A model generated the notes under the pieces. That model saw nothing but the letters and a program-made list of their open reading frames with translations, ran no database searches and was not told where the DNA came from. The translations under genes were made by a program, and so were the position numbers. From Lacihabitans soyangensis (GTDB taxonomy: Bacteria; Bacteroidota; Bacteroidia; Cytophagales; Spirosomataceae), in the NCBI RefSeq assembly GCF_024343775.1, contig NZ_RJUF01000011.1:1-64000 (forward strand): a DNA stretch of 64,000 nt. The letters run 5' to 3'. The stretch's first letter is position 1, and every line of letters begins with the position of its first letter. Shown here in pieces: positions 1 through 64,000 of this stretch.

Positions 1-12
1 AATGTCAATTCA

Positions 13-552
13 TATTAGAAATGATTAAAGCCACATTCCTATTCAATCAATTCAATTTATCACAAATTTGAAAAATCCCATTTATTGAATTGTCTCCGGA
101 TTTATCTGGAGATGACAAATATATGAAATCCAATTAGGCTTTAGCCAAAATATTAGAAATGATTAAAGCCACATTCCTATTCAATCAATTCAATTTATCA
201 CAAATTTGAAAAATCCCATTTATTGAATTGTCTCCGGATTTATCTGGAGATGACAAATATATGAAATCCAATTAGGCTTTAGCAAAAATATTAGAAATGA
301 TTAAAGCCACATTCCTATTCAATCATTTATTTGATAAAACATTATATTTTTGAATCAACACAATTTTTGAATTCCCTCCAGATTTATCAGGAGGCCGAAA
401 CAAATTCATTTTGAAATGGGCTTAAGCCACATTCCAATTCAATCTTTCTTTGAATAAATTATCATGATTTTGAATTATTGCAATTGTTGAATTGCCTCCA
501 GATTTATCTGGAGGATAAAATATGATTATCATTGTTTGGCTTTAGCCAAAAC
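13..552. repeat. Tandem REP-type repeat array beside a REP transposase gene
   Basis: This gene-free stretch holds a repeat with a 138-bp period. Units at 13-150 and 151-288 differ by a single base (C at 146, A at 284). A third unit from 289 and a fourth from about 423 are diverged. Each unit carries a hairpin of the type CTCCaGATTTATCtGGAG (93-112, 231-250, 375-394, 495-514) and, near its end, a second small palindrome related to GGCTTTAGCC. The last palindrome (about 536-552) runs up to the stop codon of the transposase gene at 554. Palindromes next to a Y1 transposase match the known REP/TnpA-REP arrangement. The near-identity of the first two units suggests recent tandem duplication. Confidence 0.85.
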
Positions 553-553
553 C

Positions 554-991
554 TTAGCCTTCAAATTTTTGGAATCCAAATTTCCTTATAAACTCATCAT
601 ATTCTTGTTGAAATGTTTTCTTAGAATGATGTTCTTCCTGATTTTTGATATAATCTCTTACTTTATCAATTACTGATTCTGAAACAGAAACCGCAAAATA
701 CTCATCCTGCCACTCAAACTTTTCTTTTGTTAAACCTTCCTTGTTTATCCAAAATGATGATTCTCCCTTTAGCAATTGTATCACTTTTTGAATACTTTGA
801 TCTACCCCCAAAGAAACCAAACAATGGCAATGGTCAGAGTATCCATTCACAAAATCGACGAAAATACCTTTCTTTTTAGCATTTTCACGAATATGATTCC
901 AAACTTTGATTCTCAATTCTTTATTATCAAGAAACTGAGTTCTATTTTTTGTACTCCAAACAAAATGGATGTAAACTTTGACAAATGGCAT
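554..991 (-). CDS. REP-associated tyrosine transposase (IS200-like, Y1/HUH)
   Basis: This 145-residue protein fits the Y1 (IS200/TnpA-REP) family, single-strand DNA nucleases that move or process palindrome-ended DNA through a 5'-phosphotyrosine. The HUH pair is H54-C55-H56 in SDHCHCLV; the middle residue is cysteine rather than the usual aliphatic residue. The catalytic tyrosine is probably Y114 in VRDYIKNQEEHH. The N-terminal VKVYIHFVWSTKNR is typical of the family. The length is that of a complete single-domain enzyme. No second gene such as tnpB is present. Its 3' end abuts a palindrome of the repeat array at 13-552, so the array is the likely substrate; that link is inference from position. 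Confidence 0.9.
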   Translation of the reverse strand: MPFVKVYIHFVWSTKNRTQFLDNKELRIKVWNHIRENAKKKGIFVDFVNGYSDHCHCLVSLGVDQSIQKVIQLLKGESSFWINKEGLTKEKFEWQDEYFAVSVSESVIDKVRDYIKNQEEHHSKKTFQQEYDEFIRKFGFQKFEG

Positions 992-1133
992 TTCAAAACG
1001 AATCTAGGTTGTGAATAGAGATTTCAAATCTATGAAAATTTAACTAAATCACTTTACAATATTAAAATGGCCCAATAAAACTTTTTCAAAAATCTTAGAA
1101 TCCACAAATAAATTCCATTTCCCCACCCACCCC

Positions 1134-1164
1134 TTTGCCCCAAACAGAAAATTCTTTACCTTTA
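1134..1164 (+). promoter_or_regulatory. Bacteroidota-type promoter candidate for the Asp-box protein gene
   Basis: TTTG at 1134-1137 is followed after 19 bases by TACCTTTA at 1157-1164. This is one base away from the Bacteroidota consensus TTTG / TAnnTTTG. It would start transcription near 1171, about 27 bases before the ATG at 1198. Confidence 0.45.
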
Positions 1165-1197
1165 ATATTCATTTACAAACCATTCTAAACCTCTCTT

Positions 1198-4100
1198 ATG
1201 AAAAAACAATTAGCCCTATTATTAATTTTTGTAACCCTTTGCACTTTTGGCCAAAAGAAAAAGACGGCTGCTGTGACCGAAAAACCAAAAGTGGTTGCAG
1301 TCACTGAAAAAGGACCTGACCTATCTGGCTTCAAGTTTCGTTCAGTGGGTCCATCCTTCATGAGCGGCCGTATCATAGATTTGGCCCATAATCCAACCAA
1401 AAGCTCAGAATATTATGTAGCCGTGGCCTCTGGAGGGGTATTTAAAACTACCAATGGCGGTACAACATTTCAGCCCATTTTCGAAAACTATGGTGCATTT
1501 TCGGTGGGTTGTGTCACACTCGACCCGCAAAATCAAAATGTGGTTTGGGTTGGCACCGGCGAAGCCAATAACCAACGTAGCGTGGGCTATGGCGACGGCA
1601 TCTACAAGTCTGAAGATGGCGGTAAAAGCTTTGTCAACATGGGTTTGAAGGACTCCCAACATATCGGCAAAATCATCATAGACCCGAAAAACTCTGACAT
1701 TATTTATGTAGCATCTTATGGTCCATTGTGGAATAGCGGTGGCGAAAGGGGCGTTTACAAATCTATCGATGGCGGAAAAACTTGGACTAACGTTTTGAAA
1801 ATCAGTGATCACACGGGGGTAGCCGATATCGTGATGGACCCAAAAAACTCATCTGTATTATATGCCTCTGCTCACCAACGTCAACGCAAAGGCTACGGCT
1901 ATGTGTCTGGTGGTCCTGAAAGTGCCTTATATAAAAGCACCGATGCAGGTGCCACTTGGAAGAAAATCAACAATGGTTTCCCAGGAGGCGACATCGGACG
2001 TATTGCTATAGCCATTTCTCCGATAAATACCGATGTACTTTATGCTCATCTGGAGGCTACAACGGGCAACAACGGCTCCTACAAAAGCACTGACCGTGGT
2101 GCAAGTTGGATAAAAATGAGCTCTTATGCTTCTTCAGGTCTATATTATGGTAAAATCTACCCTGACCCCGTTCAGTTTGATAGAATCTTTGTCGGCGATG
2201 TTTATTCTAAATATTCAAACGACGGCGGCAAAACTTGGGTGAACCTCAACCACCAAAACATCCATGTAGACAACCACATCATTACCATAGACCCAAAAGA
2301 CAACCAACATATTTTTATGGGCGGAGATGGCGGTTTGTATGAATCTTTCAATTTGGGACAAAACTGGCATTTTAAGCAAAATTTATCGATCACGCAGTTT
2401 TACAGAGTGGCTCTTGACAATGCATTTCCGTTTTATAATATTTATGGAGGCACACAAGACAACAGCAGTTTCGGAGGTCCGAGTCGTACGACCAACCAAG
2501 CGGGCATCACCAACAATGACTGGTACCTTACAGTGGGCGGTGATGGATTTGAATCGGCAGTGGACTGGAGCAATCCCGACATCGTATATGCTCAATGGCA
2601 GCACGGCGGACTGATACGTTACGACAAAAAAACAGGCGAACAAATAGACATCAAACCCGTGCCTTTGGAGGGTGAGCCAGCACTACGCTGGAACTGGGAC
2701 TCTCCTTTGTTGGTATCCAAATACGATGCAAAAAGACTTTATTTTGGTGCGAACAAAATTTACAGATCAGACGACAGAGGAAATTCATGGAAGTTGATTT
2801 CGGGAGATTTGAGCCGACAAATAGACCGCAATAAATTACCTTATATGGATAAGGTATGGAGCATGGATGCCGTACAAAAAAATACCAGTACGTCTATCTA
2901 CGGCCAATCTACCTTTATATCTGAAAGCCCCTTGGATGAAAATATTTTATATGTAGGTACAGACGACGGCTTGGTACAAGTAACCACCGATGGTGGCAAA
3001 ACTTGGACCAAAATAGACAACATTCCTGGCGTACCCGCTATGAGTTACGTACCACAAGTCATTTGCTCTCAGCATGATAAAAATACAGCCTATGTGGTAT
3101 TTAACCACCACCGATATGGCGATTTCAAACCATATTTGGTAAAAACAACCGATGGCGGAAAAACTTGGACCAGCATAAGCGGTAATTTGCCTGAACGTGG
3201 CTCGGTTTATACCATTGCAGAAGACCATGTGGACGGCAACTTGCTATTTGCTGGAACTGAATTTGGACTTTTTGCTAGTCTGAATGGTGGAAAAACTTGG
3301 ACACAGATGAAAAACAATTTGCCAGTGATAGCCATCAAAGATTTGGAAATACAAAGAAGGGAAAATGACTTGGTTTTGGCCACCTTTGGTAGAGGATTTT
3401 ATATTTTAGACAACTATGCAGCCATGCGAAGTATTTCTAAAACTGAAGGAAAAGAAGCCTTGATATTTCCCATAAAATCTGAATGGGCATTTAACCAAAA
3501 AGATCCGCTTGGAGGGAGAGGAACTGGTACCCAGGGCGATAGCTATTACACGGCTGAAAACCCACCAGTTGGAACCACTATTAGATATTTTGTAAAAGAA
3601 ACACCCAAATCTTTGAAAGATAAAAGGAAAGAAAATGAAAAAGCCCTATTAGCCAAAGGGGAGTTAAAAGGCTATCCAAGTTTGGACTCTATCGTGGCTG
3701 AAGAAAACGAAATTTTGGGTGCTTATTACCTCACTATCACAGACGATAAACAAAACACTGTGCGTAGATATCAAGTGAAACCCAAAAAAGGAATGAACGA
3801 ATTTTTATGGAATTTCAGTACTTCTAATGGGTTCTCCATAAACACTGAAAATAACGCTGGAGCCAATGATGGCTTGCCTGTCATTCCCGGAAAATATGCC
3901 GCTCAATTGAGCTATTTTGATGGTAATACCGTAAAAACTTTGACGGATGCAGAGCCTTTTGAAGTAAAAAGTTTGGGCTGGGCTACTTTACCCATTCAAG
4001 ATTACCAAGCTCTACAAACCTTCGCCAATGAGGTAAAAGACTTTGCAAGAGTGGTATTTGGCACGAGCGAGCATGTGGCATTTTTAAAAGAAAAGCACAA

Positions 4101-4467
4101 GGCACTGAAAGCGGCTTTGCTGGCCAATCCAAATTCTAAACTAGAAAACATGGCGGCTCTTACCCGGATGGAACTTGAATTCCAGAAAATAAATTTAGCT
4201 CTTGATGGAAACGAGGCCTTGGAAAAACATCAGTTTGAGGTATTACCAGGAATTTCAGACCGAATAAGAACAATAGTTTTCGGTATGTATGGTCATTCAA
4301 CTGAGCCAACCTCTACCCAAAAACAAGGTTTGGCTTATGCGAAAAAGCTTTTCGGAGATACCTACAAAAGTGTAGCTCAGTTGGATAAAACCATGACCGA
4401 TCTTCAAAAATCACTTGAAAACAACAAAATACCTTACATCCAAGGCTCTCTGCCTAAGTGGGATTGA
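1198..4467 (+). CDS. Secreted Asp-box (BNR/VPS10-like) beta-propeller protein
   Basis: A 1089-residue protein with a signal peptide (MKKQLALLLIFVTLCTFGQ). About nine Asp-box repeats of the type S/T-x-D-x-G-x-T-W occur between residues about 135 and 720, for example YKSEDGGKSF, YKSIDGGKTW, YRSDDRGNSW and TTDGGKTWTS. This predicts one or two beta-propellers as in VPS10/sortilin-type and BNR proteins. Such proteins are often labelled glycosyl hydrolase, but no sialidase active site was recognised, so the activity is unknown. The last roughly 350 residues form a separate region ending in a helical segment. No T9SS sorting domain is seen, so the periplasm or outer membrane is likely. It stands alone with its own promoter candidate and terminator. 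Confidence 0.85.
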   Translation: MKKQLALLLIFVTLCTFGQKKKTAAVTEKPKVVAVTEKGPDLSGFKFRSVGPSFMSGRIIDLAHNPTKSSEYYVAVASGGVFKTTNGGTTFQPIFENYGAFSVGCVTLDPQNQNVVWVGTGEANNQRSVGYGDGIYKSEDGGKSFVNMGLKDSQHIGKIIIDPKNSDIIYVASYGPLWNSGGERGVYKSIDGGKTWTNVLKISDHTGVADIVMDPKNSSVLYASAHQRQRKGYGYVSGGPESALYKSTDAGATWKKINNGFPGGDIGRIAIAISPINTDVLYAHLEATTGNNGSYKSTDRGASWIKMSSYASSGLYYGKIYPDPVQFDRIFVGDVYSKYSNDGGKTWVNLNHQNIHVDNHIITIDPKDNQHIFMGGDGGLYESFNLGQNWHFKQNLSITQFYRVALDNAFPFYNIYGGTQDNSSFGGPSRTTNQAGITNNDWYLTVGGDGFESAVDWSNPDIVYAQWQHGGLIRYDKKTGEQIDIKPVPLEGEPALRWNWDSPLLVSKYDAKRLYFGANKIYRSDDRGNSWKLISGDLSRQIDRNKLPYMDKVWSMDAVQKNTSTSIYGQSTFISESPLDENILYVGTDDGLVQVTTDGGKTWTKIDNIPGVPAMSYVPQVICSQHDKNTAYVVFNHHRYGDFKPYLVKTTDGGKTWTSISGNLPERGSVYTIAEDHVDGNLLFAGTEFGLFASLNGGKTWTQMKNNLPVIAIKDLEIQRRENDLVLATFGRGFYILDNYAAMRSISKTEGKEALIFPIKSEWAFNQKDPLGGRGTGTQGDSYYTAENPPVGTTIRYFVKETPKSLKDKRKENEKALLAKGELKGYPSLDSIVAEENEILGAYYLTITDDKQNTVRRYQVKPKKGMNEFLWNFSTSNGFSINTENNAGANDGLPVIPGKYAAQLSYFDGNTVKTLTDAEPFEVKSLGWATLPIQDYQALQTFANEVKDFARVVFGTSEHVAFLKEKHKALKAALLANPNSKLENMAALTRMELEFQKINLALDGNEALEKHQFEVLPGISDRIRTIVFGMYGHSTEPTSTQKQGLAYAKKLFGDTYKSVAQLDKTMTDLQKSLENNKIPYIQGSLPKWD

Positions 4468-4488
4468 TTTTTACTTATAGACACTAAA

Positions 4489-4520
4489 AAACGAAGCTCA
4501 GTTTTGGGCTTCGTTTTTAT
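4489..4520. terminator. Bidirectional intrinsic terminator between convergent genes
   Basis: AAACGAAGCTCA (4489-4500) pairs with TGGGCTTCGTTT (4505-4516), a 12-bp stem with one G-T pair and a GTTT loop. There are A residues before it and T residues after it. It sits between the stop at 4467 (plus) and the stop at 4544 (minus), so it can serve both. Confidence 0.8.
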
Positions 4521-4543
4521 TTTATGAAGAAATTAGTTTTTGA

Positions 4544-5551
4544 TTATTTGTAGATACGCTGCATAATCTGCTCACCCACTTTGGGTCGATAATGCGAAAA
4601 TTCATAGTAATTGGTTTTAGGTTTTGTGAACTCGTTTATACCTGAAAAATCAAAAACAAATTCACTTCCAAATATGCTGTTAAGAACATTCAGATCTGTT
4701 AAATTAAACTTTACCTGACTATATAAAGGGCTGATAACCAGCCTATAATTTGTGTTGTGTTTGTCAAAAATGGCCTTTATTTCTTGTAACATTTTCCTCT
4801 GTTTGTCTGAAATTTTCGCCAGAGTATCACTTCTGAACAAGCCATCTCGAATAGGCAACAAGTGAGCCATTTTCTGATAATATTCGGTTTCCGACTCTGC
4901 CAACATACCGTCTAATTCTACCCATTTGGTTTCGTTACTTAAGGGCAAAATTTTAGATTTGTATGGCTCTATAACACCCAACATAAAAGGCGAGTATTTC
5001 CCCGAAATCAAATGCGTGTAATAGCAAAACAAAAATTTTGGAGTCAAGTAACTCTTCAAAAACTCCCAATGAAATTTGTAAAAACTCTCTCCTGATAAAG
5101 CGGGATGTTTAATAAAAAGGTATCCTTTTGAATTGGTTTCGGTCATGAAAGTTTCATCTTTTTCGACCACGATCAACACATTTTTGAGTTTCAATCCCAA
5201 AGAATCTATCAACTTTATCTTTTTGTAAATACCGTAGATAGTCTCGCTGTAAGCATCATAGGTGAAAATGTTTGAAGAATCAGGAAGATGCTTTCGCCAT
5301 GCCGAATGTTGGAAAGCAACAGTTCTCGAGCTACCGAAAATATAGGAATCATATTTTTGGTTGGTATAATTTCTCAAAAAATTAGTCGTGGAAATGAAGT
5401 CTTTGTTTCCACTTGTTAGCTTGTTTGAATAATCCTTATAGTCTTTGATTACATAAAAAGGGTCGAAAATCAGGTAAGCAGCTAATAAAATGGCCAAAAT
5501 TCCACCACCAACAGTACCAAAATTATAAATATCCTTAAGGAAGTTTTTCAT
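4544..5551 (-). CDS. Membrane-anchored SGNH-like partner of the MBOAT acyltransferase
   Basis: A 335-residue protein with one N-terminal membrane segment (about residues 12-30) and a large extracytoplasmic domain. A GSSRT block near residue 75 resembles the first SGNH motif carrying the nucleophilic serine, and SHYRPKVGEQ near the C-terminus fits the histidine block. Proteins of this shape usually sit beside MBOAT genes (as AlgJ/AlgX and similar proteins do beside AlgI) and complete acyl transfer to an exported polymer. The ATG at 5551 lies two bases after the stop of the MBOAT gene; a TTG at 5557 overlapping that stop is possible but less likely. The acyl acceptor is unknown. Confidence 0.7.
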   Translation of the reverse strand: MKNFLKDIYNFGTVGGGILAILLAAYLIFDPFYVIKDYKDYSNKLTSGNKDFISTTNFLRNYTNQKYDSYIFGSSRTVAFQHSAWRKHLPDSSNIFTYDAYSETIYGIYKKIKLIDSLGLKLKNVLIVVEKDETFMTETNSKGYLFIKHPALSGESFYKFHWEFLKSYLTPKFLFCYYTHLISGKYSPFMLGVIEPYKSKILPLSNETKWVELDGMLAESETEYYQKMAHLLPIRDGLFRSDTLAKISDKQRKMLQEIKAIFDKHNTNYRLVISPLYSQVKFNLTDLNVLNSIFGSEFVFDFSGINEFTKPKTNYYEFSHYRPKVGEQIMQRIYK

Positions 5552-5553
5552 TG

Positions 5554-7002
5554 TCAAAATTGGAAATAGATGAAAGTCTGTTCATTACCGCTCTTATAAA
5601 TCATAACCAATATCAAAAAATAATAAAATGACCACCTCAATATTTTAGAACGTCCTTTTAATAAATTTTGCAACGCGAAGTCGCCGTCTTTACCAAACCA
5701 TTCAATTATCAAGAAGAACAGTACAAAAACAGCCACAATGTATGAGTTTTCGATATATTGAAACGCTGGAACGGTGAAAAATGACAAGGAGAAAATTTGG
5801 GAAAATATTAATTTTATCTCTGAAATAGACTCAATTCTGAAGAATATCCAAATTAGAGACACCAGCAAAAAGGTCTTAATTATTCTGAATCCATCTAAAA
5901 TACCCTGCTGGAAATCATTTTTAACCCACTTACTTACAGCGATATCGAAGTGCCCGGTAAAAAGTTTCGGCATAAGAAGAAGCCAATTCGCCAAACTCCA
6001 AAGAACAAAATGCCAGCTGGCTCCATGCCAAAGTCCGCTAATACAAAATACAAAAAACACATTGAAAATTCTTCTAATTCTCCCGTGATCACTTCCCCCC
6101 AGAGGAATGTAGAGGTAATCTCTGAACCAGGAACTCAAAGAGATGTGCCACCTCCGCCAAAATTCCACCAAACTTTTTGCAAAATAGGGATAGGCAAAAT
6201 TTCGAATCAGGTTAAAACCCAATAATTTGGCAGTTCCACTGGCCATCTCAGAGTAGCCAGAGAAATCGGCGTAAATTTGGAATGAGAAAAATATAGCCCC
6301 TAAAAAATAAGTGCTGCCCGAAAGTATATCTGCATCATCAAATATCAAATTTGCAAAAAAACCACAGTTATCAGCAATAACTAACTTCTTGAAAAGTCCC
6401 CAAAGAAATTGACATATTCCCTCCTTTGCCAGCAAGTAATCAAATTTTCGAGCCTTTTGAATTTGAGGTAAAAGGTGTGTTGCTCTTTCAATAGGACCTG
6501 CCACTAGTAATGGAAAAAAACTCACAAAAACGGCATAAACTACAAAGTCCTCTTCGGGTGAAATTTTACGTGTGTAAACATCAAAAATATACGAAATACC
6601 ATGAAAAGTATAGAAAGAAATACCAACAGGAAGTATAAGATTCAATAAAATCGGGTCAACTTTCCAGCCAAAATGACCCAATAATTGAGCAAACGAAGTA
6701 GAGAAGAAATCAAAATATTTGAAAACTCCCAATAGACCTAAATTAATGACTAAACTTAGGATAAAGAAATTTTTACGTTGAGAATCAGATCGGCTATTAT
6801 GAATAAAATGAGAAAGAAAATAATCCAAAACAGTAGAAAAAAGCAACAAAAATGTAAATCGCCAGTCCCAAAATCCATAAAAGATGTAGCTAGCTACAAA
6901 TAATAGTATATTTTGTTTTGTCAGATTTTTCTTAAAAACAAACCAATAAAGTGTGAATACTGACAGGAAAAATGGAATAAACGCAAATGAAACAAAGGAC
7001 AT
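5554..7002 (-). CDS. MBOAT family O-acyltransferase (AlgI/DltB-like)
   Basis: A 482-residue polytopic membrane protein with the hallmarks of membrane-bound O-acyltransferases. FWRRWHISLSSWFRDYLYIP lies around residue 285, and the invariant histidine is in SGLWHGASW around residue 325. The family moves acyl groups, commonly acetyl, across the membrane onto cell-surface polysaccharide or teichoic acid. The full family length is present. It is translationally coupled to the downstream SGNH-like gene, making a two-gene acylation module. No polysaccharide synthase is adjacent, so the substrate cannot be read from context. Confidence 0.92.
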   Translation of the reverse strand: MSFVSFAFIPFFLSVFTLYWFVFKKNLTKQNILLFVASYIFYGFWDWRFTFLLLFSTVLDYFLSHFIHNSRSDSQRKNFFILSLVINLGLLGVFKYFDFFSTSFAQLLGHFGWKVDPILLNLILPVGISFYTFHGISYIFDVYTRKISPEEDFVVYAVFVSFFPLLVAGPIERATHLLPQIQKARKFDYLLAKEGICQFLWGLFKKLVIADNCGFFANLIFDDADILSGSTYFLGAIFFSFQIYADFSGYSEMASGTAKLLGFNLIRNFAYPYFAKSLVEFWRRWHISLSSWFRDYLYIPLGGSDHGRIRRIFNVFFVFCISGLWHGASWHFVLWSLANWLLLMPKLFTGHFDIAVSKWVKNDFQQGILDGFRIIKTFLLVSLIWIFFRIESISEIKLIFSQIFSLSFFTVPAFQYIENSYIVAVFVLFFLIIEWFGKDGDFALQNLLKGRSKILRWSFYYFLILVMIYKSGNEQTFIYFQF

Positions 7003-7199
7003 CTTTTGCCTATTTTTTAGGTAAAAGTATCAACTGTAATTTGTCAAAAAAACTCCATTCCATAAATCTAATAATATTCTAATTAATCTCTAACAAGTAT
7101 ATAATATTGAATAATAGACACTTACGCCATTTTTAATCCAACGCAACAGAAGAAATTTGGTAGTTCTTCAGAAATAAGGTGCTACTATGAAACCCCGCC

Positions 7200-9122
7200 T
7201 CAATTCACCAAAAAATAAAATATCCTACAGGCATTACCTAAACTTTTCGGATTCTTCTCACTGTCAATTTTTACAGTCAACTTATGCCTTTTATCTTTCA
7301 ACTTATCATCCAACACCAGATACCACGGCAAATGTAAAGAGCTGCTCCATTGGGTATATAAATCTAACTTTGGGTATTGTTTTCCGTCAATGCTATATTC
7401 CAAAACTCCAGCATCTGGCCCTGAGGCTATACAGATTCCTACGGCAGTTCCTGTAAAATCCAGCGTAAATTCACTACCAACTTCAGTAGATACAAGGGCT
7501 GGGATATCCACGAATTGTTTTCGGGTAGAAACACCATCGTCGGGCCTCCAAGACTGCTCAATCTTCCAATTTTTAAGTGTCTTTGCTTTTTTAATATCAA
7601 AATAATCACCCCTAAAGTAACTGAAAACATCTAATTGTTTTAGTAAAACCCTTGGGCGAGAAGTGGCTGTGAAGTCAGTATTTTTATAGCAATTATTCAA
7701 AAAAGTCTTCATTGATCGAAAATACACCTCTTGTCCAAATACTGAAGGGTGTAAATCCTTGAAGTCATCTTTCCAATTAAACTCCCCCGCAAGAATTCTA
7801 TCCGTTACCTCCTTGGCTAGATTTATCTCGCCAACATTGTAATACTCAGCTACACGATTGTGATTTTTGATTTCCTCGGGTTCTTTTCCGGCATTGTAAT
7901 CTGCCATCTTCTCAGGATCCACAAAATGCATCACCAAAACATCCATCATTGAGTTTTCCAACAACGCATGCCTAATGATACCTTCCATGCCGCGAATCTG
8001 AGCTACCGAACTAAAACCGTTGGTTCGGTCATTTACGGCAGCCTCCTCAATGAGCAAATCAATCTTTCCCTTCGAAAAAACTTCCTTACCGATTCGAAAG
8101 GCCCCCGGTGTACTGCCTGTAGAAGCTATTCCAGCATTTATGAATTCAAATTTTGTTTCAGGAAACTTCTCCTGGAGGTACTGTGAAAACTTATCTCTCC
8201 AACCTGAACTCTCGGTAATTGAGCCACCCATAAATGCCACCCTACCAAACTTCTCTTTTTGAAATTTTCTAAAACTATTGGCCAAACCACCTCTAATTTG
8301 ATGATATTTAGCAGGGTCTAAAACTGTTTTTGAAGGTACCGAATTCTGTTCTATAAAATCGGCAATTTCCTCAGGGTTTTCTATCAAAAAATGATGCCCT
8401 TGTAAACTTTTTTCACCTTTGATCATTGGCCAAACGGTAGCCTTGCCACCTAGTTTTATATAGTTTTCTACCAAACGAAACGTATTTTCTTCATTAGGTA
8501 CAATCATGTCTTCTAGGCTGATAGCATGCAAAATAGGCACTTTGCAGGCGGCCAAACCTTTCAAATTATCCATAGGTTGATCAGAAAAACTCTGTGCCTC
8601 GGCTTCCGTAAATTTATAATTTTGTAAAAGCGAATTCCAATCGTCTTTGGAGCCATGCCGCATGGGCCACGACTTGAAATCACATACAGGTGCTTCTGCA
8701 TAAATACAACTGACTTTCAATGGATTTCGCTTCGCCCATGCGTATACATAAAGCCCACCCCTACTCACTCCCTCTAAGGCAACTTTGGCGGCCAATCGCC
8801 TTTCTGACACCAAAAAATTGTAGAAATCGTCCCAGATTTGCATAGCAGTTGGGCTTCCAAACATATCGTTGGTATTAACATACGCCACATGAAATCCTCT
8901 TTCGAGCAAAATCGAGTCTGTTTCAGTATGCCAATCCGGAAAATGTGCCCGCCAAACCCATGGATTTCCGAAAGCGGACACTTTAGGTTTCATCAGCCAA
9001 GCCGGTCTTCCTTGAAAATCGAAATACTCCCTTGAAAAACCTCTAATAGTTTCAGTTTTTTGACCAAAAACCAAATTATTGAAAATAAACAAAATTAAAA
9101 CCGAGAGGATATTTCTTGACAT
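7200..9122 (-). CDS. Secreted double esterase: alpha/beta-hydrolase fused to SGNH hydrolase
   Basis: A 640-residue protein with a signal peptide (cleaved after about FG-20). The first domain (about 30-260) is an alpha/beta hydrolase with nucleophile elbow GVSRGG (S120), a probable acid at D205 (LEDMIVP) and histidine 243/244 in QGHHF. The second (about 290-490) is SGNH-type: block I MGGSIT (S301), block III AVND (N364) and a DLHPS block near 456-460. The spacing of the D/H pair is slightly unusual. A C-terminal beta-rich region (about 520-640) may bind carbohydrate. Both halves look catalytically competent. A role in deacylating plant or algal glycans is inference. Confidence 0.82.
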   Translation of the reverse strand: MSRNILSVLILFIFNNLVFGQKTETIRGFSREYFDFQGRPAWLMKPKVSAFGNPWVWRAHFPDWHTETDSILLERGFHVAYVNTNDMFGSPTAMQIWDDFYNFLVSERRLAAKVALEGVSRGGLYVYAWAKRNPLKVSCIYAEAPVCDFKSWPMRHGSKDDWNSLLQNYKFTEAEAQSFSDQPMDNLKGLAACKVPILHAISLEDMIVPNEENTFRLVENYIKLGGKATVWPMIKGEKSLQGHHFLIENPEEIADFIEQNSVPSKTVLDPAKYHQIRGGLANSFRKFQKEKFGRVAFMGGSITESSGWRDKFSQYLQEKFPETKFEFINAGIASTGSTPGAFRIGKEVFSKGKIDLLIEEAAVNDRTNGFSSVAQIRGMEGIIRHALLENSMMDVLVMHFVDPEKMADYNAGKEPEEIKNHNRVAEYYNVGEINLAKEVTDRILAGEFNWKDDFKDLHPSVFGQEVYFRSMKTFLNNCYKNTDFTATSRPRVLLKQLDVFSYFRGDYFDIKKAKTLKNWKIEQSWRPDDGVSTRKQFVDIPALVSTEVGSEFTLDFTGTAVGICIASGPDAGVLEYSIDGKQYPKLDLYTQWSSSLHLPWYLVLDDKLKDKRHKLTVKIDSEKNPKSLGNACRIFYFLVN

Positions 9123-9270
9123 TTTGATAGAGTTGAATAAATATAAAATTATACAAAAACCACGTATTTAGTAGAAAACAATGGGGATATTTCAACGAAT
9201 ATGTTGATTTTTAACTAGGACAATAAATTTGGAAGAAATACTTTATTTTTGTGTTATCTGAACCAAAAAA

Positions 9271-9819
9271 ATGCAAACAAGCAACCTCTCCAAGCAAACC
9301 CGATTTTATCGAAAAATACACAAATGGCTGGCTGTGCCGATGTTTTTAGTGATGTTTGTGATTGGAGGCACGGGTTTGCTTCTGGGCTGGAAAAAACAAA
9401 CCGCTCTTTTGCCCAAAACTCAGAAAGGAGCCACAGAAAACAGTGGAGATTGGATAAAAATTGACAGTTTGGTTTCGGTGGCAAAAGCTTATTCTAGAGA
9501 CTCTCTAAAAAAAGATGATGAAATAGACCGAATAGACATCCGACCACAAAAAGGTATAGCCAAAATAGTTTTCGTAAATCATTTTACAGAATTGCAGCTT
9601 GACTGTAAAACCGCCGAGATACTTTCTATAAGTACCAGAAAATCAGACTTTATTGAAAAAATACACGATGGTTCAATTGTAGATTACTTCGTAAAAACAT
9701 CGAAAGACCAGTTCAAACTTTTCTATACTACGGCTGCCTCTTTAAGTCTCATTTTGTTGTCTTTCAGTGGTTTTTGGCTTTGGTATAATCCGATTAGGAT
9801 TAAGAGAAATAAAAAGTAA
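9271..9819 (+). CDS. PepSY-associated membrane protein
   Basis: A 182-residue protein with two membrane segments (about 18-40 and 150-173) around an extracytoplasmic domain of about 110 residues. The opening RKIHKWLAVPMFLVMFVIGGTG and the closing LSFSGFWLWYNP are typical of PepSY-associated TM proteins. Related proteins are often found near iron or redox functions, but no such neighbour is present here. A TATTTTTG box (9244-9251) lies just upstream, without a good -33 element. The function is otherwise unknown. Confidence 0.75.
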   Translation: MQTSNLSKQTRFYRKIHKWLAVPMFLVMFVIGGTGLLLGWKKQTALLPKTQKGATENSGDWIKIDSLVSVAKAYSRDSLKKDDEIDRIDIRPQKGIAKIVFVNHFTELQLDCKTAEILSISTRKSDFIEKIHDGSIVDYFVKTSKDQFKLFYTTAASLSLILLSFSGFWLWYNPIRIKRNKK

Positions 9820-9879
9820 GCCTAAATAATATTCCAAAAATGTAATTTAGTTTTGAAATGGATTTATGCGTAAATTATA

Positions 9880-9979
9880 CCACAAAGTTTAACGAAGAAG
9901 GCACAAGGTTTTACTAAGATTTTTTTTTGAAAATATATTTTCTTTGTGTCTTTAGTGGATCCTGCATTCAACTTTGTGG
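9880..9979. repeat. CACAAAG-type inverted repeat in intergenic DNA
   Basis: CCACAAAGTT (9880-9889) and AACTTTGTGG (9970-9979) form a perfect 10-bp inverted repeat about 80 bases apart. Further CACAA and TTTGTGT words lie between them. The same word recurs as an array at 21196-21233. No gene was found in 9820-10054. Confidence 0.55.
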
Positions 9980-10054
9980 AATAACGAAGAATCTTATTTG
10001 TACTTTAAACTAAATAAAAGGTTTCATTTCCAAACAATTAAGTAATTTATTCAA

Positions 10055-10498
10055 ATGAAAAAACTCAAATTTCTTCTTTTTCTTCCTGTTTTGACATCGT
10101 GTAGTTTGTTGTTCCCTCAAAAACCTCTAGAGCAATGGCCAGTTGGTGCATGGAAATTTGAGCAGGCATATTTTATGGACAATAGACAGAAAATACCGAT
10201 TGACCATCTCGAAGATAAAACAATAGATTTCAAAAACAACCGCACATTTGAACTTAAAAACACTCAAAATGAGATAGTTGATATTGGTAAATGGAGGATA
10301 TCCGACTTTGGATTTAATGTGGATTATGTCGATTCCACTGGCATGAAATCCTCCTCTGATTCTAAAAAAATAATGGCCATTTTTTCCAACCAAAATCTAG
10401 ACATTTTGGGTGAAGTTAGCTTCTCGAAAAAAGGCCTCAAAATTGAAGATCGAGACGGAAAATACCACAAATACTTTATTTTGAAAAAGAAAGAATAA
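10055..10498 (+). CDS. Lipocalin-like lipoprotein
   Basis: A 147-residue protein with a type II signal peptide and lipobox (LTSC, Cys about residue 16). The mature part has alternating strand patterns (WPVGAWKFEQAYF, IDFKNNRTFELKN, GKWRISDFGFNV) typical of the lipocalin-like domain found in many small Bacteroidota lipoproteins. This predicts a small beta-barrel in the periplasm or at the outer membrane. The ligand is unknown. It is not clearly in an operon with the DGPF gene 66 bases downstream. Confidence 0.7.
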   Translation: MKKLKFLLFLPVLTSCSLLFPQKPLEQWPVGAWKFEQAYFMDNRQKIPIDHLEDKTIDFKNNRTFELKNTQNEIVDIGKWRISDFGFNVDYVDSTGMKSSSDSKKIMAIFSNQNLDILGEVSFSKKGLKIEDRDGKYHKYFILKKKE

Positions 10499-10564
10499 AA
10501 TTTTCAGATTTCATGTCCAATTTCATACTTTCTGATTGTCTTCTAGGCATTAAACAACAAAATT

Positions 10565-10918
10565 ATGGACGAATATGTATTAATTATGAGGCATGAAAAT
10601 GCCACTGGACAAGTTTCACCAGAGCAAATGCAGGCTTGGATGCAACAAACCATGGATTGGCTTGGCGGTATAGCCGCTCAAGGTAAATTGTTAGAAACTG
10701 GCAACGGTCTTTCGTTTGACGACGCCCGTGTGGTGGGCCATGGTGGTGTAGTTACCAACGGCCCATTTGGCGAAATAAAGGAAACTATCGGTGGTTATGT
10801 GATTGTAAAAGCGGAGTCAGTTGAAGAAGCCGTCGAATTTGCCAAAGGAAGTCCTGTTTTACAAGGCCCTGGCAATACTTTAGAGGTCAGAAAAGTAGCC
10901 AAACATGATTTCAAATAA
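10565..10918 (+). CDS. YCII-related DGPF-domain protein
   Basis: A 117-residue protein of the YCII/DGPF family. The signature is NGPFGEIKETIGGYVIVKA (here N replaces the D of DGPF), with EYVLIMRHE at the N-terminus. Proteins of this family are commonly encoded next to ECF42 sigma factors, and such a gene follows 29 bases downstream. The biochemical role of the DGPF partners is not settled. It is very likely co-transcribed with the sigma factor. Confidence 0.88.
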   Translation: MDEYVLIMRHENATGQVSPEQMQAWMQQTMDWLGGIAAQGKLLETGNGLSFDDARVVGHGGVVTNGPFGEIKETIGGYVIVKAESVEEAVEFAKGSPVLQGPGNTLEVRKVAKHDFK

Positions 10919-10947
10919 GTCTCCATATAGATTAGAGACCCTTTTTC

Positions 10948-12174
10948 ATGAATACCGAAAAGCTCATACCGCACTTGTTCAGAACAGAATCGAGTAAAAT
11001 CTCGGCTGTTTTGAACAAGCATTTCGGTATTAAACACATTGAAATTGCTGAGGATATTGTTTCTGACACGTTTTTAAGTGCTTTAGAAACTTGGCCTTAC
11101 AAAGGAATTCCCGAAAATCCCAAAGCTTGGCTTTACGCGGTTGCGAAAAATAAGAGTAAGAATTACTTAATCAAATCAAGTAATTTTGAAAAAACTATTT
11201 CCCAAGAAATATTACAGACTTCGGAGTTATCGACCGAAATAGACTGGTCAGAGAGAAATATTTCCGACAGTCAACTGCAAATGTTGTTTGCGGTTTGTCA
11301 CCCAAGTATTCCAGCAGAATCGCAAATTGGTTTGGCCCTAAAAATTCTTTGTGGCTTTGGCATTGACGAAATAGCCGCAGCATTTTTGACTAACAAAGAA
11401 ACCATTAACAAAAGGCTATTTAGAGCGAAAGAAAAACTAAAATCGGAGCAAATTAAACTCGAATTTCCACCAGAAAACCAAATAGAAAAAAGAATCAACA
11501 CCGTACTGCTGACCTTATACCTGCTTTTCAATGAAGGATATTATTCTGAAAATCAAGACGATGTTATTAGAAAAGAGCTTTGTTTGGAGGCCATGCGGCT
11601 ATTAGAAATGCTGATTGAAAGTTACGCACATACAATACCAAAAATCCATGCCCTGTATGCGTTAATGTGCTTCCATAGTTCAAGATTAGATGCCAGAAAA
11701 GACGATACCGGTCAACTAATTCTTTATCAAAATCAAGATGAAAATCTTTGGGACCAAACCCTTATAACTAAAGGAGTTTTACATTTGCACAAAGCCACCG
11801 GGGGCGATAGTGCCTCCAGATATCATATTGAAGCCAGTTTGGCGTTTTGGATGACGCAAAAAGAAGATACTTCAGAAAAATGGCACCAAGTACTAAAACT
11901 TTATAATCACCTCTTGTTTATAGAATACTCGCCCATTGCGGCTCTAAACCGTACTTTTGCATTATCCAAAGTGTATCGAAATGAAATAGCTATTGCCGAA
12001 GCCGAAAAACTAAAACTTGAAAGCAACCCCTTCTACTTCAGCCTCTTAGCAGAGCTATATCGGCAAATCGATCGACAAAAATCAAAACAACATCTAGAAA
12101 AAGCCATAGAACTTTCAAAATTAAAACCACAAAAAGAATTGCTTCAAAAAAAGATAGCAGAATTAAACATTTGA
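10948..12174 (+). CDS. ECF42-type RNA polymerase sigma factor with C-terminal helical domain
   Basis: A 408-residue protein. Sigma region 2 covers about residues 8-75 (IEIAEDIVSDTFLSALETWP, NPKAWLYAVAKN) and region 4 about 105-160 (GFGIDEIAAAFLTNKETINKRLFRAKEKL). A helical, TPR-like extension of about 230 residues follows, with the family-typical NLWDQTLI and ASLAFWM stretches. Ordinary ECF factors are near 180 residues; the long tail and adjacent DGPF gene define the ECF42 group, in which the tail rather than a separate anti-sigma factor is thought to control activity. No anti-sigma gene is adjacent, in keeping with this. Confidence 0.88.
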   Translation: MNTEKLIPHLFRTESSKISAVLNKHFGIKHIEIAEDIVSDTFLSALETWPYKGIPENPKAWLYAVAKNKSKNYLIKSSNFEKTISQEILQTSELSTEIDWSERNISDSQLQMLFAVCHPSIPAESQIGLALKILCGFGIDEIAAAFLTNKETINKRLFRAKEKLKSEQIKLEFPPENQIEKRINTVLLTLYLLFNEGYYSENQDDVIRKELCLEAMRLLEMLIESYAHTIPKIHALYALMCFHSSRLDARKDDTGQLILYQNQDENLWDQTLITKGVLHLHKATGGDSASRYHIEASLAFWMTQKEDTSEKWHQVLKLYNHLLFIEYSPIAALNRTFALSKVYRNEIAIAEAEKLKLESNPFYFSLLAELYRQIDRQKSKQHLEKAIELSKLKPQKELLQKKIAELNI

Positions 12175-12318
12175 AATAATTTCTAGAAAAAATTTGGAAA
12201 GAAGAAAATTAATATTTCACTTTGTATCACAAAGTACTTTTAGATATAAACCTGAAAGGTTGCTATTTTTTCTTTGAATACTTTGTGAGAAAAGACTTTT
12301 ATAGAAAATTACAATTCA

Positions 12319-13716
12319 ATGAAAAATCCAAAAAACCTCTCGTTTTTCTTCTGTCTCACTGTTTACTACTTTATATTTTGGCAAGAAAACATAGCCTTAA
12401 ATCTCTTTATTTTTGATATTCTGTTGCTTGGTTTCAGCTACCAGCAAATGCCAAAAAATCTAAAAACCAAGATACTCCTCACCATAGCATTTCTTTCATC
12501 GGCTTCAGTTCCCTTGATTAATACCGATGCCAGTATTCTGATAAATGTCCTCATTATGGGTGTTGTTTTGGGTTATAGTTTACTTCCTGAAATAAATTCG
12601 GCAGTAAGTGCTGGATTGGTATTTTTCATTAATATCACACTAAATATAAGACACTTAGCAGCTCCCATAACGAACTTGTTTGAAGGAATGGCATCAAAAT
12701 CTACATTGTTCGATCAGGTTTTAAAAATCATAAAAATCGGAGTTTTGCCCGTTGTATTGTTTGTTGTATTTCTGGTGCTTTTTCAGAATGCCAACCCCAT
12801 TTTTCTTGAAAAAACCCTGTTCCTACAGAATGCTCTAGAAACTTTTTTTACGAATTTCCCAACATTCTCAGTTCCAAGAACGGTATTCACAATCTTTGGT
12901 TACATATTTTTAGCAGGCGTATTTTTCAATCGAAATTTCCAATTCGGTCATAACTATTTCACAAACAAAAACACATCCATAGAGCCACCAACTGAAAGCA
13001 TCAAAAACGACATGTTTCAAACGGCCACAATCAGCCTTTTCACTCTAAATGCCCTTTTACTAAGTGTAAACTTCATTGACATACAATACCTTTGGTTCAA
13101 TTTTTCAGTAACCAGTGCTCCAGAAATGTCAAAACTGGTTCATTCGGGCACTTACCTATTGATTGTAAGCGTAATAATCTCAATAATCGTTCTACTTTTC
13201 TTTTTCAAAGGAGATCTAAATTTCCATAAAAAAAGCAAAATTTTGGTGGTTCTCGCTATAACCTGGATAGCCCAAAACGCCATATTGGTGGGATCGGTAT
13301 TTATTAGAAATTTCAAATACGTAGAAATGTATGGGCTCACACACAAGAGAATTGGAGTGTATATTTTTCTTATTCTAACCCTAGTAGGGCTATTTACAAT
13401 TACTTGGAAAATCATAAAAAAGCAAAATTTCAATTTTATATTCATTTACAATTCTTGGGCATTTATGGTTGTGTTCTTAATTGTAAGTTTTGTCGATTTC
13501 GATAAAATAATTGCAGAAAACAACCTCAAAAGGCCCAATTGCGATATGGAATATGTCAAAAGTCTTTCAATTCATGCGATTCCCTCCATTCTCAAATATC
13601 ATCCCGAACTAAAAAAAGAAGATCTAAAAACTTACAAAAGATATAAGCAAGAGAGTGAGAATTTCACATGGCTTTCTTGGACTTTGATAGATTATAGACT
13701 TCAAAACTTAAAATAA
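12319..13716 (+). CDS. DUF4173-type polytopic membrane protein
   Basis: A 465-residue protein with about ten predicted membrane segments. The block YGLTHKRIGVYIFLILTL near residue 340 is characteristic of the DUF4173/DUF4153 family, whose function is unknown. The C-terminal roughly 80 residues are soluble (CDMEYVKSLSIHAIPSILKY). The gene is followed after one base by the DUF2809 gene and then by an MpaB-like gene, suggesting one transcript of three membrane or redox genes. The 144-base gap upstream holds a CACAAAG word near 12229 but no gene. Confidence 0.75.
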   Translation: MKNPKNLSFFFCLTVYYFIFWQENIALNLFIFDILLLGFSYQQMPKNLKTKILLTIAFLSSASVPLINTDASILINVLIMGVVLGYSLLPEINSAVSAGLVFFINITLNIRHLAAPITNLFEGMASKSTLFDQVLKIIKIGVLPVVLFVVFLVLFQNANPIFLEKTLFLQNALETFFTNFPTFSVPRTVFTIFGYIFLAGVFFNRNFQFGHNYFTNKNTSIEPPTESIKNDMFQTATISLFTLNALLLSVNFIDIQYLWFNFSVTSAPEMSKLVHSGTYLLIVSVIISIIVLLFFFKGDLNFHKKSKILVVLAITWIAQNAILVGSVFIRNFKYVEMYGLTHKRIGVYIFLILTLVGLFTITWKIIKKQNFNFIFIYNSWAFMVVFLIVSFVDFDKIIAENNLKRPNCDMEYVKSLSIHAIPSILKYHPELKKEDLKTYKRYKQESENFTWLSWTLIDYRLQNLK

Positions 13717-13717
13717 A

Positions 13718-14122
13718 ATGCATTTTCACATGAAATATCCAATTGCCTCTGTGGTACTTTTAGCTGTAGAAATATGCATTGCCGTTTTTATCCATGACCA
13801 ATTTATTCGGCCCTTCTTTGGTGATTTTTTGGCCGTAATTTTTGTTTACTGTGGGCTACGAATATTCAATCAAAATATCTTAAAAACAGCACTGCTCAGT
13901 TTACTAATAGCGTACTTTATCGAGATTTTGCAGTATTTTAAGTTTATAGAAATTACTGGCTTGATCAAATACAAGGTGCTAGCCATTTTGATTGGTAATT
14001 CTTTTTCTTGGCTAGATATTCTTGCCTACACCTTGGGTTTTGTTTTTATACTGCTGATCGAAAATTTCGAAATCCTAAGGATTTTGTGCAAACTACAATT
14101 TGAAACTACCAAAAAACGATAA
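13718..14122 (+). CDS. DUF2809 small membrane protein
   Basis: A 134-residue protein with about four membrane segments. RPFFGDFLAVIFVYCGLR and SWLDILAYTLGFVFIL match the conserved ends of the DUF2809 family, which has no known activity. It starts one base after the stop of the DUF4173 gene and ends two bases before the MpaB-like gene, so the three are almost certainly one operon. An internal ATG five codons in is an alternative start. Confidence 0.75.
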   Translation: MHFHMKYPIASVVLLAVEICIAVFIHDQFIRPFFGDFLAVIFVYCGLRIFNQNILKTALLSLLIAYFIEILQYFKFIEITGLIKYKVLAILIGNSFSWLDILAYTLGFVFILLIENFEILRILCKLQFETTKKR

Positions 14123-14124
14123 AG

Positions 14125-14883
14125 ATGGAATACTTCGTAAAACCAGATTCTATTGTTCGGCAAATTTGGAGTGATGCAGACTGCATTCTTTTCATTTTTG
14201 GGGCAAGTTCAGGAGAATTTGCCCTCCACAAATCTGTCGACTGGCTATTTTTTACAGGTAAACTTCCCTCCGACCCCATCGGAAGGCTTTTCTCAACAGT
14301 AGTTTACGCCCAAAAGATAATTTTTGAAGAAAAAGCAAAAGCTGAAAAGACGCTGCAAAACATGAAAAACATCCACGTTGGAGTCGAAAATAACCGTGGT
14401 TTCCAGATTCCAAACTGGGCCTACCAAGATGTGCTATATATGTTGATTCACCATTCCATCTCTGCTTTTGAACTCCTTCATCGGACATTAACACTGTCAG
14501 AAAAAAGGGAAATTTTTCAGGTGTTCCACGAGGTTGGAATTAGAATGGGAATTACAGATTTGCCCAAGAACTTTGAAAATTGGGAGGTAAAAAGAAAAGA
14601 AAATCTATCCGAAAACTATCAAAAAACAGAACTAAGCACAAAACTATTTGAGGCCTACAAAACACATCTTGGAAGTATCAGATTTCAACTTTTGCTTTAC
14701 GTGCAAAAAATCCTTTTGCCTACGGAATTAAAAACTATGGCTCGTAATTTACCTGCACCTAATCTCGATATACCAATGTACTCTTATAAACGCACCAAAA
14801 CCTACTGGCCAATACATCAACTGAAATACTATCTTTTGCCAAAACAATATAGAAAAGCTCTCAAAGACCTTGTTAGAAATTAA
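14125..14883 (+). CDS. MpaB-like oxygenase family protein (DUF2236)
   Basis: A 252-residue protein resembling the DUF2236/MpaB oxygenase family: SIVRQIWSDADCILFIFG at the N-terminus, DPIGRLFSTVVYAQKIIF, WAYQDVLYMLIHHSISAFELL, and an arginine-rich end. Family members are thought to bind heme through conserved histidines; H112-H113 here are candidates. The protein is shorter than many relatives but looks complete. It is the last gene of a three-gene operon with two small membrane proteins. The substrate is unknown. Confidence 0.7.
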   Translation: MEYFVKPDSIVRQIWSDADCILFIFGASSGEFALHKSVDWLFFTGKLPSDPIGRLFSTVVYAQKIIFEEKAKAEKTLQNMKNIHVGVENNRGFQIPNWAYQDVLYMLIHHSISAFELLHRTLTLSEKREIFQVFHEVGIRMGITDLPKNFENWEVKRKENLSENYQKTELSTKLFEAYKTHLGSIRFQLLLYVQKILLPTELKTMARNLPAPNLDIPMYSYKRTKTYWPIHQLKYYLLPKQYRKALKDLVRN

Positions 14884-15009
14884 ACTACCGTCGCTTTTTA
14901 TGAAAAAATAAAATATCTCTCCTCCCTGTTTCACTATTTTGTTGAAGCCAGAAAATAAATTTTGTAAAACCTGTAAGTTTTCCTCCAAAAAATCTACTAA
15001 TTGTGAAAA

Positions 15010-15498
15010 ATGTATGAAATGGAAAAGGAATTTACGGGACTGATTAACCAGCATAAAGGTATCATTTACAAAGTTTGTCAACTCTACTGTCATGAGAACG
15101 AAGACAGGAAAGATCTTTTTCAAGAAATAGTTATTCAGCTTTGGAAAGCCTACACAAACTTTAGAGGAGAGGCCAAAATATCGACTTGGATCTATAAAAT
15201 AGCACTAAACACTGCTCTTTCGAATTTGAAAATAGAAGGTAAAAAGAAATTCATTAGAACGATTTCCGATCATGAACTCGAAATCCCGGCAATGGAAATC
15301 ACCGAAAATGAACACCTCAAATCGCTCTATCAAGCCATTCAACAATTGACCGAAATAGAGAAAGCCATCATAATGCTTTATCTCGACGACAAAACCTATG
15401 AGGAAATAACGGAGATTGTCGGCATTAGCAAAACTAATGTAGGTGTAAAGCTCAACAGAATCAAACTAAAATTAAGTAAAATCATCAAAACCAATTGA
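15010..15498 (+). CDS. ECF RNA polymerase sigma factor
   Basis: A 162-residue group IV sigma factor. Region 2 spans about 10-75 (NEDRKDLFQEIVIQLWKAY, ISTWIYKIALNTAL) and region 4 about 105-158 (YQAIQQLTEIEKAIIMLYLDD, EEITEIVGISKTNVGVKLNRIK). It has normal length for a minimal ECF factor. The ATG at 15019 (MEKEF) is an equally good start. The following gene begins five bases after its stop and encodes a membrane protein likely to control it. Confidence 0.9.
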   Translation: MYEMEKEFTGLINQHKGIIYKVCQLYCHENEDRKDLFQEIVIQLWKAYTNFRGEAKISTWIYKIALNTALSNLKIEGKKKFIRTISDHELEIPAMEITENEHLKSLYQAIQQLTEIEKAIIMLYLDDKTYEEITEIVGISKTNVGVKLNRIKLKLSKIIKTN

Positions 15499-15503
15499 TA
15501 ATC

Positions 15504-16148
15504 ATGGAATTAGAAGAATTAAAAACCACATGGGGAATGTACGACAAAAAAATATTGTCAACACAAAACATCACCCAAAAGCTCATAGAAAGTATGATAA
15601 GAGAGAGATCGATTTCGAGGGTGGAACGTTTGAAAAAACAGTATTTCAGTTTCTTTGCATTGTTAATTGTCGAAGCTGGATTTATGCTTGCCATACTTTT
15701 CGGCAATCCGTTTGATTTCAAATATCAGATTCAGTTTCTCCCTTTTTTACTGCTTTTGATGGGAATCATAGTGGCATTTATAAACCTGACAAGATATTAC
15801 GAAAAAATCAGTAAACCGCTCATTGACAAAAACATAGGAACATTTTTAAATGATATTCTAGATTTTTATGAGAAAAACCAAAAGTATGAGAAATGGTTTG
15901 GGCTGATTTTATTTTCTATTGGTTTCTTGGTTCCACTTTCCTTTTTACCTCCCAAAATCGAAAAATATGGAATCCTAAAAGGTCTTTTGGACACCGCCAT
16001 ACCAATGGCGATTTCTCTTATCCTATACTTTTTGGCCTTCAAAATGGGAGCTTTTAGAAAACGCCACAAAGAAAACTTCAAAAGCGATTTGGAGGAATAT
16101 AACGAATTGAAAGAAATGAGTGGTGAATTGAACGAAAAAGTTAGCTAA
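15504..16148 (+). CDS. Probable membrane anti-sigma partner protein
   Basis: A 214-residue protein with a cytoplasmic N-terminal part (about 1-50, starting MELEELKTTWGMYDKKI) and four membrane segments (about 50-68, 78-95, 135-152 and 165-185), then a basic, helical tail. The opening LKxxWxxYDKK is frequent in Bacteroidota membrane proteins encoded directly after ECF sigma genes. No zinc-binding anti-sigma motif is present, so the role is inferred from position. The ATG at 15504 is chosen; an in-frame TTG at 15495 overlaps the sigma stop codon. Confidence 0.65.
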   Translation: MELEELKTTWGMYDKKILSTQNITQKLIESMIRERSISRVERLKKQYFSFFALLIVEAGFMLAILFGNPFDFKYQIQFLPFLLLLMGIIVAFINLTRYYEKISKPLIDKNIGTFLNDILDFYEKNQKYEKWFGLILFSIGFLVPLSFLPPKIEKYGILKGLLDTAIPMAISLILYFLAFKMGAFRKRHKENFKSDLEEYNELKEMSGELNEKVS

Positions 16149-16155
16149 ATCAAAA

Positions 16156-16205
16156 TTATAATTCGCCAAATGATACGTAAAAATACTTAACTTGGCGAAT
16201 TATAA
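16156..16205. repeat. 50-nt palindrome downstream of ATPase-nuclease gene A (unit A3)
   Basis: Arms TTATAATTCGCCAA (16156-16169) and TTGGCGAATTATAA (16192-16205) are perfect 14-bp inverted repeats around a 22-nt centre. The same 50-nt unit occurs twice on the other side of the ATPase gene (17661-17763), in the same orientation. It lacks a T run and is not a standard terminator. Confidence 0.9.
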
Positions 16206-16247
16206 AATTTCTAATGTATTATTAATCAAAATTTTATACAAAAAAAA

Positions 16248-17660
16248 CTATACAAATAAATCAACTGCAGTAATCTGATTACTAACAGTACTTAAATAAT
16301 ATGCATTGGCTTTTACACCGTGAATACTAATCATGGTCGTGAACACGTTTTTCTTAGTTTTGGTGGCATTTATAAAAATATGCTTCCGTCGCTCCAATTG
16401 CTCTGCATACTGTTGTGTCATTTCATATTCTGTCTGGTAATACTTGGCCTCCAGAAGGTTTATCACATTGTCGTCACGGTCAATCACCATATCTACTTGA
16501 GCCGTACTATCAGGTGAAATCCAAGAATAATCCCTACTGATGATGCCCTGGATACCAAGTGTTTTTTTTATTTGAAATACGTGTTTCAAGCATAAATTTT
16601 CGAATGCATAACCCGACCATGACTTGAAACTTGGTTTATTGGTAAAATTGCTCCCTGTATAATCAGAATTCCCAAAAAACTTAAAGTAAAACAGTGTAAA
16701 TTCATCCACCAAACGATACAGGCTCTCTTCCTTCTTTTTGTTTATAGGAAAAACTTGGGTTACAAACCCACATGCAGTAAGTTCGTTTAAAATATTGGTA
16801 AAACCGCCTCCGCTACTCATTTTAGTCGCTTCCAAAATCTCATTTCTTGTTAGTCCTTTGCTTTTTGAAGCCAGTGCTTTTACAACCAGTTCATGCAAAT
16901 GGCTATTTTTAAACAAAGAGGCATAAAGATTTTCAAATTCATTTTTCAGAGTAGCATTTTTATTAAAAAACAATGTATCTAAAATCTGTCCGACGCTTTT
17001 ACCAGGTACAATGTCTTTTAAATAAAAAGGAACGCCGCCTACGCACATATAAAGTTGAATAATGTCTTTAAGAACGAGCTTAACATGATTCATCTCTAGA
17101 AAAGCCTTGGTTTCTTTCAAATCAAAAGGCCTTAACAATATCTGTTTGGTGATTCTATTGTGAAGTCCTCCCCTATTATTTATCACTTTGTTGATAATCC
17201 AAGAGGCTGCAGAACCACAAATCACCAAAACTATGTCTGTCCTTTTAGAACAATACATGTTCCAGAAATTGTCTAAAGCAGCCAAAAAGCCTGAACGTGG
17301 GGTTTCAAACCATGAAATCTCATCTAAAAAGATTACTTTCTTTTGTTTTGACTTCAAAGTATCGATGTATGCTTTTAATAGCGAAAATGCTTGGAGCCAT
17401 GTTTGTGGCTGCAAAGTATTTGATTTAGTAGCACGAGAAATGTCCAACCAAAAATTTTCGAGTTGCTGGTCAATGTTTTTCTCATGTAAGCCACTTGAAT
17501 CAAAAATTATATGCTTTTCATATACCTGCCGAATGAGATACGTTTTGCCAATTCTTCTTCTTCCATAAACCGCTAAAAATTCAGAATTTTCAGATTCCAA
17601 AAGAGAATTTAAAATCTGAATTTCGTCAATTCTACCTGCAACTTTCATATTGAAAAACAT
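16248..17660 (-). CDS. AAA ATPase with winged helix and PD-(D/E)xK nuclease-like domain (ATPase/DUF234 type)
   Basis: A 470-residue protein of the archaeal-type ATPase/DUF234 family. Walker A is GRRRIGKT (33-40) and Walker B VIFLDE (D113, E114). A winged-helix stretch lies at about 265-302 (GLTRNEILEATKMSSGGGFT). The C-terminal domain keeps a nuclease-like pattern: E354 in YAFENL, D390 in AQVDMVI, and E404-x-K406 in LLEAKYY. The biological role of the family is not established. The ATG at 17660 directly abuts a palindromic unit; MKV at 17648 is an alternative start. Copies of a 50-nt palindrome bracket the gene at both ends, suggesting self-regulation or a mobile cassette. Confidence 0.85.
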   Translation of the reverse strand: MFFNMKVAGRIDEIQILNSLLESENSEFLAVYGRRRIGKTYLIRQVYEKHIIFDSSGLHEKNIDQQLENFWLDISRATKSNTLQPQTWLQAFSLLKAYIDTLKSKQKKVIFLDEISWFETPRSGFLAALDNFWNMYCSKRTDIVLVICGSAASWIINKVINNRGGLHNRITKQILLRPFDLKETKAFLEMNHVKLVLKDIIQLYMCVGGVPFYLKDIVPGKSVGQILDTLFFNKNATLKNEFENLYASLFKNSHLHELVVKALASKSKGLTRNEILEATKMSSGGGFTNILNELTACGFVTQVFPINKKKEESLYRLVDEFTLFYFKFFGNSDYTGSNFTNKPSFKSWSGYAFENLCLKHVFQIKKTLGIQGIISRDYSWISPDSTAQVDMVIDRDDNVINLLEAKYYQTEYEMTQQYAEQLERRKHIFINATKTKKNVFTTMISIHGVKANAYYLSTVSNQITAVDLFV

Positions 17661-17763
17661 TTATAATTCGCCAAATCATATGCAAATATACACAACTTGG
17701 CGAGATATAAAAATTATAATTCGCCATATTGTATGCATTTTTATAAAACTTGGCGAATTATAG
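17661..17763. repeat. Two 50-nt palindromes upstream of ATPase-nuclease gene A (units A1, A2)
   Basis: Unit A1 (17661-17710) and A2 (17714-17763) each have 14-bp arms related to TTATAATTCGCCAA / TTGGCGAATTATAA around 22-nt centres. A1 has two changes in its right arm; A2 has a change at the outer end of one arm and one at the inner end of the other. Both share orientation with unit A3 at 16156. The centre of A1 carries TATATTTG on the minus strand (17683-17690), a good -7 box, placing a start site about 16 bases before the ATG at 17660. The palindrome could therefore be an operator over the promoter. Confidence 0.88.
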
Positions 17764-17805
17764 AAATCACAAGTGCCTGTAAATAAGTATTTTAAATATT
17801 TTCAA

Positions 17806-19941
17806 CTATAAATTTAAAAGCCACAAAGCTAGCCTTATTTTTTCATAACCCACATTACCTTCAAAGTGCTCAAAGACTGTTTTTATGCCATCGCCTTTTT
17901 TGAAGCCAATCTCTTCTACGGCGTCTTTGATGGCGTTCAAATCCCAAGGATCTATCAGAACCGATAAGTCGATTTCATGACCATCTTCCTTCATTTTTAT
18001 GAGGTGAGAAATGACTGTTGACTGAGCAATTGAGCGTTGCTGGGCGATTTCCTCCACCGAATATCCGTCCTGATATAATTGGTACGACACGGCTTGGGTT
18101 AAACCTTTTCCCATTCGAGAAGCCGACTCCTTATTTTGATTTACAAACTCAAAAATCTCCTTCAAAAACGCATCGCCAAACCGTTTGAATTTCTCTTGGC
18201 CCACACCCGAAACCTCCAGAAATTGTGCTTTTGTGATGGGTTTCTTGGCGGCCATATCAACCAAAGTAGCGTCCGAAAAAACAATATATGCCGGTGAGCC
18301 TATGGCGTCAGCTATTTGCTTGCGGAGTGTTCTGAGTTTTTCAAATAATTCTCCTTTTATTTGCTCAGTCTTACTTGGCGAAAACTTAAGCTGTTCGGCT
18401 TCAGCGGCTTGTCTTTCTGACGGCGATATATATTCTGATATTTCTACCATTCTTTGACCTTTCAAAATTTGGGAACTGACTTCATTCAATTTAAAAGTAT
18501 GCCCTTCGTCGTAAGCAATATCAAAGGCCCCGTAGTTTAACAGTTGCAAAATATAATCCACCCAAATTTCGGCTTTGAGGTCTTTTCCAACTCCAAAGGT
18601 TGGCAATTGGTCATAGCCATGACGTATCACACTTTGGTTTCGGCTGCCTCTCAGAATATCCATCAACATGGTTAGAGCTATTTTCTGATTGGTCCTGAAA
18701 ATGGCTGAAAGAGCTTTTTGTGCCAAAACCGTAGCGTCAAATTTCTTTCGTGGATTTTTACAAACATCACAATTGCCGCAGTCCTTGCCAATGTCCTCGT
18801 TGAAATAACTGATTAAAATCCGCCTGCGGCAAATATTGGCTTCGGCATATTGCTTCATTCTATCCAACTTCGCCAGCATCAGTTCTTTCTGTTTCTCAGG
18901 AAGTTCTGAGCTTTTTATCATGTCAGTTCGTGTGACGATATCTGCAAAACTATAGAAAAGTACAGTTTGAGCAGGAGTGCCATCTCGACCAGCACGGCCA
19001 ATTTCCTGATAAAAACTCTCCACATTGCTGGGCATGTTATAATGTATGACCCAACGTACATTTGACTTGTCGATGCCCATTCCAAAGGCTATCGTGGCCA
19101 CAATGATAGGCGTTTCGTCTTTGATAAAATTCTCCTGAATTTTGGATCTTTTATCGGCCGGAATTCCAGCATGATAAGCTTCTGCCTTGAAACCCAAATT
19201 GTTGAGGCTTTCCGCCACCGCTTCTGTCGATTTCCGACTTAGACAATAAATGATGCCCGACTGATTTGGAACTTTATTGAGGAATGACTGAATTTGTTGA
19301 AGCCTTTTCCGTCCCGGCAATACTTCTAAGCTGATATTTGGCCTGTCAAAACTACTGATAAAGGTATGTTCCTCAGGAATTTGCAATTGCTTACAAATGT
19401 CTCTACGAGTGACTTTGTCGGCCGTGGCGGTGAGTGCTATTACTGGGATTTCAGGAAATTCTTCTTTTAAAATTGAAAGCTGACGATACTCCGGCCTGAA
19501 ATCATGTCCCCAAGAAGAAATACAATGCGATTCGTCTATCGCAAAAAGTGAAATATTTAGGTTCTTGAAATTCTCAACCATATTGCCCGAAAACAATTTC
19601 TCCGGTGCAATGTAAAGCAGTTTTAATTCTCCCAATTTGGCTGCCCAAAAAACGGCATCTTGCTCATCGTTTGATATGCTCGAATTCAGAAAAGAGGCTT
19701 TTATTCCATTGCTTCTTAGGGCCTCCACTTGGTCTTTCATCAAGGCAATCAATGGCGAAATAACCACCGTAAGACCATCTAAAACCATAGCAGGCACTTG
19801 AAAGCAAATAGATTTTCCTCCACCCGTCGGCATCAAAACCAGAGCATCTTTCTTGTCTAAAACATGGTCAATGATTTCGGCTTGAAGGGGCCTAAACGAA
19901 TCGTATCCGAAGTACTTCTTGAGAGCGGTGGTTTTGGTCAT
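17806..19941 (-). CDS. recQ: ATP-dependent DNA helicase RecQ
   Basis: A 711-residue superfamily 2 helicase that unwinds DNA 3'-5' in recombination and fork repair. Motif I is MPTGGGKS (about 37-44), motif II IDESHC, and motif VI EIGRAGRDG (about 310). The RecQ zinc site (CRRRILISYF, then CGNCDVC) and RQC region follow. An HRDC domain (about 510-590) and a C-terminal helix-turn-helix region (about 615-700, SVEEIAQQRSIAQSTVISHL) complete it. All domains are present and the length is typical for Bacteroidota RecQ. It is transcribed in the same direction as the ATPase gene downstream. Confidence 0.96.
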   Translation of the reverse strand: MTKTTALKKYFGYDSFRPLQAEIIDHVLDKKDALVLMPTGGGKSICFQVPAMVLDGLTVVISPLIALMKDQVEALRSNGIKASFLNSSISNDEQDAVFWAAKLGELKLLYIAPEKLFSGNMVENFKNLNISLFAIDESHCISSWGHDFRPEYRQLSILKEEFPEIPVIALTATADKVTRRDICKQLQIPEEHTFISSFDRPNISLEVLPGRKRLQQIQSFLNKVPNQSGIIYCLSRKSTEAVAESLNNLGFKAEAYHAGIPADKRSKIQENFIKDETPIIVATIAFGMGIDKSNVRWVIHYNMPSNVESFYQEIGRAGRDGTPAQTVLFYSFADIVTRTDMIKSSELPEKQKELMLAKLDRMKQYAEANICRRRILISYFNEDIGKDCGNCDVCKNPRKKFDATVLAQKALSAIFRTNQKIALTMLMDILRGSRNQSVIRHGYDQLPTFGVGKDLKAEIWVDYILQLLNYGAFDIAYDEGHTFKLNEVSSQILKGQRMVEISEYISPSERQAAEAEQLKFSPSKTEQIKGELFEKLRTLRKQIADAIGSPAYIVFSDATLVDMAAKKPITKAQFLEVSGVGQEKFKRFGDAFLKEIFEFVNQNKESASRMGKGLTQAVSYQLYQDGYSVEEIAQQRSIAQSTVISHLIKMKEDGHEIDLSVLIDPWDLNAIKDAVEEIGFKKGDGIKTVFEHFEGNVGYEKIRLALWLLNL

Positions 19942-20159
19942 TTCTTAAATTCCTGAAAATAAAGGTTTTGAATGCTGCAAAATAAAGGCTTTCTAAGGTT
20001 TCTAAAAAATTTGAATTTTTATTGCTAAAATTTTGAGCAAAAACATGAATGAATCATTTCAAAACAACGTGCGAGTTTCAAAGAAAAAAATAGTATTACA
20101 GAATAATCTAAATAATTTTGATTGATTTCGATGAAATCTTAAAAATAACGAAAAGTCTT

Positions 20160-20359
20160 CGACCTCTCTGAGGTCGCTTATTTTGGTTTGATTGACCAGA
20201 CTTAATATAATTTGACCGCTCTGCGGTCATTTCAAATTTGACTCTTTATTAATCGTTTTAAAATGCGACTAGATATATCTCAAAGTTCATGACCTCAGAG
20301 AGGTCAGACTATATTAAATTTGGAAGCCAATTATCAAGAATACGACCTCAGAAAGGTCG
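20160..20359. repeat. REP cluster: four GACCTC hairpins in inverted pairs
   Basis: The 476-base gap between recQ and rluF has no gene but four short hairpins: 20160-20176 (CGACCTC-TCT-GAGGTCG), 20213-20229 (TGACCGC-TCT-GCGGTCA), 20290-20306 (TGACCTC-AGA-GAGGTCA) and 20343-20359 (CGACCTC-AGA-AAGGTCG). The first two have TCT loops and the last two AGA loops, so the pairs are in opposite orientation. Both pairs have exactly 53-bp spacing. The second hairpin carries a compensating base-pair change. This is the layout of a bacterial interspersed mosaic element. Confidence 0.82.
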
Positions 20360-20417
20360 GACTTTTTCGAGGCACTCTTAAACTTCAACAAATTGCACTA
20401 TGATATTTCAATAATGC

Positions 20418-21179
20418 TTACTCAAAATCCTCATACACCTTTGAGGAATCAACTGTGGCGGAGTTGATGATTTCCAGTTCTTTGGCGGTAAGGTTTCTCC
20501 ATTTTCCGATTGGTAAGTCCAAAGGTATGTGCATGATTCTTATCCTTTTGAGTTTGGTCACAGAATAACCTAAATATTCACACATTCGTCTGATTTGGCG
20601 ATTCAGGCCTTGTGTAAGGATAATTTTGAAGGTGTATAAATCAACTTTTTCTACTTTGCAGGGTCTCGTGACCGTGTCGAGAATGGGTACGCCTTTACTC
20701 ATCTTAAAGACAAAATCTCGGCTGATAGGCTTATTCACTGTTACGACATATTCCTTTTCGTGGTTGTTTCTGGCTCTAAGAATTTTGTTCACAATATCAC
20801 CATCGCTGGTGAGTAATATCAATCCTTCTGAAGGTTTATCGAGCCTTCCGATTGGAAAGATGCGTTTTGGATGATTGATAAAATCTATGATATTGTCTTT
20901 TTCGGCTTTGACATCTGTGGTACAAACTATCCCTATAGGCTTATTAAAAGCTAAATAAACGTGCTGTTCTTTGGGTTCTGAAATCAACTTTCCGTCCACT
21001 CGTATTTCGTCGCCTTCCTGGATTCTGGTTCCCATTTCGGGTACCTTTCCGTTAATGGTTACCCGACGTTCTTCAATCAGTGTATCGGCAGCTCTTCTCG
21101 AACAAAAACCTACTTCGCTCAAGTATTTATTGATTCTTGTGCCCTTGGGTTCGTCTATGTTTTGATTCTGATCTGGCAT
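20418..21179 (-). CDS. rluF: 23S rRNA pseudouridine synthase RluF-like
   Basis: A 253-residue enzyme converting a uridine of 23S rRNA to pseudouridine; E. coli RluF acts at U2604. An N-terminal S4 RNA-binding domain (about 13-60, [20 protein letters not shown]) is followed by the synthase domain with the catalytic aspartate in [36 protein letters not shown] and [19 protein letters not shown] are strongly RluF-like. The ATG at 21179 gives a normal N-terminus. The upstream region carries four phased CACAAAG words. Confidence 0.9.
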
Positions 21180-21195
21180 ACGTTTCTTGCTGTAT

Positions 21196-21233
21196 CACAA
21201 AGGGACACAAAGATGCCACAAAGTTCCACAAAG
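21196..21233. repeat. Four CACAAAG words at about 10-bp spacing
   Basis: CACAAAG begins at 21196, 21206, 21217 and 21227, that is once per DNA helical turn. On the minus strand these read CTTTGTG and lie 17-54 bases before the rluF start codon. A related pair is at 9880-9979. The function is unknown; dispersed repeat or curved leader DNA are both possible. Confidence 0.6.
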
Positions 21234-21379
21234 GTTTTGTAATTAAAAAAGAAAGTTTCGAAACTTAGAAGGAGACGATACCATTTGATTTTGGCAAATA
21301 CTTTATAAGAAAAAACCACTATAGGCAATAAAATATGGGAGTATATCATTAATTGAAAATAAGAAACCTAACTACCCAA

Positions 21380-22219
21380 ATGAAAATCACACTTTTAATA
21401 TTTACTCTCTTCTCCCAACTATCTGTTTTTGCTAAGGAACAATTTGTTAATGATAGCATTAAGGTACTTTTTGTGGGAAATAGTCTTACTTATTATAATG
21501 CCATGCCACAGCTTCTTCAAAAAATGTTAAACGAAGGCGAAGAAAAAGTAAAAGTCGAGCAATCCACATTTCCAGGAGTATCGTTACAAACTCATTTGAC
21601 CTGGATGCAGAGCTACGGTGAAGTAAATGGAATAGACAGAGAGAATGGCAATATATTTTTGACGAAACAAATAATAAATCAATCCAATTGGAATTATATA
21701 ATTTTACAGCAGGGTTCTGTCAGTTATCTAATTCCAGAATATGTAGAAAAAAGTTTAGAGCCAGCAATTAAAGAGATAGTTCATATTTTCCCCAAAAAAG
21801 GGACTAAATTTATCTTATTTGAAACATGGACACCTTCGGTATATTATCCTCAAACTTATTGTCGTGCTAAAAATACTTCAGATTACTCCGCACCATTTGA
21901 GGAATTCTGCTCACCCAAAATTGAATCCGAAGCTCAAGAAATAGCATTAATTGCCGAATCTTGCAAAAAAATCGCAGAATCTAATCAAATGATTTTAAGT
22001 CAAAATGGAGAGCTATTTTATCTTTTTAAACTAAAATATCCTGAGATAAAACTTACCGATGAAGAAGCACACCCAACAAAAGCAGGAGCATTTCTCAATG
22101 CTTGCGTATTCTATGAACTTTTTGCCAACAAAAAAGCCAAAGAATTAGAATTCCTTGGCGATTTAGATATCAAAACTGCGGCAAAAATTAAAAAATTCGT
22201 ATCTGAAACCAAACTCTAG
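21380..22219 (+). CDS. Secreted SGNH/GDSL-type hydrolase
   Basis: A 279-residue protein with a signal peptide (MKITLLIFTLFSQLSVFA). Block I is VLFVGNSLTYYN, with the catalytic serine in GNSLT. An ILQQGS block corresponds to the central strand, and EAHPTKAGAFLNAC carries the histidine block near the C-terminus. This is a GDSL-like esterase of the GNSLT type; the substrate is unknown. The ATG at 21380 is chosen over an in-frame TTG at 21353 because it begins the signal peptide directly. Its stop overlaps the convergent aldo/keto reductase gene by four bases. Confidence 0.8.
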   Translation: MKITLLIFTLFSQLSVFAKEQFVNDSIKVLFVGNSLTYYNAMPQLLQKMLNEGEEKVKVEQSTFPGVSLQTHLTWMQSYGEVNGIDRENGNIFLTKQIINQSNWNYIILQQGSVSYLIPEYVEKSLEPAIKEIVHIFPKKGTKFILFETWTPSVYYPQTYCRAKNTSDYSAPFEEFCSPKIESEAQEIALIAESCKKIAESNQMILSQNGELFYLFKLKYPEIKLTDEEAHPTKAGAFLNACVFYELFANKKAKELEFLGDLDIKTAAKIKKFVSETKL

Positions 22220-23175
22220 ACTCCCTCATCCCAAAGGTTTTCAAGCGTATAATCTGAACCTGGCAAACACCAAAAATCACCTTTTATGTAACGATAATTC
22301 ATGTTTACGGCAGCCATTTGAGCCAAATCAGCTTCTGAAAGTTCGATATCTGCAGCTTCCAAATTCTCTTTTAATCGAGCTGGATTTACGGACTTCGGTA
22401 TGGTACAAGTGCCACGGCTTACTGCCCACGCAAGCATCAGTTGTGCTACCGAACAGCCCTTACTTTCAGCCAAATCTTTAATAACTTTATTATCAAAAAG
22501 TTTGGGTTCACCTTCCATAATTCTGTTGGCGGGTCTGTCTGCCGAACCCAATGGAGCATAGCCAGTCAGCGAAATCCCTTCCGCATCACAAAAGCTTTTG
22601 AGAGCATTTTGCTGTAAAAATGGGTGCATTTCTACCTGATTGTTTTCTGGTTTTACACCTGTCACTTCGGTGAGTTCTTTGATTTTCTTTATACTAAAAT
22701 TACTCGTGCCGATATGTAAAGCCATGTCCATTTCTTGCACGGCTATCATTCCTTCCCAAGTTTCGGTAAGTGGTGTCACATTTAGGCTAAGCATCTCATC
22801 TGCTTTGGTAGGAAAAGTAACATCTTCTCTCAGGGCGATAGGCCAATGAATCAAATATAAGTCAAGGTAATCTAAGCGAAGATTTTTTAAGGTTAATTCG
22901 AGAGCGGGTTGCACTTGTTCTTTTCTGTGGCGGTTGTTCCAAAGTTTTGAGGTTATCCAAAGCTCTTCTCTTTTTACTTCTCCAGCTGTCATGGCATCAG
23001 CAAAAGCTTGGCCGATTTCGGGTTCATTATTGTACAAATGTGCACAGTCAAAATGCCTGTAACCAATCGCAATAGCCTCTCTAACAGCCTTGTAAACTTC
23101 ACCAGGTGCTGACTTCCAGGTTCCTAATCCTAAACTTGGCATTAGGTCGCCGTTACTGTATTTTATATATTTCAT
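22216..23175 (-). CDS. Aldo/keto reductase
   Basis: A 319-residue NADPH-dependent carbonyl reductase of the aldo/keto reductase superfamily. The tetrad is visible: D in GYRHFDCAHLY, Y in HLYNNEPEIG, K in WITSKLW and H in YLIHWP. The C-terminal IPKSVNPARLKEN is the cofactor-binding loop. The length is complete. It is the last gene of a minus-strand group that includes other oxidoreductases and a GH88-like hydrolase, so reduction of a sugar-derived aldehyde is plausible but not shown. Confidence 0.92.
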   Translation of the reverse strand: MKYIKYSNGDLMPSLGLGTWKSAPGEVYKAVREAIAIGYRHFDCAHLYNNEPEIGQAFADAMTAGEVKREELWITSKLWNNRHRKEQVQPALELTLKNLRLDYLDLYLIHWPIALREDVTFPTKADEMLSLNVTPLTETWEGMIAVQEMDMALHIGTSNFSIKKIKELTEVTGVKPENNQVEMHPFLQQNALKSFCDAEGISLTGYAPLGSADRPANRIMEGEPKLFDNKVIKDLAESKGCSVAQLMLAWAVSRGTCTIPKSVNPARLKENLEAADIELSEADLAQMAAVNMNYRYIKGDFWCLPGSDYTLENLWDEGV

Positions 23176-23253
23176 TGTTTTTCACCGTAAGGTCGCTAGG
23201 CCGCTAAGAAATATTCATTCTTCTCAAAAACTAACCCTTAAACGGAAATTTTA

Positions 23254-23565
23254 TTATTTCTTTTTCAAATATACTGTCAAAGGTGCAGAACTTTCAACAA
23301 AAATAGTGTCTGTCACATATCCTTCCTTCGAAAATTCAAGATTAAACTCCGGACATTTTCCATTGGCTCTTCCTACCTCCACCAAACTAAAAGCCCCATC
23401 AGACTTGGTTTTTTCTTCAAAACCCGGGTTCGCTAGATTATTAATCAAAACACTATCCAAAGGTTTCTTTGTTTGGTCGTCTAATACAACACCAGTGGCG
23501 GTAACCATGCAGTCACAACTCAGCAGAAAAGTTAAAGAAATAATACCAAGAATTCTTTTTGCCAC
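23254..23565 (-). CDS. Small lipoprotein with carboxypeptidase-regulatory-like fold
   Basis: A 103-residue protein with a lipobox (TFLLSC, Cys 17) followed by a transthyretin-like beta domain: GVVLDDQTKKPLDSVLI, DGAFSLVEVG and LTVYLKKK are typical of CarboxypepD_reg-like modules. It starts with GTG three bases after the stop of the Gfo/Idh/MocA gene, implying translational coupling. Domains of this kind in Bacteroidota are usually structural or binding modules at the outer membrane. Confidence 0.72.
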   Translation of the reverse strand: MAKRILGIISLTFLLSCDCMVTATGVVLDDQTKKPLDSVLINNLANPGFEEKTKSDGAFSLVEVGRANGKCPEFNLEFSKEGYVTDTIFVESSAPLTVYLKKK

Positions 23566-23568
23566 TTG

Positions 23569-24867
23569 TTAAACTTTTTCTGGAACTATAAACGGAGCTC
23601 TGTATTTGCGTGTCAACATTTCGTTGGCTTTTTTGTCGCCAAGAAACTTTTCTGCTATTGGGTCAAACTTCAACGTGCGACCAAGTTTATATGAAATATT
23701 CCCCAAATGTGCCAAACTAGCTGCCAAATGTGCCGTTTCAACTGGCCCATTCAATATTTTTTTATCCTGAGCTCTGACTGCATCCACGAAATTCTTGTAA
23801 TGATCGCCTCCTTCTTTCCGAGCTGGGCCTGGAGCACGTTCTTTTCCTAAGAAAGTTTTATAATCGTTATAGCCGTTAATGACCATATAACCTTTGTCGC
23901 CATAAAAAATATTGCCGATTTCTACGCCATCTTCTTTGTTGGTCATCCATGGACGCACCTCAAACTGCAAGATTTTATTTTCTTTGGTATATTGGTAAGA
24001 CGAAGTCAGATATTCGGGAGTTTCCTTGCAATCGTTCCACAGATATTTACCGCCGGATGAAGTGATGGTATCAGGTAATCCTACTTCTAATCCCCACATG
24101 GCGAGGTCTGTTTCGTGAATACCTTGATTGCCAATATCGCCATTGCCATAGTCCCAAAACCAGTGCCAGTTATAATGCACATAGTTTTTGCTGAAAGGTT
24201 TTTCCTGTGCTGGGCCTTGCCACAAGTTCCAGTCCAATCCTTCTGGTACAGCCGAATTACCTAAATTTCCAATATCTGGTCGCCATTTGTAAACGATTCC
24301 TTTGGCCATATAAACTTTGCCAATCAAACCATCTCTAAGGTGTTTAATGGCTTCTTGAATTGCCAAAGAACTTCTCAACTGTACGCCGTGCTGTACAATT
24401 TTATTATATTTGGTAGCAGCCTCCACCAATTTTCTTCCTTCAAAAACATTGTGACAAGCTGGCTTTTCGACATACACATCTTTACCCGCCTGACAAGCCC
24501 AAATAGCCGCCAAAGCGTGCCAGTGGTTGGGTGTGGCAATACTTACCGCATCAATATCTTTATCCTCATAAACTTTTCTGAGGTCTTTTTCCTGCTTAAC
24601 AGATTTGCTGTATTTTTTCTCAAAATCTGTAGCTCCAGCACCTAAAACCACACTGTCCACGTCACAAAGGGTGGAGACTTGAACATTGTCCAAATTCATA
24701 AAACCTTTGATGTGATCCTTTCCACGGCCGTTTATTCCAATTACCGCTACCCGCAAGCGGTCGTTGGCACCAAATGCCGTTTGAGGTATAAAAGTTGGAA
24801 TAGCGTAAGCTGCCACACTCGCTGGCAAAGCAGTTTTAAGAAGGTCTCTTCTGGTAAATTTTTTCAT
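23569..24867 (-). CDS. Gfo/Idh/MocA family oxidoreductase with Tat signal
   Basis: A 432-residue NAD(P)-dependent sugar dehydrogenase-like protein. It begins MKKFTRRDLLKTALPASVAA, a twin-arginine signal, so it is probably exported folded with its cofactor. A Rossmann domain follows (VAVIGINGRGKDHIKG), with the family EKP motif in VYVEKPACHN and a C-terminal alpha/beta domain (WHWFWDYGNGDIGNQGIHE). The start at 24867 is used because longer in-frame forms add residues before the Tat signal. Exported members act on glycans or modified sugars in some Bacteroidota; the substrate here is unknown. Confidence 0.9.
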   Translation of the reverse strand: MKKFTRRDLLKTALPASVAAYAIPTFIPQTAFGANDRLRVAVIGINGRGKDHIKGFMNLDNVQVSTLCDVDSVVLGAGATDFEKKYSKSVKQEKDLRKVYEDKDIDAVSIATPNHWHALAAIWACQAGKDVYVEKPACHNVFEGRKLVEAATKYNKIVQHGVQLRSSLAIQEAIKHLRDGLIGKVYMAKGIVYKWRPDIGNLGNSAVPEGLDWNLWQGPAQEKPFSKNYVHYNWHWFWDYGNGDIGNQGIHETDLAMWGLEVGLPDTITSSGGKYLWNDCKETPEYLTSSYQYTKENKILQFEVRPWMTNKEDGVEIGNIFYGDKGYMVINGYNDYKTFLGKERAPGPARKEGGDHYKNFVDAVRAQDKKILNGPVETAHLAASLAHLGNISYKLGRTLKFDPIAEKFLGDKKANEMLTRKYRAPFIVPEKV

Positions 24868-24929
24868 GAATGGTTGAATATTTGTTAGGTTAAATTTACA
24901 TTTAATATTTTGTAAATCAAACACGTAGT

Positions 24930-25046
24930 GCGATTTTTCAAATCGCTAACAAGTAAAAAACACACCTTGGAAAATCGGGATATGCAGAAACGTAATGCGA
25001 TTTTTCAAATCGCTGACAATCAAAAACCACGATTTGAAAAATCGTG
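24930..25046. repeat. REP cluster: GCGATTT-type palindromes
   Basis: Three hairpins: GCGATTT-TTC-AAATCGC at 24930-24946 and again at 24997-25013, and the inverted form CACGATTT-GAA-AAATCGTG at 25028-25046. The last two together form a larger palindrome bounded by ACGTAA (about 24990) and TTACGT (to about 25052). They fill the 188-base gap between the SDR and Gfo/Idh/MocA genes. Confidence 0.78.
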
Positions 25047-25055
25047 TTACGTAAC

Positions 25056-25826
25056 TTACAACCTCGCCACCGTCAATCCTCCATCAACTACAAAAACCTG
25101 ACCGGTAGAATACAAAAAATTTCCTTGAGCTATAGCCGTAACAGTTTTACCAACATCTTCGGGCAATCCCCAACGTTTGGTCAAACATAATCCATTTTCT
25201 ATCAAATCGTCATATTTTTGACTTACTTTCTCGGTCATATCTGTTTTAATAATTCCTGGACGAACCTCAAAAACTGGTATATCAAATTCTGCCAAGCGAA
25301 CTGCAAAAAGTTGCGTTGCCATACTTACACCAGCTTTCGAGATACAATATTCTCCCCTATTTACAGACGCCACATTAGCTGAAATGGACGAAACATTTAT
25401 GATAGTTCCTTCAAAATTAGAATCTTGCGTTTTCAAATCCACCATCCAGTTGGCTACAGACTGGGTAAGAAAATAAGGCCCTTTCAGATTGGTTGAAATC
25501 AAATAATCGAAACTTTCCTCTGAAGCATCTAGGATATCTTTTCTTTCTTTTGGTGCTACGCCAGCATTGTTTATCAGCACATTGAGTTTCCCGAAATGCT
25601 TTTTTATTTTTTCCAAAATACTGTCTCTGTCTTCTTTTTTCGAGATATCTCCTTGGCAATAAATGACATCGACACCTAACTTTTTGAGATTTTCAATTAC
25701 TTCAACTACATCAGATTCGGCCCGCATGCCGTTGATAGCCAAATCAAATCCCGCTTCTGCCATCTTTTGGGCTATGCCGAAGCCTATTCCTCGTGAACCT
25801 CCGGTTATTAGGGCTATTTTTTTCAT
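25056..25826 (-). CDS. Short-chain dehydrogenase/reductase (3-ketoacyl-ACP reductase-like)
   Basis: A 256-residue classical SDR. The cofactor motif is TGGSRGIG (about 8-15), NNAG lies near 88-91, the catalytic serine is in INVSSISAN and the YxxxK pair is YCISK. The closing TGQVFVVDGG is typical. Annotation pipelines commonly call such proteins 3-ketoacyl-ACP reductases, but the setting among sugar enzymes makes a sugar or uronate oxidoreductase equally likely. Confidence 0.88.
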   Translation of the reverse strand: MKKIALITGGSRGIGFGIAQKMAEAGFDLAINGMRAESDVVEVIENLKKLGVDVIYCQGDISKKEDRDSILEKIKKHFGKLNVLINNAGVAPKERKDILDASEESFDYLISTNLKGPYFLTQSVANWMVDLKTQDSNFEGTIINVSSISANVASVNRGEYCISKAGVSMATQLFAVRLAEFDIPVFEVRPGIIKTDMTEKVSQKYDDLIENGLCLTKRWGLPEDVGKTVTAIAQGNFLYSTGQVFVVDGGLTVARL

Positions 25827-25878
25827 CTGTTTGATAAATTTTCAGTCGAAATTTCAAGAATACTAAATAATTCTCTTT

Positions 25879-26047
25879 CGTGCCTTGCCAGGCAGGCTTT
25901 CTTTTTTTCGAAAAAAAGAAACAAAAAAACAGCAACAGAAAAATGATCCTCTCCAAAAATTTGGTTTTCGACCTTGAAACCAGATTTAAAAATAACTCAT
26001 AACCAAATTTTTGGAACGGACTTTTCTGTTAGAATTAGGAACCATTT
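25879..26047. other. Structured intergenic element, copy 1
   Basis: An ordered set of palindromes: a GCC-rich hairpin (about 25882-25897), a perfect TTTC...GAAA palindrome centred on TTTCGAAA (25898-25921), and a long hairpin. In the long hairpin AACAGAAAA (25934-25942) pairs with TTTTCTGTT (26022-26030), and CCAAAAATTTGGTT (25953-25966) pairs perfectly with its complement at 26001-26014. The internal loop is ATGATCCTCT opposite AACGGAC, and the apical loop is 34 nt. A tail GGAACCATTT follows. A second copy with different stems but identical internal loop is at 27589-27760. It may be an RNA or DNA element; the acting strand is not known. Confidence 0.8.
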
Positions 26048-26081
26048 GTTTTCATTTTATAATTACGAGAAAAACAAACAA

Positions 26082-27533
26082 TCACAACTTCTCCTTAATT
26101 TCTTTCAAAGTTACCGCCTCTGGGAGTGTTTTGTACAAAGGATCCAAAGGATAACAACCCGACACTAAACCATTTCTTGGTGCGGTGGTGCAGTCGGAGA
26201 ATGTTCTACACAAAAGTTTTCTTTCCGTTGGGCGATTATTGAGCATATCATCAGGCATAGTTGGATATGAAAGCACCATCCTGCCGAAACCTACCGAATC
26301 CACCATTTTGTTTCTCAGAACATTTTGGGCCACGTTGGGAAGCCATTCTTGTAGATAAGAATAACCTGAACCCACAATCACCAAATTTGGAAATTCCTTT
26401 TTCAAATCCGCTACCACGTTGATCATTCTTGCAACGCCAATCAGCGGCTCCTCAGGTGGCTGATAACCATCCGAAGGAGGAAAAAGGGCCGGACGGGTAA
26501 CGTGTGGATTGTAATATGGACTTGAAAGCGTAATACAAACCAATTGAATATCAAGCTCTTCTAAAAGCCGTAGAAACTTTTTAGGTTCGTCCAAATCAAT
26601 TTCTAAACCACTTTCATCGCAACCAAAAGCATATTTATACCTTTCGTTTTCTTTCAAATCAGGTGTGCCCGTTCCATCCGGACCTTTTTTAAATGGGGCA
26701 AAATCAATGGCACTTAATCTAACGCCTATTTCTAATCCAGGAGCTTCTTTTCGGATTCCAGCTACAATATTTTTCAGAAAATTAGTCCGGTTTTCAAAAC
26801 TCCCACCATATTTTCCTTTGCGATCTACCGCACTCAAAAATTCATGACCTAAATATCCGTGACAATGCTTGATATCCACAAAATGATAGCCGGCTTTTTG
26901 AGCCAAAACAGCAGCTTTTACAAAATCCTCCACCAAGGCATCCACCTCTTCGTCAGTCATAGGAAGGTTATCATCAGTCACATGAAATTTGGCATCTAAT
27001 TTTGGGTGATTGTAAGCTATTTTTGACTCAAACTTGGTATTGTCATTGGGTTTACAAAAACGACCTGAATGCGTCAATTGTAAACCAACCAATAGATCAT
27101 CCGCGGTTCCGAATTTCTCCGCATGTTTATCTAAAACCATCTGTAGCATTTCCTGCAAATCGCCAATATTCGCCTCATTGATAGTCAATTGTCGTGGATT
27201 GGCTCTGCCTTCATGCGTAACCGCCACAGCCTCACATCCCCATAGTAATTTAGCTCCCGAAATGGCGAAATTCTCCCAACGTTTCTTTGTAAAATGGGTC
27301 GGTTTACCATCCGCCGTACCATCCCAACCTTCCATTGGTAAAATTGAAAGGCTATTTCCGATGTTTTTTCCTGACTTTAGATGAATGGCCTTGTTAAATG
27401 GCGAAGTCTCTTTTGGAAGCAATTCTTCATCAAATTTTAGATCTACTTGATTGTCTTCCAAGTATTTGGCAAAATCTGCAGCCGTTTTTAATTGTGCTAC
27501 ACGACTGTATTTGGGTTTAAATTTTCCGGTCAT
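26082..27533 (-). CDS. NADH:flavin oxidoreductase (old yellow enzyme family)
   Basis: A 483-residue FMN-dependent TIM-barrel oxidoreductase, longer than classical old yellow enzymes (about 370) at both ends. Family features include the substrate/FMN stretch VGLQLTHSGRFC, the HCHGYLGHEFLS block (GYLxHxFLS type), GGSFENRTNFLKNIV, and the C-terminal FMN region VGSGYSYLQ and VGFGRMVLSYP. A cysteine-containing tail follows (LCRTFSDCTTAPRNG). The substrate is unknown. It sits alone between two copies of a structured element, in line with SDR and GH88-like genes on the same strand. Confidence 0.9.
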   Translation of the reverse strand: MTGKFKPKYSRVAQLKTAADFAKYLEDNQVDLKFDEELLPKETSPFNKAIHLKSGKNIGNSLSILPMEGWDGTADGKPTHFTKKRWENFAISGAKLLWGCEAVAVTHEGRANPRQLTINEANIGDLQEMLQMVLDKHAEKFGTADDLLVGLQLTHSGRFCKPNDNTKFESKIAYNHPKLDAKFHVTDDNLPMTDEEVDALVEDFVKAAVLAQKAGYHFVDIKHCHGYLGHEFLSAVDRKGKYGGSFENRTNFLKNIVAGIRKEAPGLEIGVRLSAIDFAPFKKGPDGTGTPDLKENERYKYAFGCDESGLEIDLDEPKKFLRLLEELDIQLVCITLSSPYYNPHVTRPALFPPSDGYQPPEEPLIGVARMINVVADLKKEFPNLVIVGSGYSYLQEWLPNVAQNVLRNKMVDSVGFGRMVLSYPTMPDDMLNNRPTERKLLCRTFSDCTTAPRNGLVSGCYPLDPLYKTLPEAVTLKEIKEKL

Positions 27534-27588
27534 TATTAAGGATTGAACAATTGTATTCTTAAATTCACTTTGCTAAAATAATATACTT

Positions 27589-27760
27589 CGTGTGCCCTGC
27601 CGGGCGGGCGATACTTTTTTTCGAAAAAAAGTATCCAAAAAAACATCTTCTGAACAATGATCCTCTCTGAAAATTTGATTGAAAACATTGTAAAAAGTAA
27701 TTTGATTTAGGTTAAATCAAATTTCCAGAACGGACTGTTCAGAAATTAAAGGAACCATTT
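27589..27760. other. Structured intergenic element, copy 2
   Basis: The same design as the element at 25879-26047. A GCC-rich hairpin (about 27591-27608) is followed by a perfect palindrome GATAC...GTATC centred on TTTCGAAA (27610-27635). In the long hairpin TTCTGAACA (27648-27656) pairs with TGTTCAGAA (27736-27744), and CTGAAAATTTGATT (27667-27680) pairs with 27715-27728 with one mismatch. The internal loop ATGATCCTCT / AACGGAC is identical to copy 1, as are the 34-nt apical loop length and the GGAACCATTT tail. Stem sequences differ by paired changes. No gene was found in 27534-27827. Confidence 0.8.
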
Positions 27761-27827
27761 AGTATTTAATTCTCCGTTCCAAAAATTCTCTTAAGTAACA
27801 AAAATTAAAACTATGCTTAAGAATTAA

Positions 27828-29216
27828 TCATTTAGGCAAACAGTTAAAAAAGGTATAATAAGGCTCATTATTTAAATGTTTTTGCAAATAAAGTGCGGCC
27901 TCTCTGAAATGATAATCGCCCCACATACACGATTCTCCGTAAGGAATTTTGCTTCCTTCTGGTACAAAATCCCAACCATTAGGTTGGTGATAAATGGTGT
28001 GCAAAAGCAAACCTTGATGGTTTTTATCGGTACTCAGATAGGGTTCTTCTAATAGCGAATTCATTACAGTCAATCCTGTTTGCCAATATCTGTTGCCATC
28101 TTCGGTATCGCCATTTTCATTCAAATATTTACCCAAACGTAACAAACCTTGAGCCGCTATAGCTGCGGCTGAGCTATCCACAGGCTCATTGTCGTTAAAA
28201 GGATTAGCTTTTTGACTAAGATAATCGCCCATTTTATGCAAATTCGGTGCACCTGTATCCCAATAAGGTATTCCACAAATTGGCGTGTTTTCTATATAAA
28301 AATCACAAGTGGCTTTGGCTGCTTTTAGCATAAAATTCTTAACATAAGACCGTCCGCCCACAGCTTCCAATTCCATACCGTCCAAGATTTCAAGACATTC
28401 TAATTGCTCGGCAAAGCCACACATGGCCCAAGCAAGTCCACGCGTCCAAGTGCTAAATCCGGTGTAGCCTTGTTGTGAATTTGGGCAACGAAAATTCCCG
28501 TCCTTCACATTAAAAACCGACTCGTGTGCCGTCCTGCCCCAAACATCGTAGATATCTCTGCCTTCTCCATAGAAAACCGAGAAGTTGGCCGTAGCCTCAA
28601 TGTGCTTAATGGCTCGTTCTAAAAGACTTATTTTGGCATCACCTTCACCCTGAAAAACATGGCCCAGTTGGTGACTAATGATCAAAGCTCGACACGAACG
28701 AATGGTGTCTACAAACAAGGAATGGGCCCCATTGAACGAATGAATAAATCCACCTTCGTTTTTGATGTCTGTCCATCTGCTGGCCTGCACTGCTCCCGAA
28801 ATCTTCAAGGCCAATTCATAGAAATTTTGCTCCCAATCATTTTGAGAAATTTTGCCTTCTCGCATCAATCGGAGCAAATTACCATACGTGCTCACATTGT
28901 TGAATCCATGGTCATGCACACCAATATGGCTGATGTGCGGAGCCATTTTTTCTAAAGTTTTCTTTCTTCCTATTTCAAGAAAATCGACCTCTCCAGTAGC
29001 ATCATATTGCAAAATGGCCGAGCCGTACTGAAAACCTTGCGTCCACTCCGTCCAACCCCTGGTGGTGTATTTACCGTTTCTGGTAAAAACTGGCGATCCG
29101 TCATTTTCGTCATATTCTGCTTGAATAGCGAGTATTTTTTCGCCTGAAAGTTTCCAAAACTTTTCTAATTTGGGCTTTAAATCCTGTACTTTGAGCGATT
29201 TATTTATATTTATCAT
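27828..29216 (-). CDS. GH88-like unsaturated glucuronyl/rhamnogalacturonyl hydrolase
   Basis: A 462-residue (alpha/alpha)6-barrel protein of the GH88 type, which hydrolyses unsaturated uronic acids from oligosaccharides left by polysaccharide lyases. HDHGFNNVSTYG (D102) and LFVDTIRSC (D170) match the two catalytic aspartates of GH88, and GESCMWGDYHFREAALYL is the typical C-terminal block. No signal peptide is seen, so it acts in the cytoplasm. It heads the minus-strand group of oxidoreductases, consistent with uronate catabolism, although no lyase is in the window. Confidence 0.82.
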   Translation of the reverse strand: MININKSLKVQDLKPKLEKFWKLSGEKILAIQAEYDENDGSPVFTRNGKYTTRGWTEWTQGFQYGSAILQYDATGEVDFLEIGRKKTLEKMAPHISHIGVHDHGFNNVSTYGNLLRLMREGKISQNDWEQNFYELALKISGAVQASRWTDIKNEGGFIHSFNGAHSLFVDTIRSCRALIISHQLGHVFQGEGDAKISLLERAIKHIEATANFSVFYGEGRDIYDVWGRTAHESVFNVKDGNFRCPNSQQGYTGFSTWTRGLAWAMCGFAEQLECLEILDGMELEAVGGRSYVKNFMLKAAKATCDFYIENTPICGIPYWDTGAPNLHKMGDYLSQKANPFNDNEPVDSSAAAIAAQGLLRLGKYLNENGDTEDGNRYWQTGLTVMNSLLEEPYLSTDKNHQGLLLHTIYHQPNGWDFVPEGSKIPYGESCMWGDYHFREAALYLQKHLNNEPYYTFFNCLPK

Positions 29217-29386
29217 TGGTAAAAAATCATTTCCAACAAGCTTGGTGAAAAGGATAATTATTTAGGGTTGAAATTATTTCTAAATTCTTGATTGGTAAAT
29301 TTAGAAATCTTGTGGGATTATTGAATTAATTTCATTTTAAATTTTGTTCTTCTAATAATCAATCTACCAAAAAAAGGAAAAATAGT

Positions 29387-29839
29387 ATGAAAAACATCTT
29401 GATTGCAATTCTGTTTTTAGGCATCATTGCCTTTTTATATTTTAGAAATAACCCAAAAGTTGACTTTAAAGAAGATACCGTTGATGGAATTCATTTCCAA
29501 AAAGGCAACTGGCAACAAGCTTTAGATTTGGCGAAAAAAGAGAATAAATTTGTATTTTTAGACATCTATGCCACATGGTGTGGACCCTGCAAACAACTCA
29601 AAAAATACACCTTTGCAGATAAATCAGCTGGGAAGTTTTTTAATAAGAATTTCGTAAATATGGCTCTTGACGGCGAGCAAGAAGAAGGAGCTACTTTAGC
29701 TCAGAAATTTGGAATTGAGGCTTATCCTACCTTAATGTTTGTAACGCCCGAAGGAGAACTGATCACCAAGTCACCTGGATTTCGTACTGCTCCTGATTTG
29801 ATAAACCTCGGTAAGGAAATTTTAGCGAATAAACAATAA
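29387..29839 (+). CDS. Membrane-anchored thioredoxin-family protein
   Basis: A 150-residue protein with an N-terminal hydrophobic anchor (about 4-20) and a thioredoxin fold exposed to the periplasm. The active site is ATWCGPCKQ (about residues 62-70) and the cis-proline is in EAYPTLMF. The YTFADKSAGKFFNKNFVNM insertion is typical of the Thioredoxin_7/DsbD-gamma-like group. Likely role: disulfide reduction in the cell envelope. Its stop codon directly abuts the stop of the convergent DUF1801 gene. Confidence 0.9.
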   Translation: MKNILIAILFLGIIAFLYFRNNPKVDFKEDTVDGIHFQKGNWQQALDLAKKENKFVFLDIYATWCGPCKQLKKYTFADKSAGKFFNKNFVNMALDGEQEEGATLAQKFGIEAYPTLMFVTPEGELITKSPGFRTAPDLINLGKEILANKQ

Positions 29840-30229
29840 TCATTTCTTCCGCCTTTTGCGTTCACTGTCAAGAAATTCATTATCCTCCATTCTGATTTTG
29901 ACAATTTCTTGGATCAAACTTTTGGGTAAAACCGCATCAAATTTAAAGCGGATGGTACCCGAAGAATAGTCCATTCCTTGTAGTTGGACTTCGAAATGAC
30001 TTAAAGTAGCACTACTCATCGTGTAAAAAGCCACATGCTTTTTTGCTACCCCAACTGCTACTAAAGTTCCCAAATATTTATAAGTCGGTATACCGTAACT
30101 TATGGCCACCTGAGCCAGAGGTACCGCCTCTTTTATGATAGCCATCATTTCCAAAAGCTTTGGTTTTGATTCTTCAGGAATGTTTTGGAGGTATTCAGCA
30201 AAGGAGCTGATGGTGATGTTCATTCTCAT
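29840..30229 (-). CDS. DUF1801 (YdhG-like) protein
   Basis: A 129-residue soluble protein of the DUF1801 family: FAEYLQNIPEESKPKLLEMMAIIKEAVP at the N-terminus, ISYGIPTYKYLG and KKHVAFYTM in the core. Some relatives resemble frataxin in fold and have been proposed to handle iron; this is not established here. A second ATG two codons in is possible. It is monocistronic and convergent with the thioredoxin-like gene. Confidence 0.82.
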   Translation of the reverse strand: MRMNITISSFAEYLQNIPEESKPKLLEMMAIIKEAVPLAQVAISYGIPTYKYLGTLVAVGVAKKHVAFYTMSSATLSHFEVQLQGMDYSSGTIRFKFDAVLPKSLIQEIVKIRMEDNEFLDSERKRRKK

Positions 30230-30285
30230 GGGTGAGAGAAAATTAATATTTTCGATTTGACTTCAAAAATAGAATAAAATTCACA

Positions 30286-30316
30286 AAAAATGCGACTCGA
30301 AAACTCGAATCGCATT
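30286..30316 (-). terminator. Intrinsic terminator after the large esterase gene
   Basis: ATGCGA (30291-30296) pairs with TCGCAT (30311-30316), and the stem continues with TCGA/TCGA around an AAAC loop. Read on the minus strand a T run follows. It lies 26 bases beyond the stop of the gene at 30342. Confidence 0.75.
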
Positions 30317-30341
30317 TTATAATTTCCTTAAAAACTAATAC

Positions 30342-33300
30342 TTACCTTATCACCACCACCGTAGATTCTACCTTATCTTTTGTTTTTACTCTAATAAGAT
30401 AGTTGCCGCTGCTTATATTTTGCGTTGTAAAAGGTATCTCGTTTTGACCTTCTTTACCTTCTGCTTTTATGCTTTGGTAAATTTTGCCCGTAGAGTTTAT
30501 CAAATCTATATCCAATGAACTTGCCGTTTCTAAGTACACTTTTATGCTGAATGTCCCTTGGTTAGGATTTGGATATATCGAAATGAACGACGGAACACTT
30601 TCTTTTACAAAATCTTGGTCTGAGGCTAACCTTGCCCCGCCTGTTGAGGTGTAAAAAGGTGTGCCGTCAGGTTCTGTGCCATATTGCCAGCCACTTGGCG
30701 TTGGAAACTGCGTGCTGTTTGGCGTTCCAAGACCACCATACGCACTATATGCCCATTGAAAACAACCAACCAAACTACTGTAAGAACCATTCGTAAGTGT
30801 TACGTCACCTCTAGTTAGCATTTCAGAACCACGTACTAAGAATTTCTCTGGGTTTGTGGCAATTCTTTGTACTAGCCACCACTGATTGTGATAATATTTG
30901 GCTACCAATTGATGCCCAGTAACGTTCCATGTACCCATTACTAAATTATGACTCAATGACGCACATGGACCTACTTGTACCGTTACACTTGTAGTTGGAC
31001 TATCAGGACAGCCCGATTGGGTACACTTAACGGTGTAGGTAGTCGTGCTGGTAGGACTTACCACTATGGTAGCCGATGTAGCTCCTGTACTCCATAGCCT
31101 TGTACCAGTGGCACAAGTGGCTGATAGTGTAGAACTTTGACCAGAACTTATACTGGCTGGACTTGCAGATACATTGGTTGGAGCAGTAAGGCCACAGCTA
31201 CCATTGGCAGTGTAAAATGGCGTACCATCTTGCTCATAAGCCAAGGTAAAACCCGACGGAGTAGGAAACTGGGTAGAATTTGGAACAGCCAAGCCGCCAT
31301 AGTTGCTATTCTGCCAACCGAAACACGTAGTTAAGCCCGAATAAGAGCCATTATTTAGTGTTACATCTCCTCTAGTAAGCATATTAGAGCCTCTCACCAA
31401 AAACTTCTCTGGATTGGTGCCGATTCTTTGCGTAAGCCAATATTGACTGTGAAAATATCTGGCGACCAAGGGATGATTCGTAACTGTCCACGCTCCCATC
31501 ACTAAATTATCGGTAACTGACGAACAAGGGCTATTGGAAACATTGACTGTTACACCCACCACAGGACTATCTGGGCAACCTGCTGAGACACACTTAACCG
31601 TGTAATTGGTAGTAACGCTAGGTGAAACACTGATACTGTTGCCAGTAGCTCCGGTACTCCAAGTTACTGTACCGTAAGCACATGAAGCCGACAAGGTACT
31701 ACTACCGCCACTACTTATTGAAGAAGGACTAGCTGAAACAGATGTTGGAGCTATGGGTGGTGTACCACAGCCTCCGCCACCGCTTTGCAGATATACATCC
31801 GCCCAGTCGGTATGGTCGGCATAGTTATTTGAGATTTGGTCGGTTATGAGCTCCAAGGTAGACTTGCCAGCTACAGATAGACCATTAACTACCGTAGCAG
31901 CCTGCCCCCAAAATTTGGTCACCGGCCCATAAATCGTTTGTCCGTCTGCCTTGATGGTAAAAGTAGCACCATCGCAACAGTTTGACTCCTGATCCATTCC
32001 AAATTTGCAAGAGAAAGTACTGTAGGCATTGTTTAGATTGTAAACAATTCGGCTATTGGCATGTGTACCGATACCCTGAGTATATTGTGTACCACCAATG
32101 TTTATTACATTGCCATCTATAGACGTGCCGTTAAAACGAGCTGTGCCATATCCCTGCCACTCTGATGAGGAGTTCGTTGGGTTTAGCGTGGTGAGGGAGG
32201 TGGTGATGGAGGTGGAGCCTGATTGGTTTACTGAAATCGTTTTCATCATACTACCACCAACTTCTTGAATAATTATCTCCCCTGTCCTATTCGAACCAAG
32301 ATTTGAATCAAAATTGATAACTAGATTACTTTCATCATAACTTGAAACTGTACTTATATTTGAAACCCAATTAGGTTTTGAATTAATTTGCCAGGTTACA
32401 TTTTCAGCATAAACATTATTTGAAATCTGTTGAGATTGTGAATTTAAATTCATTATTGAATTTGATACATTCAACAATTTATTACTGGGTGCTTGTCCAA
32501 TAGGGACTACTTTATACGGTTGACCTGGTACCAATTTATTCCCAATTTTCAAATAGCACGATAGGAATTCTCCACCATTCAAGTTTGAAACCAAGAATGT
32601 ATATGATCTATTTGAATTGTTGGTAGTTTGATTAAAAAAGGACTTGTAATTACCCGAAAGACCTGGAATTGTGCCGTTGTATACACCATTTTGACCCGTA
32701 ACAAAATAGTATTCAGCCCCTGAAACATTTTCGTAGGTTAATGTAATACTATTTCCACTTTGCTGAACTGATTCTAAATTAACTAGGTTAGATGGGGCGA
32801 TACCAGTATAACTATTGTAAACAGAATTACCTGAACCATAGATTGACTCATACCACTTACTACCCATTGCATCCAATGTATTTTCAGAATTATATTGCTT
32901 GTTTCCAGAGAAGTGAAGTTTATATTTATCATCTCTACTATTACTCACGATTGCATCAGCAATTACTACTCCTTCAAAAACTTTATTAGAAGAATTTAAA
33001 ACAGAATTTTGTTGATTTGTAACACCTGAATGAGTGTAATATTTAGACACTCCACTTGATCCTGCAGGGTTTAGATTAGTGGCTACACTTAATCCAGTAG
33101 CACCCCCAGCATTGGTCAATGAGCTTGATGAAGTAAACATCGATACTTTTGAAACATACCAAGCCATGTTTCCACTTGCATCGCCAATATAATTTCTTGA
33201 ATTATTTATTAATCCAGTCAAACGAGATGAATAATCCCCTATATTAACATTGTCAATAGAACCATAAGCGGTTGATCCTCTTGCAGCGTCATCTTCTCCT

Positions 33301-34358
33301 TGATGCCATAAAATTGCTTTTACTCCGTGTGCAGAACCATATAGAGCAAGAGTCTTCAAAAATTTATCTTGTAAAGCAGGATAAGTTGAATTGTAACTCG
33401 AGAAAGTCCAATCTTTTATTAAAGAAGTTCCGGGCATTGCAACATTAAAAAATAGAGTAGGAACACCTTTCTCACTACCAATTTTTTGCCCTAAACTCGA
33501 CCAATACCATGAGGCTTGACCGTTAGGGAAAATATGAACGGGGTCATTCAATTTGTCAGTACCATGCCTTAATTGTTCATATTTACCACCATAAGGAAGA
33601 CCAAACCAGTTTCCATTCTCTGGACTTAGTTCATTGTATTTTTTACCAATATTGGTATGGTTAAGTCTTTCTGGAGAGTCAGGCTCACCTACTGCCCCAC
33701 CATCATAAATGCTTGCCCAAAAATCAAATCTACCATTAAAGTTTAATGATCTTGTAAACAATAAACCAGTATTAGTTCCAGCTAATTTAATTGGAACAGT
33801 GGAATCATCCGAACTTGAAAAATCGTGTAAGCCTCTGCGATTGGTAATATTATTTGGATCATTCCATACAGACTTTGCTGAAATATTGTAACCTGATGCA
33901 TTAGACTGCCCAGCAATAAAATATACATCTCCTACTCCGAAAGCAATCCTGTCGGTAAAATTTAGTGAGAACAATGAAAAATTGCCGACATGTAAATATA
34001 ACAAATATTGTTTCTTAGCTAATCCATTTAATTTACCTTTTACCATTGAATAACTAGTATTTCCTGAAACATTAGAAATGGCAAATTGAAGAGATGGGTC
34101 TGTCAAAGCTTTGTTGTAGTAACTGGAAGGGTAACTTAAACTGTAGTTATTAGCACTTACAAAATCAAAAGCAATTAGCGTAATTCTCCAATCCACACTG
34201 CTTTGATTACGAACTTGAAAGCAAACGTCTACAGAATTTGAAGTTGAGGTACCTTGCATGACAGAACCATATATTGGATAAGTAATCTCACCCCAATAAG
34301 TTTGGGCATTTGCTATTTCAAAGCATAGCAATGCCACGATTAAGTACATTAATCTCAT
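30342..34358 (-). CDS. Multidomain T9SS-secreted sialate O-acetylesterase-like protein
   Basis: A 1338-residue secreted protein with signal peptide MRLMYLIVALLCFEIANAQ. An SGNH esterase of the SASA type occupies about 140-540, with FIAGQSNASGY (S152) and WHQGEDD (351-357). A BACON-like beta domain lies at about 650-745 and an NPCBM-type carbohydrate-binding module at about 750-890. Then come two copies of a unit made of an Ig-like domain plus an unrecognised domain of about 100 residues (EKFLVRGS.MLTRGDVTL; FPTPSG; DGTPFYT). A T9SS type A sorting domain ends the protein (YPNPNQGTFSIKV to the end). This suggests a surface or released enzyme deacetylating a glycan. Confidence 0.86.
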   Translation of the reverse strand: MRLMYLIVALLCFEIANAQTYWGEITYPIYGSVMQGTSTSNSVDVCFQVRNQSSVDWRITLIAFDFVSANNYSLSYPSSYYNKALTDPSLQFAISNVSGNTSYSMVKGKLNGLAKKQYLLYLHVGNFSLFSLNFTDRIAFGVGDVYFIAGQSNASGYNISAKSVWNDPNNITNRRGLHDFSSSDDSTVPIKLAGTNTGLLFTRSLNFNGRFDFWASIYDGGAVGEPDSPERLNHTNIGKKYNELSPENGNWFGLPYGGKYEQLRHGTDKLNDPVHIFPNGQASWYWSSLGQKIGSEKGVPTLFFNVAMPGTSLIKDWTFSSYNSTYPALQDKFLKTLALYGSAHGVKAILWHQGEDDAARGSTAYGSIDNVNIGDYSSRLTGLINNSRNYIGDASGNMAWYVSKVSMFTSSSSLTNAGGATGLSVATNLNPAGSSGVSKYYTHSGVTNQQNSVLNSSNKVFEGVVIADAIVSNSRDDKYKLHFSGNKQYNSENTLDAMGSKWYESIYGSGNSVYNSYTGIAPSNLVNLESVQQSGNSITLTYENVSGAEYYFVTGQNGVYNGTIPGLSGNYKSFFNQTTNNSNRSYTFLVSNLNGGEFLSCYLKIGNKLVPGQPYKVVPIGQAPSNKLLNVSNSIMNLNSQSQQISNNVYAENVTWQINSKPNWVSNISTVSSYDESNLVINFDSNLGSNRTGEIIIQEVGGSMMKTISVNQSGSTSITTSLTTLNPTNSSSEWQGYGTARFNGTSIDGNVINIGGTQYTQGIGTHANSRIVYNLNNAYSTFSCKFGMDQESNCCDGATFTIKADGQTIYGPVTKFWGQAATVVNGLSVAGKSTLELITDQISNNYADHTDWADVYLQSGGGGCGTPPIAPTSVSASPSSISSGGSSTLSASCAYGTVTWSTGATGNSISVSPSVTTNYTVKCVSAGCPDSPVVGVTVNVSNSPCSSVTDNLVMGAWTVTNHPLVARYFHSQYWLTQRIGTNPEKFLVRGSNMLTRGDVTLNNGSYSGLTTCFGWQNSNYGGLAVPNSTQFPTPSGFTLAYEQDGTPFYTANGSCGLTAPTNVSASPASISSGQSSTLSATCATGTRLWSTGATSATIVVSPTSTTTYTVKCTQSGCPDSPTTSVTVQVGPCASLSHNLVMGTWNVTGHQLVAKYYHNQWWLVQRIATNPEKFLVRGSEMLTRGDVTLTNGSYSSLVGCFQWAYSAYGGLGTPNSTQFPTPSGWQYGTEPDGTPFYTSTGGARLASDQDFVKESVPSFISIYPNPNQGTFSIKVYLETASSLDIDLINSTGKIYQSIKAEGKEGQNEIPFTTQNISSGNYLIRVKTKDKVESTVVVIR

Positions 34359-34380
34359 GATAATTAAAAATTTAAGGTGA

Positions 34381-35784
34381 TTATTTTAAGAATTCTCTAG
34401 TATTATATAAAGGAAATGTAGTCCCGTAATGAGCATTTATTGCCAGAAGAGCCTCATTTGCGATAATAATATTTCTTAATTTTGAATTGCCTCCTAATAC
34501 ATTTTCGAATAAATCTTTATAGTCTATTTTTACTCCATCATGGGAGATGTATTTTCCCAAATAAATTTGTACATAAATGTAGTTTAAATCCAATTCCGGC
34601 CACAACATTTGAGTGGCTAATTTGGATTTGATGGGTTTGTCATAAACTTTCATATTCTGGGTTATTTCCCAATTGAGATAATTGGTGATTTTTTCATCGT
34701 TTTTAATGAATGGCTTTATATTCATATTAACCTTCGTTCCTAACAATGAGTCAATTTTAGAATTAGGCAAAATGCGTTTAGCACTCTGATCCAGCAAATA
34801 TCCTTTTTGATATTTATTTAATTCTTTTCTAACCATGTCCACTGAAACAATATTTGTATAAGGGCTTGGGCTTGTTACTGACCCACTGATAATTATACCT
34901 TTAATGTTTTTTCGTTTCGCAACATCACTAAAAAAATCCAATTTTTCGTTAGGCAATTGATTGGGAATTCCTCCAGGCATGACAAATTCAACTTTCCTTG
35001 GTGTATATCCATCAAATCCTTTTTCTATTATTCTATCGTCATTATAAGAAATATCAATCAAAAAATCGAATTTTTCTTGGAGTACCCGTTGTTCATACTT
35101 CAAATTAGTTTCAAATCTTTTGAAATGAACTGACATTGGTAAATCTCCACCTTGATTATAGCCATTACCATAACCTGTAGGGTCCACAAAATTATCGACC
35201 CTAATATTTTTCTTTATCTTTGTCAATATTGGCTCACCGTCTTTGTCTATAGATTGAACTCCTAAATTGTTTTTAGCAGTTTTGAATTTAGGGACTGGAC
35301 CACCAGTAAAATTATCTTTTGATTCTGAATATGTCCAAGCACCATTGTAATCATTAATATCGAAGTAAGGGTTATTAAATTCTACACCCATTTGATTAGC
35401 TATTAAGTTAGGTAAACTAAACTCAATAGATTCGTTATTATAATTAGTATATCCTCCTCCTGAACCACTAGCAACCACTCTCAAAGGTTTAGAATTCAAA
35501 TCGGGATCTTCAATACCAGCCTTAAGAATTTCTTCATTTCTTTTAATTAAATTTTGCTTAGTGAGCTTTTTTCCATTTGGCAAAATAGTAGTCTCTCCTT
35601 CAACTATTGGAGCATTCAATTTACGTTTAAGTACTTTTTCTTTATCATCCCTCGTTTTCACTGTATCCCCATCTATAACCACAAATGCAGGATAATCAAT
35701 AGAAGGCTCCAAAATCTCTTTTGGGTTGCAGCTGAGCATTAGGCTAGCTGCCAATAATGTAGTAATCATAATTTTTGTTCTCAT
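34381..35784 (-). CDS. Lipoprotein of unknown function, possibly a degenerate GDSL-like protein
   Basis: A 467-residue lipoprotein (lipobox SLMLSC). The ATG at 35784 is chosen over a GTG at 35820 because it starts the signal peptide. No family is recognised with confidence. The stretch VASGSGGGYTN followed by SLPNLIANQMGVEFNNPYFD resembles Bacteroidota GDSL-like lipoproteins, in which GGSLTAGF and SYPNLIAxQ occupy these places, but the GDS-type serine motif is missing. It ends 22 bases before the large esterase gene and is probably co-transcribed with it, perhaps as a binding partner. Confidence 0.6.
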   Translation of the reverse strand: MRTKIMITTLLAASLMLSCNPKEILEPSIDYPAFVVIDGDTVKTRDDKEKVLKRKLNAPIVEGETTILPNGKKLTKQNLIKRNEEILKAGIEDPDLNSKPLRVVASGSGGGYTNYNNESIEFSLPNLIANQMGVEFNNPYFDINDYNGAWTYSESKDNFTGGPVPKFKTAKNNLGVQSIDKDGEPILTKIKKNIRVDNFVDPTGYGNGYNQGGDLPMSVHFKRFETNLKYEQRVLQEKFDFLIDISYNDDRIIEKGFDGYTPRKVEFVMPGGIPNQLPNEKLDFFSDVAKRKNIKGIIISGSVTSPSPYTNIVSVDMVRKELNKYQKGYLLDQSAKRILPNSKIDSLLGTKVNMNIKPFIKNDEKITNYLNWEITQNMKVYDKPIKSKLATQMLWPELDLNYIYVQIYLGKYISHDGVKIDYKDLFENVLGGNSKLRNIIIANEALLAINAHYGTTFPLYNTREFLK

Positions 35785-36421
35785 TAGTTTTAAGATATTT
35801 AAAATGTTTCTAATGGTCACATAATGTCAAAGCGGAGCTTTCAAAGGAGAATATTGTGTGTCTCTCATCTAAAAACTGTGTCTGTGATTTACGCAACGGT
35901 AATTTTACGGTATTGATATTATAACGTAAAAATAAGGTTCCCTAAGGTATTTTTTTCAATTGATGAGGCAAATTGAAAAAAAAAAAAACTCCTATCCTAA
36001 TGTTTGATAAATTATTTTAAAAAACCAAAATCGCCCCAAACTTACCAAAATTGACCTATATCAATTTTTTATAGGTAATACTTCTCTATTCGTAATAATT
36101 CACTTCTTTTCAAGAATAAGACCGTTCAATAAAAAAAATAGCGACCCAAAAAATATGAGTCGCGATTCCTACACTAATCCCAGTTATTTAATTTTTTCAG
36201 GGTGAAAAATTTCACACCATCCCAATTAAATTCCACTTATATAGACGCACTTCATGGGCTTTTCGATGCCTCATTTTTGAATTTATTTTCCATAAAAATA
36301 TTCATCTACCAATTATGCCAACTGATACCCAAAAAATCAGAATTTATGAGTGATTTTGTTTTTTTGTTTAAAAAATAAATACATTTACTTCTCATTTTTA
36401 TCACCAAACGAAACCCTCAAA
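35785..36421. other. Divergent intergenic region (637 bases)
   Basis: It lies between two divergent genes, so promoters for both must be here. Features seen: an A run at about 35975-35988, a minus-strand terminator-like hairpin (36141-36163), and, for the plus gene, TTTG (36355-36358), 21 bases, then TACATTTA (36380-36387). No protein-coding gene was supported. Confidence 0.5.
36129..36163 (-). terminator. Terminator-like hairpin with no obvious parent gene
   Basis: On the minus strand GCGACTC pairs with GGGTCGC (36141-36163; one G-T pair) and is followed by a run of eight T. No minus-strand gene lies immediately upstream, since the next gene at higher coordinates is on the plus strand. It may end a small RNA or an antisense transcript. 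Confidence 0.5.
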
Positions 36422-38065
36422 ATGGATAGAAGGAAATTTATGCAGCTCTCTGGGCTCGGTATGGGTGCCTTGGTAGGTGCGGGTATTCCGATTATCGGAA
36501 ACGCCACCACGCCAGAGCATCTACTCGAAACTCCCGCAGATGCTGCTCAAAAAAAAATAATGTCGGACATTGCCCTCAACGCCGCCCGAAGCAAAGGTGC
36601 TACTTACACGGATGTGCGTATTGGCCGTTATTTGCAACAGTTTTTGTTTACCCGCGAAACCAAGGTGCAAAACATTGTAAACGCAGAGTCTTACGGTGTG
36701 GGCATAAGAGTGATAGCCAATGGAACTTGGGGTTTTTCGGCTACCAGTGATGTGAGCAAAGAAGGCATAGCCAAATGTGCGGAGACTGCCGTGGCCATAG
36801 CCAAAGCCAATGCCAAAATACAGACAGAACCCGTGATACTTGCTCCCCAAAAAGGTGTAGGCGAGGTTACATGGAAAACACCAATTGTAAAAAATGCTTT
36901 TGAGATTCCTGTTCAAGAAAAGATAGATTTATTGATGAAGGTAAATGGCGAAGCCATGAAAAACGGGGCTGGCTTCGTGACATCTAACTTGTTTTTTGTT
37001 AACGAACAAAAGTATTTCGCTTCGTCAGATGGTTCATATATTGACCAAGACATTCACAGAATATGGCCAACATTTACGGTAACTGCCGTAGACAAAGCAG
37101 CAGGAAAGTTTAAAACACGTGACGCCATCAGCTCTCCAATGGGTATGGGTTATGAATATCTAGATGGCCTGGCCTCTGAAAAAATTGCAGGTCCTAATGG
37201 TTTGGTAGGCTACAGAAATTCTTACGACATGGTGGAAGACGCCATTATGGCCGCCAAACAAGCCAAAGAAAAAATGACGGCCAAGTCTGTGCCAGCAGGA
37301 AAATACGACTTGGTTCTTGACCCAAATCACTTGGGTCTTACTATCCACGAATCTGTCGGGCATCCGCTTGAACTTGACCGTGTATTGGGCTACGAGGCCA
37401 ATTATGCCGGAACAAGCTTTGCCACATTAGACAAATGGAAAGCTGGAAACTTCAATTACGGAAGCAAAAACGTAACCATAGTGGCTGACAAAACACAACC
37501 GCATGCCCTTGGAACTGTAGGATATGACGACGAAGGTGTTCCGTCGAAACAATGGAATTTGATAAAAGACGGAGTTTTGGTTAACTATCAAGCTATTAGA
37601 GACCAAGTGAATATTTTGGGCGAAAAAGAATCACACGGCTGTTGCTATGCCGACAATTGGGATTCGGTACAGTTCCAACGTATGCCAAATGTTTCTTTGC
37701 TGCCTGGAAAAGAGAAATTGAGTGTTTTGGATATGATCAAGGGTGTAGAAAAAGGTATTTATATAGTAGGCCGAGGCTCGTATTCTATTGACCAGCAACG
37801 CTATAACTTCCAGTTTGGTGGTCAACTTTTCTACGAAATCAAAAACGGAGAGGTAGTAGGAATGCTCGATGACGTGGCGTATCAATCAAATACACAAGAG
37901 TTTTGGAATTCGTGCGTTCAGGTATGTGATAAAGACGATTATCGTACTTTCGGGTCGTTTTTTGATGGCAAAGGCCAGCCTTCGCAGGTTTCGGCGGTGT
38001 CGCATGGTAGTTCTACCACTCGTTTCAATGGCGTAAATGTAATTAACACGGGCAGAAAGATTTAA
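36422..38065 (+). CDS. TldD-type metalloprotease with Tat-like signal (module 1)
   Basis: A 547-residue TldD/PmbA-family protein. The zinc motif is HESVGH (H309, E310, H314) in GLTIHESVGHPLELDR. It opens MDRRKFMQLSGLGMG, a twin-arginine signal. The ATG at 36422 is chosen because a longer reading frame only adds a non-conserved leader. TldD with TldE forms a heterodimeric peptidase that in E. coli matures microcin B17 and degrades CcdA; there it is cytoplasmic. The partner follows 68 bases downstream. A second module with the same order is at 42294-45377. No peptide substrate gene was recognised nearby. Confidence 0.9.
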   Translation: MDRRKFMQLSGLGMGALVGAGIPIIGNATTPEHLLETPADAAQKKIMSDIALNAARSKGATYTDVRIGRYLQQFLFTRETKVQNIVNAESYGVGIRVIANGTWGFSATSDVSKEGIAKCAETAVAIAKANAKIQTEPVILAPQKGVGEVTWKTPIVKNAFEIPVQEKIDLLMKVNGEAMKNGAGFVTSNLFFVNEQKYFASSDGSYIDQDIHRIWPTFTVTAVDKAAGKFKTRDAISSPMGMGYEYLDGLASEKIAGPNGLVGYRNSYDMVEDAIMAAKQAKEKMTAKSVPAGKYDLVLDPNHLGLTIHESVGHPLELDRVLGYEANYAGTSFATLDKWKAGNFNYGSKNVTIVADKTQPHALGTVGYDDEGVPSKQWNLIKDGVLVNYQAIRDQVNILGEKESHGCCYADNWDSVQFQRMPNVSLLPGKEKLSVLDMIKGVEKGIYIVGRGSYSIDQQRYNFQFGGQLFYEIKNGEVVGMLDDVAYQSNTQEFWNSCVQVCDKDDYRTFGSFFDGKGQPSQVSAVSHGSSTTRFNGVNVINTGRKI

Positions 38066-38133
38066 TTTGGTATGCGGTCAGACGCTAGTCGGACCTGAAA
38101 TCAAAGTCTTTTTCAAAAAACAGATTTAAAAAA

Positions 38134-39450
38134 ATGAAAATATTAACTAAAGAAGAAGCCAAAAAAATCATCGATAAGGTGTTGGCTTACTCCAAAGCGG
38201 ACGAAATGAGCGTCAACCTAAACGGTGGTCGCACGGGCAATATTCGATATGCTAGAAATACTGTCTCTACCAGTGGAGAGTCTGAAAATCAATCCTTAGC
38301 AGTCACTGCTGTTTTCGGTAAAAAATCAGGTACTGCAACCATCAATGAGTTTGATGATGCATCCCTAGAAAAAACAGTAAGAAGAGCAGAGGAAATAGCA
38401 AGACTTGCCCCTGAAAACTCAGAGTACATGCCTATTCTCGGACCTCAAACTTATCTGAATACAAATACATTTTCGGAAAATACGGCCAAAATTGATCCAA
38501 ATCTAAGAGCAAAAGCGGCTTTGGATAGCATTCTACCTTGCAGAGAAGGAAAACTTACAGCTGCCGGTTACATGGAAGACACCGCTGGATTTTCTGCAAT
38601 GGGTAACTCGAAAGGCCTCTTTGCTTATAACAAAGCCACACAGGTAGACTTCACCATAACCGTTAGAACTGATGATGGTTTGGGTTCGGGCTATGGTATC
38701 CAAGACTTCAACGATGTGGCTCTGTTGAATACCAAAAAAGTAACGGAAATAGCTATGCAAAAAGCCAAAGCTTCCGCTTCTGCACAAGCATTGGAACCAG
38801 GAAAATACACAGTAATTCTTGAACCAGCTGCTGCGGTAGATTTGCTACAAAACATGATGCGAAGCATGGACGCCCGCAATGCCGATGAAGGCCGTAGTTT
38901 TTTGAGTAAAAAAGGAGGAGAAACCAAACTTGGCGAAAAGCTTTTCGACGAAAGAGTAAACATTTATTCCGATCCAATGAATGCGGAAATACCTGGATCT
39001 CCTTTCGCAGGAGACGGTCGTCCGATGGAAAAAATATCTTGGATTGAAAACGGTGTGGTAAAAAACATGACTTACTCACGTTTTTGGGCAGATAAAAAAG
39101 GAGTTAAAGCGACACCTCCACCCAATGCCTTCATCATGGCTGGAGGTGACAAGTCTCTAGCCGATTTGATCAAGAGCACCGATAAAGGAATTTTAGTAAC
39201 CAGACTATGGTACATCAGAGCAGTTGACCCGCAAACTTTGCTCTACACAGGACTTACCAGAGACGGAACTTTCTATATCGAAAACGGAAAGATAAAATTC
39301 CCAGTGAAAAACTTCAGGTTCAACGAAAGTCCAGTTATTATGCTCAATAATTTGGAAGAAATGGGTAAACCAGTAAGAATTACGGGAAATTTGGTACCGC
39401 CACTCAAAATAAGAGACTTCACCTTCTCAAGTTTAAGTGATGCAGTTTAA
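38134..39450 (+). CDS. TldE/PmbA-type subunit (module 1)
   Basis: A 438-residue TldD/PmbA-family protein lacking the HExxxH motif, hence the TldE-like, non-catalytic partner. NIRYARNTVSTSGESEN, GTATINEFDDASLE and the C-terminal RFNESPVIMLNNLEEMG are conserved with its paralogue at 44040. It has no signal peptide although its TldD partner carries a Tat-like one. It is the last gene of module 1 and is followed by a terminator. Confidence 0.88.
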   Translation: MKILTKEEAKKIIDKVLAYSKADEMSVNLNGGRTGNIRYARNTVSTSGESENQSLAVTAVFGKKSGTATINEFDDASLEKTVRRAEEIARLAPENSEYMPILGPQTYLNTNTFSENTAKIDPNLRAKAALDSILPCREGKLTAAGYMEDTAGFSAMGNSKGLFAYNKATQVDFTITVRTDDGLGSGYGIQDFNDVALLNTKKVTEIAMQKAKASASAQALEPGKYTVILEPAAAVDLLQNMMRSMDARNADEGRSFLSKKGGETKLGEKLFDERVNIYSDPMNAEIPGSPFAGDGRPMEKISWIENGVVKNMTYSRFWADKKGVKATPPPNAFIMAGGDKSLADLIKSTDKGILVTRLWYIRAVDPQTLLYTGLTRDGTFYIENGKIKFPVKNFRFNESPVIMLNNLEEMGKPVRITGNLVPPLKIRDFTFSSLSDAV

Positions 39451-39470
39451 TAATAATATTTTCTAGAAAA

Positions 39471-39506
39471 ATGGGGTGCAAGGTTATACTGCACCTCATT
39501 TTTTAT
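39471..39506 (+). terminator. Intrinsic terminator after tldE-like gene 1
   Basis: TGGGGTGCA (39472-39480) pairs with TGCACCTCA (39490-39498), with one G-T pair, followed by a T run to 39504. It lies 21 bases after the stop at 39450. Confidence 0.82.
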
Positions 39507-39523
39507 TTAAAGCCTTCATTAAA

Positions 39524-39555
39524 TTGGCACTTTTGAAGTAATACTAATATATTTG
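39524..39555 (+). promoter_or_regulatory. Promoter candidate for the glycosyltransferase pair
   Basis: TTG at 39524-39526, 21 bases, then a perfect TAnnTTTG box, TATATTTG, at 39548-39555. It lies just after the terminator of the previous operon and about 118 bases before the ATG at 39673, implying a leader of about 110 nt. Confidence 0.5.
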
Positions 39556-39672
39556 CAGTTTCGTTTAAGAAATCCTTGAAAGTCTGCATTCATGCAATTT
39601 TGAGGCTTTGGCTACGATGCCCTTAGATATTTTCCTCAGAAAATTACTGTAAAAAACAAAAGACTTCTTTAT

Positions 39673-41280
39673 ATGACAAATAATATTTGGCGGTATCTCT
39701 CTATCATCCTCCCTATATTATTATTCGGTGTTTTGGCGAGCTTGTTCTTAGATAGGCCTGGTTTACAAACAGACGAAATACTTTTCGCCAATCTATCTCT
39801 AGGCGAAATCAGCCACACCACTTACATTGCACGCAAAATTGGCGGCATCACTTTTTTCGTTATTTCATACATTGGTGCCTTAAAATCTTGGATTTTCGTT
39901 CCTATTTTTAAAATTTTTGGATTCAATTACTTCAGCGTCAGAATTCCAATGATACTGCTGAGTATGATAAGCCTTTTGCTTGTCTACAAGGCTGTCAATA
40001 TCTCCTTCAAAAAGCCACTCTTAGCTTGGTTCATTTTGATGGCACTGGTTACAGAATCCACCTTTATAACGATGGTTAGGACTGACGTAGGTCCCATTGC
40101 TATTGAGTATTTTTGTAAAATTTTAAGCATTTTGATTATTTTCAAATACTTACAAAATAAGAAACCATCAAATCTATATTTTTTACCTATTGTATTGGCA
40201 TTAGGTATTTTCAACAAAATAAATTTTATCTGGTTTTCTAATGCACTCCTTTTTAGCAGCCTACTCCTTATTTTTTTACTAGAAACAAAAAAAGAAAGAC
40301 TGACTTTGGTGAAATGGCTCGGCCTTACTTTTTTGTTCGAATTTGTATTGTTCATCGGATTCAACAAGCTGAACCCAGGCATGGTTAGTTCTTCGAACAT
40401 AGGCATAGACTTGGAGTTTATCAAAACCAAAATTCAGCTGTTTTACTATTTTGGCAAAGGTATTTTTGACGGAACAGGTTTTTACAGAATCCAATATTTG
40501 ATTTCAGAGGAAACCTTTGGTTACAACTCTCTTTCAAAGGGTATTTACCAGACTTTCTTCTATCTATTTGAGGTGTTCCTCACGGTATTTATTATTTATA
40601 CTTTACTGATTATTAGAAAAATACTGAAAAAACAAAACGATAATGGAGACATCTACTACCTGTTTTTTGTAAGTATTATTCTTTTTATCAGTGCTCAAAT
40701 ATTTGTAGTCGAAAATGCCCGAAATTTATGGCATTTCTATACCTTATTTCCGTTTTTTACCATATGTGTATTTTATGCTGTTTACAAGTTGTTCGGTACA
40801 AAAATCAGTTGGTTATTTTCCGTCGTAGTAATAATCTACAATCTTAATAACTTTTCGACCTACGTTTACGCATTGACAAACAAAACTCCCAATCCCTTCT
40901 GGAGCAATAAAATAAACGAACTTGCTGAATATGTAAAACCTATGAAGGGTGAGTTCGTGGAGTTAGACTGGGGAATGAGTACGCAGTTGCTTTGCAGCAC
41001 CAAACAAGACAAATTCAAACAGGGCTTTCTAACCCGAAAAGGAGAACTTATGGCCTACTTGGATAATCCTGAGGAAGTTTTTTATCGTGAGCATTTAGAA
41101 AATAAAGAACTAAAAGATTTATATTTTATTAGTTTTCAAAGCAAATTGGCTGACCCAAAAATGAATATTATCTTTGACAAAATGATTGACAAAAAAGGTT
41201 ACCAAAAAGTTTTAGTTAAAAACTTCTACGAAAACGACAAAACTTTGATTTACAGCATATTTAGACTAAAAAAAGGATGA
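39673..41280 (+). CDS. Polytopic membrane glycosyltransferase (GT39/GT83-like, GT-C fold)
   Basis: A 535-residue protein with about eleven membrane segments. The acidic motif LQTDEILFANLSLGE follows the first segment, as in GT-C fold enzymes that use polyprenyl-phosphate sugars (PMT/ArnT-like). A soluble C-terminal part covers about 415-535. It overlaps the next gene by four bases (ATGA), which encodes a polyprenyl-phosphate-sugar synthase-like GT2. The two likely make and use a lipid-linked sugar for envelope glycosylation; the acceptor is unknown. Confidence 0.75.
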   Translation: MTNNIWRYLSIILPILLFGVLASLFLDRPGLQTDEILFANLSLGEISHTTYIARKIGGITFFVISYIGALKSWIFVPIFKIFGFNYFSVRIPMILLSMISLLLVYKAVNISFKKPLLAWFILMALVTESTFITMVRTDVGPIAIEYFCKILSILIIFKYLQNKKPSNLYFLPIVLALGIFNKINFIWFSNALLFSSLLLIFLLETKKERLTLVKWLGLTFLFEFVLFIGFNKLNPGMVSSSNIGIDLEFIKTKIQLFYYFGKGIFDGTGFYRIQYLISEETFGYNSLSKGIYQTFFYLFEVFLTVFIIYTLLIIRKILKKQNDNGDIYYLFFVSIILFISAQIFVVENARNLWHFYTLFPFFTICVFYAVYKLFGTKISWLFSVVVIIYNLNNFSTYVYALTNKTPNPFWSNKINELAEYVKPMKGEFVELDWGMSTQLLCSTKQDKFKQGFLTRKGELMAYLDNPEEVFYREHLENKELKDLYFISFQSKLADPKMNIIFDKMIDKKGYQKVLVKNFYENDKTLIYSIFRLKKG

Positions 41281-42011
41281 TTTCAGAAAACCAAAAGACC
41301 TTATCAATTTTAATACCTGTTTTCAATGAGGAAAGAACGGTACACTTTATACTTGAAAAAGTAGTAGAGGTAAATCTGATTGGGGGCTACAAAAAAGAAA
41401 TCGTTCTGGTAAACGACGCATCACGAGACAACACGGAAGGTAAAATTCAGGAATTCATCAATAAGTATCCTAACGAAACTATCAGCTACTACAAACACGA
41501 GATAAACCAAGGTAAAGGAGCAGCCATACATACCGGTATAAAAAATGCCAAAGGCGACTTGATAATAGTACAAGATGCCGACCTAGAGTATGATCCGAAC
41601 GAATTCAATATTCTGCTGAAGCCAATTATAGACGGCTTTGCGGATGTAGTTTATGGTTCGAGGTTTATTGGAGGTAAACCACACCGTATTTTGTTCTTTT
41701 TCCACTCTATCGGCAACAAACTTCTTACGTTTTTGTCCAATGCCTCCACCAATCTCAATCTCACAGATATGGAGACTTGCTATAAACTTTTTGATGCGAA
41801 AATCCTCAAAAGTCTCTCTCTTAGAGAAAACCGTTTCGGATTTGAGCCAGAAGTAACTGCCAAAATATCAAGAATAAAAGGAATCAGGATCTACGAAGTA
41901 GGTATTTCATATTATGGCAGAACCTACGAAGAAGGTAAAAAAATCAACTGGAAAGACGGTTTCAGAGCCCTTTATTGCATCCTGAAGTATGGCTTCTTTA
42001 AAGGAGCTTGA
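41277..42011 (+). CDS. Glycosyltransferase family 2 (dolichyl/polyprenyl-phosphate sugar synthase-like)
   Basis: A 244-residue GT-A enzyme. LSILIPVFNEERTV is the nucleotide-sugar-binding start, VLVNDASRDNT and VQDADLEYDP hold the acidic residues, and GFEPEVTAKISRIKGIRIYEVGISYYGR is typical of polyprenyl-phosphate mannose/glucose synthases. No membrane segments follow, so it is the catalytic domain alone. It is translationally coupled to the GT-C gene upstream. Confidence 0.9.
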   Translation: MISENQKTLSILIPVFNEERTVHFILEKVVEVNLIGGYKKEIVLVNDASRDNTEGKIQEFINKYPNETISYYKHEINQGKGAAIHTGIKNAKGDLIIVQDADLEYDPNEFNILLKPIIDGFADVVYGSRFIGGKPHRILFFFHSIGNKLLTFLSNASTNLNLTDMETCYKLFDAKILKSLSLRENRFGFEPEVTAKISRIKGIRIYEVGISYYGRTYEEGKKINWKDGFRALYCILKYGFFKGA

Positions 42012-42054
42012 GAATTTTATAAGGTTTCTATAATTATAGTTTCAACTCACCTTT

Positions 42055-42125
42055 TCAGAGATTCCGAAGTCTCTGACAATACCTTTATTTACAATATTAA
42101 GATTTTGCTTTAGCTAAAGGCAAAA
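42055..42125. repeat. Solo REP-like palindromes between operons
   Basis: TCAGAGA (42055-42061) pairs with TCTCTGA (42070-42076). A second, almost perfect palindrome, TTTTG-CTTTAG-CTAAAG-g-CAAAA, spans 42103-42125. The latter is close to the GGCTTTAGCC palindrome next to the transposase at 554-991. No gene lies in 42012-42293. For the next gene a TTG (42227-42229), 18 bases, TATATTTA (42248-42255) promoter candidate is present. Confidence 0.65.
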
Positions 42126-42293
42126 CCCTGAAGTATTTTAAAAACCATATTCCGTTAAAAATCCTTAAAAAGATATCCTCTCAACGTCCTATTTTATCCG
42201 CTTATACAATTGCAACTATTTGGCCATTGTTTTCATCTTTGATTTAATATATATTTACCTCATATTCATTTTCTAATCTAAAAGCTATTTACT

Positions 42294-43934
42294 TTGAAAA
42301 GACGAGATTTCCTTCAATTATCGGGTCTGGGAATAGGTGCGGCCATGCTGCCCAATATTCCTGTTATGGGAAACAATGTTTCCTATGAAGCCCTGCTCAA
42401 TGGCTCCATGGATGTAGCCGTTAAAAAACGCCTAGCAGATGCTGCATTAAATGCTGCTAAATCAAAAGGGGCCACTTATACCGATATTCGTATTGGTAGA
42501 TACCTCAACCAGTTTGTGGTTACCCGAGAAGACAAAGTGCAAAATATCGTTAACACCGAGTCTTATGGAGTTGGAGTTCGTGTAATAGCCGATGGCTGCT
42601 GGGGTTTTGCGGCAGTGGTAGATGCCAAATCAGAAGCTGACACCGCTCGTGCAGCCGAAGAAGCTGTTGCTATAGCTAAGGCAAATGCCAAGCTGATGAA
42701 AGAACCTGTTAGCTTAGCTCCACAAAAGGGCTTTGGCGAGGTCAGCTGGAAGACGCCAATTGTTAAAAATGCTTTTGAGGTACCTATCCAGGAAAAAGTT
42801 GATTTACTTCTTGGCGTAAACGATGCCGCCATCAAAAATGGAGCAAACTATGTCAACTCGATTCTGTTCTTAGTAAACGAACAAAAATACTTCGCATCGT
42901 CTGACGGTAGCTATGTTGACCAAGACGTGCACCGCACTTGGCCGATTTTCAATGTAACCTGTATCGATCCGAAATCAGGTAAGTTTGAAACCCGCAATGC
43001 TCTTAGTGCTCCAATGGGCATGGGTTATGAATACCTACAAACCAATCCAAAAGATAAAATAACAGGTGTAACAACCAGATACAACAAAGGCTATGACATG
43101 CTAGAAGATGCAATAGCTGCTGCTCAGCAAGCCAAAGCAAAACTTTCGGCCAAGTCTGTTGAGGCCGGCAAATATGACTTGGTTCTTGACCCATCGCACC
43201 TTTGGCTAACCATTCACGAGTCTGTTGGACACCCGCTTGAGCTTGATAGAGTATTGGGTTATGAAGCCAACTTTGCCGGAACATCCTTTGCAACTTTGGA
43301 CAAATGGCAATCGAAAAACTTCAACTATGGCAGCAAAGAAGTTACACTTTTTGCAGATAAAACTCAAGTCGGTTCTTTGGGTGCAGTTGGTTGGGACGAC
43401 GAAGGTGTTAAAACCAAAAAATGGGATTTGGTGAAAGACGGAACGCTTGTAAACTACCAGGCCATTCGTGACCAAGCTCACATCATAGGCGAGAAAGAAT
43501 CACACGGCTGTTGTTATGCCGACAGCTGGTCTTCGGTACAGTTTCAGCGTATGGCCAATGTTTCTTTGGCACCGGGTAGAACACCGCTATCTGTGGAAGA
43601 AATGATAAAAGACGTAAAAAAAGGAATTTATATCATAGGCGATGGGTCGTTTTCGATTGACCAGCAACGCTACAATTTCCAGTTTGGCGGTCAGTTGTAC
43701 TACGAAATTAAAGACGGCAAAATTGGTGAAATGCTAAAAGACGTGGCTTATCAATCTAATACTCAGGAGTTCTGGAACTCATGTAGTAAGATCTGTGATG
43801 ATAGAGATTATCGTTTGGGAGGTTCATTTTTTGATGGAAAAGGCCAACCGTCTCAATCGAGTGCCGTGTCGCACGGTAGTTCAACTGCAAGATTTGACGG
43901 CGTAAATGTAATTAATACAGGAAGGAAGATTTAA
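42294..43934 (+). CDS. TldD-type metalloprotease with Tat-like signal (module 2)
   Basis: A 546-residue paralogue of the protein at 36422, with long identical stretches around HESVGH (in LWLTIHESVGHPLELDR). It begins with TTG at 42294, giving MKRRDFLQLSGLGIG, a twin-arginine signal matching that of module 1; no earlier ATG fits, and the next methionine would remove the signal. The C-terminal YQSNTQEFWNSC and SHGSSTARFDGVNVINTGRK are shared with module 1. It is the catalytic subunit of a second TldD/TldE pair. Confidence 0.9.
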   Translation: MKRRDFLQLSGLGIGAAMLPNIPVMGNNVSYEALLNGSMDVAVKKRLADAALNAAKSKGATYTDIRIGRYLNQFVVTREDKVQNIVNTESYGVGVRVIADGCWGFAAVVDAKSEADTARAAEEAVAIAKANAKLMKEPVSLAPQKGFGEVSWKTPIVKNAFEVPIQEKVDLLLGVNDAAIKNGANYVNSILFLVNEQKYFASSDGSYVDQDVHRTWPIFNVTCIDPKSGKFETRNALSAPMGMGYEYLQTNPKDKITGVTTRYNKGYDMLEDAIAAAQQAKAKLSAKSVEAGKYDLVLDPSHLWLTIHESVGHPLELDRVLGYEANFAGTSFATLDKWQSKNFNYGSKEVTLFADKTQVGSLGAVGWDDEGVKTKKWDLVKDGTLVNYQAIRDQAHIIGEKESHGCCYADSWSSVQFQRMANVSLAPGRTPLSVEEMIKDVKKGIYIIGDGSFSIDQQRYNFQFGGQLYYEIKDGKIGEMLKDVAYQSNTQEFWNSCSKICDDRDYRLGGSFFDGKGQPSQSSAVSHGSSTARFDGVNVINTGRKI

Positions 43935-44039
43935 AGACCCTGCCCTCCCCAGTGGGAAGGGAGAATCAAGTAAATTAGCTCAGTTGAGTCCTAAATCAAA
44001 TCGAAATATTTCCTTTTTACCAAAAAAAGAACAAAACAA

Positions 44040-45377
44040 ATGAACTTAATATTAACAGAAGAAGAAGCTAAGACCCTGCTCAAAAAGATTTTGAGTTATT
44101 CGAAAGCCGACGAATGTATCGTAAACATCGTTGGTGAGCAAAGAGGCAATATCCGATATGCAAGAAACGAAGTTTCAACTGCGGGTGGCCTCACAAATAA
44201 AAACATCGCTGTTACCTCGGCATTTGGAAACAAAGTAGGCACTGCCACAATTGATGAATTTGACGACGCTTCATTGGAGAAGGTCGTAAGAAGAGCTGAA
44301 GAATTAGCAAAATTAGCACCCGAAAATCCAGAATACGAAGGCCTTGTAGACCCACAGACCTACATGAAAGCCAACGGATATTTTGAGTCAACCGCCAGTA
44401 TCAATCCCGACAAAAGAGCCACCAAAGTGGCTCAGAGTCTGGAATTGTGCCGAAATGAGAAACTTGTAGGTGCTGGATTCTTAGAAGACCAGCACGGCTA
44501 CACGGCCATCATGAACTCCAAAGGCATGTTTGCTTATTATGCCTCAACCAACGTAAACTTTTCTCTAACCGTAAGAACCGAAGACGGCAAAGGCTCAGGT
44601 TATGTAGCAAAAGGCTATAGTGATTTTAATAAACTAGACACAGCCGCTGCAACACGAGTAGCCATGCAAAAGGCTAAAGCTTCGGCAAGTGCACAAGCCA
44701 TAGAACCAGGTAAATACACTGTTATTCTTGAACCTACAGCGGCTGCAGTATTGTTGGAGAATATCTTCTTTGGTATGGATGCCCGCAGTGCGGACGAAGG
44801 CCGTTCGTTTTTCAGTAAACCTGGCGGCAAAACCAAACTGGGTGAAAAAATAGTAGACGAAGCCGTTACTTTTTACTCCGACCCAACTCATCCCGAATTA
44901 CCTTCCTCACCATGGTCGGGCGAAGGCTTGCCTCAACAAAAACTTAAATGGATAGACAAAGGTGTCGTTAAAAACTTAGCCTACTCTATTTATTGGGCCA
45001 AGCAAAAAGGCGTTAAACCAGTGCCATTTCCTAACAATATGATTATGGAGGGAGGAAAAGCAAGCTTAGAAGAAATGATAAAAAGTACCAAGAGAGGCAT
45101 TTTGGTTACGAAACTTTGGTATATCAGACCGGTGGACCCACAAACGCTCTTATTAACAGGTCTTACGCGTGACGGAACTTTTTACATTGAAGACGGTAAA
45201 ATAAAACATCCAATCAAAAACTTGAGATTTAACGAAAGCCCGATTATCATGCTTAACAATCTGGAAACCCTCGGTGTTTCGGAAAGAGTAGTGAGTACTG
45301 AATCAAACCAAAACTATATGATTCCTCCGATGAAAATCAGAGAGTTTACTTTCTCGAGCTTGAGCGATGCGGTTTAA
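44040..45377 (+). CDS. TldE/PmbA-type subunit (module 2)
   Basis: A 445-residue paralogue of the protein at 38134. It has no HExxxH motif and no signal peptide. Conserved blocks include NIRYARNEVSTAGG, GTATIDEFDDASLEK, MDARSADEGRSF and LRFNESPIIMLNNLE. It differs mainly near the C-terminus, with a short insert before IPPMKIREFTFSSLSDAV. It ends module 2 and is followed by a strong terminator. Confidence 0.88.
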   Translation: MNLILTEEEAKTLLKKILSYSKADECIVNIVGEQRGNIRYARNEVSTAGGLTNKNIAVTSAFGNKVGTATIDEFDDASLEKVVRRAEELAKLAPENPEYEGLVDPQTYMKANGYFESTASINPDKRATKVAQSLELCRNEKLVGAGFLEDQHGYTAIMNSKGMFAYYASTNVNFSLTVRTEDGKGSGYVAKGYSDFNKLDTAAATRVAMQKAKASASAQAIEPGKYTVILEPTAAAVLLENIFFGMDARSADEGRSFFSKPGGKTKLGEKIVDEAVTFYSDPTHPELPSSPWSGEGLPQQKLKWIDKGVVKNLAYSIYWAKQKGVKPVPFPNNMIMEGGKASLEEMIKSTKRGILVTKLWYIRPVDPQTLLLTGLTRDGTFYIEDGKIKHPIKNLRFNESPIIMLNNLETLGVSERVVSTESNQNYMIPPMKIREFTFSSLSDAV

Positions 45378-45400
45378 GAAACGATAAAAATATCTTTCTT

Positions 45401-45435
45401 AAAAGGCAAGACTCCTTGAAGTCTTGCCTTTTTTG
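45401..45435 (+). terminator. Intrinsic terminator after tldE-like gene 2
   Basis: AAAAGGCAAGACT (45401-45413) pairs with AGTCTTGCCTTTT (45420-45432) around a short loop, followed by more T. This 13-bp stem is the clearest terminator in the window. Confidence 0.92.
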
Positions 45436-45452
45436 TTCCCCATAAACTAACT

Positions 45453-45514
45453 TAATGACCAAATTAATATTAATTCAGTCATTATGTTGACCCAATTAAC
45501 ATTAATTTGGTCAA
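45453..45514. repeat. Two palindromes upstream of ATPase gene B (units B1, B2)
   Basis: B1 (45453-45484) has arms TAATGACCAAATTAA and TTAATTCAGTCATTA around TA. B2 (45487-45514) has arms TTGACCCAATTAA and TTAATTTGGTCAA around CA. The units have a 32-bp period. The pair is repeated in the same orientation just after the gene (46716-46775). A TACTTTTG -7 box (45543-45550) lies between B2 and the ATG at 45567. Confidence 0.9.
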
Positions 45515-45566
45515 TTCGTAATTATTTATTGAAAAACGTTGCTACTTTTGTACAAAGAGTAGTGAT

Positions 45567-46697
45567 ATGGAAATTATACGGAAAATCGAAAGTCGCATCA
45601 TCAGTTTCTTAGAACCTGGCAAAGTAAACATACTTTATGGAGCGAGAAGAGTAGGCAAAACCTACCTGCTCAAAAAAATAGCAAATGAGCAGAATGTGAG
45701 TTACTTATGGCTAAACGGTGAACTTCCCGAGGTTCAAGAAATTTTAGAAACAAAAAACCTCAACAACTACAGAAATCTTTTTGCGGGGTTTCAACTCGTT
45801 ATTATTGACGAAGCACAGGCGATACCACAAATCGGTCAAATTCTAAAAATCATAGTGGATGAATTACCTCATTTGAAAATCATAGCCAGCGGCTCCTCTG
45901 CGTTCGCTCTCACCAACAAACTCGGTGAGCCTCTGGTTGGAAGGGCATTTTGGCATGAAATGTATCCCCTTGCACAGTTGGAAATATCTTTGCAAGAAAA
46001 CATCTTAGAAACCATAAAAAACAAAGATGAAAGGCTGATATTTGGCAGTTATCCTGAGGTAATTAATCTTGTAGGCTTTGACAGAAAAGAAGAATATCTC
46101 AAAGACCTCGTCAACGCTTATTTACTGAAAGATATTCTTAGTTTGGAAGGTATTCGAAATGCCTCCAAAATATATGATTTGTTAAAACTCATTGCTTTTC
46201 AATTGGGTAAAGAAGTCTCATTAAACGAACTGGGCACCCAACTGGGCATGAGCAAAAACACAATAGAAAAATATCTAGATCTATTAGAGAAAGTATTTGT
46301 TCTAAAAAAGATAACAGGATTCAGTAAAAACCTGAGAAAAGAAATAACCAAAACTTCAAGATGGTATTTTTGGGACAATGGAATCCGAAATGCAATTATA
46401 AATGATTTCAAAGCTTTAAATTTGAGAAATGATACAGGGGAGCTTTGGGAAAACTACCTCCTAGCAGAAAGGCTAAAAAAGAATGAATATGAAAGAGCGA
46501 ACAAAGAAATGTATTTTTGGAGAACATATGATCAGCAAGAAATAGATTGTTTAGAAACTAAAAACGGTGAAATAGCTGCGTTTGAGTTTAATTTTGCATC
46601 GAAAATAGGCAAAATTCCGGGTGCGTTTGGCTCAGCTTATCCCAATGCAAGTTTTCAAACTATAAACAAAGAAAACTATCTGGATTTTATAGTTTAA
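45567..46697 (+). CDS. AAA ATPase with winged helix and degenerate PD-(D/E)xK domain (AAA_14/DUF4143 type)
   Basis: A 376-residue protein of the AAA_14/DUF4143 family. Walker A is GARRVGKT (25-32) and Walker B LVIIDEAQ (D81, E82). A winged-helix stretch lies at about 216-250 (VSLNELGTQLGMSKNTIEKYL). The C-terminal nuclease-like domain has E295 (LWENYLLAE) and D327 (QQEIDCLE), but the expected E-x-K is E340-F-N342, so the lysine is lost. The cellular role of the family is unknown. Duplicated palindromes bracket the gene on both sides, as for the related gene at 16248, with a different sequence. Confidence 0.86.
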   Translation: MEIIRKIESRIISFLEPGKVNILYGARRVGKTYLLKKIANEQNVSYLWLNGELPEVQEILETKNLNNYRNLFAGFQLVIIDEAQAIPQIGQILKIIVDELPHLKIIASGSSAFALTNKLGEPLVGRAFWHEMYPLAQLEISLQENILETIKNKDERLIFGSYPEVINLVGFDRKEEYLKDLVNAYLLKDILSLEGIRNASKIYDLLKLIAFQLGKEVSLNELGTQLGMSKNTIEKYLDLLEKVFVLKKITGFSKNLRKEITKTSRWYFWDNGIRNAIINDFKALNLRNDTGELWENYLLAERLKKNEYERANKEMYFWRTYDQQEIDCLETKNGEIAAFEFNFASKIGKIPGAFGSAYPNASFQTINKENYLDFIV

Positions 46698-46715
46698 AGG
46701 AAACTTTAACATATT

Positions 46716-46775
46716 TTGACCCAATTAATATTAATTCAGTCATTATAATGACCCAATTAACATTAATTCGGTCAA
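46716..46775. repeat. Two palindromes downstream of ATPase gene B (units B3, B4)
   Basis: B3 (46716-46743) and B4 (46748-46775) repeat the upstream block with a few changes: TTGACCCAATTAA-TA-TTAATTCAGTCAT and ATGACCCAATTAA-CA-TTAATTCGGTCAA, again at a 32-bp period. They begin 19 bases after the ATPase stop and precede the GH5 gene, whose likely -7 box is TATTTTTG at 46817-46824. Confidence 0.9.
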
Positions 46776-46845
46776 TTGATTCAAAAAAAGAACTCAAAGC
46801 CTAAATCCAATATAAGTATTTTTGTAACCTAAATAGAAGCATTTA

Positions 46846-48567
46846 ATGTACAAAGCCCTAGTGTTACTCGTCTTGTTCTTTCAAATGGCTATTGGACAAG
46901 CACCCATCCATGACCTCAACAAAAAACTTGGGAAGGGAATAAACATGGGAAATATGTTTGAGGCACCCTCAGAAACCGAATGGGGAAACCCATTCAAAGA
47001 TGACTATTTCAAGCGAATTTCTTCCTTGGGCTTTAATCATGTAAGAATTCCTATTAGATGGGATGTACCAGCAAGGTGCCAACAAACCGAACCATACACC
47101 ATCAATCCTACCTTTTTAGAAAGAATTAAGACAGTAGTAGATTTGGCAAAAAAAGAGAATCTTTTGGTAATCATAAACATGCATCACCACGAGGCCATCT
47201 TTGCAAATCCTGATGCCCAAAAAGCGAAATTTTTAAGTCAGTGGACTCAAATAGCCACCTTTTTTAAAGATTATGATTCAAACTTACTGTTTGAAGTTAT
47301 GAACGAACCGAACTCCAACCTCACCTCAGATAAATGGAACACATTTTTTGCAGACGCCCTTTCGGTCATTCGTAAAACCAACAAAACCAGAGCCATATTA
47401 ATGGGAACCTCCAATTGGGGAGGACTAGGAGGCGTTTCATCTCTCAAAATCCCAGCAGACGACAACCTAATTCTTACCATTCACTATTACGACCCATTCA
47501 ATTTTACACACCAAGGTGCCGACTGGGTAGAAGGCTCTGCACCATGGCTAGGAACAAAATGGGAAAACACCAACCTCGAACGAAACGAAATCATCGGGCA
47601 ATTCAAGTTCCTAAAGGATTATTCCGTTCAAAACAATATACCAATACATATTGGAGAGTTTGGGGCATTTTCAAAAGCCGACTTAGAAAGTAGAATACTT
47701 TGGACTAATTTCTTGGCCCGATGGTTTGAACAGCAAGGATTTAGCTGGGCATATTGGGAGTTTAGTGCTGGTTTTGGAATCTACAATCCAGCAGCGGGCC
47801 AATTTTTACAACCCCTTGTTGAAGCATTGACTACCAAGCAAATGACCGATGCCAAAGAACTAAAAACAGCAATTATATACGAAAGTGATTTTAACTCTAA
47901 TACAAACAAATGGGATTTGTATGTACAGCCCACAGCCTCCGCCAGTGTGATTTCACAAGAAAACTTTGCTAATATTTCGGTTCAAAAAGCTTCCACAGAT
48001 GGATGGCATGTTCAATACGTAAAAAATGAAATACCACTTAACAGAGGTAAGAGATATTTGGTAAGTTTTGACTCAAAAGCAAATACCGATTTGGCCATAA
48101 CCAATTACATAGGCCAAGCTTCGGGTTCTTATAGTGCGTATTCGGGTTACAAAAGTTTCACTTTAACCCCAAAAGAAGCCAAATTCACCTACAGTTTTGT
48201 GATGACTTCACCTGACGACCCCAAAGCAAGAATAGTTTTTGACCTTGGACTAAAAACAGGAAATGTATTTTTAAAAAATATTAAAGTTGAAGAAGTTCAG
48301 GAGACAACAAGTGTCTTATTATCAAATTCTAAAGAAAACAAAGTAAAAGTTTTTCCAAATCCAGTTTCAGACGAACTGCATATAACTGAAATTCAAGACT
48401 TTCACCAGCTGCAGATATATGACCAATTAGGCAGAAAAATTCTACAAAAAGACCTTTCAAACCAAAAAACTATCCAAGTTGACACAAAATCTCTTCCACA
48501 AGGCGTATATTATTTGTACCTTTTGGGTTCAAAAGAACCAGAGAGCTATAAACTAATAAAAAACTAA
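46846..48567 (+). CDS. GH5 family endoglycanase with C-terminal binding and T9SS domains
   Basis: A 573-residue secreted glycoside hydrolase, likely cellulase-, glucanase- or mannanase-like. After a signal peptide (to about residue 18) the GH5 barrel covers about 20-335: GFNHVRIPIRW, the acid/base glutamate in FEVMNEPN, HYYDPFNFTHQG, and the nucleophile in PIHIGEFGAF. A beta-sandwich of the CBM4/9 type follows (about 345-485, YESDFNSNTNKWDLY). The end (VFPNPVSDELHI, QGVYYLYLL) is a T9SS type A sorting domain. The exact substrate cannot be read from sequence. It shares a transcript with the S41 protease gene four bases downstream. Confidence 0.92.
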   Translation: MYKALVLLVLFFQMAIGQAPIHDLNKKLGKGINMGNMFEAPSETEWGNPFKDDYFKRISSLGFNHVRIPIRWDVPARCQQTEPYTINPTFLERIKTVVDLAKKENLLVIINMHHHEAIFANPDAQKAKFLSQWTQIATFFKDYDSNLLFEVMNEPNSNLTSDKWNTFFADALSVIRKTNKTRAILMGTSNWGGLGGVSSLKIPADDNLILTIHYYDPFNFTHQGADWVEGSAPWLGTKWENTNLERNEIIGQFKFLKDYSVQNNIPIHIGEFGAFSKADLESRILWTNFLARWFEQQGFSWAYWEFSAGFGIYNPAAGQFLQPLVEALTTKQMTDAKELKTAIIYESDFNSNTNKWDLYVQPTASASVISQENFANISVQKASTDGWHVQYVKNEIPLNRGKRYLVSFDSKANTDLAITNYIGQASGSYSAYSGYKSFTLTPKEAKFTYSFVMTSPDDPKARIVFDLGLKTGNVFLKNIKVEEVQETTSVLLSNSKENKVKVFPNPVSDELHITEIQDFHQLQIYDQLGRKILQKDLSNQKTIQVDTKSLPQGVYYLYLLGSKEPESYKLIKN

Positions 48568-48571
48568 ATAA

Positions 48572-49954
48572 ATGCACCGTCATTTTATAATAACATCATT
48601 AGCTTTTTTGCTGATTGGATTTTTGTCTTGCAGCAAAAAAAACATAGATGTAAAGCCCATCAACATTCCCAAAGATTCTACTTCTACTGTAATTCCTTCT
48701 CCGTCAAAGTTTTTAAAGGAAAACAACTGGATATATGCCCAAATGAAAAAATACTATCTTTGGGAAGAAAGCATGCCAACAGAGGCCAAAACTGACAAGT
48801 ATTTAGAACCCATAAAATATTATAAATCACTCATAAATGATAAGCAAGACTGGTTTTCGTATATGAAAAGCAATAAGGACGACGTTTTGAACTTTTGGCT
48901 AGGCACGCCTTATGGCTACGGATTCAGGTTTAGACCTTACAAACCAGATGCAACAAAAGAGAATATCTTTTTGGCAGTTTCCTTGGTTTCTCAACAAAGC
49001 CCTGCCGAAAAAGCCGGTCTTTACCGAGGCGATATCATTCAAAAAATAGATGGAAACAACATCACAGAAAGCAATCTTTCGAGTTTATTAGAAAAACTAA
49101 ACATAAATATCACTTGGCAAACCACTTCGAATGAACTAAAAACGGCAACTGTTGCAAAATCGAGCTACCGAGTAAAGCCCATTTATGATACACGAGTGAT
49201 AGAAATAGAAAAAAAGAAAATAGGTTATTTCGCATTTACTCAGTTTTTACACGAAATAGACAATGACCTCCGTGCAGTATTCAATAATTTTAAAGCCCAA
49301 AAAATAGACGAACTAATTCTGGATTTGAGGTTCAATCCCGGTGGCTTCACCCCGAACGCAGAAGTTGTGGGATCGCTGATTGTTAAAAACCTAAATCCCA
49401 ACGAGAAAATGTTTGGTGGCCATACCAACAAAGTACAAACCCTTGAATCTCAAAGCAAACCCGACGGTAACAAAGACGGCAGAAATTGGACAAACGAGTC
49501 CGCAAATTTGAACACCTTAAATCGTGTATATATTATCACCTCAAAATCAACCTCATCTTCATCGGAATTGGTCATAAATTGCCTAAAGACCAAAATGGAA
49601 GTAATACTGATTGGAGAAAATACTTTGGGAAAAAATGTAATTTCAACCATAATTACAGACGAAACGGGTCAATTTCCTTTTGTGATAATGCCTGCCTACT
49701 CAACCATCGAAAATTCTAAAGGAGAATCATACTATGGCCGAAAAGAAGGATTTATCCCAGATTTCTTAGTTCAAGACGACATTTTGCCTTATTATCCAAT
49801 CGGTAATCAAAACGAAACATTGCTAAAAAAAACCTTGGAAATAATTCAAGGTAATTTATCAACAAATATCAAGGTAGATTCTGGCTTTTACAGGGTAAAT
49901 TTCCTAGACAAAAACCACCATTACGACAGCCACACACCGTTTGTTTCCAACTAA
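48572..49954 (+). CDS. S41 family peptidase, lipoprotein
   Basis: A 460-residue lipoprotein (lipobox GFLSC) of the C-terminal processing peptidase family. A PDZ-like domain (about 125-185, SPAEKAGLYRGDIIQKIDG) precedes the protease core. Its nucleophile is in TSKSTSSSSELVIN and the general-base lysine in GENTLGKNV; LILDLRFNPGG is the family core strand. Likely at the outer membrane or periplasmic face. Its place four bases after the GH5 gene suggests co-expression, though no mechanistic link is known. Confidence 0.9.
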   Translation: MHRHFIITSLAFLLIGFLSCSKKNIDVKPINIPKDSTSTVIPSPSKFLKENNWIYAQMKKYYLWEESMPTEAKTDKYLEPIKYYKSLINDKQDWFSYMKSNKDDVLNFWLGTPYGYGFRFRPYKPDATKENIFLAVSLVSQQSPAEKAGLYRGDIIQKIDGNNITESNLSSLLEKLNINITWQTTSNELKTATVAKSSYRVKPIYDTRVIEIEKKKIGYFAFTQFLHEIDNDLRAVFNNFKAQKIDELILDLRFNPGGFTPNAEVVGSLIVKNLNPNEKMFGGHTNKVQTLESQSKPDGNKDGRNWTNESANLNTLNRVYIITSKSTSSSSELVINCLKTKMEVILIGENTLGKNVISTIITDETGQFPFVIMPAYSTIENSKGESYYGRKEGFIPDFLVQDDILPYYPIGNQNETLLKKTLEIIQGNLSTNIKVDSGFYRVNFLDKNHHYDSHTPFVSN

Positions 49955-50116
49955 AACAGCACTATAACTGAAATAGTGAGTTTTGTTTTTCCGATAAAAA
50001 AAGCAACAAAAAACAGAATATGTCGTCATTTAGACTCCGTTGGTCAAGTTTTTTGTCAAAAACTGAGCCTTTTTACATAAATTGTGTAGTTTTTTAATTC
50101 ATCTGAAAAAGCAAAC

Positions 50117-50731
50117 TTGAAACCTTTCGTATTTACACGTATTCAATATAACTCCGGTGACTGGGATACCGATCAACGTATGCCCAGCAACCTGTTGAAT
50201 TCGCTGGTTGAATATACCACCATACCGATTGACGAAAAGGAAAGAACCATTTTCCTGACAGACAAAAACCTTTTCAGAAGCCCTATTTGTTACCTGAGTG
50301 GCCATAAATTGGTGGAATTTTCAAGCCTTGAAAGAGATAACCTGCACAGGTACATTCAAAACGGCGGTTTTCTGTTTGTAGATGATTGCAACCACGACAT
50401 CGACGGACTTTTTGCCAAATCCTTCGAGCAAGAAATCGGTAGAGTTTTTGGACAAAAGGCATTGCAAAAAATACCCAATACGCACCAAATCTATAAGTCA
50501 TTTTTTGAGTTCGAAGGTCCACCTACCACGAGTTTTGAGCTCAACGGTTGGGGTGATGACCTCGTACATGACTACCTGAAAGCCGTTACCGTTAATGGGA
50601 GAATTGGAATTTTATATTCAAACAAAGACTACGGTTGCGAATGGGACTATGACTTCAGAAACAAACGCTGGCTGGCAGAAGACAACACCAAATTTGGTGT
50701 GAATATCATTAATTATGCATTAACACATTAG
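50117..50731 (+). CDS. DUF4159 domain protein (MoxR operon)
   Basis: A 204-residue protein of the DUF4159 family, which has a glutamine amidotransferase-like fold: FTRIQYNSGDWDTDQRMPSNLL at the start, YIQNGGFLFVDDCNHD and RIGILYSNKDYGCEWDYD later. It starts with TTG at 50117. No signal peptide is seen. The family is regularly encoded with MoxR and DUF58 genes, as here. Its biochemical role is unknown. Confidence 0.82.
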   Translation: MKPFVFTRIQYNSGDWDTDQRMPSNLLNSLVEYTTIPIDEKERTIFLTDKNLFRSPICYLSGHKLVEFSSLERDNLHRYIQNGGFLFVDDCNHDIDGLFAKSFEQEIGRVFGQKALQKIPNTHQIYKSFFEFEGPPTTSFELNGWGDDLVHDYLKAVTVNGRIGILYSNKDYGCEWDYDFRNKRWLAEDNTKFGVNIINYALTH

Positions 50732-50737
50732 AATAAA

Positions 50738-51709
50738 TTGGAAACCAAAGAACAATACAAATCGCTAGTAGAGAAACTGCCCCTTCTGAAAAAAGAAATA
50801 GCAAAAGTTATAGTTGGCCAAAATGAGGTGATTGAGGAAATTCTGATCGCATTTTTGGCGGGTGGCCATTGTTTACTCGAAGGCGTGCCAGGACTCGCCA
50901 AGACATTGATGGTGAAGACCATATCCGAAGCTTTAGAAATGGAATTTAAAAGAATCCAATTCACTCCTGACCTTATGCCAGGAGATATTATTGGCACCGA
51001 GATATTAGAAGAAGACCACGATACCGGTAAAAAATTCTTCAAATTCAACAAAGGACCACTATTTGCTAACATAGTTTTGGCAGATGAAATAAACCGTACC
51101 CCACCCAAGACTCAAGCCGCCCTTTTGGAGGCCATGCAAGAATACAAGGTGACTTACGGAGGTGTAAATTACGATTTGGACAAGCCTTTTTTAATCATCG
51201 CTACCCAAAACCCCATTGAGCAATCAGGTACCTATCCATTGCCAGAAGCTCAATTAGACCGATTTTTACTTTTCATAAAACTTTATTATCCTTCTGAAAA
51301 CGAAGAACTTGAAGTATTAAAATCGACAACTGCTGAACGTAAAAACAAAATAGAAAGCATATTTACTGGTCAGGACATCATAGCTCTCCAAAGACTAACT
51401 CGTCAAGTACACATAGACGACAGCCTAATAGTAGATGTAAATAATTTGGTCAGAAATTCACGCCCACAGAACAGCACTTCGGAGTTTGTTAAAAAATGGT
51501 GTGAATGGGGAGCTGGTCCACGTGCAGGTCAAGCCCTGATACTTTGTGCCAAAGCTAGAGCGGTTATAAAAGGTAGATTTTCAGTAATTCCTGAGGACAT
51601 TCACACGCTAGCGTTCCCTGTTTTACGTCATAGAATTTCACTTAATTTTAGAGCAGAAGCAGAAGGGATCAGCACAGACGATGTAGTAAAACATCTAATA
51701 AAATCTTAA
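50738..51709 (+). CDS. MoxR-type AAA+ ATPase
   Basis: A 323-residue AAA+ ATPase of the MoxR group, chaperone-like proteins that act on partners with von Willebrand A (VWA) domains. Walker A is GVPGLAKT (49-56), Walker B is in IVLADEINRTPPK, and a sensor-type ATQNPIEQSGTYPLPEAQLDRF stretch follows. A C-terminal lid covers about 235-323. The start is TTG at 50738, six bases after the preceding stop. It is the ATPase of the operon that continues with DUF58 and BatA-like genes. Confidence 0.94.
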   Translation: METKEQYKSLVEKLPLLKKEIAKVIVGQNEVIEEILIAFLAGGHCLLEGVPGLAKTLMVKTISEALEMEFKRIQFTPDLMPGDIIGTEILEEDHDTGKKFFKFNKGPLFANIVLADEINRTPPKTQAALLEAMQEYKVTYGGVNYDLDKPFLIIATQNPIEQSGTYPLPEAQLDRFLLFIKLYYPSENEELEVLKSTTAERKNKIESIFTGQDIIALQRLTRQVHIDDSLIVDVNNLVRNSRPQNSTSEFVKKWCEWGAGPRAGQALILCAKARAVIKGRFSVIPEDIHTLAFPVLRHRISLNFRAEAEGISTDDVVKHLIKS

Positions 51710-51733
51710 AGAAATCGATTTTACCAAATATAT

Positions 51734-52600
51734 ATGTCGCTTGCTCAAGACCTCATAAAAGTCAATAACCTACAGCTTGCCGCCAAATTGGTGAGTGACC
51801 AGGTAGTGCTTGGGCTTCATAATAGTAAAAGGTCGGGTACTGGAGCGGAATTTGAGCAATACCGACACTACAGGCCAGGCGACGACCCCAAAAGTATAGA
51901 TTGGAAACTGTTTGCACGAACTGAGAAACACCAAGTAAGAGAATCAGCCACCGAAAGTACACTTACCATAAATTTTATCATAGACCTTTCTGGATCTATG
52001 AACTATACCGAAAATGGCGTCTCAAGATTATATTTTGCCGAAATTCTGCTAGCATCTTTTGCTTATTTGGGATTTAAGCAGAACGACGAAATGAATCTTT
52101 TCGCATTAAAAAATGGCAAACTCGAAATACTGGCGAGCCAAGGAAAACAGAGTTTTCAAAAAATATTATACGGCTTAGAGAACGCCAAAGCGGAAGGAAA
52201 CTGGAGCTTTGAAAGAGTAAATTTCCCTGAGTTTCAGTCCAAAAATAAGGAATTGCTGATTTTCGCTTCTGATTTTTTTCAAACCGACAACGAATTCTAC
52301 GAACTCATAAATCGTTGGTCTAGGCCTGGAAAGCAGATTCTACTCTATCAAATATTGGGCGAAAAAGAAGTTAACTTTGATTGGGAGGGGGTTATAAAAT
52401 TTCGAGATTTAGAAACTGGTAAAGATAAGGAACTTAGTCCCAATGAGACCAGAAACGCCTACTTAAAGTCATTCAACGCTTATCTTGACGAACTCGAAAG
52501 TGAGTTAAAAATTGAAAATGTACATTTCTTTAGATGTCAACTCAATGACCCCATAGCTGAAGTTCTCAAAAATTCACTAAAAATGCTAAAATGGAGCTAA
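51734..52600 (+). CDS. DUF58 protein (VWA-like)
   Basis: A 288-residue DUF58 protein. The signature is GAEFEQYRHYRPGDDPKSIDWKLFART (about 37-63), with a VWA-like fold following (NFIIDLSGSMNY carries a DxSxS metal site). Such proteins are thought to be MoxR clients. The end overlaps the next gene by ten bases, indicating coupled translation. Confidence 0.92.
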   Translation: MSLAQDLIKVNNLQLAAKLVSDQVVLGLHNSKRSGTGAEFEQYRHYRPGDDPKSIDWKLFARTEKHQVRESATESTLTINFIIDLSGSMNYTENGVSRLYFAEILLASFAYLGFKQNDEMNLFALKNGKLEILASQGKQSFQKILYGLENAKAEGNWSFERVNFPEFQSKNKELLIFASDFFQTDNEFYELINRWSRPGKQILLYQILGEKEVNFDWEGVIKFRDLETGKDKELSPNETRNAYLKSFNAYLDELESELKIENVHFFRCQLNDPIAEVLKNSLKMLKWS

Positions 52601-53742
52601 TAAACCCAAATATACTTTGGGGATTGGCAGCCATCGCCGCCCCGATTTTGATTCATTTCTGGAATCAAAAACAGGCAAGAAATGTGGATTGGGCAGCCAT
52701 GAAATGGTTGGTAGAAAGTCAAAAACTGAAGGCCAAGGGATTCAGATTTGAAGATCTTTTGTTACTCATTTTAAGGATTTTAGCATTCATTATTTTGGTT
52801 TTGATTGTAGCCAAACCATTGATAGATTTTTGGCAAAAAAACGATACTACCCAATTGGAGAAAATCCATATTCTGGCAAAAGATAAAGCGACAATCAATG
52901 ATTTTAAATTCGAAATAAATGAAGCATTGACAAAAAAAGAATCCGTTTATTTCATTGATAATTTGGAACAAAAACTAAGTGAAATAGTCACTGACTTTGA
53001 AGAAAAAGATATACAATTGACTGATTTACAAAGTATTTCAAAAGCAATGGATTTAAATCTATCGAAAAGTAAAATTATACTTTACATACCAAACAATATA
53101 GACTTCAAAGAAAACCCCAATGTCTTTCTACCGAAATTCTCTGAAATCAATTTCTCCAATAAAACTGAAAAGAATGGAGCTAAAGCATTGGCTACTAATG
53201 AATATATTTATTTAAATGCGGAGCACAAACTTATAAAGAACTCCACAAAACCTTCTAAAAAAATTATTGAAAAGGAAGAGATAAAAGTTGCTATAGAAAC
53301 CAGCAATCCATCAGAAAACAATAGCATCAAGGCGGCTTTGGAAGCCATCAAAGAAGTTTATGGATTTCCATTTATTTATGACAAAAACAATCCTGAGTTA
53401 GCCATCGGAAATGGAGCCATGAAATACAAAAATGCCGATTTAATAATCTTGACAAATGGATTACAAAGTACTGCCAATAATGTGATTTCGCTCAATGAAA
53501 ACCCAAACTCGGGGAATGTATTTCGGGCGGAATTACCCACCCAAATACTTGAAGTTCTTCTAGAACATTACCAAATGATTTCGCCGAATAATCATTTGAG
53601 TGAACAGCAATTAAAAGACATTTTCAAAGAAAAAACAATTACAAACCACAAAGATAAAACACTCATTGACAAATACTTGTGTATGCTATTTCTTGGAATA
53701 GTATTGGTAGAACGTTGGATTTCGCTTAAAAATAACAAATGA
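52591..53742 (+). CDS. BatA-like membrane protein
   Basis: A 383-residue protein with the BatA N-terminal pattern: NPNILWGLAAIAAPILIHFWNQKQARNVDWAAMKWL and a second membrane segment at about 60-80. The middle (about 90-345) is soluble and poorly conserved, and a last hydrophobic segment lies near 365-375. BatA-type genes follow DUF58 genes in many Bacteroidota and have been linked to envelope stress or oxygen tolerance; no VWA metal site is recognised in this one. Confidence 0.78.
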   Translation: MELINPNILWGLAAIAAPILIHFWNQKQARNVDWAAMKWLVESQKLKAKGFRFEDLLLLILRILAFIILVLIVAKPLIDFWQKNDTTQLEKIHILAKDKATINDFKFEINEALTKKESVYFIDNLEQKLSEIVTDFEEKDIQLTDLQSISKAMDLNLSKSKIILYIPNNIDFKENPNVFLPKFSEINFSNKTEKNGAKALATNEYIYLNAEHKLIKNSTKPSKKIIEKEEIKVAIETSNPSENNSIKAALEAIKEVYGFPFIYDKNNPELAIGNGAMKYKNADLIILTNGLQSTANNVISLNENPNSGNVFRAELPTQILEVLLEHYQMISPNNHLSEQQLKDIFKEKTITNHKDKTLIDKYLCMLFLGIVLVERWISLKNNK

Positions 53743-55898
53743 ATAGACTCAATAACATAGTTTCAAAAGTATCTCTTAGAATGTTGATTATAGACATCCT
53801 AAAGTGCATTTTTGTGGCTATTGCATTGTATTATTTGACGTTCTATTTGGTGGGCAAATCTGGTATTTCATTACCTATTTCTATCATTGGATTCTTCATT
53901 ACTGGCTTTTTATTGAAAGCTTGGAAAAAGAAAAACGATCTGGCCAAAAATTTCATACATGAGCACAATCCACAACTTGAGCACAGTTTGTCTCTAATTG
54001 AAAAACCGAAACTGAATATTGCTGAAGAAATGCAAGTAGAGAGAATTTTGGAAACCAAAATCCAAATCCCATTGAAGCTAGATAAAGCTTTTTGGGTATT
54101 ATTTCTCTTTGCTATTTTAAGCTCGGCCTTCTCATTTATCCCTAAAAAAATAAAAGACACTACCCTATCAATAGAAAAAATACTTGACTCAGAAACAAAT
54201 AATTTTGAACCCAAACAGGCTCAATACAAAGGATCAACTTTACAAATAAACCCTCCCCAATATACGGGTTTAACCAAAAAGGTTTCAGAAAATTTAAATG
54301 CGGAAGTCATAACAGGTTCAAGGTTAGATTGGACAGTAAAGTTTGAGAATGCAGAAGACGTCACTGTAGGCATAGAAAACGCTAAAGGTAAAAGTATAGT
54401 TTTCAAACGAAATGGAAGCATCTTTACACATTCTGACCAAATTTTGCATAGCGGCTTTTATTCCATTAAGGCATACACAAAAGACTCATTGATCTACCAA
54501 TCAGCATTTTACAGGATCGAGGCTTTACCTGATAATCGACCTAAAATAGAACCTACGTCAAAAGAACTTTACAAATTTCATCAGATAAAAGACCCCAGAA
54601 ATATACAAATTCAGGCAAAAATATCGGACGATTTTAAGGTCAGCCAAGCCTTTATCGTAGCCACTGTGGCTCGTGGTTCTGGCGAAAATGTAAAATTCAG
54701 AGAAGTGAAATGGCCAGTGGGAAGCACCAATTTTCATGAAGCTAATATCTCAAAAAATATAGACTTGAAAGCTCTAAACTTCAGTCCAGGAGATGAACTA
54801 TATTATTACTGGGCGGCATTTGACAATAAATCACCCGAGCCAAACTTCACAAAATCAGACACTTACTTTGTGGTCTTTAAAGATACCGCCTCCAAAGACG
54901 AGTCGGATTTAGCCACCATGGCCATGAATATTTTGCCAGAATATTTTAGAAGTCAAAGGCAAATAATCATTGATACCGAAAAACTTATCAAAAAACGCAA
55001 CAAGATTAAACCAGCAGTATTTAACTCTGAATCTAACGAAATAGGTTACGACCAAAAGGTACTTCGATTGAGATATGGCCAATATTTGGGAGAGGAATTT
55101 GAAAATAGCATTGGAGCTGCCCCTCATGAAGAGGAAGATGGAGATTTCATGAAGGGTTTTGTTCATGCCCATGACTCCGAAGAACAGGAGGACAACCATG
55201 AGCACCAAGAACATGGACACGAGCATGCACACGCTATTGAAAATCCGAATACCAATCAGGATCCGTTAGCTGCCCTAATGGCCGAATATGTGCATTCGCA
55301 TGATGACGCCGAAACGAACACCTTCTACGAACAATCTACCAGAAGTTTGCTAAAAATGGCTCTGGAACAGATGTGGCAGGCGGAATTACACCTTAGATTA
55401 TACGAGCCAGAAAAAGCTATAACTTTTGAAAACAAGGCACTTACTTATTTAAAAGAAGCCCAACAAAAGGCCAGAGTTTATGTAAAGAAAACTGGATTTG
55501 ACCCACCTCCAATCAAAGAAAAAGAAAAAAGACTGACGGGTGAATTGACAAAATTCAATGCAAAACAAACCATCAGCAAAGAATTTTTTGAGGCAGAAAC
55601 TCGCCTTCTGGCCGCCTCCATCATTGATATTCTTGAAAAAGGAAAAATTGACAACACCGATAAGCAAAAAATGCTCCGTCTCGGCCAAGCTTTGTCTGAA
55701 CTTCCTAATGTCAAAAGTCTTATTATAAGAGACATACAAGCTATCATAAACACCAAGATGGTGACAAAGCAACAAAAAGAGAATTTAAAAACGAGCCTAT
55801 TGACCGTTTTAAATTTCGAAAACCAAAAAAACAAAGGAGGAAAAACCACTACCCATAACAAAGCACTAGAAACCGCTTTTAGAAAACATTTGAAATAA
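53739..55898 (+). CDS. DUF4175-like membrane protein with histidine-rich loop
   Basis: A 719-residue protein with three N-terminal membrane segments (about 14-34, 44-62 and 110-130), a beta-rich region (about 155-400, LQINPPQYTGLTKKVSEN) and a helical C-terminal part. Between about residues 465 and 525 it carries an acidic, histidine-rich stretch (HAHDSEEQEDNHEHQEHG and following) that could bind metal ions. It resembles the DUF4175-type proteins found in MoxR operons. It overlaps the preceding gene by four bases. Confidence 0.68.
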   Translation: MNRLNNIVSKVSLRMLIIDILKCIFVAIALYYLTFYLVGKSGISLPISIIGFFITGFLLKAWKKKNDLAKNFIHEHNPQLEHSLSLIEKPKLNIAEEMQVERILETKIQIPLKLDKAFWVLFLFAILSSAFSFIPKKIKDTTLSIEKILDSETNNFEPKQAQYKGSTLQINPPQYTGLTKKVSENLNAEVITGSRLDWTVKFENAEDVTVGIENAKGKSIVFKRNGSIFTHSDQILHSGFYSIKAYTKDSLIYQSAFYRIEALPDNRPKIEPTSKELYKFHQIKDPRNIQIQAKISDDFKVSQAFIVATVARGSGENVKFREVKWPVGSTNFHEANISKNIDLKALNFSPGDELYYYWAAFDNKSPEPNFTKSDTYFVVFKDTASKDESDLATMAMNILPEYFRSQRQIIIDTEKLIKKRNKIKPAVFNSESNEIGYDQKVLRLRYGQYLGEEFENSIGAAPHEEEDGDFMKGFVHAHDSEEQEDNHEHQEHGHEHAHAIENPNTNQDPLAALMAEYVHSHDDAETNTFYEQSTRSLLKMALEQMWQAELHLRLYEPEKAITFENKALTYLKEAQQKARVYVKKTGFDPPPIKEKEKRLTGELTKFNAKQTISKEFFEAETRLLAASIIDILEKGKIDNTDKQKMLRLGQALSELPNVKSLIIRDIQAIINTKMVTKQQKENLKTSLLTVLNFENQKNKGGKTTTHNKALETAFRKHLK

Positions 55899-55899
55899 A

Positions 55900-57498
55900 T
55901 TGACCGAAAAAACGCAAAATATAGTCCTCATTGCATTGCTAATAATATTGTTAGCTCTACAATTATATTGGATATTTCGTCTGAAAAACCAAAAAAGGAA
56001 ATACACCAAACTCATTTTCAATGTTTTTCTTTGGCTGTCATTCGTATTATTGATATTTCCACCCAAAAACCAAAACAATAGAAATCTAGATAAATTAGGC
56101 ATAAGCGATGGCCAAATTTCAGACCAATTTCTAGAAAAAATCAAAGATAGTCTAGCATTAGAAACGGTAATTTCTCCTAGTAAATACGAAAAAGAATTCC
56201 AAGAGAAGAATCTACAAATCAACTTGTTAGGTCAAAAATTCACTCCAGAGTTTTTAACCCAATTGTCAGGCAAAAACGTCCAGTTTTATCCTGAATTTAA
56301 GAAAGATGAAATCCAAAACCTCAGCTGGAGGGCTGTACTTTTCCAAAATGAAACACAGGAAATTAACGGATTGATAGATTTAGAAAAACCAAGCACGCTT
56401 AAGTTAAAATTTGGAACACAAACACTTGACAGTGTGAAACTTGAAAAAGGATTTCAAACTTTCACACTTTCGTTTCCATCGTTTTCGGTTGGCAAAACAA
56501 ACGTCAATCTGGATTTGAATAATGAGCCGATTCGTGAAATTAAATACTATTCGCGGTCAACACCAAAACTTAAAATACTCGTTTTAGCCGAGAACCCGGA
56601 TTTTGAAACCAAAATGCTGTCTGAATGGCTCGGAAAAAATGGTCACAAGGTAGAAGTAGAGACAGCGGTGAGCAAAAATACCCAAAGCAAAACAAATATA
56701 AATCAAACCAAAACGAACGCTTATAACTTAGTTTTTGCCACTCCAGCAAGACTAGGCAATCCAAACTGCTCCAAAACTTTAAAAGCCGGAGGTGGAGTCT
56801 TTGTATATAACATAAACGAAAAAGATATTTCAGCAATCAATAAGTCTTTTGGAGAGGGTTTTGCATTACAAAGAATTAGTGCCGATAGTGAATCAAAACT
56901 GTCTAACGATTTGATAGCTTTACCGTTTGTTTTGAAAGAAAATAAAAGTCAACAAAAACTCAGCAAATGGCCTATCGCTATTTCTCAAAAACGAGTGGGT
57001 GTAAGTTTGATTTCAGAAACATATCCTTTGTTATTATCTGGCGATAGTATTACTTATCGAAATATTTGGGGAAGTGTTCTTCAATTTCTTCAGCCAGTTC
57101 AGAAAAACAACATTGAGATAAAAGCTCCCATCCTTCAAAATCAATTTACGACCTTAAGATTCAATAATTTCGAAAAAGTTCAGGAAATTTTCAAGACAAA
57201 GAGCGATACCATTTATGCCAAAATATCTCCTATTGACGAATATACAAGTATCGGCAAATATGTATTTCGAAAACCTAACTGGCAAACGATTAATGACAGT
57301 TTAGAAGTATTTGTAAATGAAGTTTCTACCGCTGACCAATACTTTGTACAAACAAAAAACATCCTTAACTCGTACAATACGATTCAAAATGAGGAACAAC
57401 CTGAACGCAATGACGAGTCTGAAATCCTGCCCGATTGGCTACGTCTTCTCATCTGTTTGGCTATGTTTATTGTGGTTTGGATAGAAGCAAAATGGTAA
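55900..57498 (+). CDS. Membrane protein with glutamine amidotransferase-like middle domain (MoxR operon)
   Basis: A 532-residue protein with two N-terminal membrane segments (about 7-25 and 35-52) and one at the very C-terminus (about 513-530). A region near 225-330 (LKILVLAENPDFETKMLSEWL, NLVFATPARLG) has the look of a class I glutamine amidotransferase-like fold without the catalytic cysteine. This matches BatA/aerotolerance-type proteins ending MoxR operons. It starts with TTG at 55900, one base after the preceding stop. Confidence 0.65.
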   Translation: MTEKTQNIVLIALLIILLALQLYWIFRLKNQKRKYTKLIFNVFLWLSFVLLIFPPKNQNNRNLDKLGISDGQISDQFLEKIKDSLALETVISPSKYEKEFQEKNLQINLLGQKFTPEFLTQLSGKNVQFYPEFKKDEIQNLSWRAVLFQNETQEINGLIDLEKPSTLKLKFGTQTLDSVKLEKGFQTFTLSFPSFSVGKTNVNLDLNNEPIREIKYYSRSTPKLKILVLAENPDFETKMLSEWLGKNGHKVEVETAVSKNTQSKTNINQTKTNAYNLVFATPARLGNPNCSKTLKAGGGVFVYNINEKDISAINKSFGEGFALQRISADSESKLSNDLIALPFVLKENKSQQKLSKWPIAISQKRVGVSLISETYPLLLSGDSITYRNIWGSVLQFLQPVQKNNIEIKAPILQNQFTTLRFNNFEKVQEIFKTKSDTIYAKISPIDEYTSIGKYVFRKPNWQTINDSLEVFVNEVSTADQYFVQTKNILNSYNTIQNEEQPERNDESEILPDWLRLLICLAMFIVVWIEAKW

Positions 57499-57530
57499 AA
57501 AGTTAATATATTTATCAAAATTTTCTCAAA

Positions 57531-58130
57531 ATGGAAGGTACAATAACTAATATTAATCAGTTGGATTTCACAAAAAAATATTCTTATGCTGAATATTTAA
57601 AATGGGAGTTTAAAGAAAGAATTGAGTTAATAAAAGGATATCTGTACAAAATGTCGCCTGCCCCAGCACGTAGACACCAAGAATTGGTTTGGAATTTTTC
57701 AATGCAAATAGACAAATATTTGAGAAACAAACCCTGCAAAGCATATTTTGCTCCTTTTGATGTTCGCCTGCCTGGAAACATAAATGACAAAGATTCTCCA
57801 AAAATTACTGTTCTTCAACCCGACATTTGCATAGTTTGTGATTTGTCAAAACTAGACGACAAAGGCTGTGACGGAGCTCCAGATTTGATTATTGAAGTTT
57901 TATCCCCCGGTAATTCGGACAAAGAAATGAAATTGAAATATGATGTCTATGAAGAAGCCGGAGTTAGAGAATATTGGATTGTACAGCCCGAATATCGAAA
58001 TGTCTTAATTTATGTTTTGGACGATTCTGGGAAATTTGTTGGCAAACATCCTTTAACCGCTTCAGACTTCCTTACGCCAACTATCTTCCCAGATTTCCAG
58101 ATTGACCTTTCTGAAGCATTTGCCGAATAA
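57531..58130 (+). CDS. Uma2-family (DUF820) PD-(D/E)xK endonuclease-like protein
   Basis: A 199-residue protein of the Uma2/DUF820 family: YSYAEYLKWEFKERIELIKGYLYKMSP at the start, VLQPDICIVCD (D of the nuclease site), DLIIEVLSPGNS (E/V strand) and VREYWIVQPEYR. The fold is that of PD-(D/E)xK nucleases. Cellular roles of the family are unclear; copies are abundant in cyanobacteria and some Bacteroidota. It lies 32 bases after the MoxR operon on the same strand. Confidence 0.85.
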   Translation: MEGTITNINQLDFTKKYSYAEYLKWEFKERIELIKGYLYKMSPAPARRHQELVWNFSMQIDKYLRNKPCKAYFAPFDVRLPGNINDKDSPKITVLQPDICIVCDLSKLDDKGCDGAPDLIIEVLSPGNSDKEMKLKYDVYEEAGVREYWIVQPEYRNVLIYVLDDSGKFVGKHPLTASDFLTPTIFPDFQIDLSEAFAE

Positions 58131-58197
58131 TGAGAACTATTTCTTGAAATCTAAGGTATTTTTTGCATCTTAGTATTTCAAAAATACCCAACCTTAG

Positions 58198-59529
58198 ATG
58201 ATCCTACTAATTGTATTGCTTGCAATAGCATTCATCGTACTTTCTTCCACCGTTTTCAAAATTCACCCTTTGGCTGGATTACTCATTGCAGCACTTTTTG
58301 TGGGTATTTCGGCGGGACTGCCCATAGACAAGCTGGCAGAAACCATCGGTAAAGGATTTGGAGACCTAATGACAAAAATAGGGCTAATGGTGATTTTGGG
58401 TTGTGTGATTGGTGCTATCTTGGATAAATCAGGTGCTGCCATAAAAGTGGCCGACTTGATTATTGACTCTTTCGGAAAAAAATATCCGACCTTCGCAATG
58501 TCGGTCATTGGAGCCTTAGTGGGCATTCCTGTTTTTTGTGATTCAGGCTTTATTATTCTATCTAAACTCAACAAAATAGTAGCTCAAAAATCTAAAGTCC
58601 CGCTCGGAACCATCGCTATTGGGCTTTCCGGAGGACTTTTTGCTACGCATACACTGGTCCCTCCTACTCCCGGACCCTTATCGGCGGCGGGAAGTTTAAA
58701 TATTTCAGATTCCATAGGTTTGGTGATCATTGTTGGACTCGTGGTGTCTATTCCGAGTTTATTTCTATCTACTTGGTTTGCCAACAAATTCGCCAATAAA
58801 TTGATTTTAATTACTGATGATGAAGAGATAGTTGAGTCATCAGAATACAAAAAGTTACCATCCGCCTGGCTAGCCTTCATGCCTATTTTACTACCGATTA
58901 TTCTTATTTCACTAGCCTCGTTCGCCAAAATTTTGGAGTTTCCTGAGCAAATTACCACATGGCTGAGCTTTATAGGTAGTCCTTTGATATCATTTTTACT
59001 CGCCATATTTCTTTCCTTTTTTCTTTTTCCCGAAAAACCAGCAGAGAGGCTTTTGGAATGTTTCAAAAGTGGCATAAATCATTGTGGAACTACATTGGTT
59101 TTGGTGGGTGCGGGTGGAGCGTTCGGAGCAGTTTTAAAAGAAACCTCCCTTAAACAAATGATGACAGAGTGGCTCATGAACAACCAAAGTTCTGGACTAC
59201 TATTCTTGCTTTTTGCATTATTAATAGCTGCATTTTTCAAAACAGCACAAGGCTCAACAACTTCAGCCATGGTATTGACCTCAAGCCTTTTAGCACCTAT
59301 TTTGATTTCTGTTGGTTTCGTAAAACCCTTCGAACTCACCTTGTTATTAATGGCCATCGGTAGTGGTGCCATGGTAGTTTCTCACGCCAACGACGCTTGG
59401 TTTTGGGTAGTTTCTCAGTTTACAGGAATCAGCCAAAAAGACGCTTTCAAAACTCACACTTTACTGACTGGCCTGCAAGGAGTTGCGAGTTTTGTTATGG
59501 TGTGTCTGCTATATATTATTTTCAACTAA
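58198..59529 (+). CDS. GntP family permease (gluconate/sugar-acid:H+ symporter)
   Basis: A 443-residue transporter with about twelve membrane segments. Family motifs include HPLAGLLIAALFVGISAGLP, GIPVFCDSGFIILSKL, THTLVPPTPGPLSAAG and AQGSTTSAMVLTSSLL, all typical of GntP permeases, which import gluconate, glycerate or related acids with protons. The substrate is unknown. It precedes a DUF2891 gene and xylose isomerase, fitting sugar catabolism. Confidence 0.93.
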   Translation: MILLIVLLAIAFIVLSSTVFKIHPLAGLLIAALFVGISAGLPIDKLAETIGKGFGDLMTKIGLMVILGCVIGAILDKSGAAIKVADLIIDSFGKKYPTFAMSVIGALVGIPVFCDSGFIILSKLNKIVAQKSKVPLGTIAIGLSGGLFATHTLVPPTPGPLSAAGSLNISDSIGLVIIVGLVVSIPSLFLSTWFANKFANKLILITDDEEIVESSEYKKLPSAWLAFMPILLPIILISLASFAKILEFPEQITTWLSFIGSPLISFLLAIFLSFFLFPEKPAERLLECFKSGINHCGTTLVLVGAGGAFGAVLKETSLKQMMTEWLMNNQSSGLLFLLFALLIAAFFKTAQGSTTSAMVLTSSLLAPILISVGFVKPFELTLLLMAIGSGAMVVSHANDAWFWVVSQFTGISQKDAFKTHTLLTGLQGVASFVMVCLLYIIFN

Positions 59530-59565
59530 CACTTCATAAATACGAAAAATTAACCCATATTTAGC

Positions 59566-60651
59566 ATGAAAATTTCAAAAAAAATAGTCACAGCCATCTT
59601 CGTTTTTGTTTCAACCATAACTAATTCGTTTTCTCAAACAAACCCACTCTTTACCCAAGAAAACGCAGAAAAACTGGCAAGTTTACCCTTGCATTGTATA
59701 ACTCAGGAATTTCCAAACAAAACGGGACACAGTTCAGACGGAGCAGCCGACCACAAAATGCTACCCTCCGATTTACATCCAAGTTTTTATGGTTGTTTAG
59801 ACTGGCACTCTAGTGTCCACGGCCATTGGATGTTGATTAAACTACTTAAAGCTTTTCCAGAAATAAAAGATAAAGCCAAGATTATCAAAACCTTAGAAAA
59901 CAGTTTTAAATCTGAAAAAATAAAGACCGAAGCTGAGTATTTCACAAAATACAAAACCACCAAGACCTTTGAAAGAACCTACGGCTGGGCATGGCTACTC
60001 AAACTCGACCAAGAATTATTGACTTGGAACGACCCAATGGCTAAAAAATGGCACCAAAACCTACAGCCACTTACCAAAGAAATTGTCAGAATTTGGACAG
60101 AATTTTTACCTAAACAAACCTATCCCAACCGTACGGGCGTACACCCAAATACCGCTTTTGGGCTTTGTTTTGCTTTGGATTGGGCCATCGCCACCAAAAA
60201 CGAAACTTTCGAAATGGCCGTAATATCCAAAGCTAATGAGTTTTATTATGAACAAAAAAATGCTCCGGCATATCTTGAGCCGGACGGATCGGATTTCCTT
60301 TCGCCAAACTTAGAAATAGCCGATTTGATGAGAAGAATTATGCCGCCGCTGGAATTTGAAACATGGTTTAAAGCTTTTTTAGAACCAAAATCTATAGAAA
60401 ATATCCTCAAAATGCCAGTGGTATCAGATAGAACTGATTTCCAAATTGTGCATTTGGATGGCTTAAGTTTAAGTAGAGCGTGGTGTATGAAAGGTATAGC
60501 CAAATCTTTGTCTAAAACGAATCCACTTAAAATGAAATTCGAGAAAAAATCTGAGGAGTTTCTGGAAAAAACCTTGCCCAATGTTACTTCTGGTAATTAT
60601 GGCGGCGACCATTGGCTGGCTTCCTTTGCTGTTTATGCCATTTTTGATTAA
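59566..60651 (+). CDS. DUF2891 secreted protein
   Basis: A 361-residue protein with a signal peptide (to about SFSQ-24). It matches the DUF2891 family: LHPSFYGCLDWHSSVHGHWMLIKLL, RTYGWAWLLKLDQEL, RTGVHPNTAFGLCFALDWA and GGDHWLASFAVYA. The helical pattern suggests an (alpha/alpha)-barrel fold as in several glycan enzymes, but no activity is known. It lies 36 bases after the GntP gene and is probably co-transcribed. Confidence 0.85.
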   Translation: MKISKKIVTAIFVFVSTITNSFSQTNPLFTQENAEKLASLPLHCITQEFPNKTGHSSDGAADHKMLPSDLHPSFYGCLDWHSSVHGHWMLIKLLKAFPEIKDKAKIIKTLENSFKSEKIKTEAEYFTKYKTTKTFERTYGWAWLLKLDQELLTWNDPMAKKWHQNLQPLTKEIVRIWTEFLPKQTYPNRTGVHPNTAFGLCFALDWAIATKNETFEMAVISKANEFYYEQKNAPAYLEPDGSDFLSPNLEIADLMRRIMPPLEFETWFKAFLEPKSIENILKMPVVSDRTDFQIVHLDGLSLSRAWCMKGIAKSLSKTNPLKMKFEKKSEEFLEKTLPNVTSGNYGGDHWLASFAVYAIFD

Positions 60652-60798
60652 AAAAATATCCCAGTGATTTTACAAAATTTCTTGTTAAATTTATCGATTA
60701 TTAGCGTCAAAAACATTTTTAAATTGAGATCAAAATTTCGGTCGAATTCAAATTAGCGGGCAAACAAAACAGTTTCTTTGAAAAAAAAATAAGAAAGT

Positions 60799-60829
60799 TT
60801 TGATAAAAATATTTTTAATTGTACTTTTG
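60799..60829 (+). promoter_or_regulatory. xylA promoter candidate
   Basis: TTTG (60799-60802), 19 bases, then TACTTTTG (60822-60829), an exact fit to the Bacteroidota TTTG / TAnnTTTG consensus. Transcription would start near 60836, leaving a leader of about 44 bases before the ATG at 60880. The rest of 60652-60879 is AT-rich without a gene. Confidence 0.65.
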
Positions 60830-60879
60830 ACACTTAATAAGAAAAATTTATAATTTTACTTTAAAAAACAATAAAACCT

Positions 60880-62220
60880 ATGTCGAAATTGACAGTCACT
60901 TTAGGAGAAAAGGAGTATTTCCCGTTTATAAAAGAAGCGATAAAATTTGAGGGAAGAGAGTCGGACAATCCGTTAGCTTTCAAATTTTATGATGCAGATA
61001 GAGTTGTTGCAGGTAAAACCATGCGTGAGCATTTGCGTTTTGCTATTTCTTACTGGCACACTTTCTGTGGCACTGGCGGTGATCCGTTTGGCCCAGGTAC
61101 AAAAGTGTTTCCTTGGGATGCCAATAGCAACGCACTTCAGGCTGCACATGACAAAATGGATGCAGCCTTCGAATTTTTCACAAAATTAGGTACGGATTAC
61201 TGGTGTTTTCACGACGTGGACATGTCGCCAGAAGGCAACTCGTTAGCAGAGTATGAGAGCAATTTATCTAAAATCGTAGATTACGCAAAAGCAAAACAAA
61301 CAGCTTCTGGAGCACAGTTACTCTGGGGAACAGCCAATTTGTTCTCTAACCCTCGCTACATGAACGGTGCCTCAACCAATCCTAATTTTGAGGTTGTAGC
61401 ACACGCTGGATTTCAGGTTAAAAACTGTATCGATGCTACTGTTGCTTTGGGTGGCATGGGATACACTTTCTGGGGAGGAAGAGAAGGCTACATGTCGCTT
61501 TTGAATACCAAAACCAAGAAGGAGTTGGATCACCTGGGTCAGTTTTTGAGAACAGCCAGAGACTATGGTCGCAAGAATGGTTTCACGGGTACTTTTTATA
61601 TCGAACCTAAGCCAGCTGAACCATCGAAACATCAGTATGATTTTGATGCTCAAACAGTTATAGGCTTCTTAAGAGAACAAGGCCTAGATAAAGATTTCGG
61701 TCTAAACATCGAGGTGAACCACGCCACGCTTGCTGGTCATACATTTGCTCACGAGCTTCAGATGGCGGCGGATGCAGGTATGTTGTCGTCAATTGATGCC
61801 AACCGTGGTGACTACCAGAATGGATGGGATACAGACCAGTTTCCAGTGGATGTCTTTGAATTGACCGAAGCTATGTTAGTTATCCTTGAAGCCGGTGGTT
61901 TCAAGCATGGAGGTATCAACTTTGATGCAAAAACCAGAAGAAATTCAACAGATCTTGAAGACATATTTATTGCTCACATAGGTGGTATGGACGTTTTTGC
62001 TAGAGCCTTGCTTGTAGCTAACGACATTCTTACAAAATCACCATACAAAAAGTTGCGTGACGACCGCTACGCATCTTTTAACTCTGGCAATGGAGCGAAG
62101 TTTGAAAAAGGCGAACTTAGCCTTGAAGACTTGGCAAAAATAGCCAAAGAAGTAGGTGAACCAGCTCAAATATCAGGCAAGCAAGAACTTATGGAAATGA
62201 TTATCAATCAATACATTTAA
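60880..62220 (+). CDS. xylA: Xylose isomerase
   Basis: A 446-residue class II xylose isomerase converting D-xylose to D-xylulose in the cytoplasm. The catalytic histidine is in [13 protein letters not shown]; other signatures are [41 protein letters not shown] and [13 protein letters not shown] (metal ligands). The length is full. No xylulokinase lies in the window. It has its own promoter candidate and terminator, so it is likely a single-gene transcript. Confidence 0.97.
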
Positions 62221-62251
62221 GCGTTTTTAATTGTTTATTCAGCTATAATGT

Positions 62252-62287
62252 AAGCAGTCGGTCTCTCTAGACTGGCTGCTTTTTTGC
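62252..62287 (+). terminator. Intrinsic terminator after xylA
   Basis: AGCAGTCGGTCT (62253-62264) pairs with AGACTGGCTGCT (62269-62280), with one mismatch, followed by TTTTT (62281-62285). It lies about 30 bases after the xylA stop. Confidence 0.87.
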
Positions 62288-62461
62288 TTTTTATTTTTCA
62301 ACAAATTCACTCAAAGAGTCAAAACAAAAATTCGGAAAGTTTCTTTTTTATTGAGATTCAGCATTTATCTTTACACCCGAATCATACCGATAGAACCTCT
62401 CCAAACCATCTGAAAATATATTTCGTAAGTATATCAAACCGAAAAGTATTTAATGATTGGT

Positions 62462-64000
62462 ATGAAAAAAAAACTCCTAACACTCACTGCTATGTTGCTC
62501 ATGCTGTCCTTTGCAAATGGGCAGTTGAAAATCAATGAAATTTTGGCCAATAACCAAGGTGCATTTAAAAACTCCATTGTACAACTCAACGACTGGATAG
62601 AATTATATAATACCAGCAACGAAGAAATTGACCTCAGCGGGTGGGGCATATCCGACAACGATTCCATAAAACATATATTTCCCAACGCCGGACTCAAAAT
62701 ACCATCCAAAGGTTATATCGTTTTGGTTGCAAGTGGTAACAAATCCCTGGGCAACAGACACCTTAGTTTCAGCCTAAACGATGACGGTGAAACCATAAAG
62801 TTATTTTCGACAACCGGTAAGGTGGTAGATAAACTGGAGTATCCTGCCATACGAAAAGATGTAGCCTACGGAAGAAAATTTGACGGCTCCACTCGCCTTA
62901 GATATTTTGCTGTGCCTAACCCAGGAACAAGTAATAATGACCAAATTGCCTCAAAAAAAATAACCAAGGCACCGAAATTTTCCAAAAACGGTGGTTTCCA
63001 ATCTCCATTTAGCCTCAAAATTTCTAGATTTTTAAGTAATGCAGACATCTTTTACACCCTAGATGGGTCGGAACCTGTACCTCAGGATAGTTTGAAGGTA
63101 ATTTACGAATACAAAAAAAATTATCAGGAAAATCCGGGAGACCCAGTGGTCAATCAGAAGTTTTCAGCGTCTAAAAATAGTTTTCTCTACAAAGGAAAAA
63201 TAACCATTTCAGAAACAGAACTCGGTGCCAATAAATACAGCCTGATTCCAACTACATTTGCCAAATCTGCAACGTATTTACCCAAAACAAACATTCCCAA
63301 AGCACAAATAGTAAGGGCGATAGCTGTTAAAAAAGGAAAACTACCGAGCGAAATCGTTAGCAATACCTATTTTCATGAGACCAGTAAAAAAAGTCCTTAT
63401 ACATTACCGATAATCTCGTTGGCATTTAATCCCGATGATCTTTTTGATTATGAAAAAGGGATGTATGTGGCCGGAAATACCTTTGATGCTTTCAGAAGAA
63501 CCTCGTTCGAAACGACGGGGCTCTGCACGGTTGGAAACTACTCCAATAGAAGCTCATTTTGGGAAAAAGATGCGAGTTTTGAGCTTTTTGAAAACTCAAA
63601 ACAAAAAATTTGTCAATCTATCACCGCTCGTATACACGGAGGATGTAGTCGTTCTTTTCCTTATAAATCCTTCAAGCTTTTCTCTGATGATAATTTTGAC
63701 AGATACGATCTCATTAGGGAAGAAAAGACGAAAAGTCAGACCAGTGTTGTGCTCCGTAACAGTGGAAACGATTACAATAGAACACTTTTTAAGGATGTTT
63801 TTATACACCAACTGATGAAGCCGCTTAATATCCCCATTCAAGAATTTAGACCCAGTATTGTGTACATTAATGGGGAATATTGGGGAATTCACAACTTACG
63901 TGATAGAGTGGATAACGATTACCTCGAGAATGTTTACGATGTCGACAAAAACAATGTAGACATGATAAAAATAGTTTTTGATGGTCCGGAGGAGATAGAA
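62462..64000 (+). CDS. Lamin-tail and CotH-like secreted protein (partial, runs off the window)
   Basis: An open frame of 513 codons without a stop reaches the window end. It opens with a signal peptide (MKKKLLTLTAMLLMLSFANGQ); an in-frame ATG three codons earlier at 62453 is possible. A lamin-tail domain covers about 22-125 (KINEILANNQG, NDWIELYNTSNEEIDLSGWG). A chitobiase C-terminal-like domain follows (DIFYTLDGSEP), and from about residue 300 a CotH-like region (LPIISLAFNPDDLF, ARIHGGCSRSFPYKSFKLF, VYINGEYWGIHNLRDRVDNDYL). CotH-type proteins include atypical kinases and are common as secreted surface proteins in Bacteroidota. Confidence 0.85.
   Translation, partial: MKKKLLTLTAMLLMLSFANGQLKINEILANNQGAFKNSIVQLNDWIELYNTSNEEIDLSGWGISDNDSIKHIFPNAGLKIPSKGYIVLVASGNKSLGNRHLSFSLNDDGETIKLFSTTGKVVDKLEYPAIRKDVAYGRKFDGSTRLRYFAVPNPGTSNNDQIASKKITKAPKFSKNGGFQSPFSLKISRFLSNADIFYTLDGSEPVPQDSLKVIYEYKKNYQENPGDPVVNQKFSASKNSFLYKGKITISETELGANKYSLIPTTFAKSATYLPKTNIPKAQIVRAIAVKKGKLPSEIVSNTYFHETSKKSPYTLPIISLAFNPDDLFDYEKGMYVAGNTFDAFRRTSFETTGLCTVGNYSNRSSFWEKDASFELFENSKQKICQSITARIHGGCSRSFPYKSFKLFSDDNFDRYDLIREEKTKSQTSVVLRNSGNDYNRTLFKDVFIHQLMKPLNIPIQEFRPSIVYINGEYWGIHNLRDRVDNDYLENVYDVDKNNVDMIKIVFDGPEEIE

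Follow-up and report, generated by a model that had tools for sequence, protein, structure and literature searches.

Private palindromes beside two ATPase-nuclease genes of Lacihabitans soyangensis are probably self-encoded operators

The Two Genes and Their Palindromes

Two genes in a 64,000-nucleotide stretch of the Lacihabitans soyangensis genome (contig NZ_RJUF01000011.1, positions 1 to 64,000; referred to as the window) each carry their own palindrome on both sides, and the locus raises the question of what these palindromes do. The original prediction, made from the letters alone, offered a mobile unit, an addiction-type unit, or genes that regulate themselves through an operator at each end.

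Gene A (16248..17660, minus strand) encodes P0001, a protein of 470 residues that may actually begin at the ATG of residue 5. P0001 contains an ATPase_2 AAA domain (residues 9–215, Pfam), a winged helix and a PD-(D/E)xK nuclease with Asp390, Glu404, and Lys406 assigned from family conservation; the start of the recognition helix (about residues 281–290) and wing residue 311 were placed from the sequence and a profile alignment. The ATPase and nuclease motifs are intact. A structure of P0001 predicted from the single sequence had a pLDDT of 38 and was left out of the analysis. The palindromic units of gene A are 50 bp long and in direct orientation. One lies behind the gene, between two convergent genes (16156..16205; TTATAATTCGCCAAAT-N18-ACTTGGCGAATTATAA), and two lie in front, a promoter-proximal unit that abuts the annotated start (17661..17710) and a distal unit (17714..17763). 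The front units are 83% and 70% identical to the rear unit over 60 nt. The exact sequence TATAATTCGCCAA occurs five times in the 5.65-Mb genome, four times at gene A and once without a partner half-site.

Gene B (45567..46697, plus strand) encodes P0002, of 376 residues, with an AAA_14 domain (residues 19–140, Pfam), a winged helix with a recognition helix at about residues 230–243 and the residues Ser229, Lys230, and Asn231, and a DUF4143 nuclease in which Glu325, Asp327, Glu340, and position 342 were identified by family conservation. The helix-turn-helix is placed by a profile alignment and an AlphaFold model that is weak in that region. The Walker motifs are intact, but the catalytic lysine position, codon 342 (46590..46592, plus strand), reads Asn, whereas Lys is present there in 136 of the 137 proteins aligned for family B. 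The gene is preceded by a pair of 26-bp palindromes at an interval of 32 bp (45456..45481 and 45488..45513) and followed by another pair with the same interval (46717..46742 and 46749..46774); the front and rear 61-nt blocks are 93% identical in direct orientation. With up to two mismatches allowed, the palindrome was found only at these four sites in the genome, and the control read backwards was found nowhere. Both the common domain architecture and the flanking by a private palindrome in direct orientation, as originally described, are borne out.

The direct similarity of the two flanks scores 70 for gene A and 102 for gene B, whereas 616 mispaired flank pairs scored no higher than 40, with the 99th percentile at 29. 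On these controls and the genome-wide count for gene B, a chance origin is rejected, as is a genome-wide repeat family on the genome counts of both units. The argument that two independent cases speak against chance holds for chance but is less secure for independence; the families of gene A and gene B (families A and B) are remotely homologous over their full length (hhalign probability 96.9, E 1.6e-10), so their common design need not have arisen independently.

Palindromes across the Two Families

Upstream inverted repeats with a score of at least 12 were found at 190 of 286 family genes, as opposed to 10 of the 179 other genes that these loci contain. In family A they occur at 60/69 genes of the first set (the taxonomic family of the window's organism and a few loci of other phyla) and 44/68 of the class set; the corresponding values for family B are 59/82 and 27/67. 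The 286 loci remained after eight of 294 had been dropped for short genes or flanks (seven of 157 in an earlier count). Repeats of a place already included (L001, L006, L014, and L015) and loci without a tblastn match to P0001 or P0002 at 1e-5 (for example L003, L004, L012, and L013) are not counted, and loci from palindrome searches of the own genome were omitted beforehand.

The units have a constant geometry and a variable sequence, such that different family genes carry different units. In family A, two 16-nt half-sites enclose a spacer of 17 or 18 nt in 132 of 137 loci, in a scan that also allowed 9–11, 16, and 19 nt; in family B, 94 of 100 spacings follow a 32-bp period. The shuffled maximum was not exceeded at seven of the 137 loci of family A and 21 of the 146 of family B. 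Among distant plasmid homologues, the upstream inverted repeat exceeded all 50 shuffles in three of eight places, which were picked for taxonomic spread among 30 matches listed of 135 and 490 records. The nuclease residues are almost invariant across the families.

Downstream copies are less common. Among the 266 of 286 loci that have an upstream unit, 37 have their own unit behind the gene: 8/18 in the window's genus, 29/124 in the class set, and 0/124 among the remaining loci of the first set. Twenty of the 37 rear units begin no more than 10 nt from the stop codon, and the rear unit faces a convergent gene in 23 of the 31 two-sided loci for which the next ORF was found. The expectation that flanking palindromes recur throughout the families was thus confirmed upstream, where they also covary with the protein, whereas downstream they belong to a minority.

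Covariation of Residues and Bases

The bases of the half-sites covary with residues of the recognition helix, namely residue 283 in family A and residues 229, 230, and 231 in family B. The palindrome sites were located without reference to the residues under test, and counts are given in half-sites, two per locus, from 130 of 137 family A loci and 137 of 146 family B loci, three of 149 family B loci with 36% identity or less having been left out beforehand. In family A, Ser or Thr at position 283 goes with C in 134/140 half-sites, Asn with T in 56/70, and Asp or Glu with G in 28/42; at wing residue 311, Lys goes with A (140/150) and Arg with T (45/52). In family B, Asp229 goes with G at base 8 in 128/130 half-sites and Ser229 with C in 100/122, whereas Asn231 goes with T at base 7 in 159/160 and Lys231 with G in 30/30.

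In pairs of proteins with 45–95% identity, column 283 of family A ranks first for base 11 (odds ratio 35, next 6.9), and in family B column 230 ranks first for base 6 (39, next 8.0), column 231 for base 7 (189, next 14.9), and column 229 for base 8 (84, next 52). The near-invariant family B columns Gly125 and Ala83 also reach an odds ratio of 52 for base 8 in close pairs. The raw top column of family B, Arg28 (z 40), has an odds ratio of 5.2 in close pairs and is probably a clade marker. Outside the winged helix of family A, Gly336 covaries with base 14 (z 17.8) and Gly448 with base 10 (z 15.1). The specificity residues of families A and B fall within one to two residues of each other in the profile alignment. 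The sites of paralogues within one genome were not significantly more different than those of random pairs (p 0.09).

An initial covariation analysis of 65 loci was noisy, with Gly448 first and Gly286 second by the APC-corrected score.

The covariation would provide a naturally occurring code by which a winged helix recognizes DNA. Because bases and residues covary in this manner, it is most likely that each protein binds the palindromes of its own gene, in all probability to control itself.

Promoter Context and Proposed Mode of Action

The −7 element of Bacteroidota promoters has the pattern TAnnTTTG. A match to this consensus (TATATTTG, 17683..17690, minus strand) lies within the spacer of the proximal unit of gene A, and a similar box (TACTTTTG, 45543..45550, plus strand) lies downstream of the array of gene B, 16 nt before the ATG. 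By the same consensus, −7-like boxes in the family loci peak near −30, one lies in the proximal spacer in 21 of 129 cases as compared with 4.4 expected, and the units overlap or adjoin their own promoter-like box.

We consider it probable that the palindromes are self-encoded operators of autoregulated single-gene nuclease units, possibly serving defence. One protein would combine an AAA+ ATPase, a winged helix that reads a gene-private palindrome array, and a PD-(D/E)xK nuclease, and would occupy its own sites as an oligomer. Since the sites overlap or adjoin the promoter, binding would repress the protein's own gene; for gene B, where the −7-like box comes after the array, activation is as possible as repression. 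The nuclease may also be kept inactive on the DNA until it is freed by a trigger, and the rear copy, where there is one, may be a second anchor that forms a loop or a roadblock. Of the earlier suggestion of operators at both ends, the operator is the favored part, but units at both ends exist in only the 37 loci described above. The job of the unit would most plausibly be defence against invading DNA, given that PADLOC lists both families as candidates.

Gene-less Alleles and Alternative Readings

At three loci (A, B, and C), seven of eight syntenic alleles that lack the gene keep one solo palindrome at the junction: G150 and G144 but not G148 at locus A, G143, G144, and G148 at locus B, and G143 and G144 at locus C. 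These empty sites have diverged in sequence. Alleles were counted only where both neighbors are those of the occupied site. Others have different neighbors or a partial match (G149, G147, and G145 at locus A; G147, G145, G146, and G142 at locus B; G147 at locus C), and no such palindrome was present in their inspected stretches, L125 and L126 being outside the inspection. The solo palindrome is probably a deletion scar. Direct repeats on both sides would permit deletion of the gene with one palindrome left behind, and the solo sites fit such a deletion, whether by general recombination or by the nuclease. Where a genome no longer has the gene, such a scar would allow its former copies to be traced.

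The same alleles could point to a one-gene mobile or self-excising unit, in which the palindromes are the ends and the ATPase-nuclease cuts or recombines there. The rear units, many of them close to the stop codon, an orphan unit in the own genome without an adjacent family gene, and the patchy presence of P0001 matches (42 of 222 genomes in the taxonomic family, 57 of 395 in the class) are in keeping with mobility. However, the sites track the promoter region, 229 of the 266 loci have no detected downstream copy, and the solo sites require no more than ordinary deletion between direct repeats. In addition, gene B and the locus C gene share at least one flank across three species of the genus, and a Pfam scan of flanking genes showed no transposase. 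Nothing pointed to copying transposition, and in the same genome the other matches listed for P0001 and P0002 are at most 45% identical. We regard this reading as unlikely, and give about the same credence to a composite one, a one-gene selfish or immune unit in which the palindromes are at once operator, address, and boundary: infection or replication stress would free the protein from the palindromes that keep it silent, and the nuclease would also excise or transplant the gene and so give rise to the solo palindromes of sister species. A phage origin has no support: a scan of viral_contigs that detects close relatives only found none of P0001 or P0002, and P0002 has matches in 18 of 50,697 phage records, the best at 41% identity.

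The palindromes could also fold as RNA hairpins in a leader or terminator instead of acting as DNA sites, and some indeed lie directly past the stop codon toward a convergent gene. Two features make this very improbable. With the −7-like box placed within the units or downstream of them, its promoter would leave most of the array untranscribed, and the base changes follow the residues of the helix.

An addiction or toxin-antitoxin unit, the second of the original suggestions, has in its favor that palindromic, autoregulating operators are typical of toxin-antitoxin modules. But each unit here is a single gene beside which no partner was seen, the gaps beside genes A and B contain no ORF longer than 48 residues, and the neighbors (RecQ-like, TldD-like, GH5, or without a Pfam match) are seemingly unrelated. 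Sister species, moreover, live without the gene, and the suggestion, which we think has very little chance of being correct, finds no support. Least probable of all are scattered REP- or MITE-like repeats that flank these genes by accident, for the units are palindromic, intergenic, and sometimes solo as such repeats would be, but that of gene B is found nowhere else in the genome and the units differ from gene to gene and covary with the protein.

Comparison with Known Systems

The proposal of an undescribed class of elements was too strong with respect to the proteins, which are known PADLOC candidates. P0001 matches the PDC-S27 profile with 605.9 bits over residues 6–469 of 470, and P0002 matches PDC-S01 with 497.4 bits over residues 1–375 of 376. 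According to one account of these systems, both are ATPases fused to a member of the PD-(D/E)xK superfamily, PDC-S01 ranks fourth in frequency among the defences of prokaryotes as a whole, and most candidates of this kind still await validation (PMC12988326). It counts 29,494 S01 and 4,562 S27 systems in bacteria, and 9,986 S01 and 3,503 S27 systems in archaea (PMC12988326). Palindromes and self-recognition do not figure in its passages on these systems (PMC12988326).

The new element, judged from sequence, would be the private palindrome system, and no description of it for these proteins was found in the open-licence literature. Most members examined appear to have a private, decodable DNA address, which predicts the sequence that is bound and the residues that set specificity, and shows where regulation and triggering should be sought. 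Orc1/Cdc6-type proteins are similar to the products of genes A and B in that they combine AAA+ and winged helix domains and have inverted repeats beside their own gene; to our knowledge, they have no nuclease domain. The top Foldseek match of the P0002 model is the AAA+ ATPase SSO1545 (PDB code 2fna; E 1.5e-7), with a TM score of only 0.45–0.48 to what is a modest model. Among dedicated repressors of defence loci, RptR resembles the proposed arrangement in that it binds repeated palindromic sites in a defence promoter, but it is a separate small protein (PMC12255303), whereas here the predicted DNA-reading domain belongs to the same polypeptide as the ATPase and the nuclease.

Genes A and B and Their Flanking Palindromes

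The window lies on contig C11 of a genome of 5.65 Mb; among named organisms, Lacihabitans sp. CCS-44 and LS3-19 are its closest relatives. Around gene A (16248-17660, minus strand) there are three 50-bp units, one behind it and two ahead of it. Gene B (45567-46697, plus strand) is preceded by two 26-bp palindromes and followed by two more, offset by 32 bp within each pair. A genome-wide search allowing up to 2 mismatches gave no further copy of the gene B palindrome. The flank-to-flank similarity of each gene far exceeds that of mispaired controls, in agreement with the original prediction that each has its own palindromes on both sides. Gene B is at the same place in CCS-44 (95% amino acid identity) and LS3-19 (77%).

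Gene A contains the Pfam domain ATPase_2, and gene B contains AAA_14 and DUF4143; their full-length PADLOC matches are PDC-S27 and PDC-S01, respectively. The profiles of families A and B, the homologues of the two genes, align over 349 columns with 17% identity (probability 96.9, E 1.6e-10), indicating that the families are remote homologues. The shared design may therefore be inherited rather than invented twice, so that the cassettes do have the same design but need not be two independent cases. Walker motifs and nuclease residues are nearly invariant in both families: Asp390 (130/130), Glu404 (129/130), and Lys406 (129/130) in family A, and Glu325 and Asp327 (both 137/137), Glu340 (135/137), and Lys342 (136/137) in family B. 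The sole exception at Lys342 among the 137 aligned proteins is gene B itself, which has Asn at this catalytic position (46590-46592; EFN for EFK); the lysine is retained in its 95% orthologue.

The window holds other repeats. Two gene pairs (36350-39450 and 42294-45377) share, at a distance of 5.87-5.91 kb, long blocks of ~70-75% identical DNA, and the second pair consists of two PmbA/TldD-like genes. Another palindromic repeat (CGATTTTTCAAATCG-like) is present in two 65-nt copies at 24918-25052, with a GFO/IDH/MocA oxidoreductase gene on one side and a short-chain dehydrogenase gene on the other, and 78-nt repeats with 73% identity (25902-25979 and 27616-27693) lie in the gaps flanking an Oxidored_FMN gene.

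Palindromes across the Two Families

Loci came from genomes in the family and class to which the window belongs, supplemented for family B by a few from other phyla. Of the 294 with a usable match, 286 were retained. Inverted repeats within 250 nt of the start were compared with those of other genes at the same loci. A score of at least 12 was reached by family A at 60/69 loci in the first set (the window's family and the few loci from other phyla) and 44/68 in the class set (further loci from the class), and by family B at 59/82 and 27/67, versus 10/179 other genes. For a score of at least 9, the corresponding counts were 66/69 and 64/68, 75/82 and 48/67, and 28/179. Downstream, in the first 150 loci, a plain inverted-repeat score of at least 12 was hardly more common than for other genes (13% versus 10%). 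The flanking palindromes predicted around other members are thus enriched across the 286 loci on the upstream side, which is where they are a general family feature, and hardly so downstream in those 150.

In family A, two 16-nt half-sites (TTATAATTNGCCAAAW-like) in inverted orientation have 17 or 18 nt between them at 132/137 loci, and 130/137 outscore every shuffled sequence. Family B has alternating half-sites with a unit every 32 bp (94/100 neighboring spacings), and the shuffled maximum is exceeded at 125/146 loci. One locus (G249:C10:84300-89600) carries an adjacent pair of family B genes on opposite strands. Among eight plasmid homologues, an upstream inverted repeat outscores all 50 shuffles in three (Butyrivibrio, Segatella, and Treponema) and does not in five (Malaciobacter, two Desulfosarcina genes, a haloarchaeon, and Dinoroseobacter).

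Downstream units were defined as matches to the gene's own upstream unit, at a threshold passed by about 0.2% of controls. They occur at 37/266 loci, so palindromes at both ends, although present for genes A and B, are a minority state. The counts for the window's genus, the rest of the first set, and the class set are 3/7, 0/61, and 24/64 in family A and 5/11, 0/63, and 5/60 in family B. Outside the window's genus, the first set has 0/124 versus 29/124 in the class set. In 20/37 cases, no more than 10 nt separate the start of the unit from the stop codon, and the next ORF is convergent at 23 of the 31 two-sided loci where one was found, so that most are not promoters of the neighbor.

Covariation of Protein Residues and Half-site Bases

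Sites were located independently of the residues tested. Over all aligned columns at 130 family A loci, the strongest covariation is between residue 283 and half-site base 11 (z 28), followed by residue 311, in the probable wing, and base 13 (z 21). Residues 284, 286, and 289 likewise covary with the half-site, as do columns elsewhere (G336, z 17.8; G448, z 15.1). Counted as half-sites, Ser or Thr at 283 is paired with C (134/140), Asn with T (56/70), and Asp or Glu with G (28/42); at 311, Lys is paired with A (140/150) and Arg with T (45/52). In family B, Asp229 goes with G (128/130) and Ser229 with C (100/122) at base 8, and Asn231 with T (159/160) and Lys231 with G (30/30) at base 7. The highest raw covariation in family B is that of R28, probably a marker of relatedness.

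Because relatedness could mimic covariation, the comparison was restricted to protein pairs of 45-95% identity. In family A, residue 283 is then the top column for base 11 (odds ratio 35; next column, 6.9). The top columns in family B are residue 230 for base 6 (odds ratio 39), 231 for base 7 (189), and 229 for base 8 (84), with two nearly invariant columns at 52 for base 8. The half-site bases track residues 283 and 311 in family A and 229-231 in family B, bearing out the suggested co-variation of palindrome and protein. Selection for orthogonality between paralogues was not significant (p 0.09).

AlphaFold models gene B with a mean pLDDT of 71.5 (about 50-60 around residues 229-231) and places these residues at the start of helix 230-243, after helix 219-226, as would be expected of a recognition helix. 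The best solved-structure match of the model is SSO1545.

Promoter-like Box

In both families, the sequence TAnnTTTG, which we take to be a -7-like box, is most frequent near -30. The proximal spacer of family A (4 nt on either side included) contains it in 21/129 units versus 4.4 expected, and the box of gene A (17683-17690) is also inside this spacer. The simplest inference for family A is promoter occlusion, and hence autorepression. The box of gene B (45543-45550) is downstream of the array, where activation is a conceivable alternative to repression.

Solo Palindromes at Gene-less Loci

At loci A and B, and at a further family B gene of the same genome (locus C; L005), species of the genus that carry the gene were compared with species that lack it. 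Among gene-less alleles with the same two neighbors as the occupied site, seven of eight contain a solo palindrome. At locus A, genomes G150 and G144 retain one unit, G148 has neither gene nor unit, and in G143 the gene start survives in decayed form along with two units. At locus B, G143, G144, and G148 each have one decayed palindrome, the match being reached by 0/300 shuffles in each; these are less symmetric (8/13 pairs) than occupied units (11/13). At locus C, G143 and G144 retain one palindrome.

The flanking-gene tree is ((((G000,G150)89,G143)86,(G144,G148)99),G149), with G147 as outgroup and G000 as the window's own genome. Since G149 has the gene at locus B as well as at locus C, loss appears more natural than repeated gain, although the bare event counts are equal, two each. 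An orphan family A-type unit with a third half-site lies in a convergent intergenic space elsewhere in the genome (C23:12104-12152; L097, from locus position 1500). ORFs of at least 80 amino acids in the surrounding 3 kb are outside the positions matched by the family searches, and the unit may be the scar of another lost member.

Proposed Mechanism and Relation to Known Systems

The best account of both families is a self-addressed unit, for which the private sites, geometry, recognition code, and solo sites are apparent from comparison of the sequences. The protein would sit on its own operator, where it would hold expression in check and perhaps restrain the nuclease activity as well, until released on some trigger. 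Solo sites would arise by deletion, and the function would be defense. A mobile or self-excising unit is a less likely alternative.

Such palindromes were not described in the literature searched, mostly open-license papers, which is weak evidence of novelty. In PMC12988326, PDC-S01 and PDC-S27 are both described as an ATPase plus PD-(D/E)xK, validation is said to be still pending for most such candidates, and PDC-S01 is ranked as the fourth most common defense across all prokaryotes. According to PMC13356809, both are abundant in the rumen.
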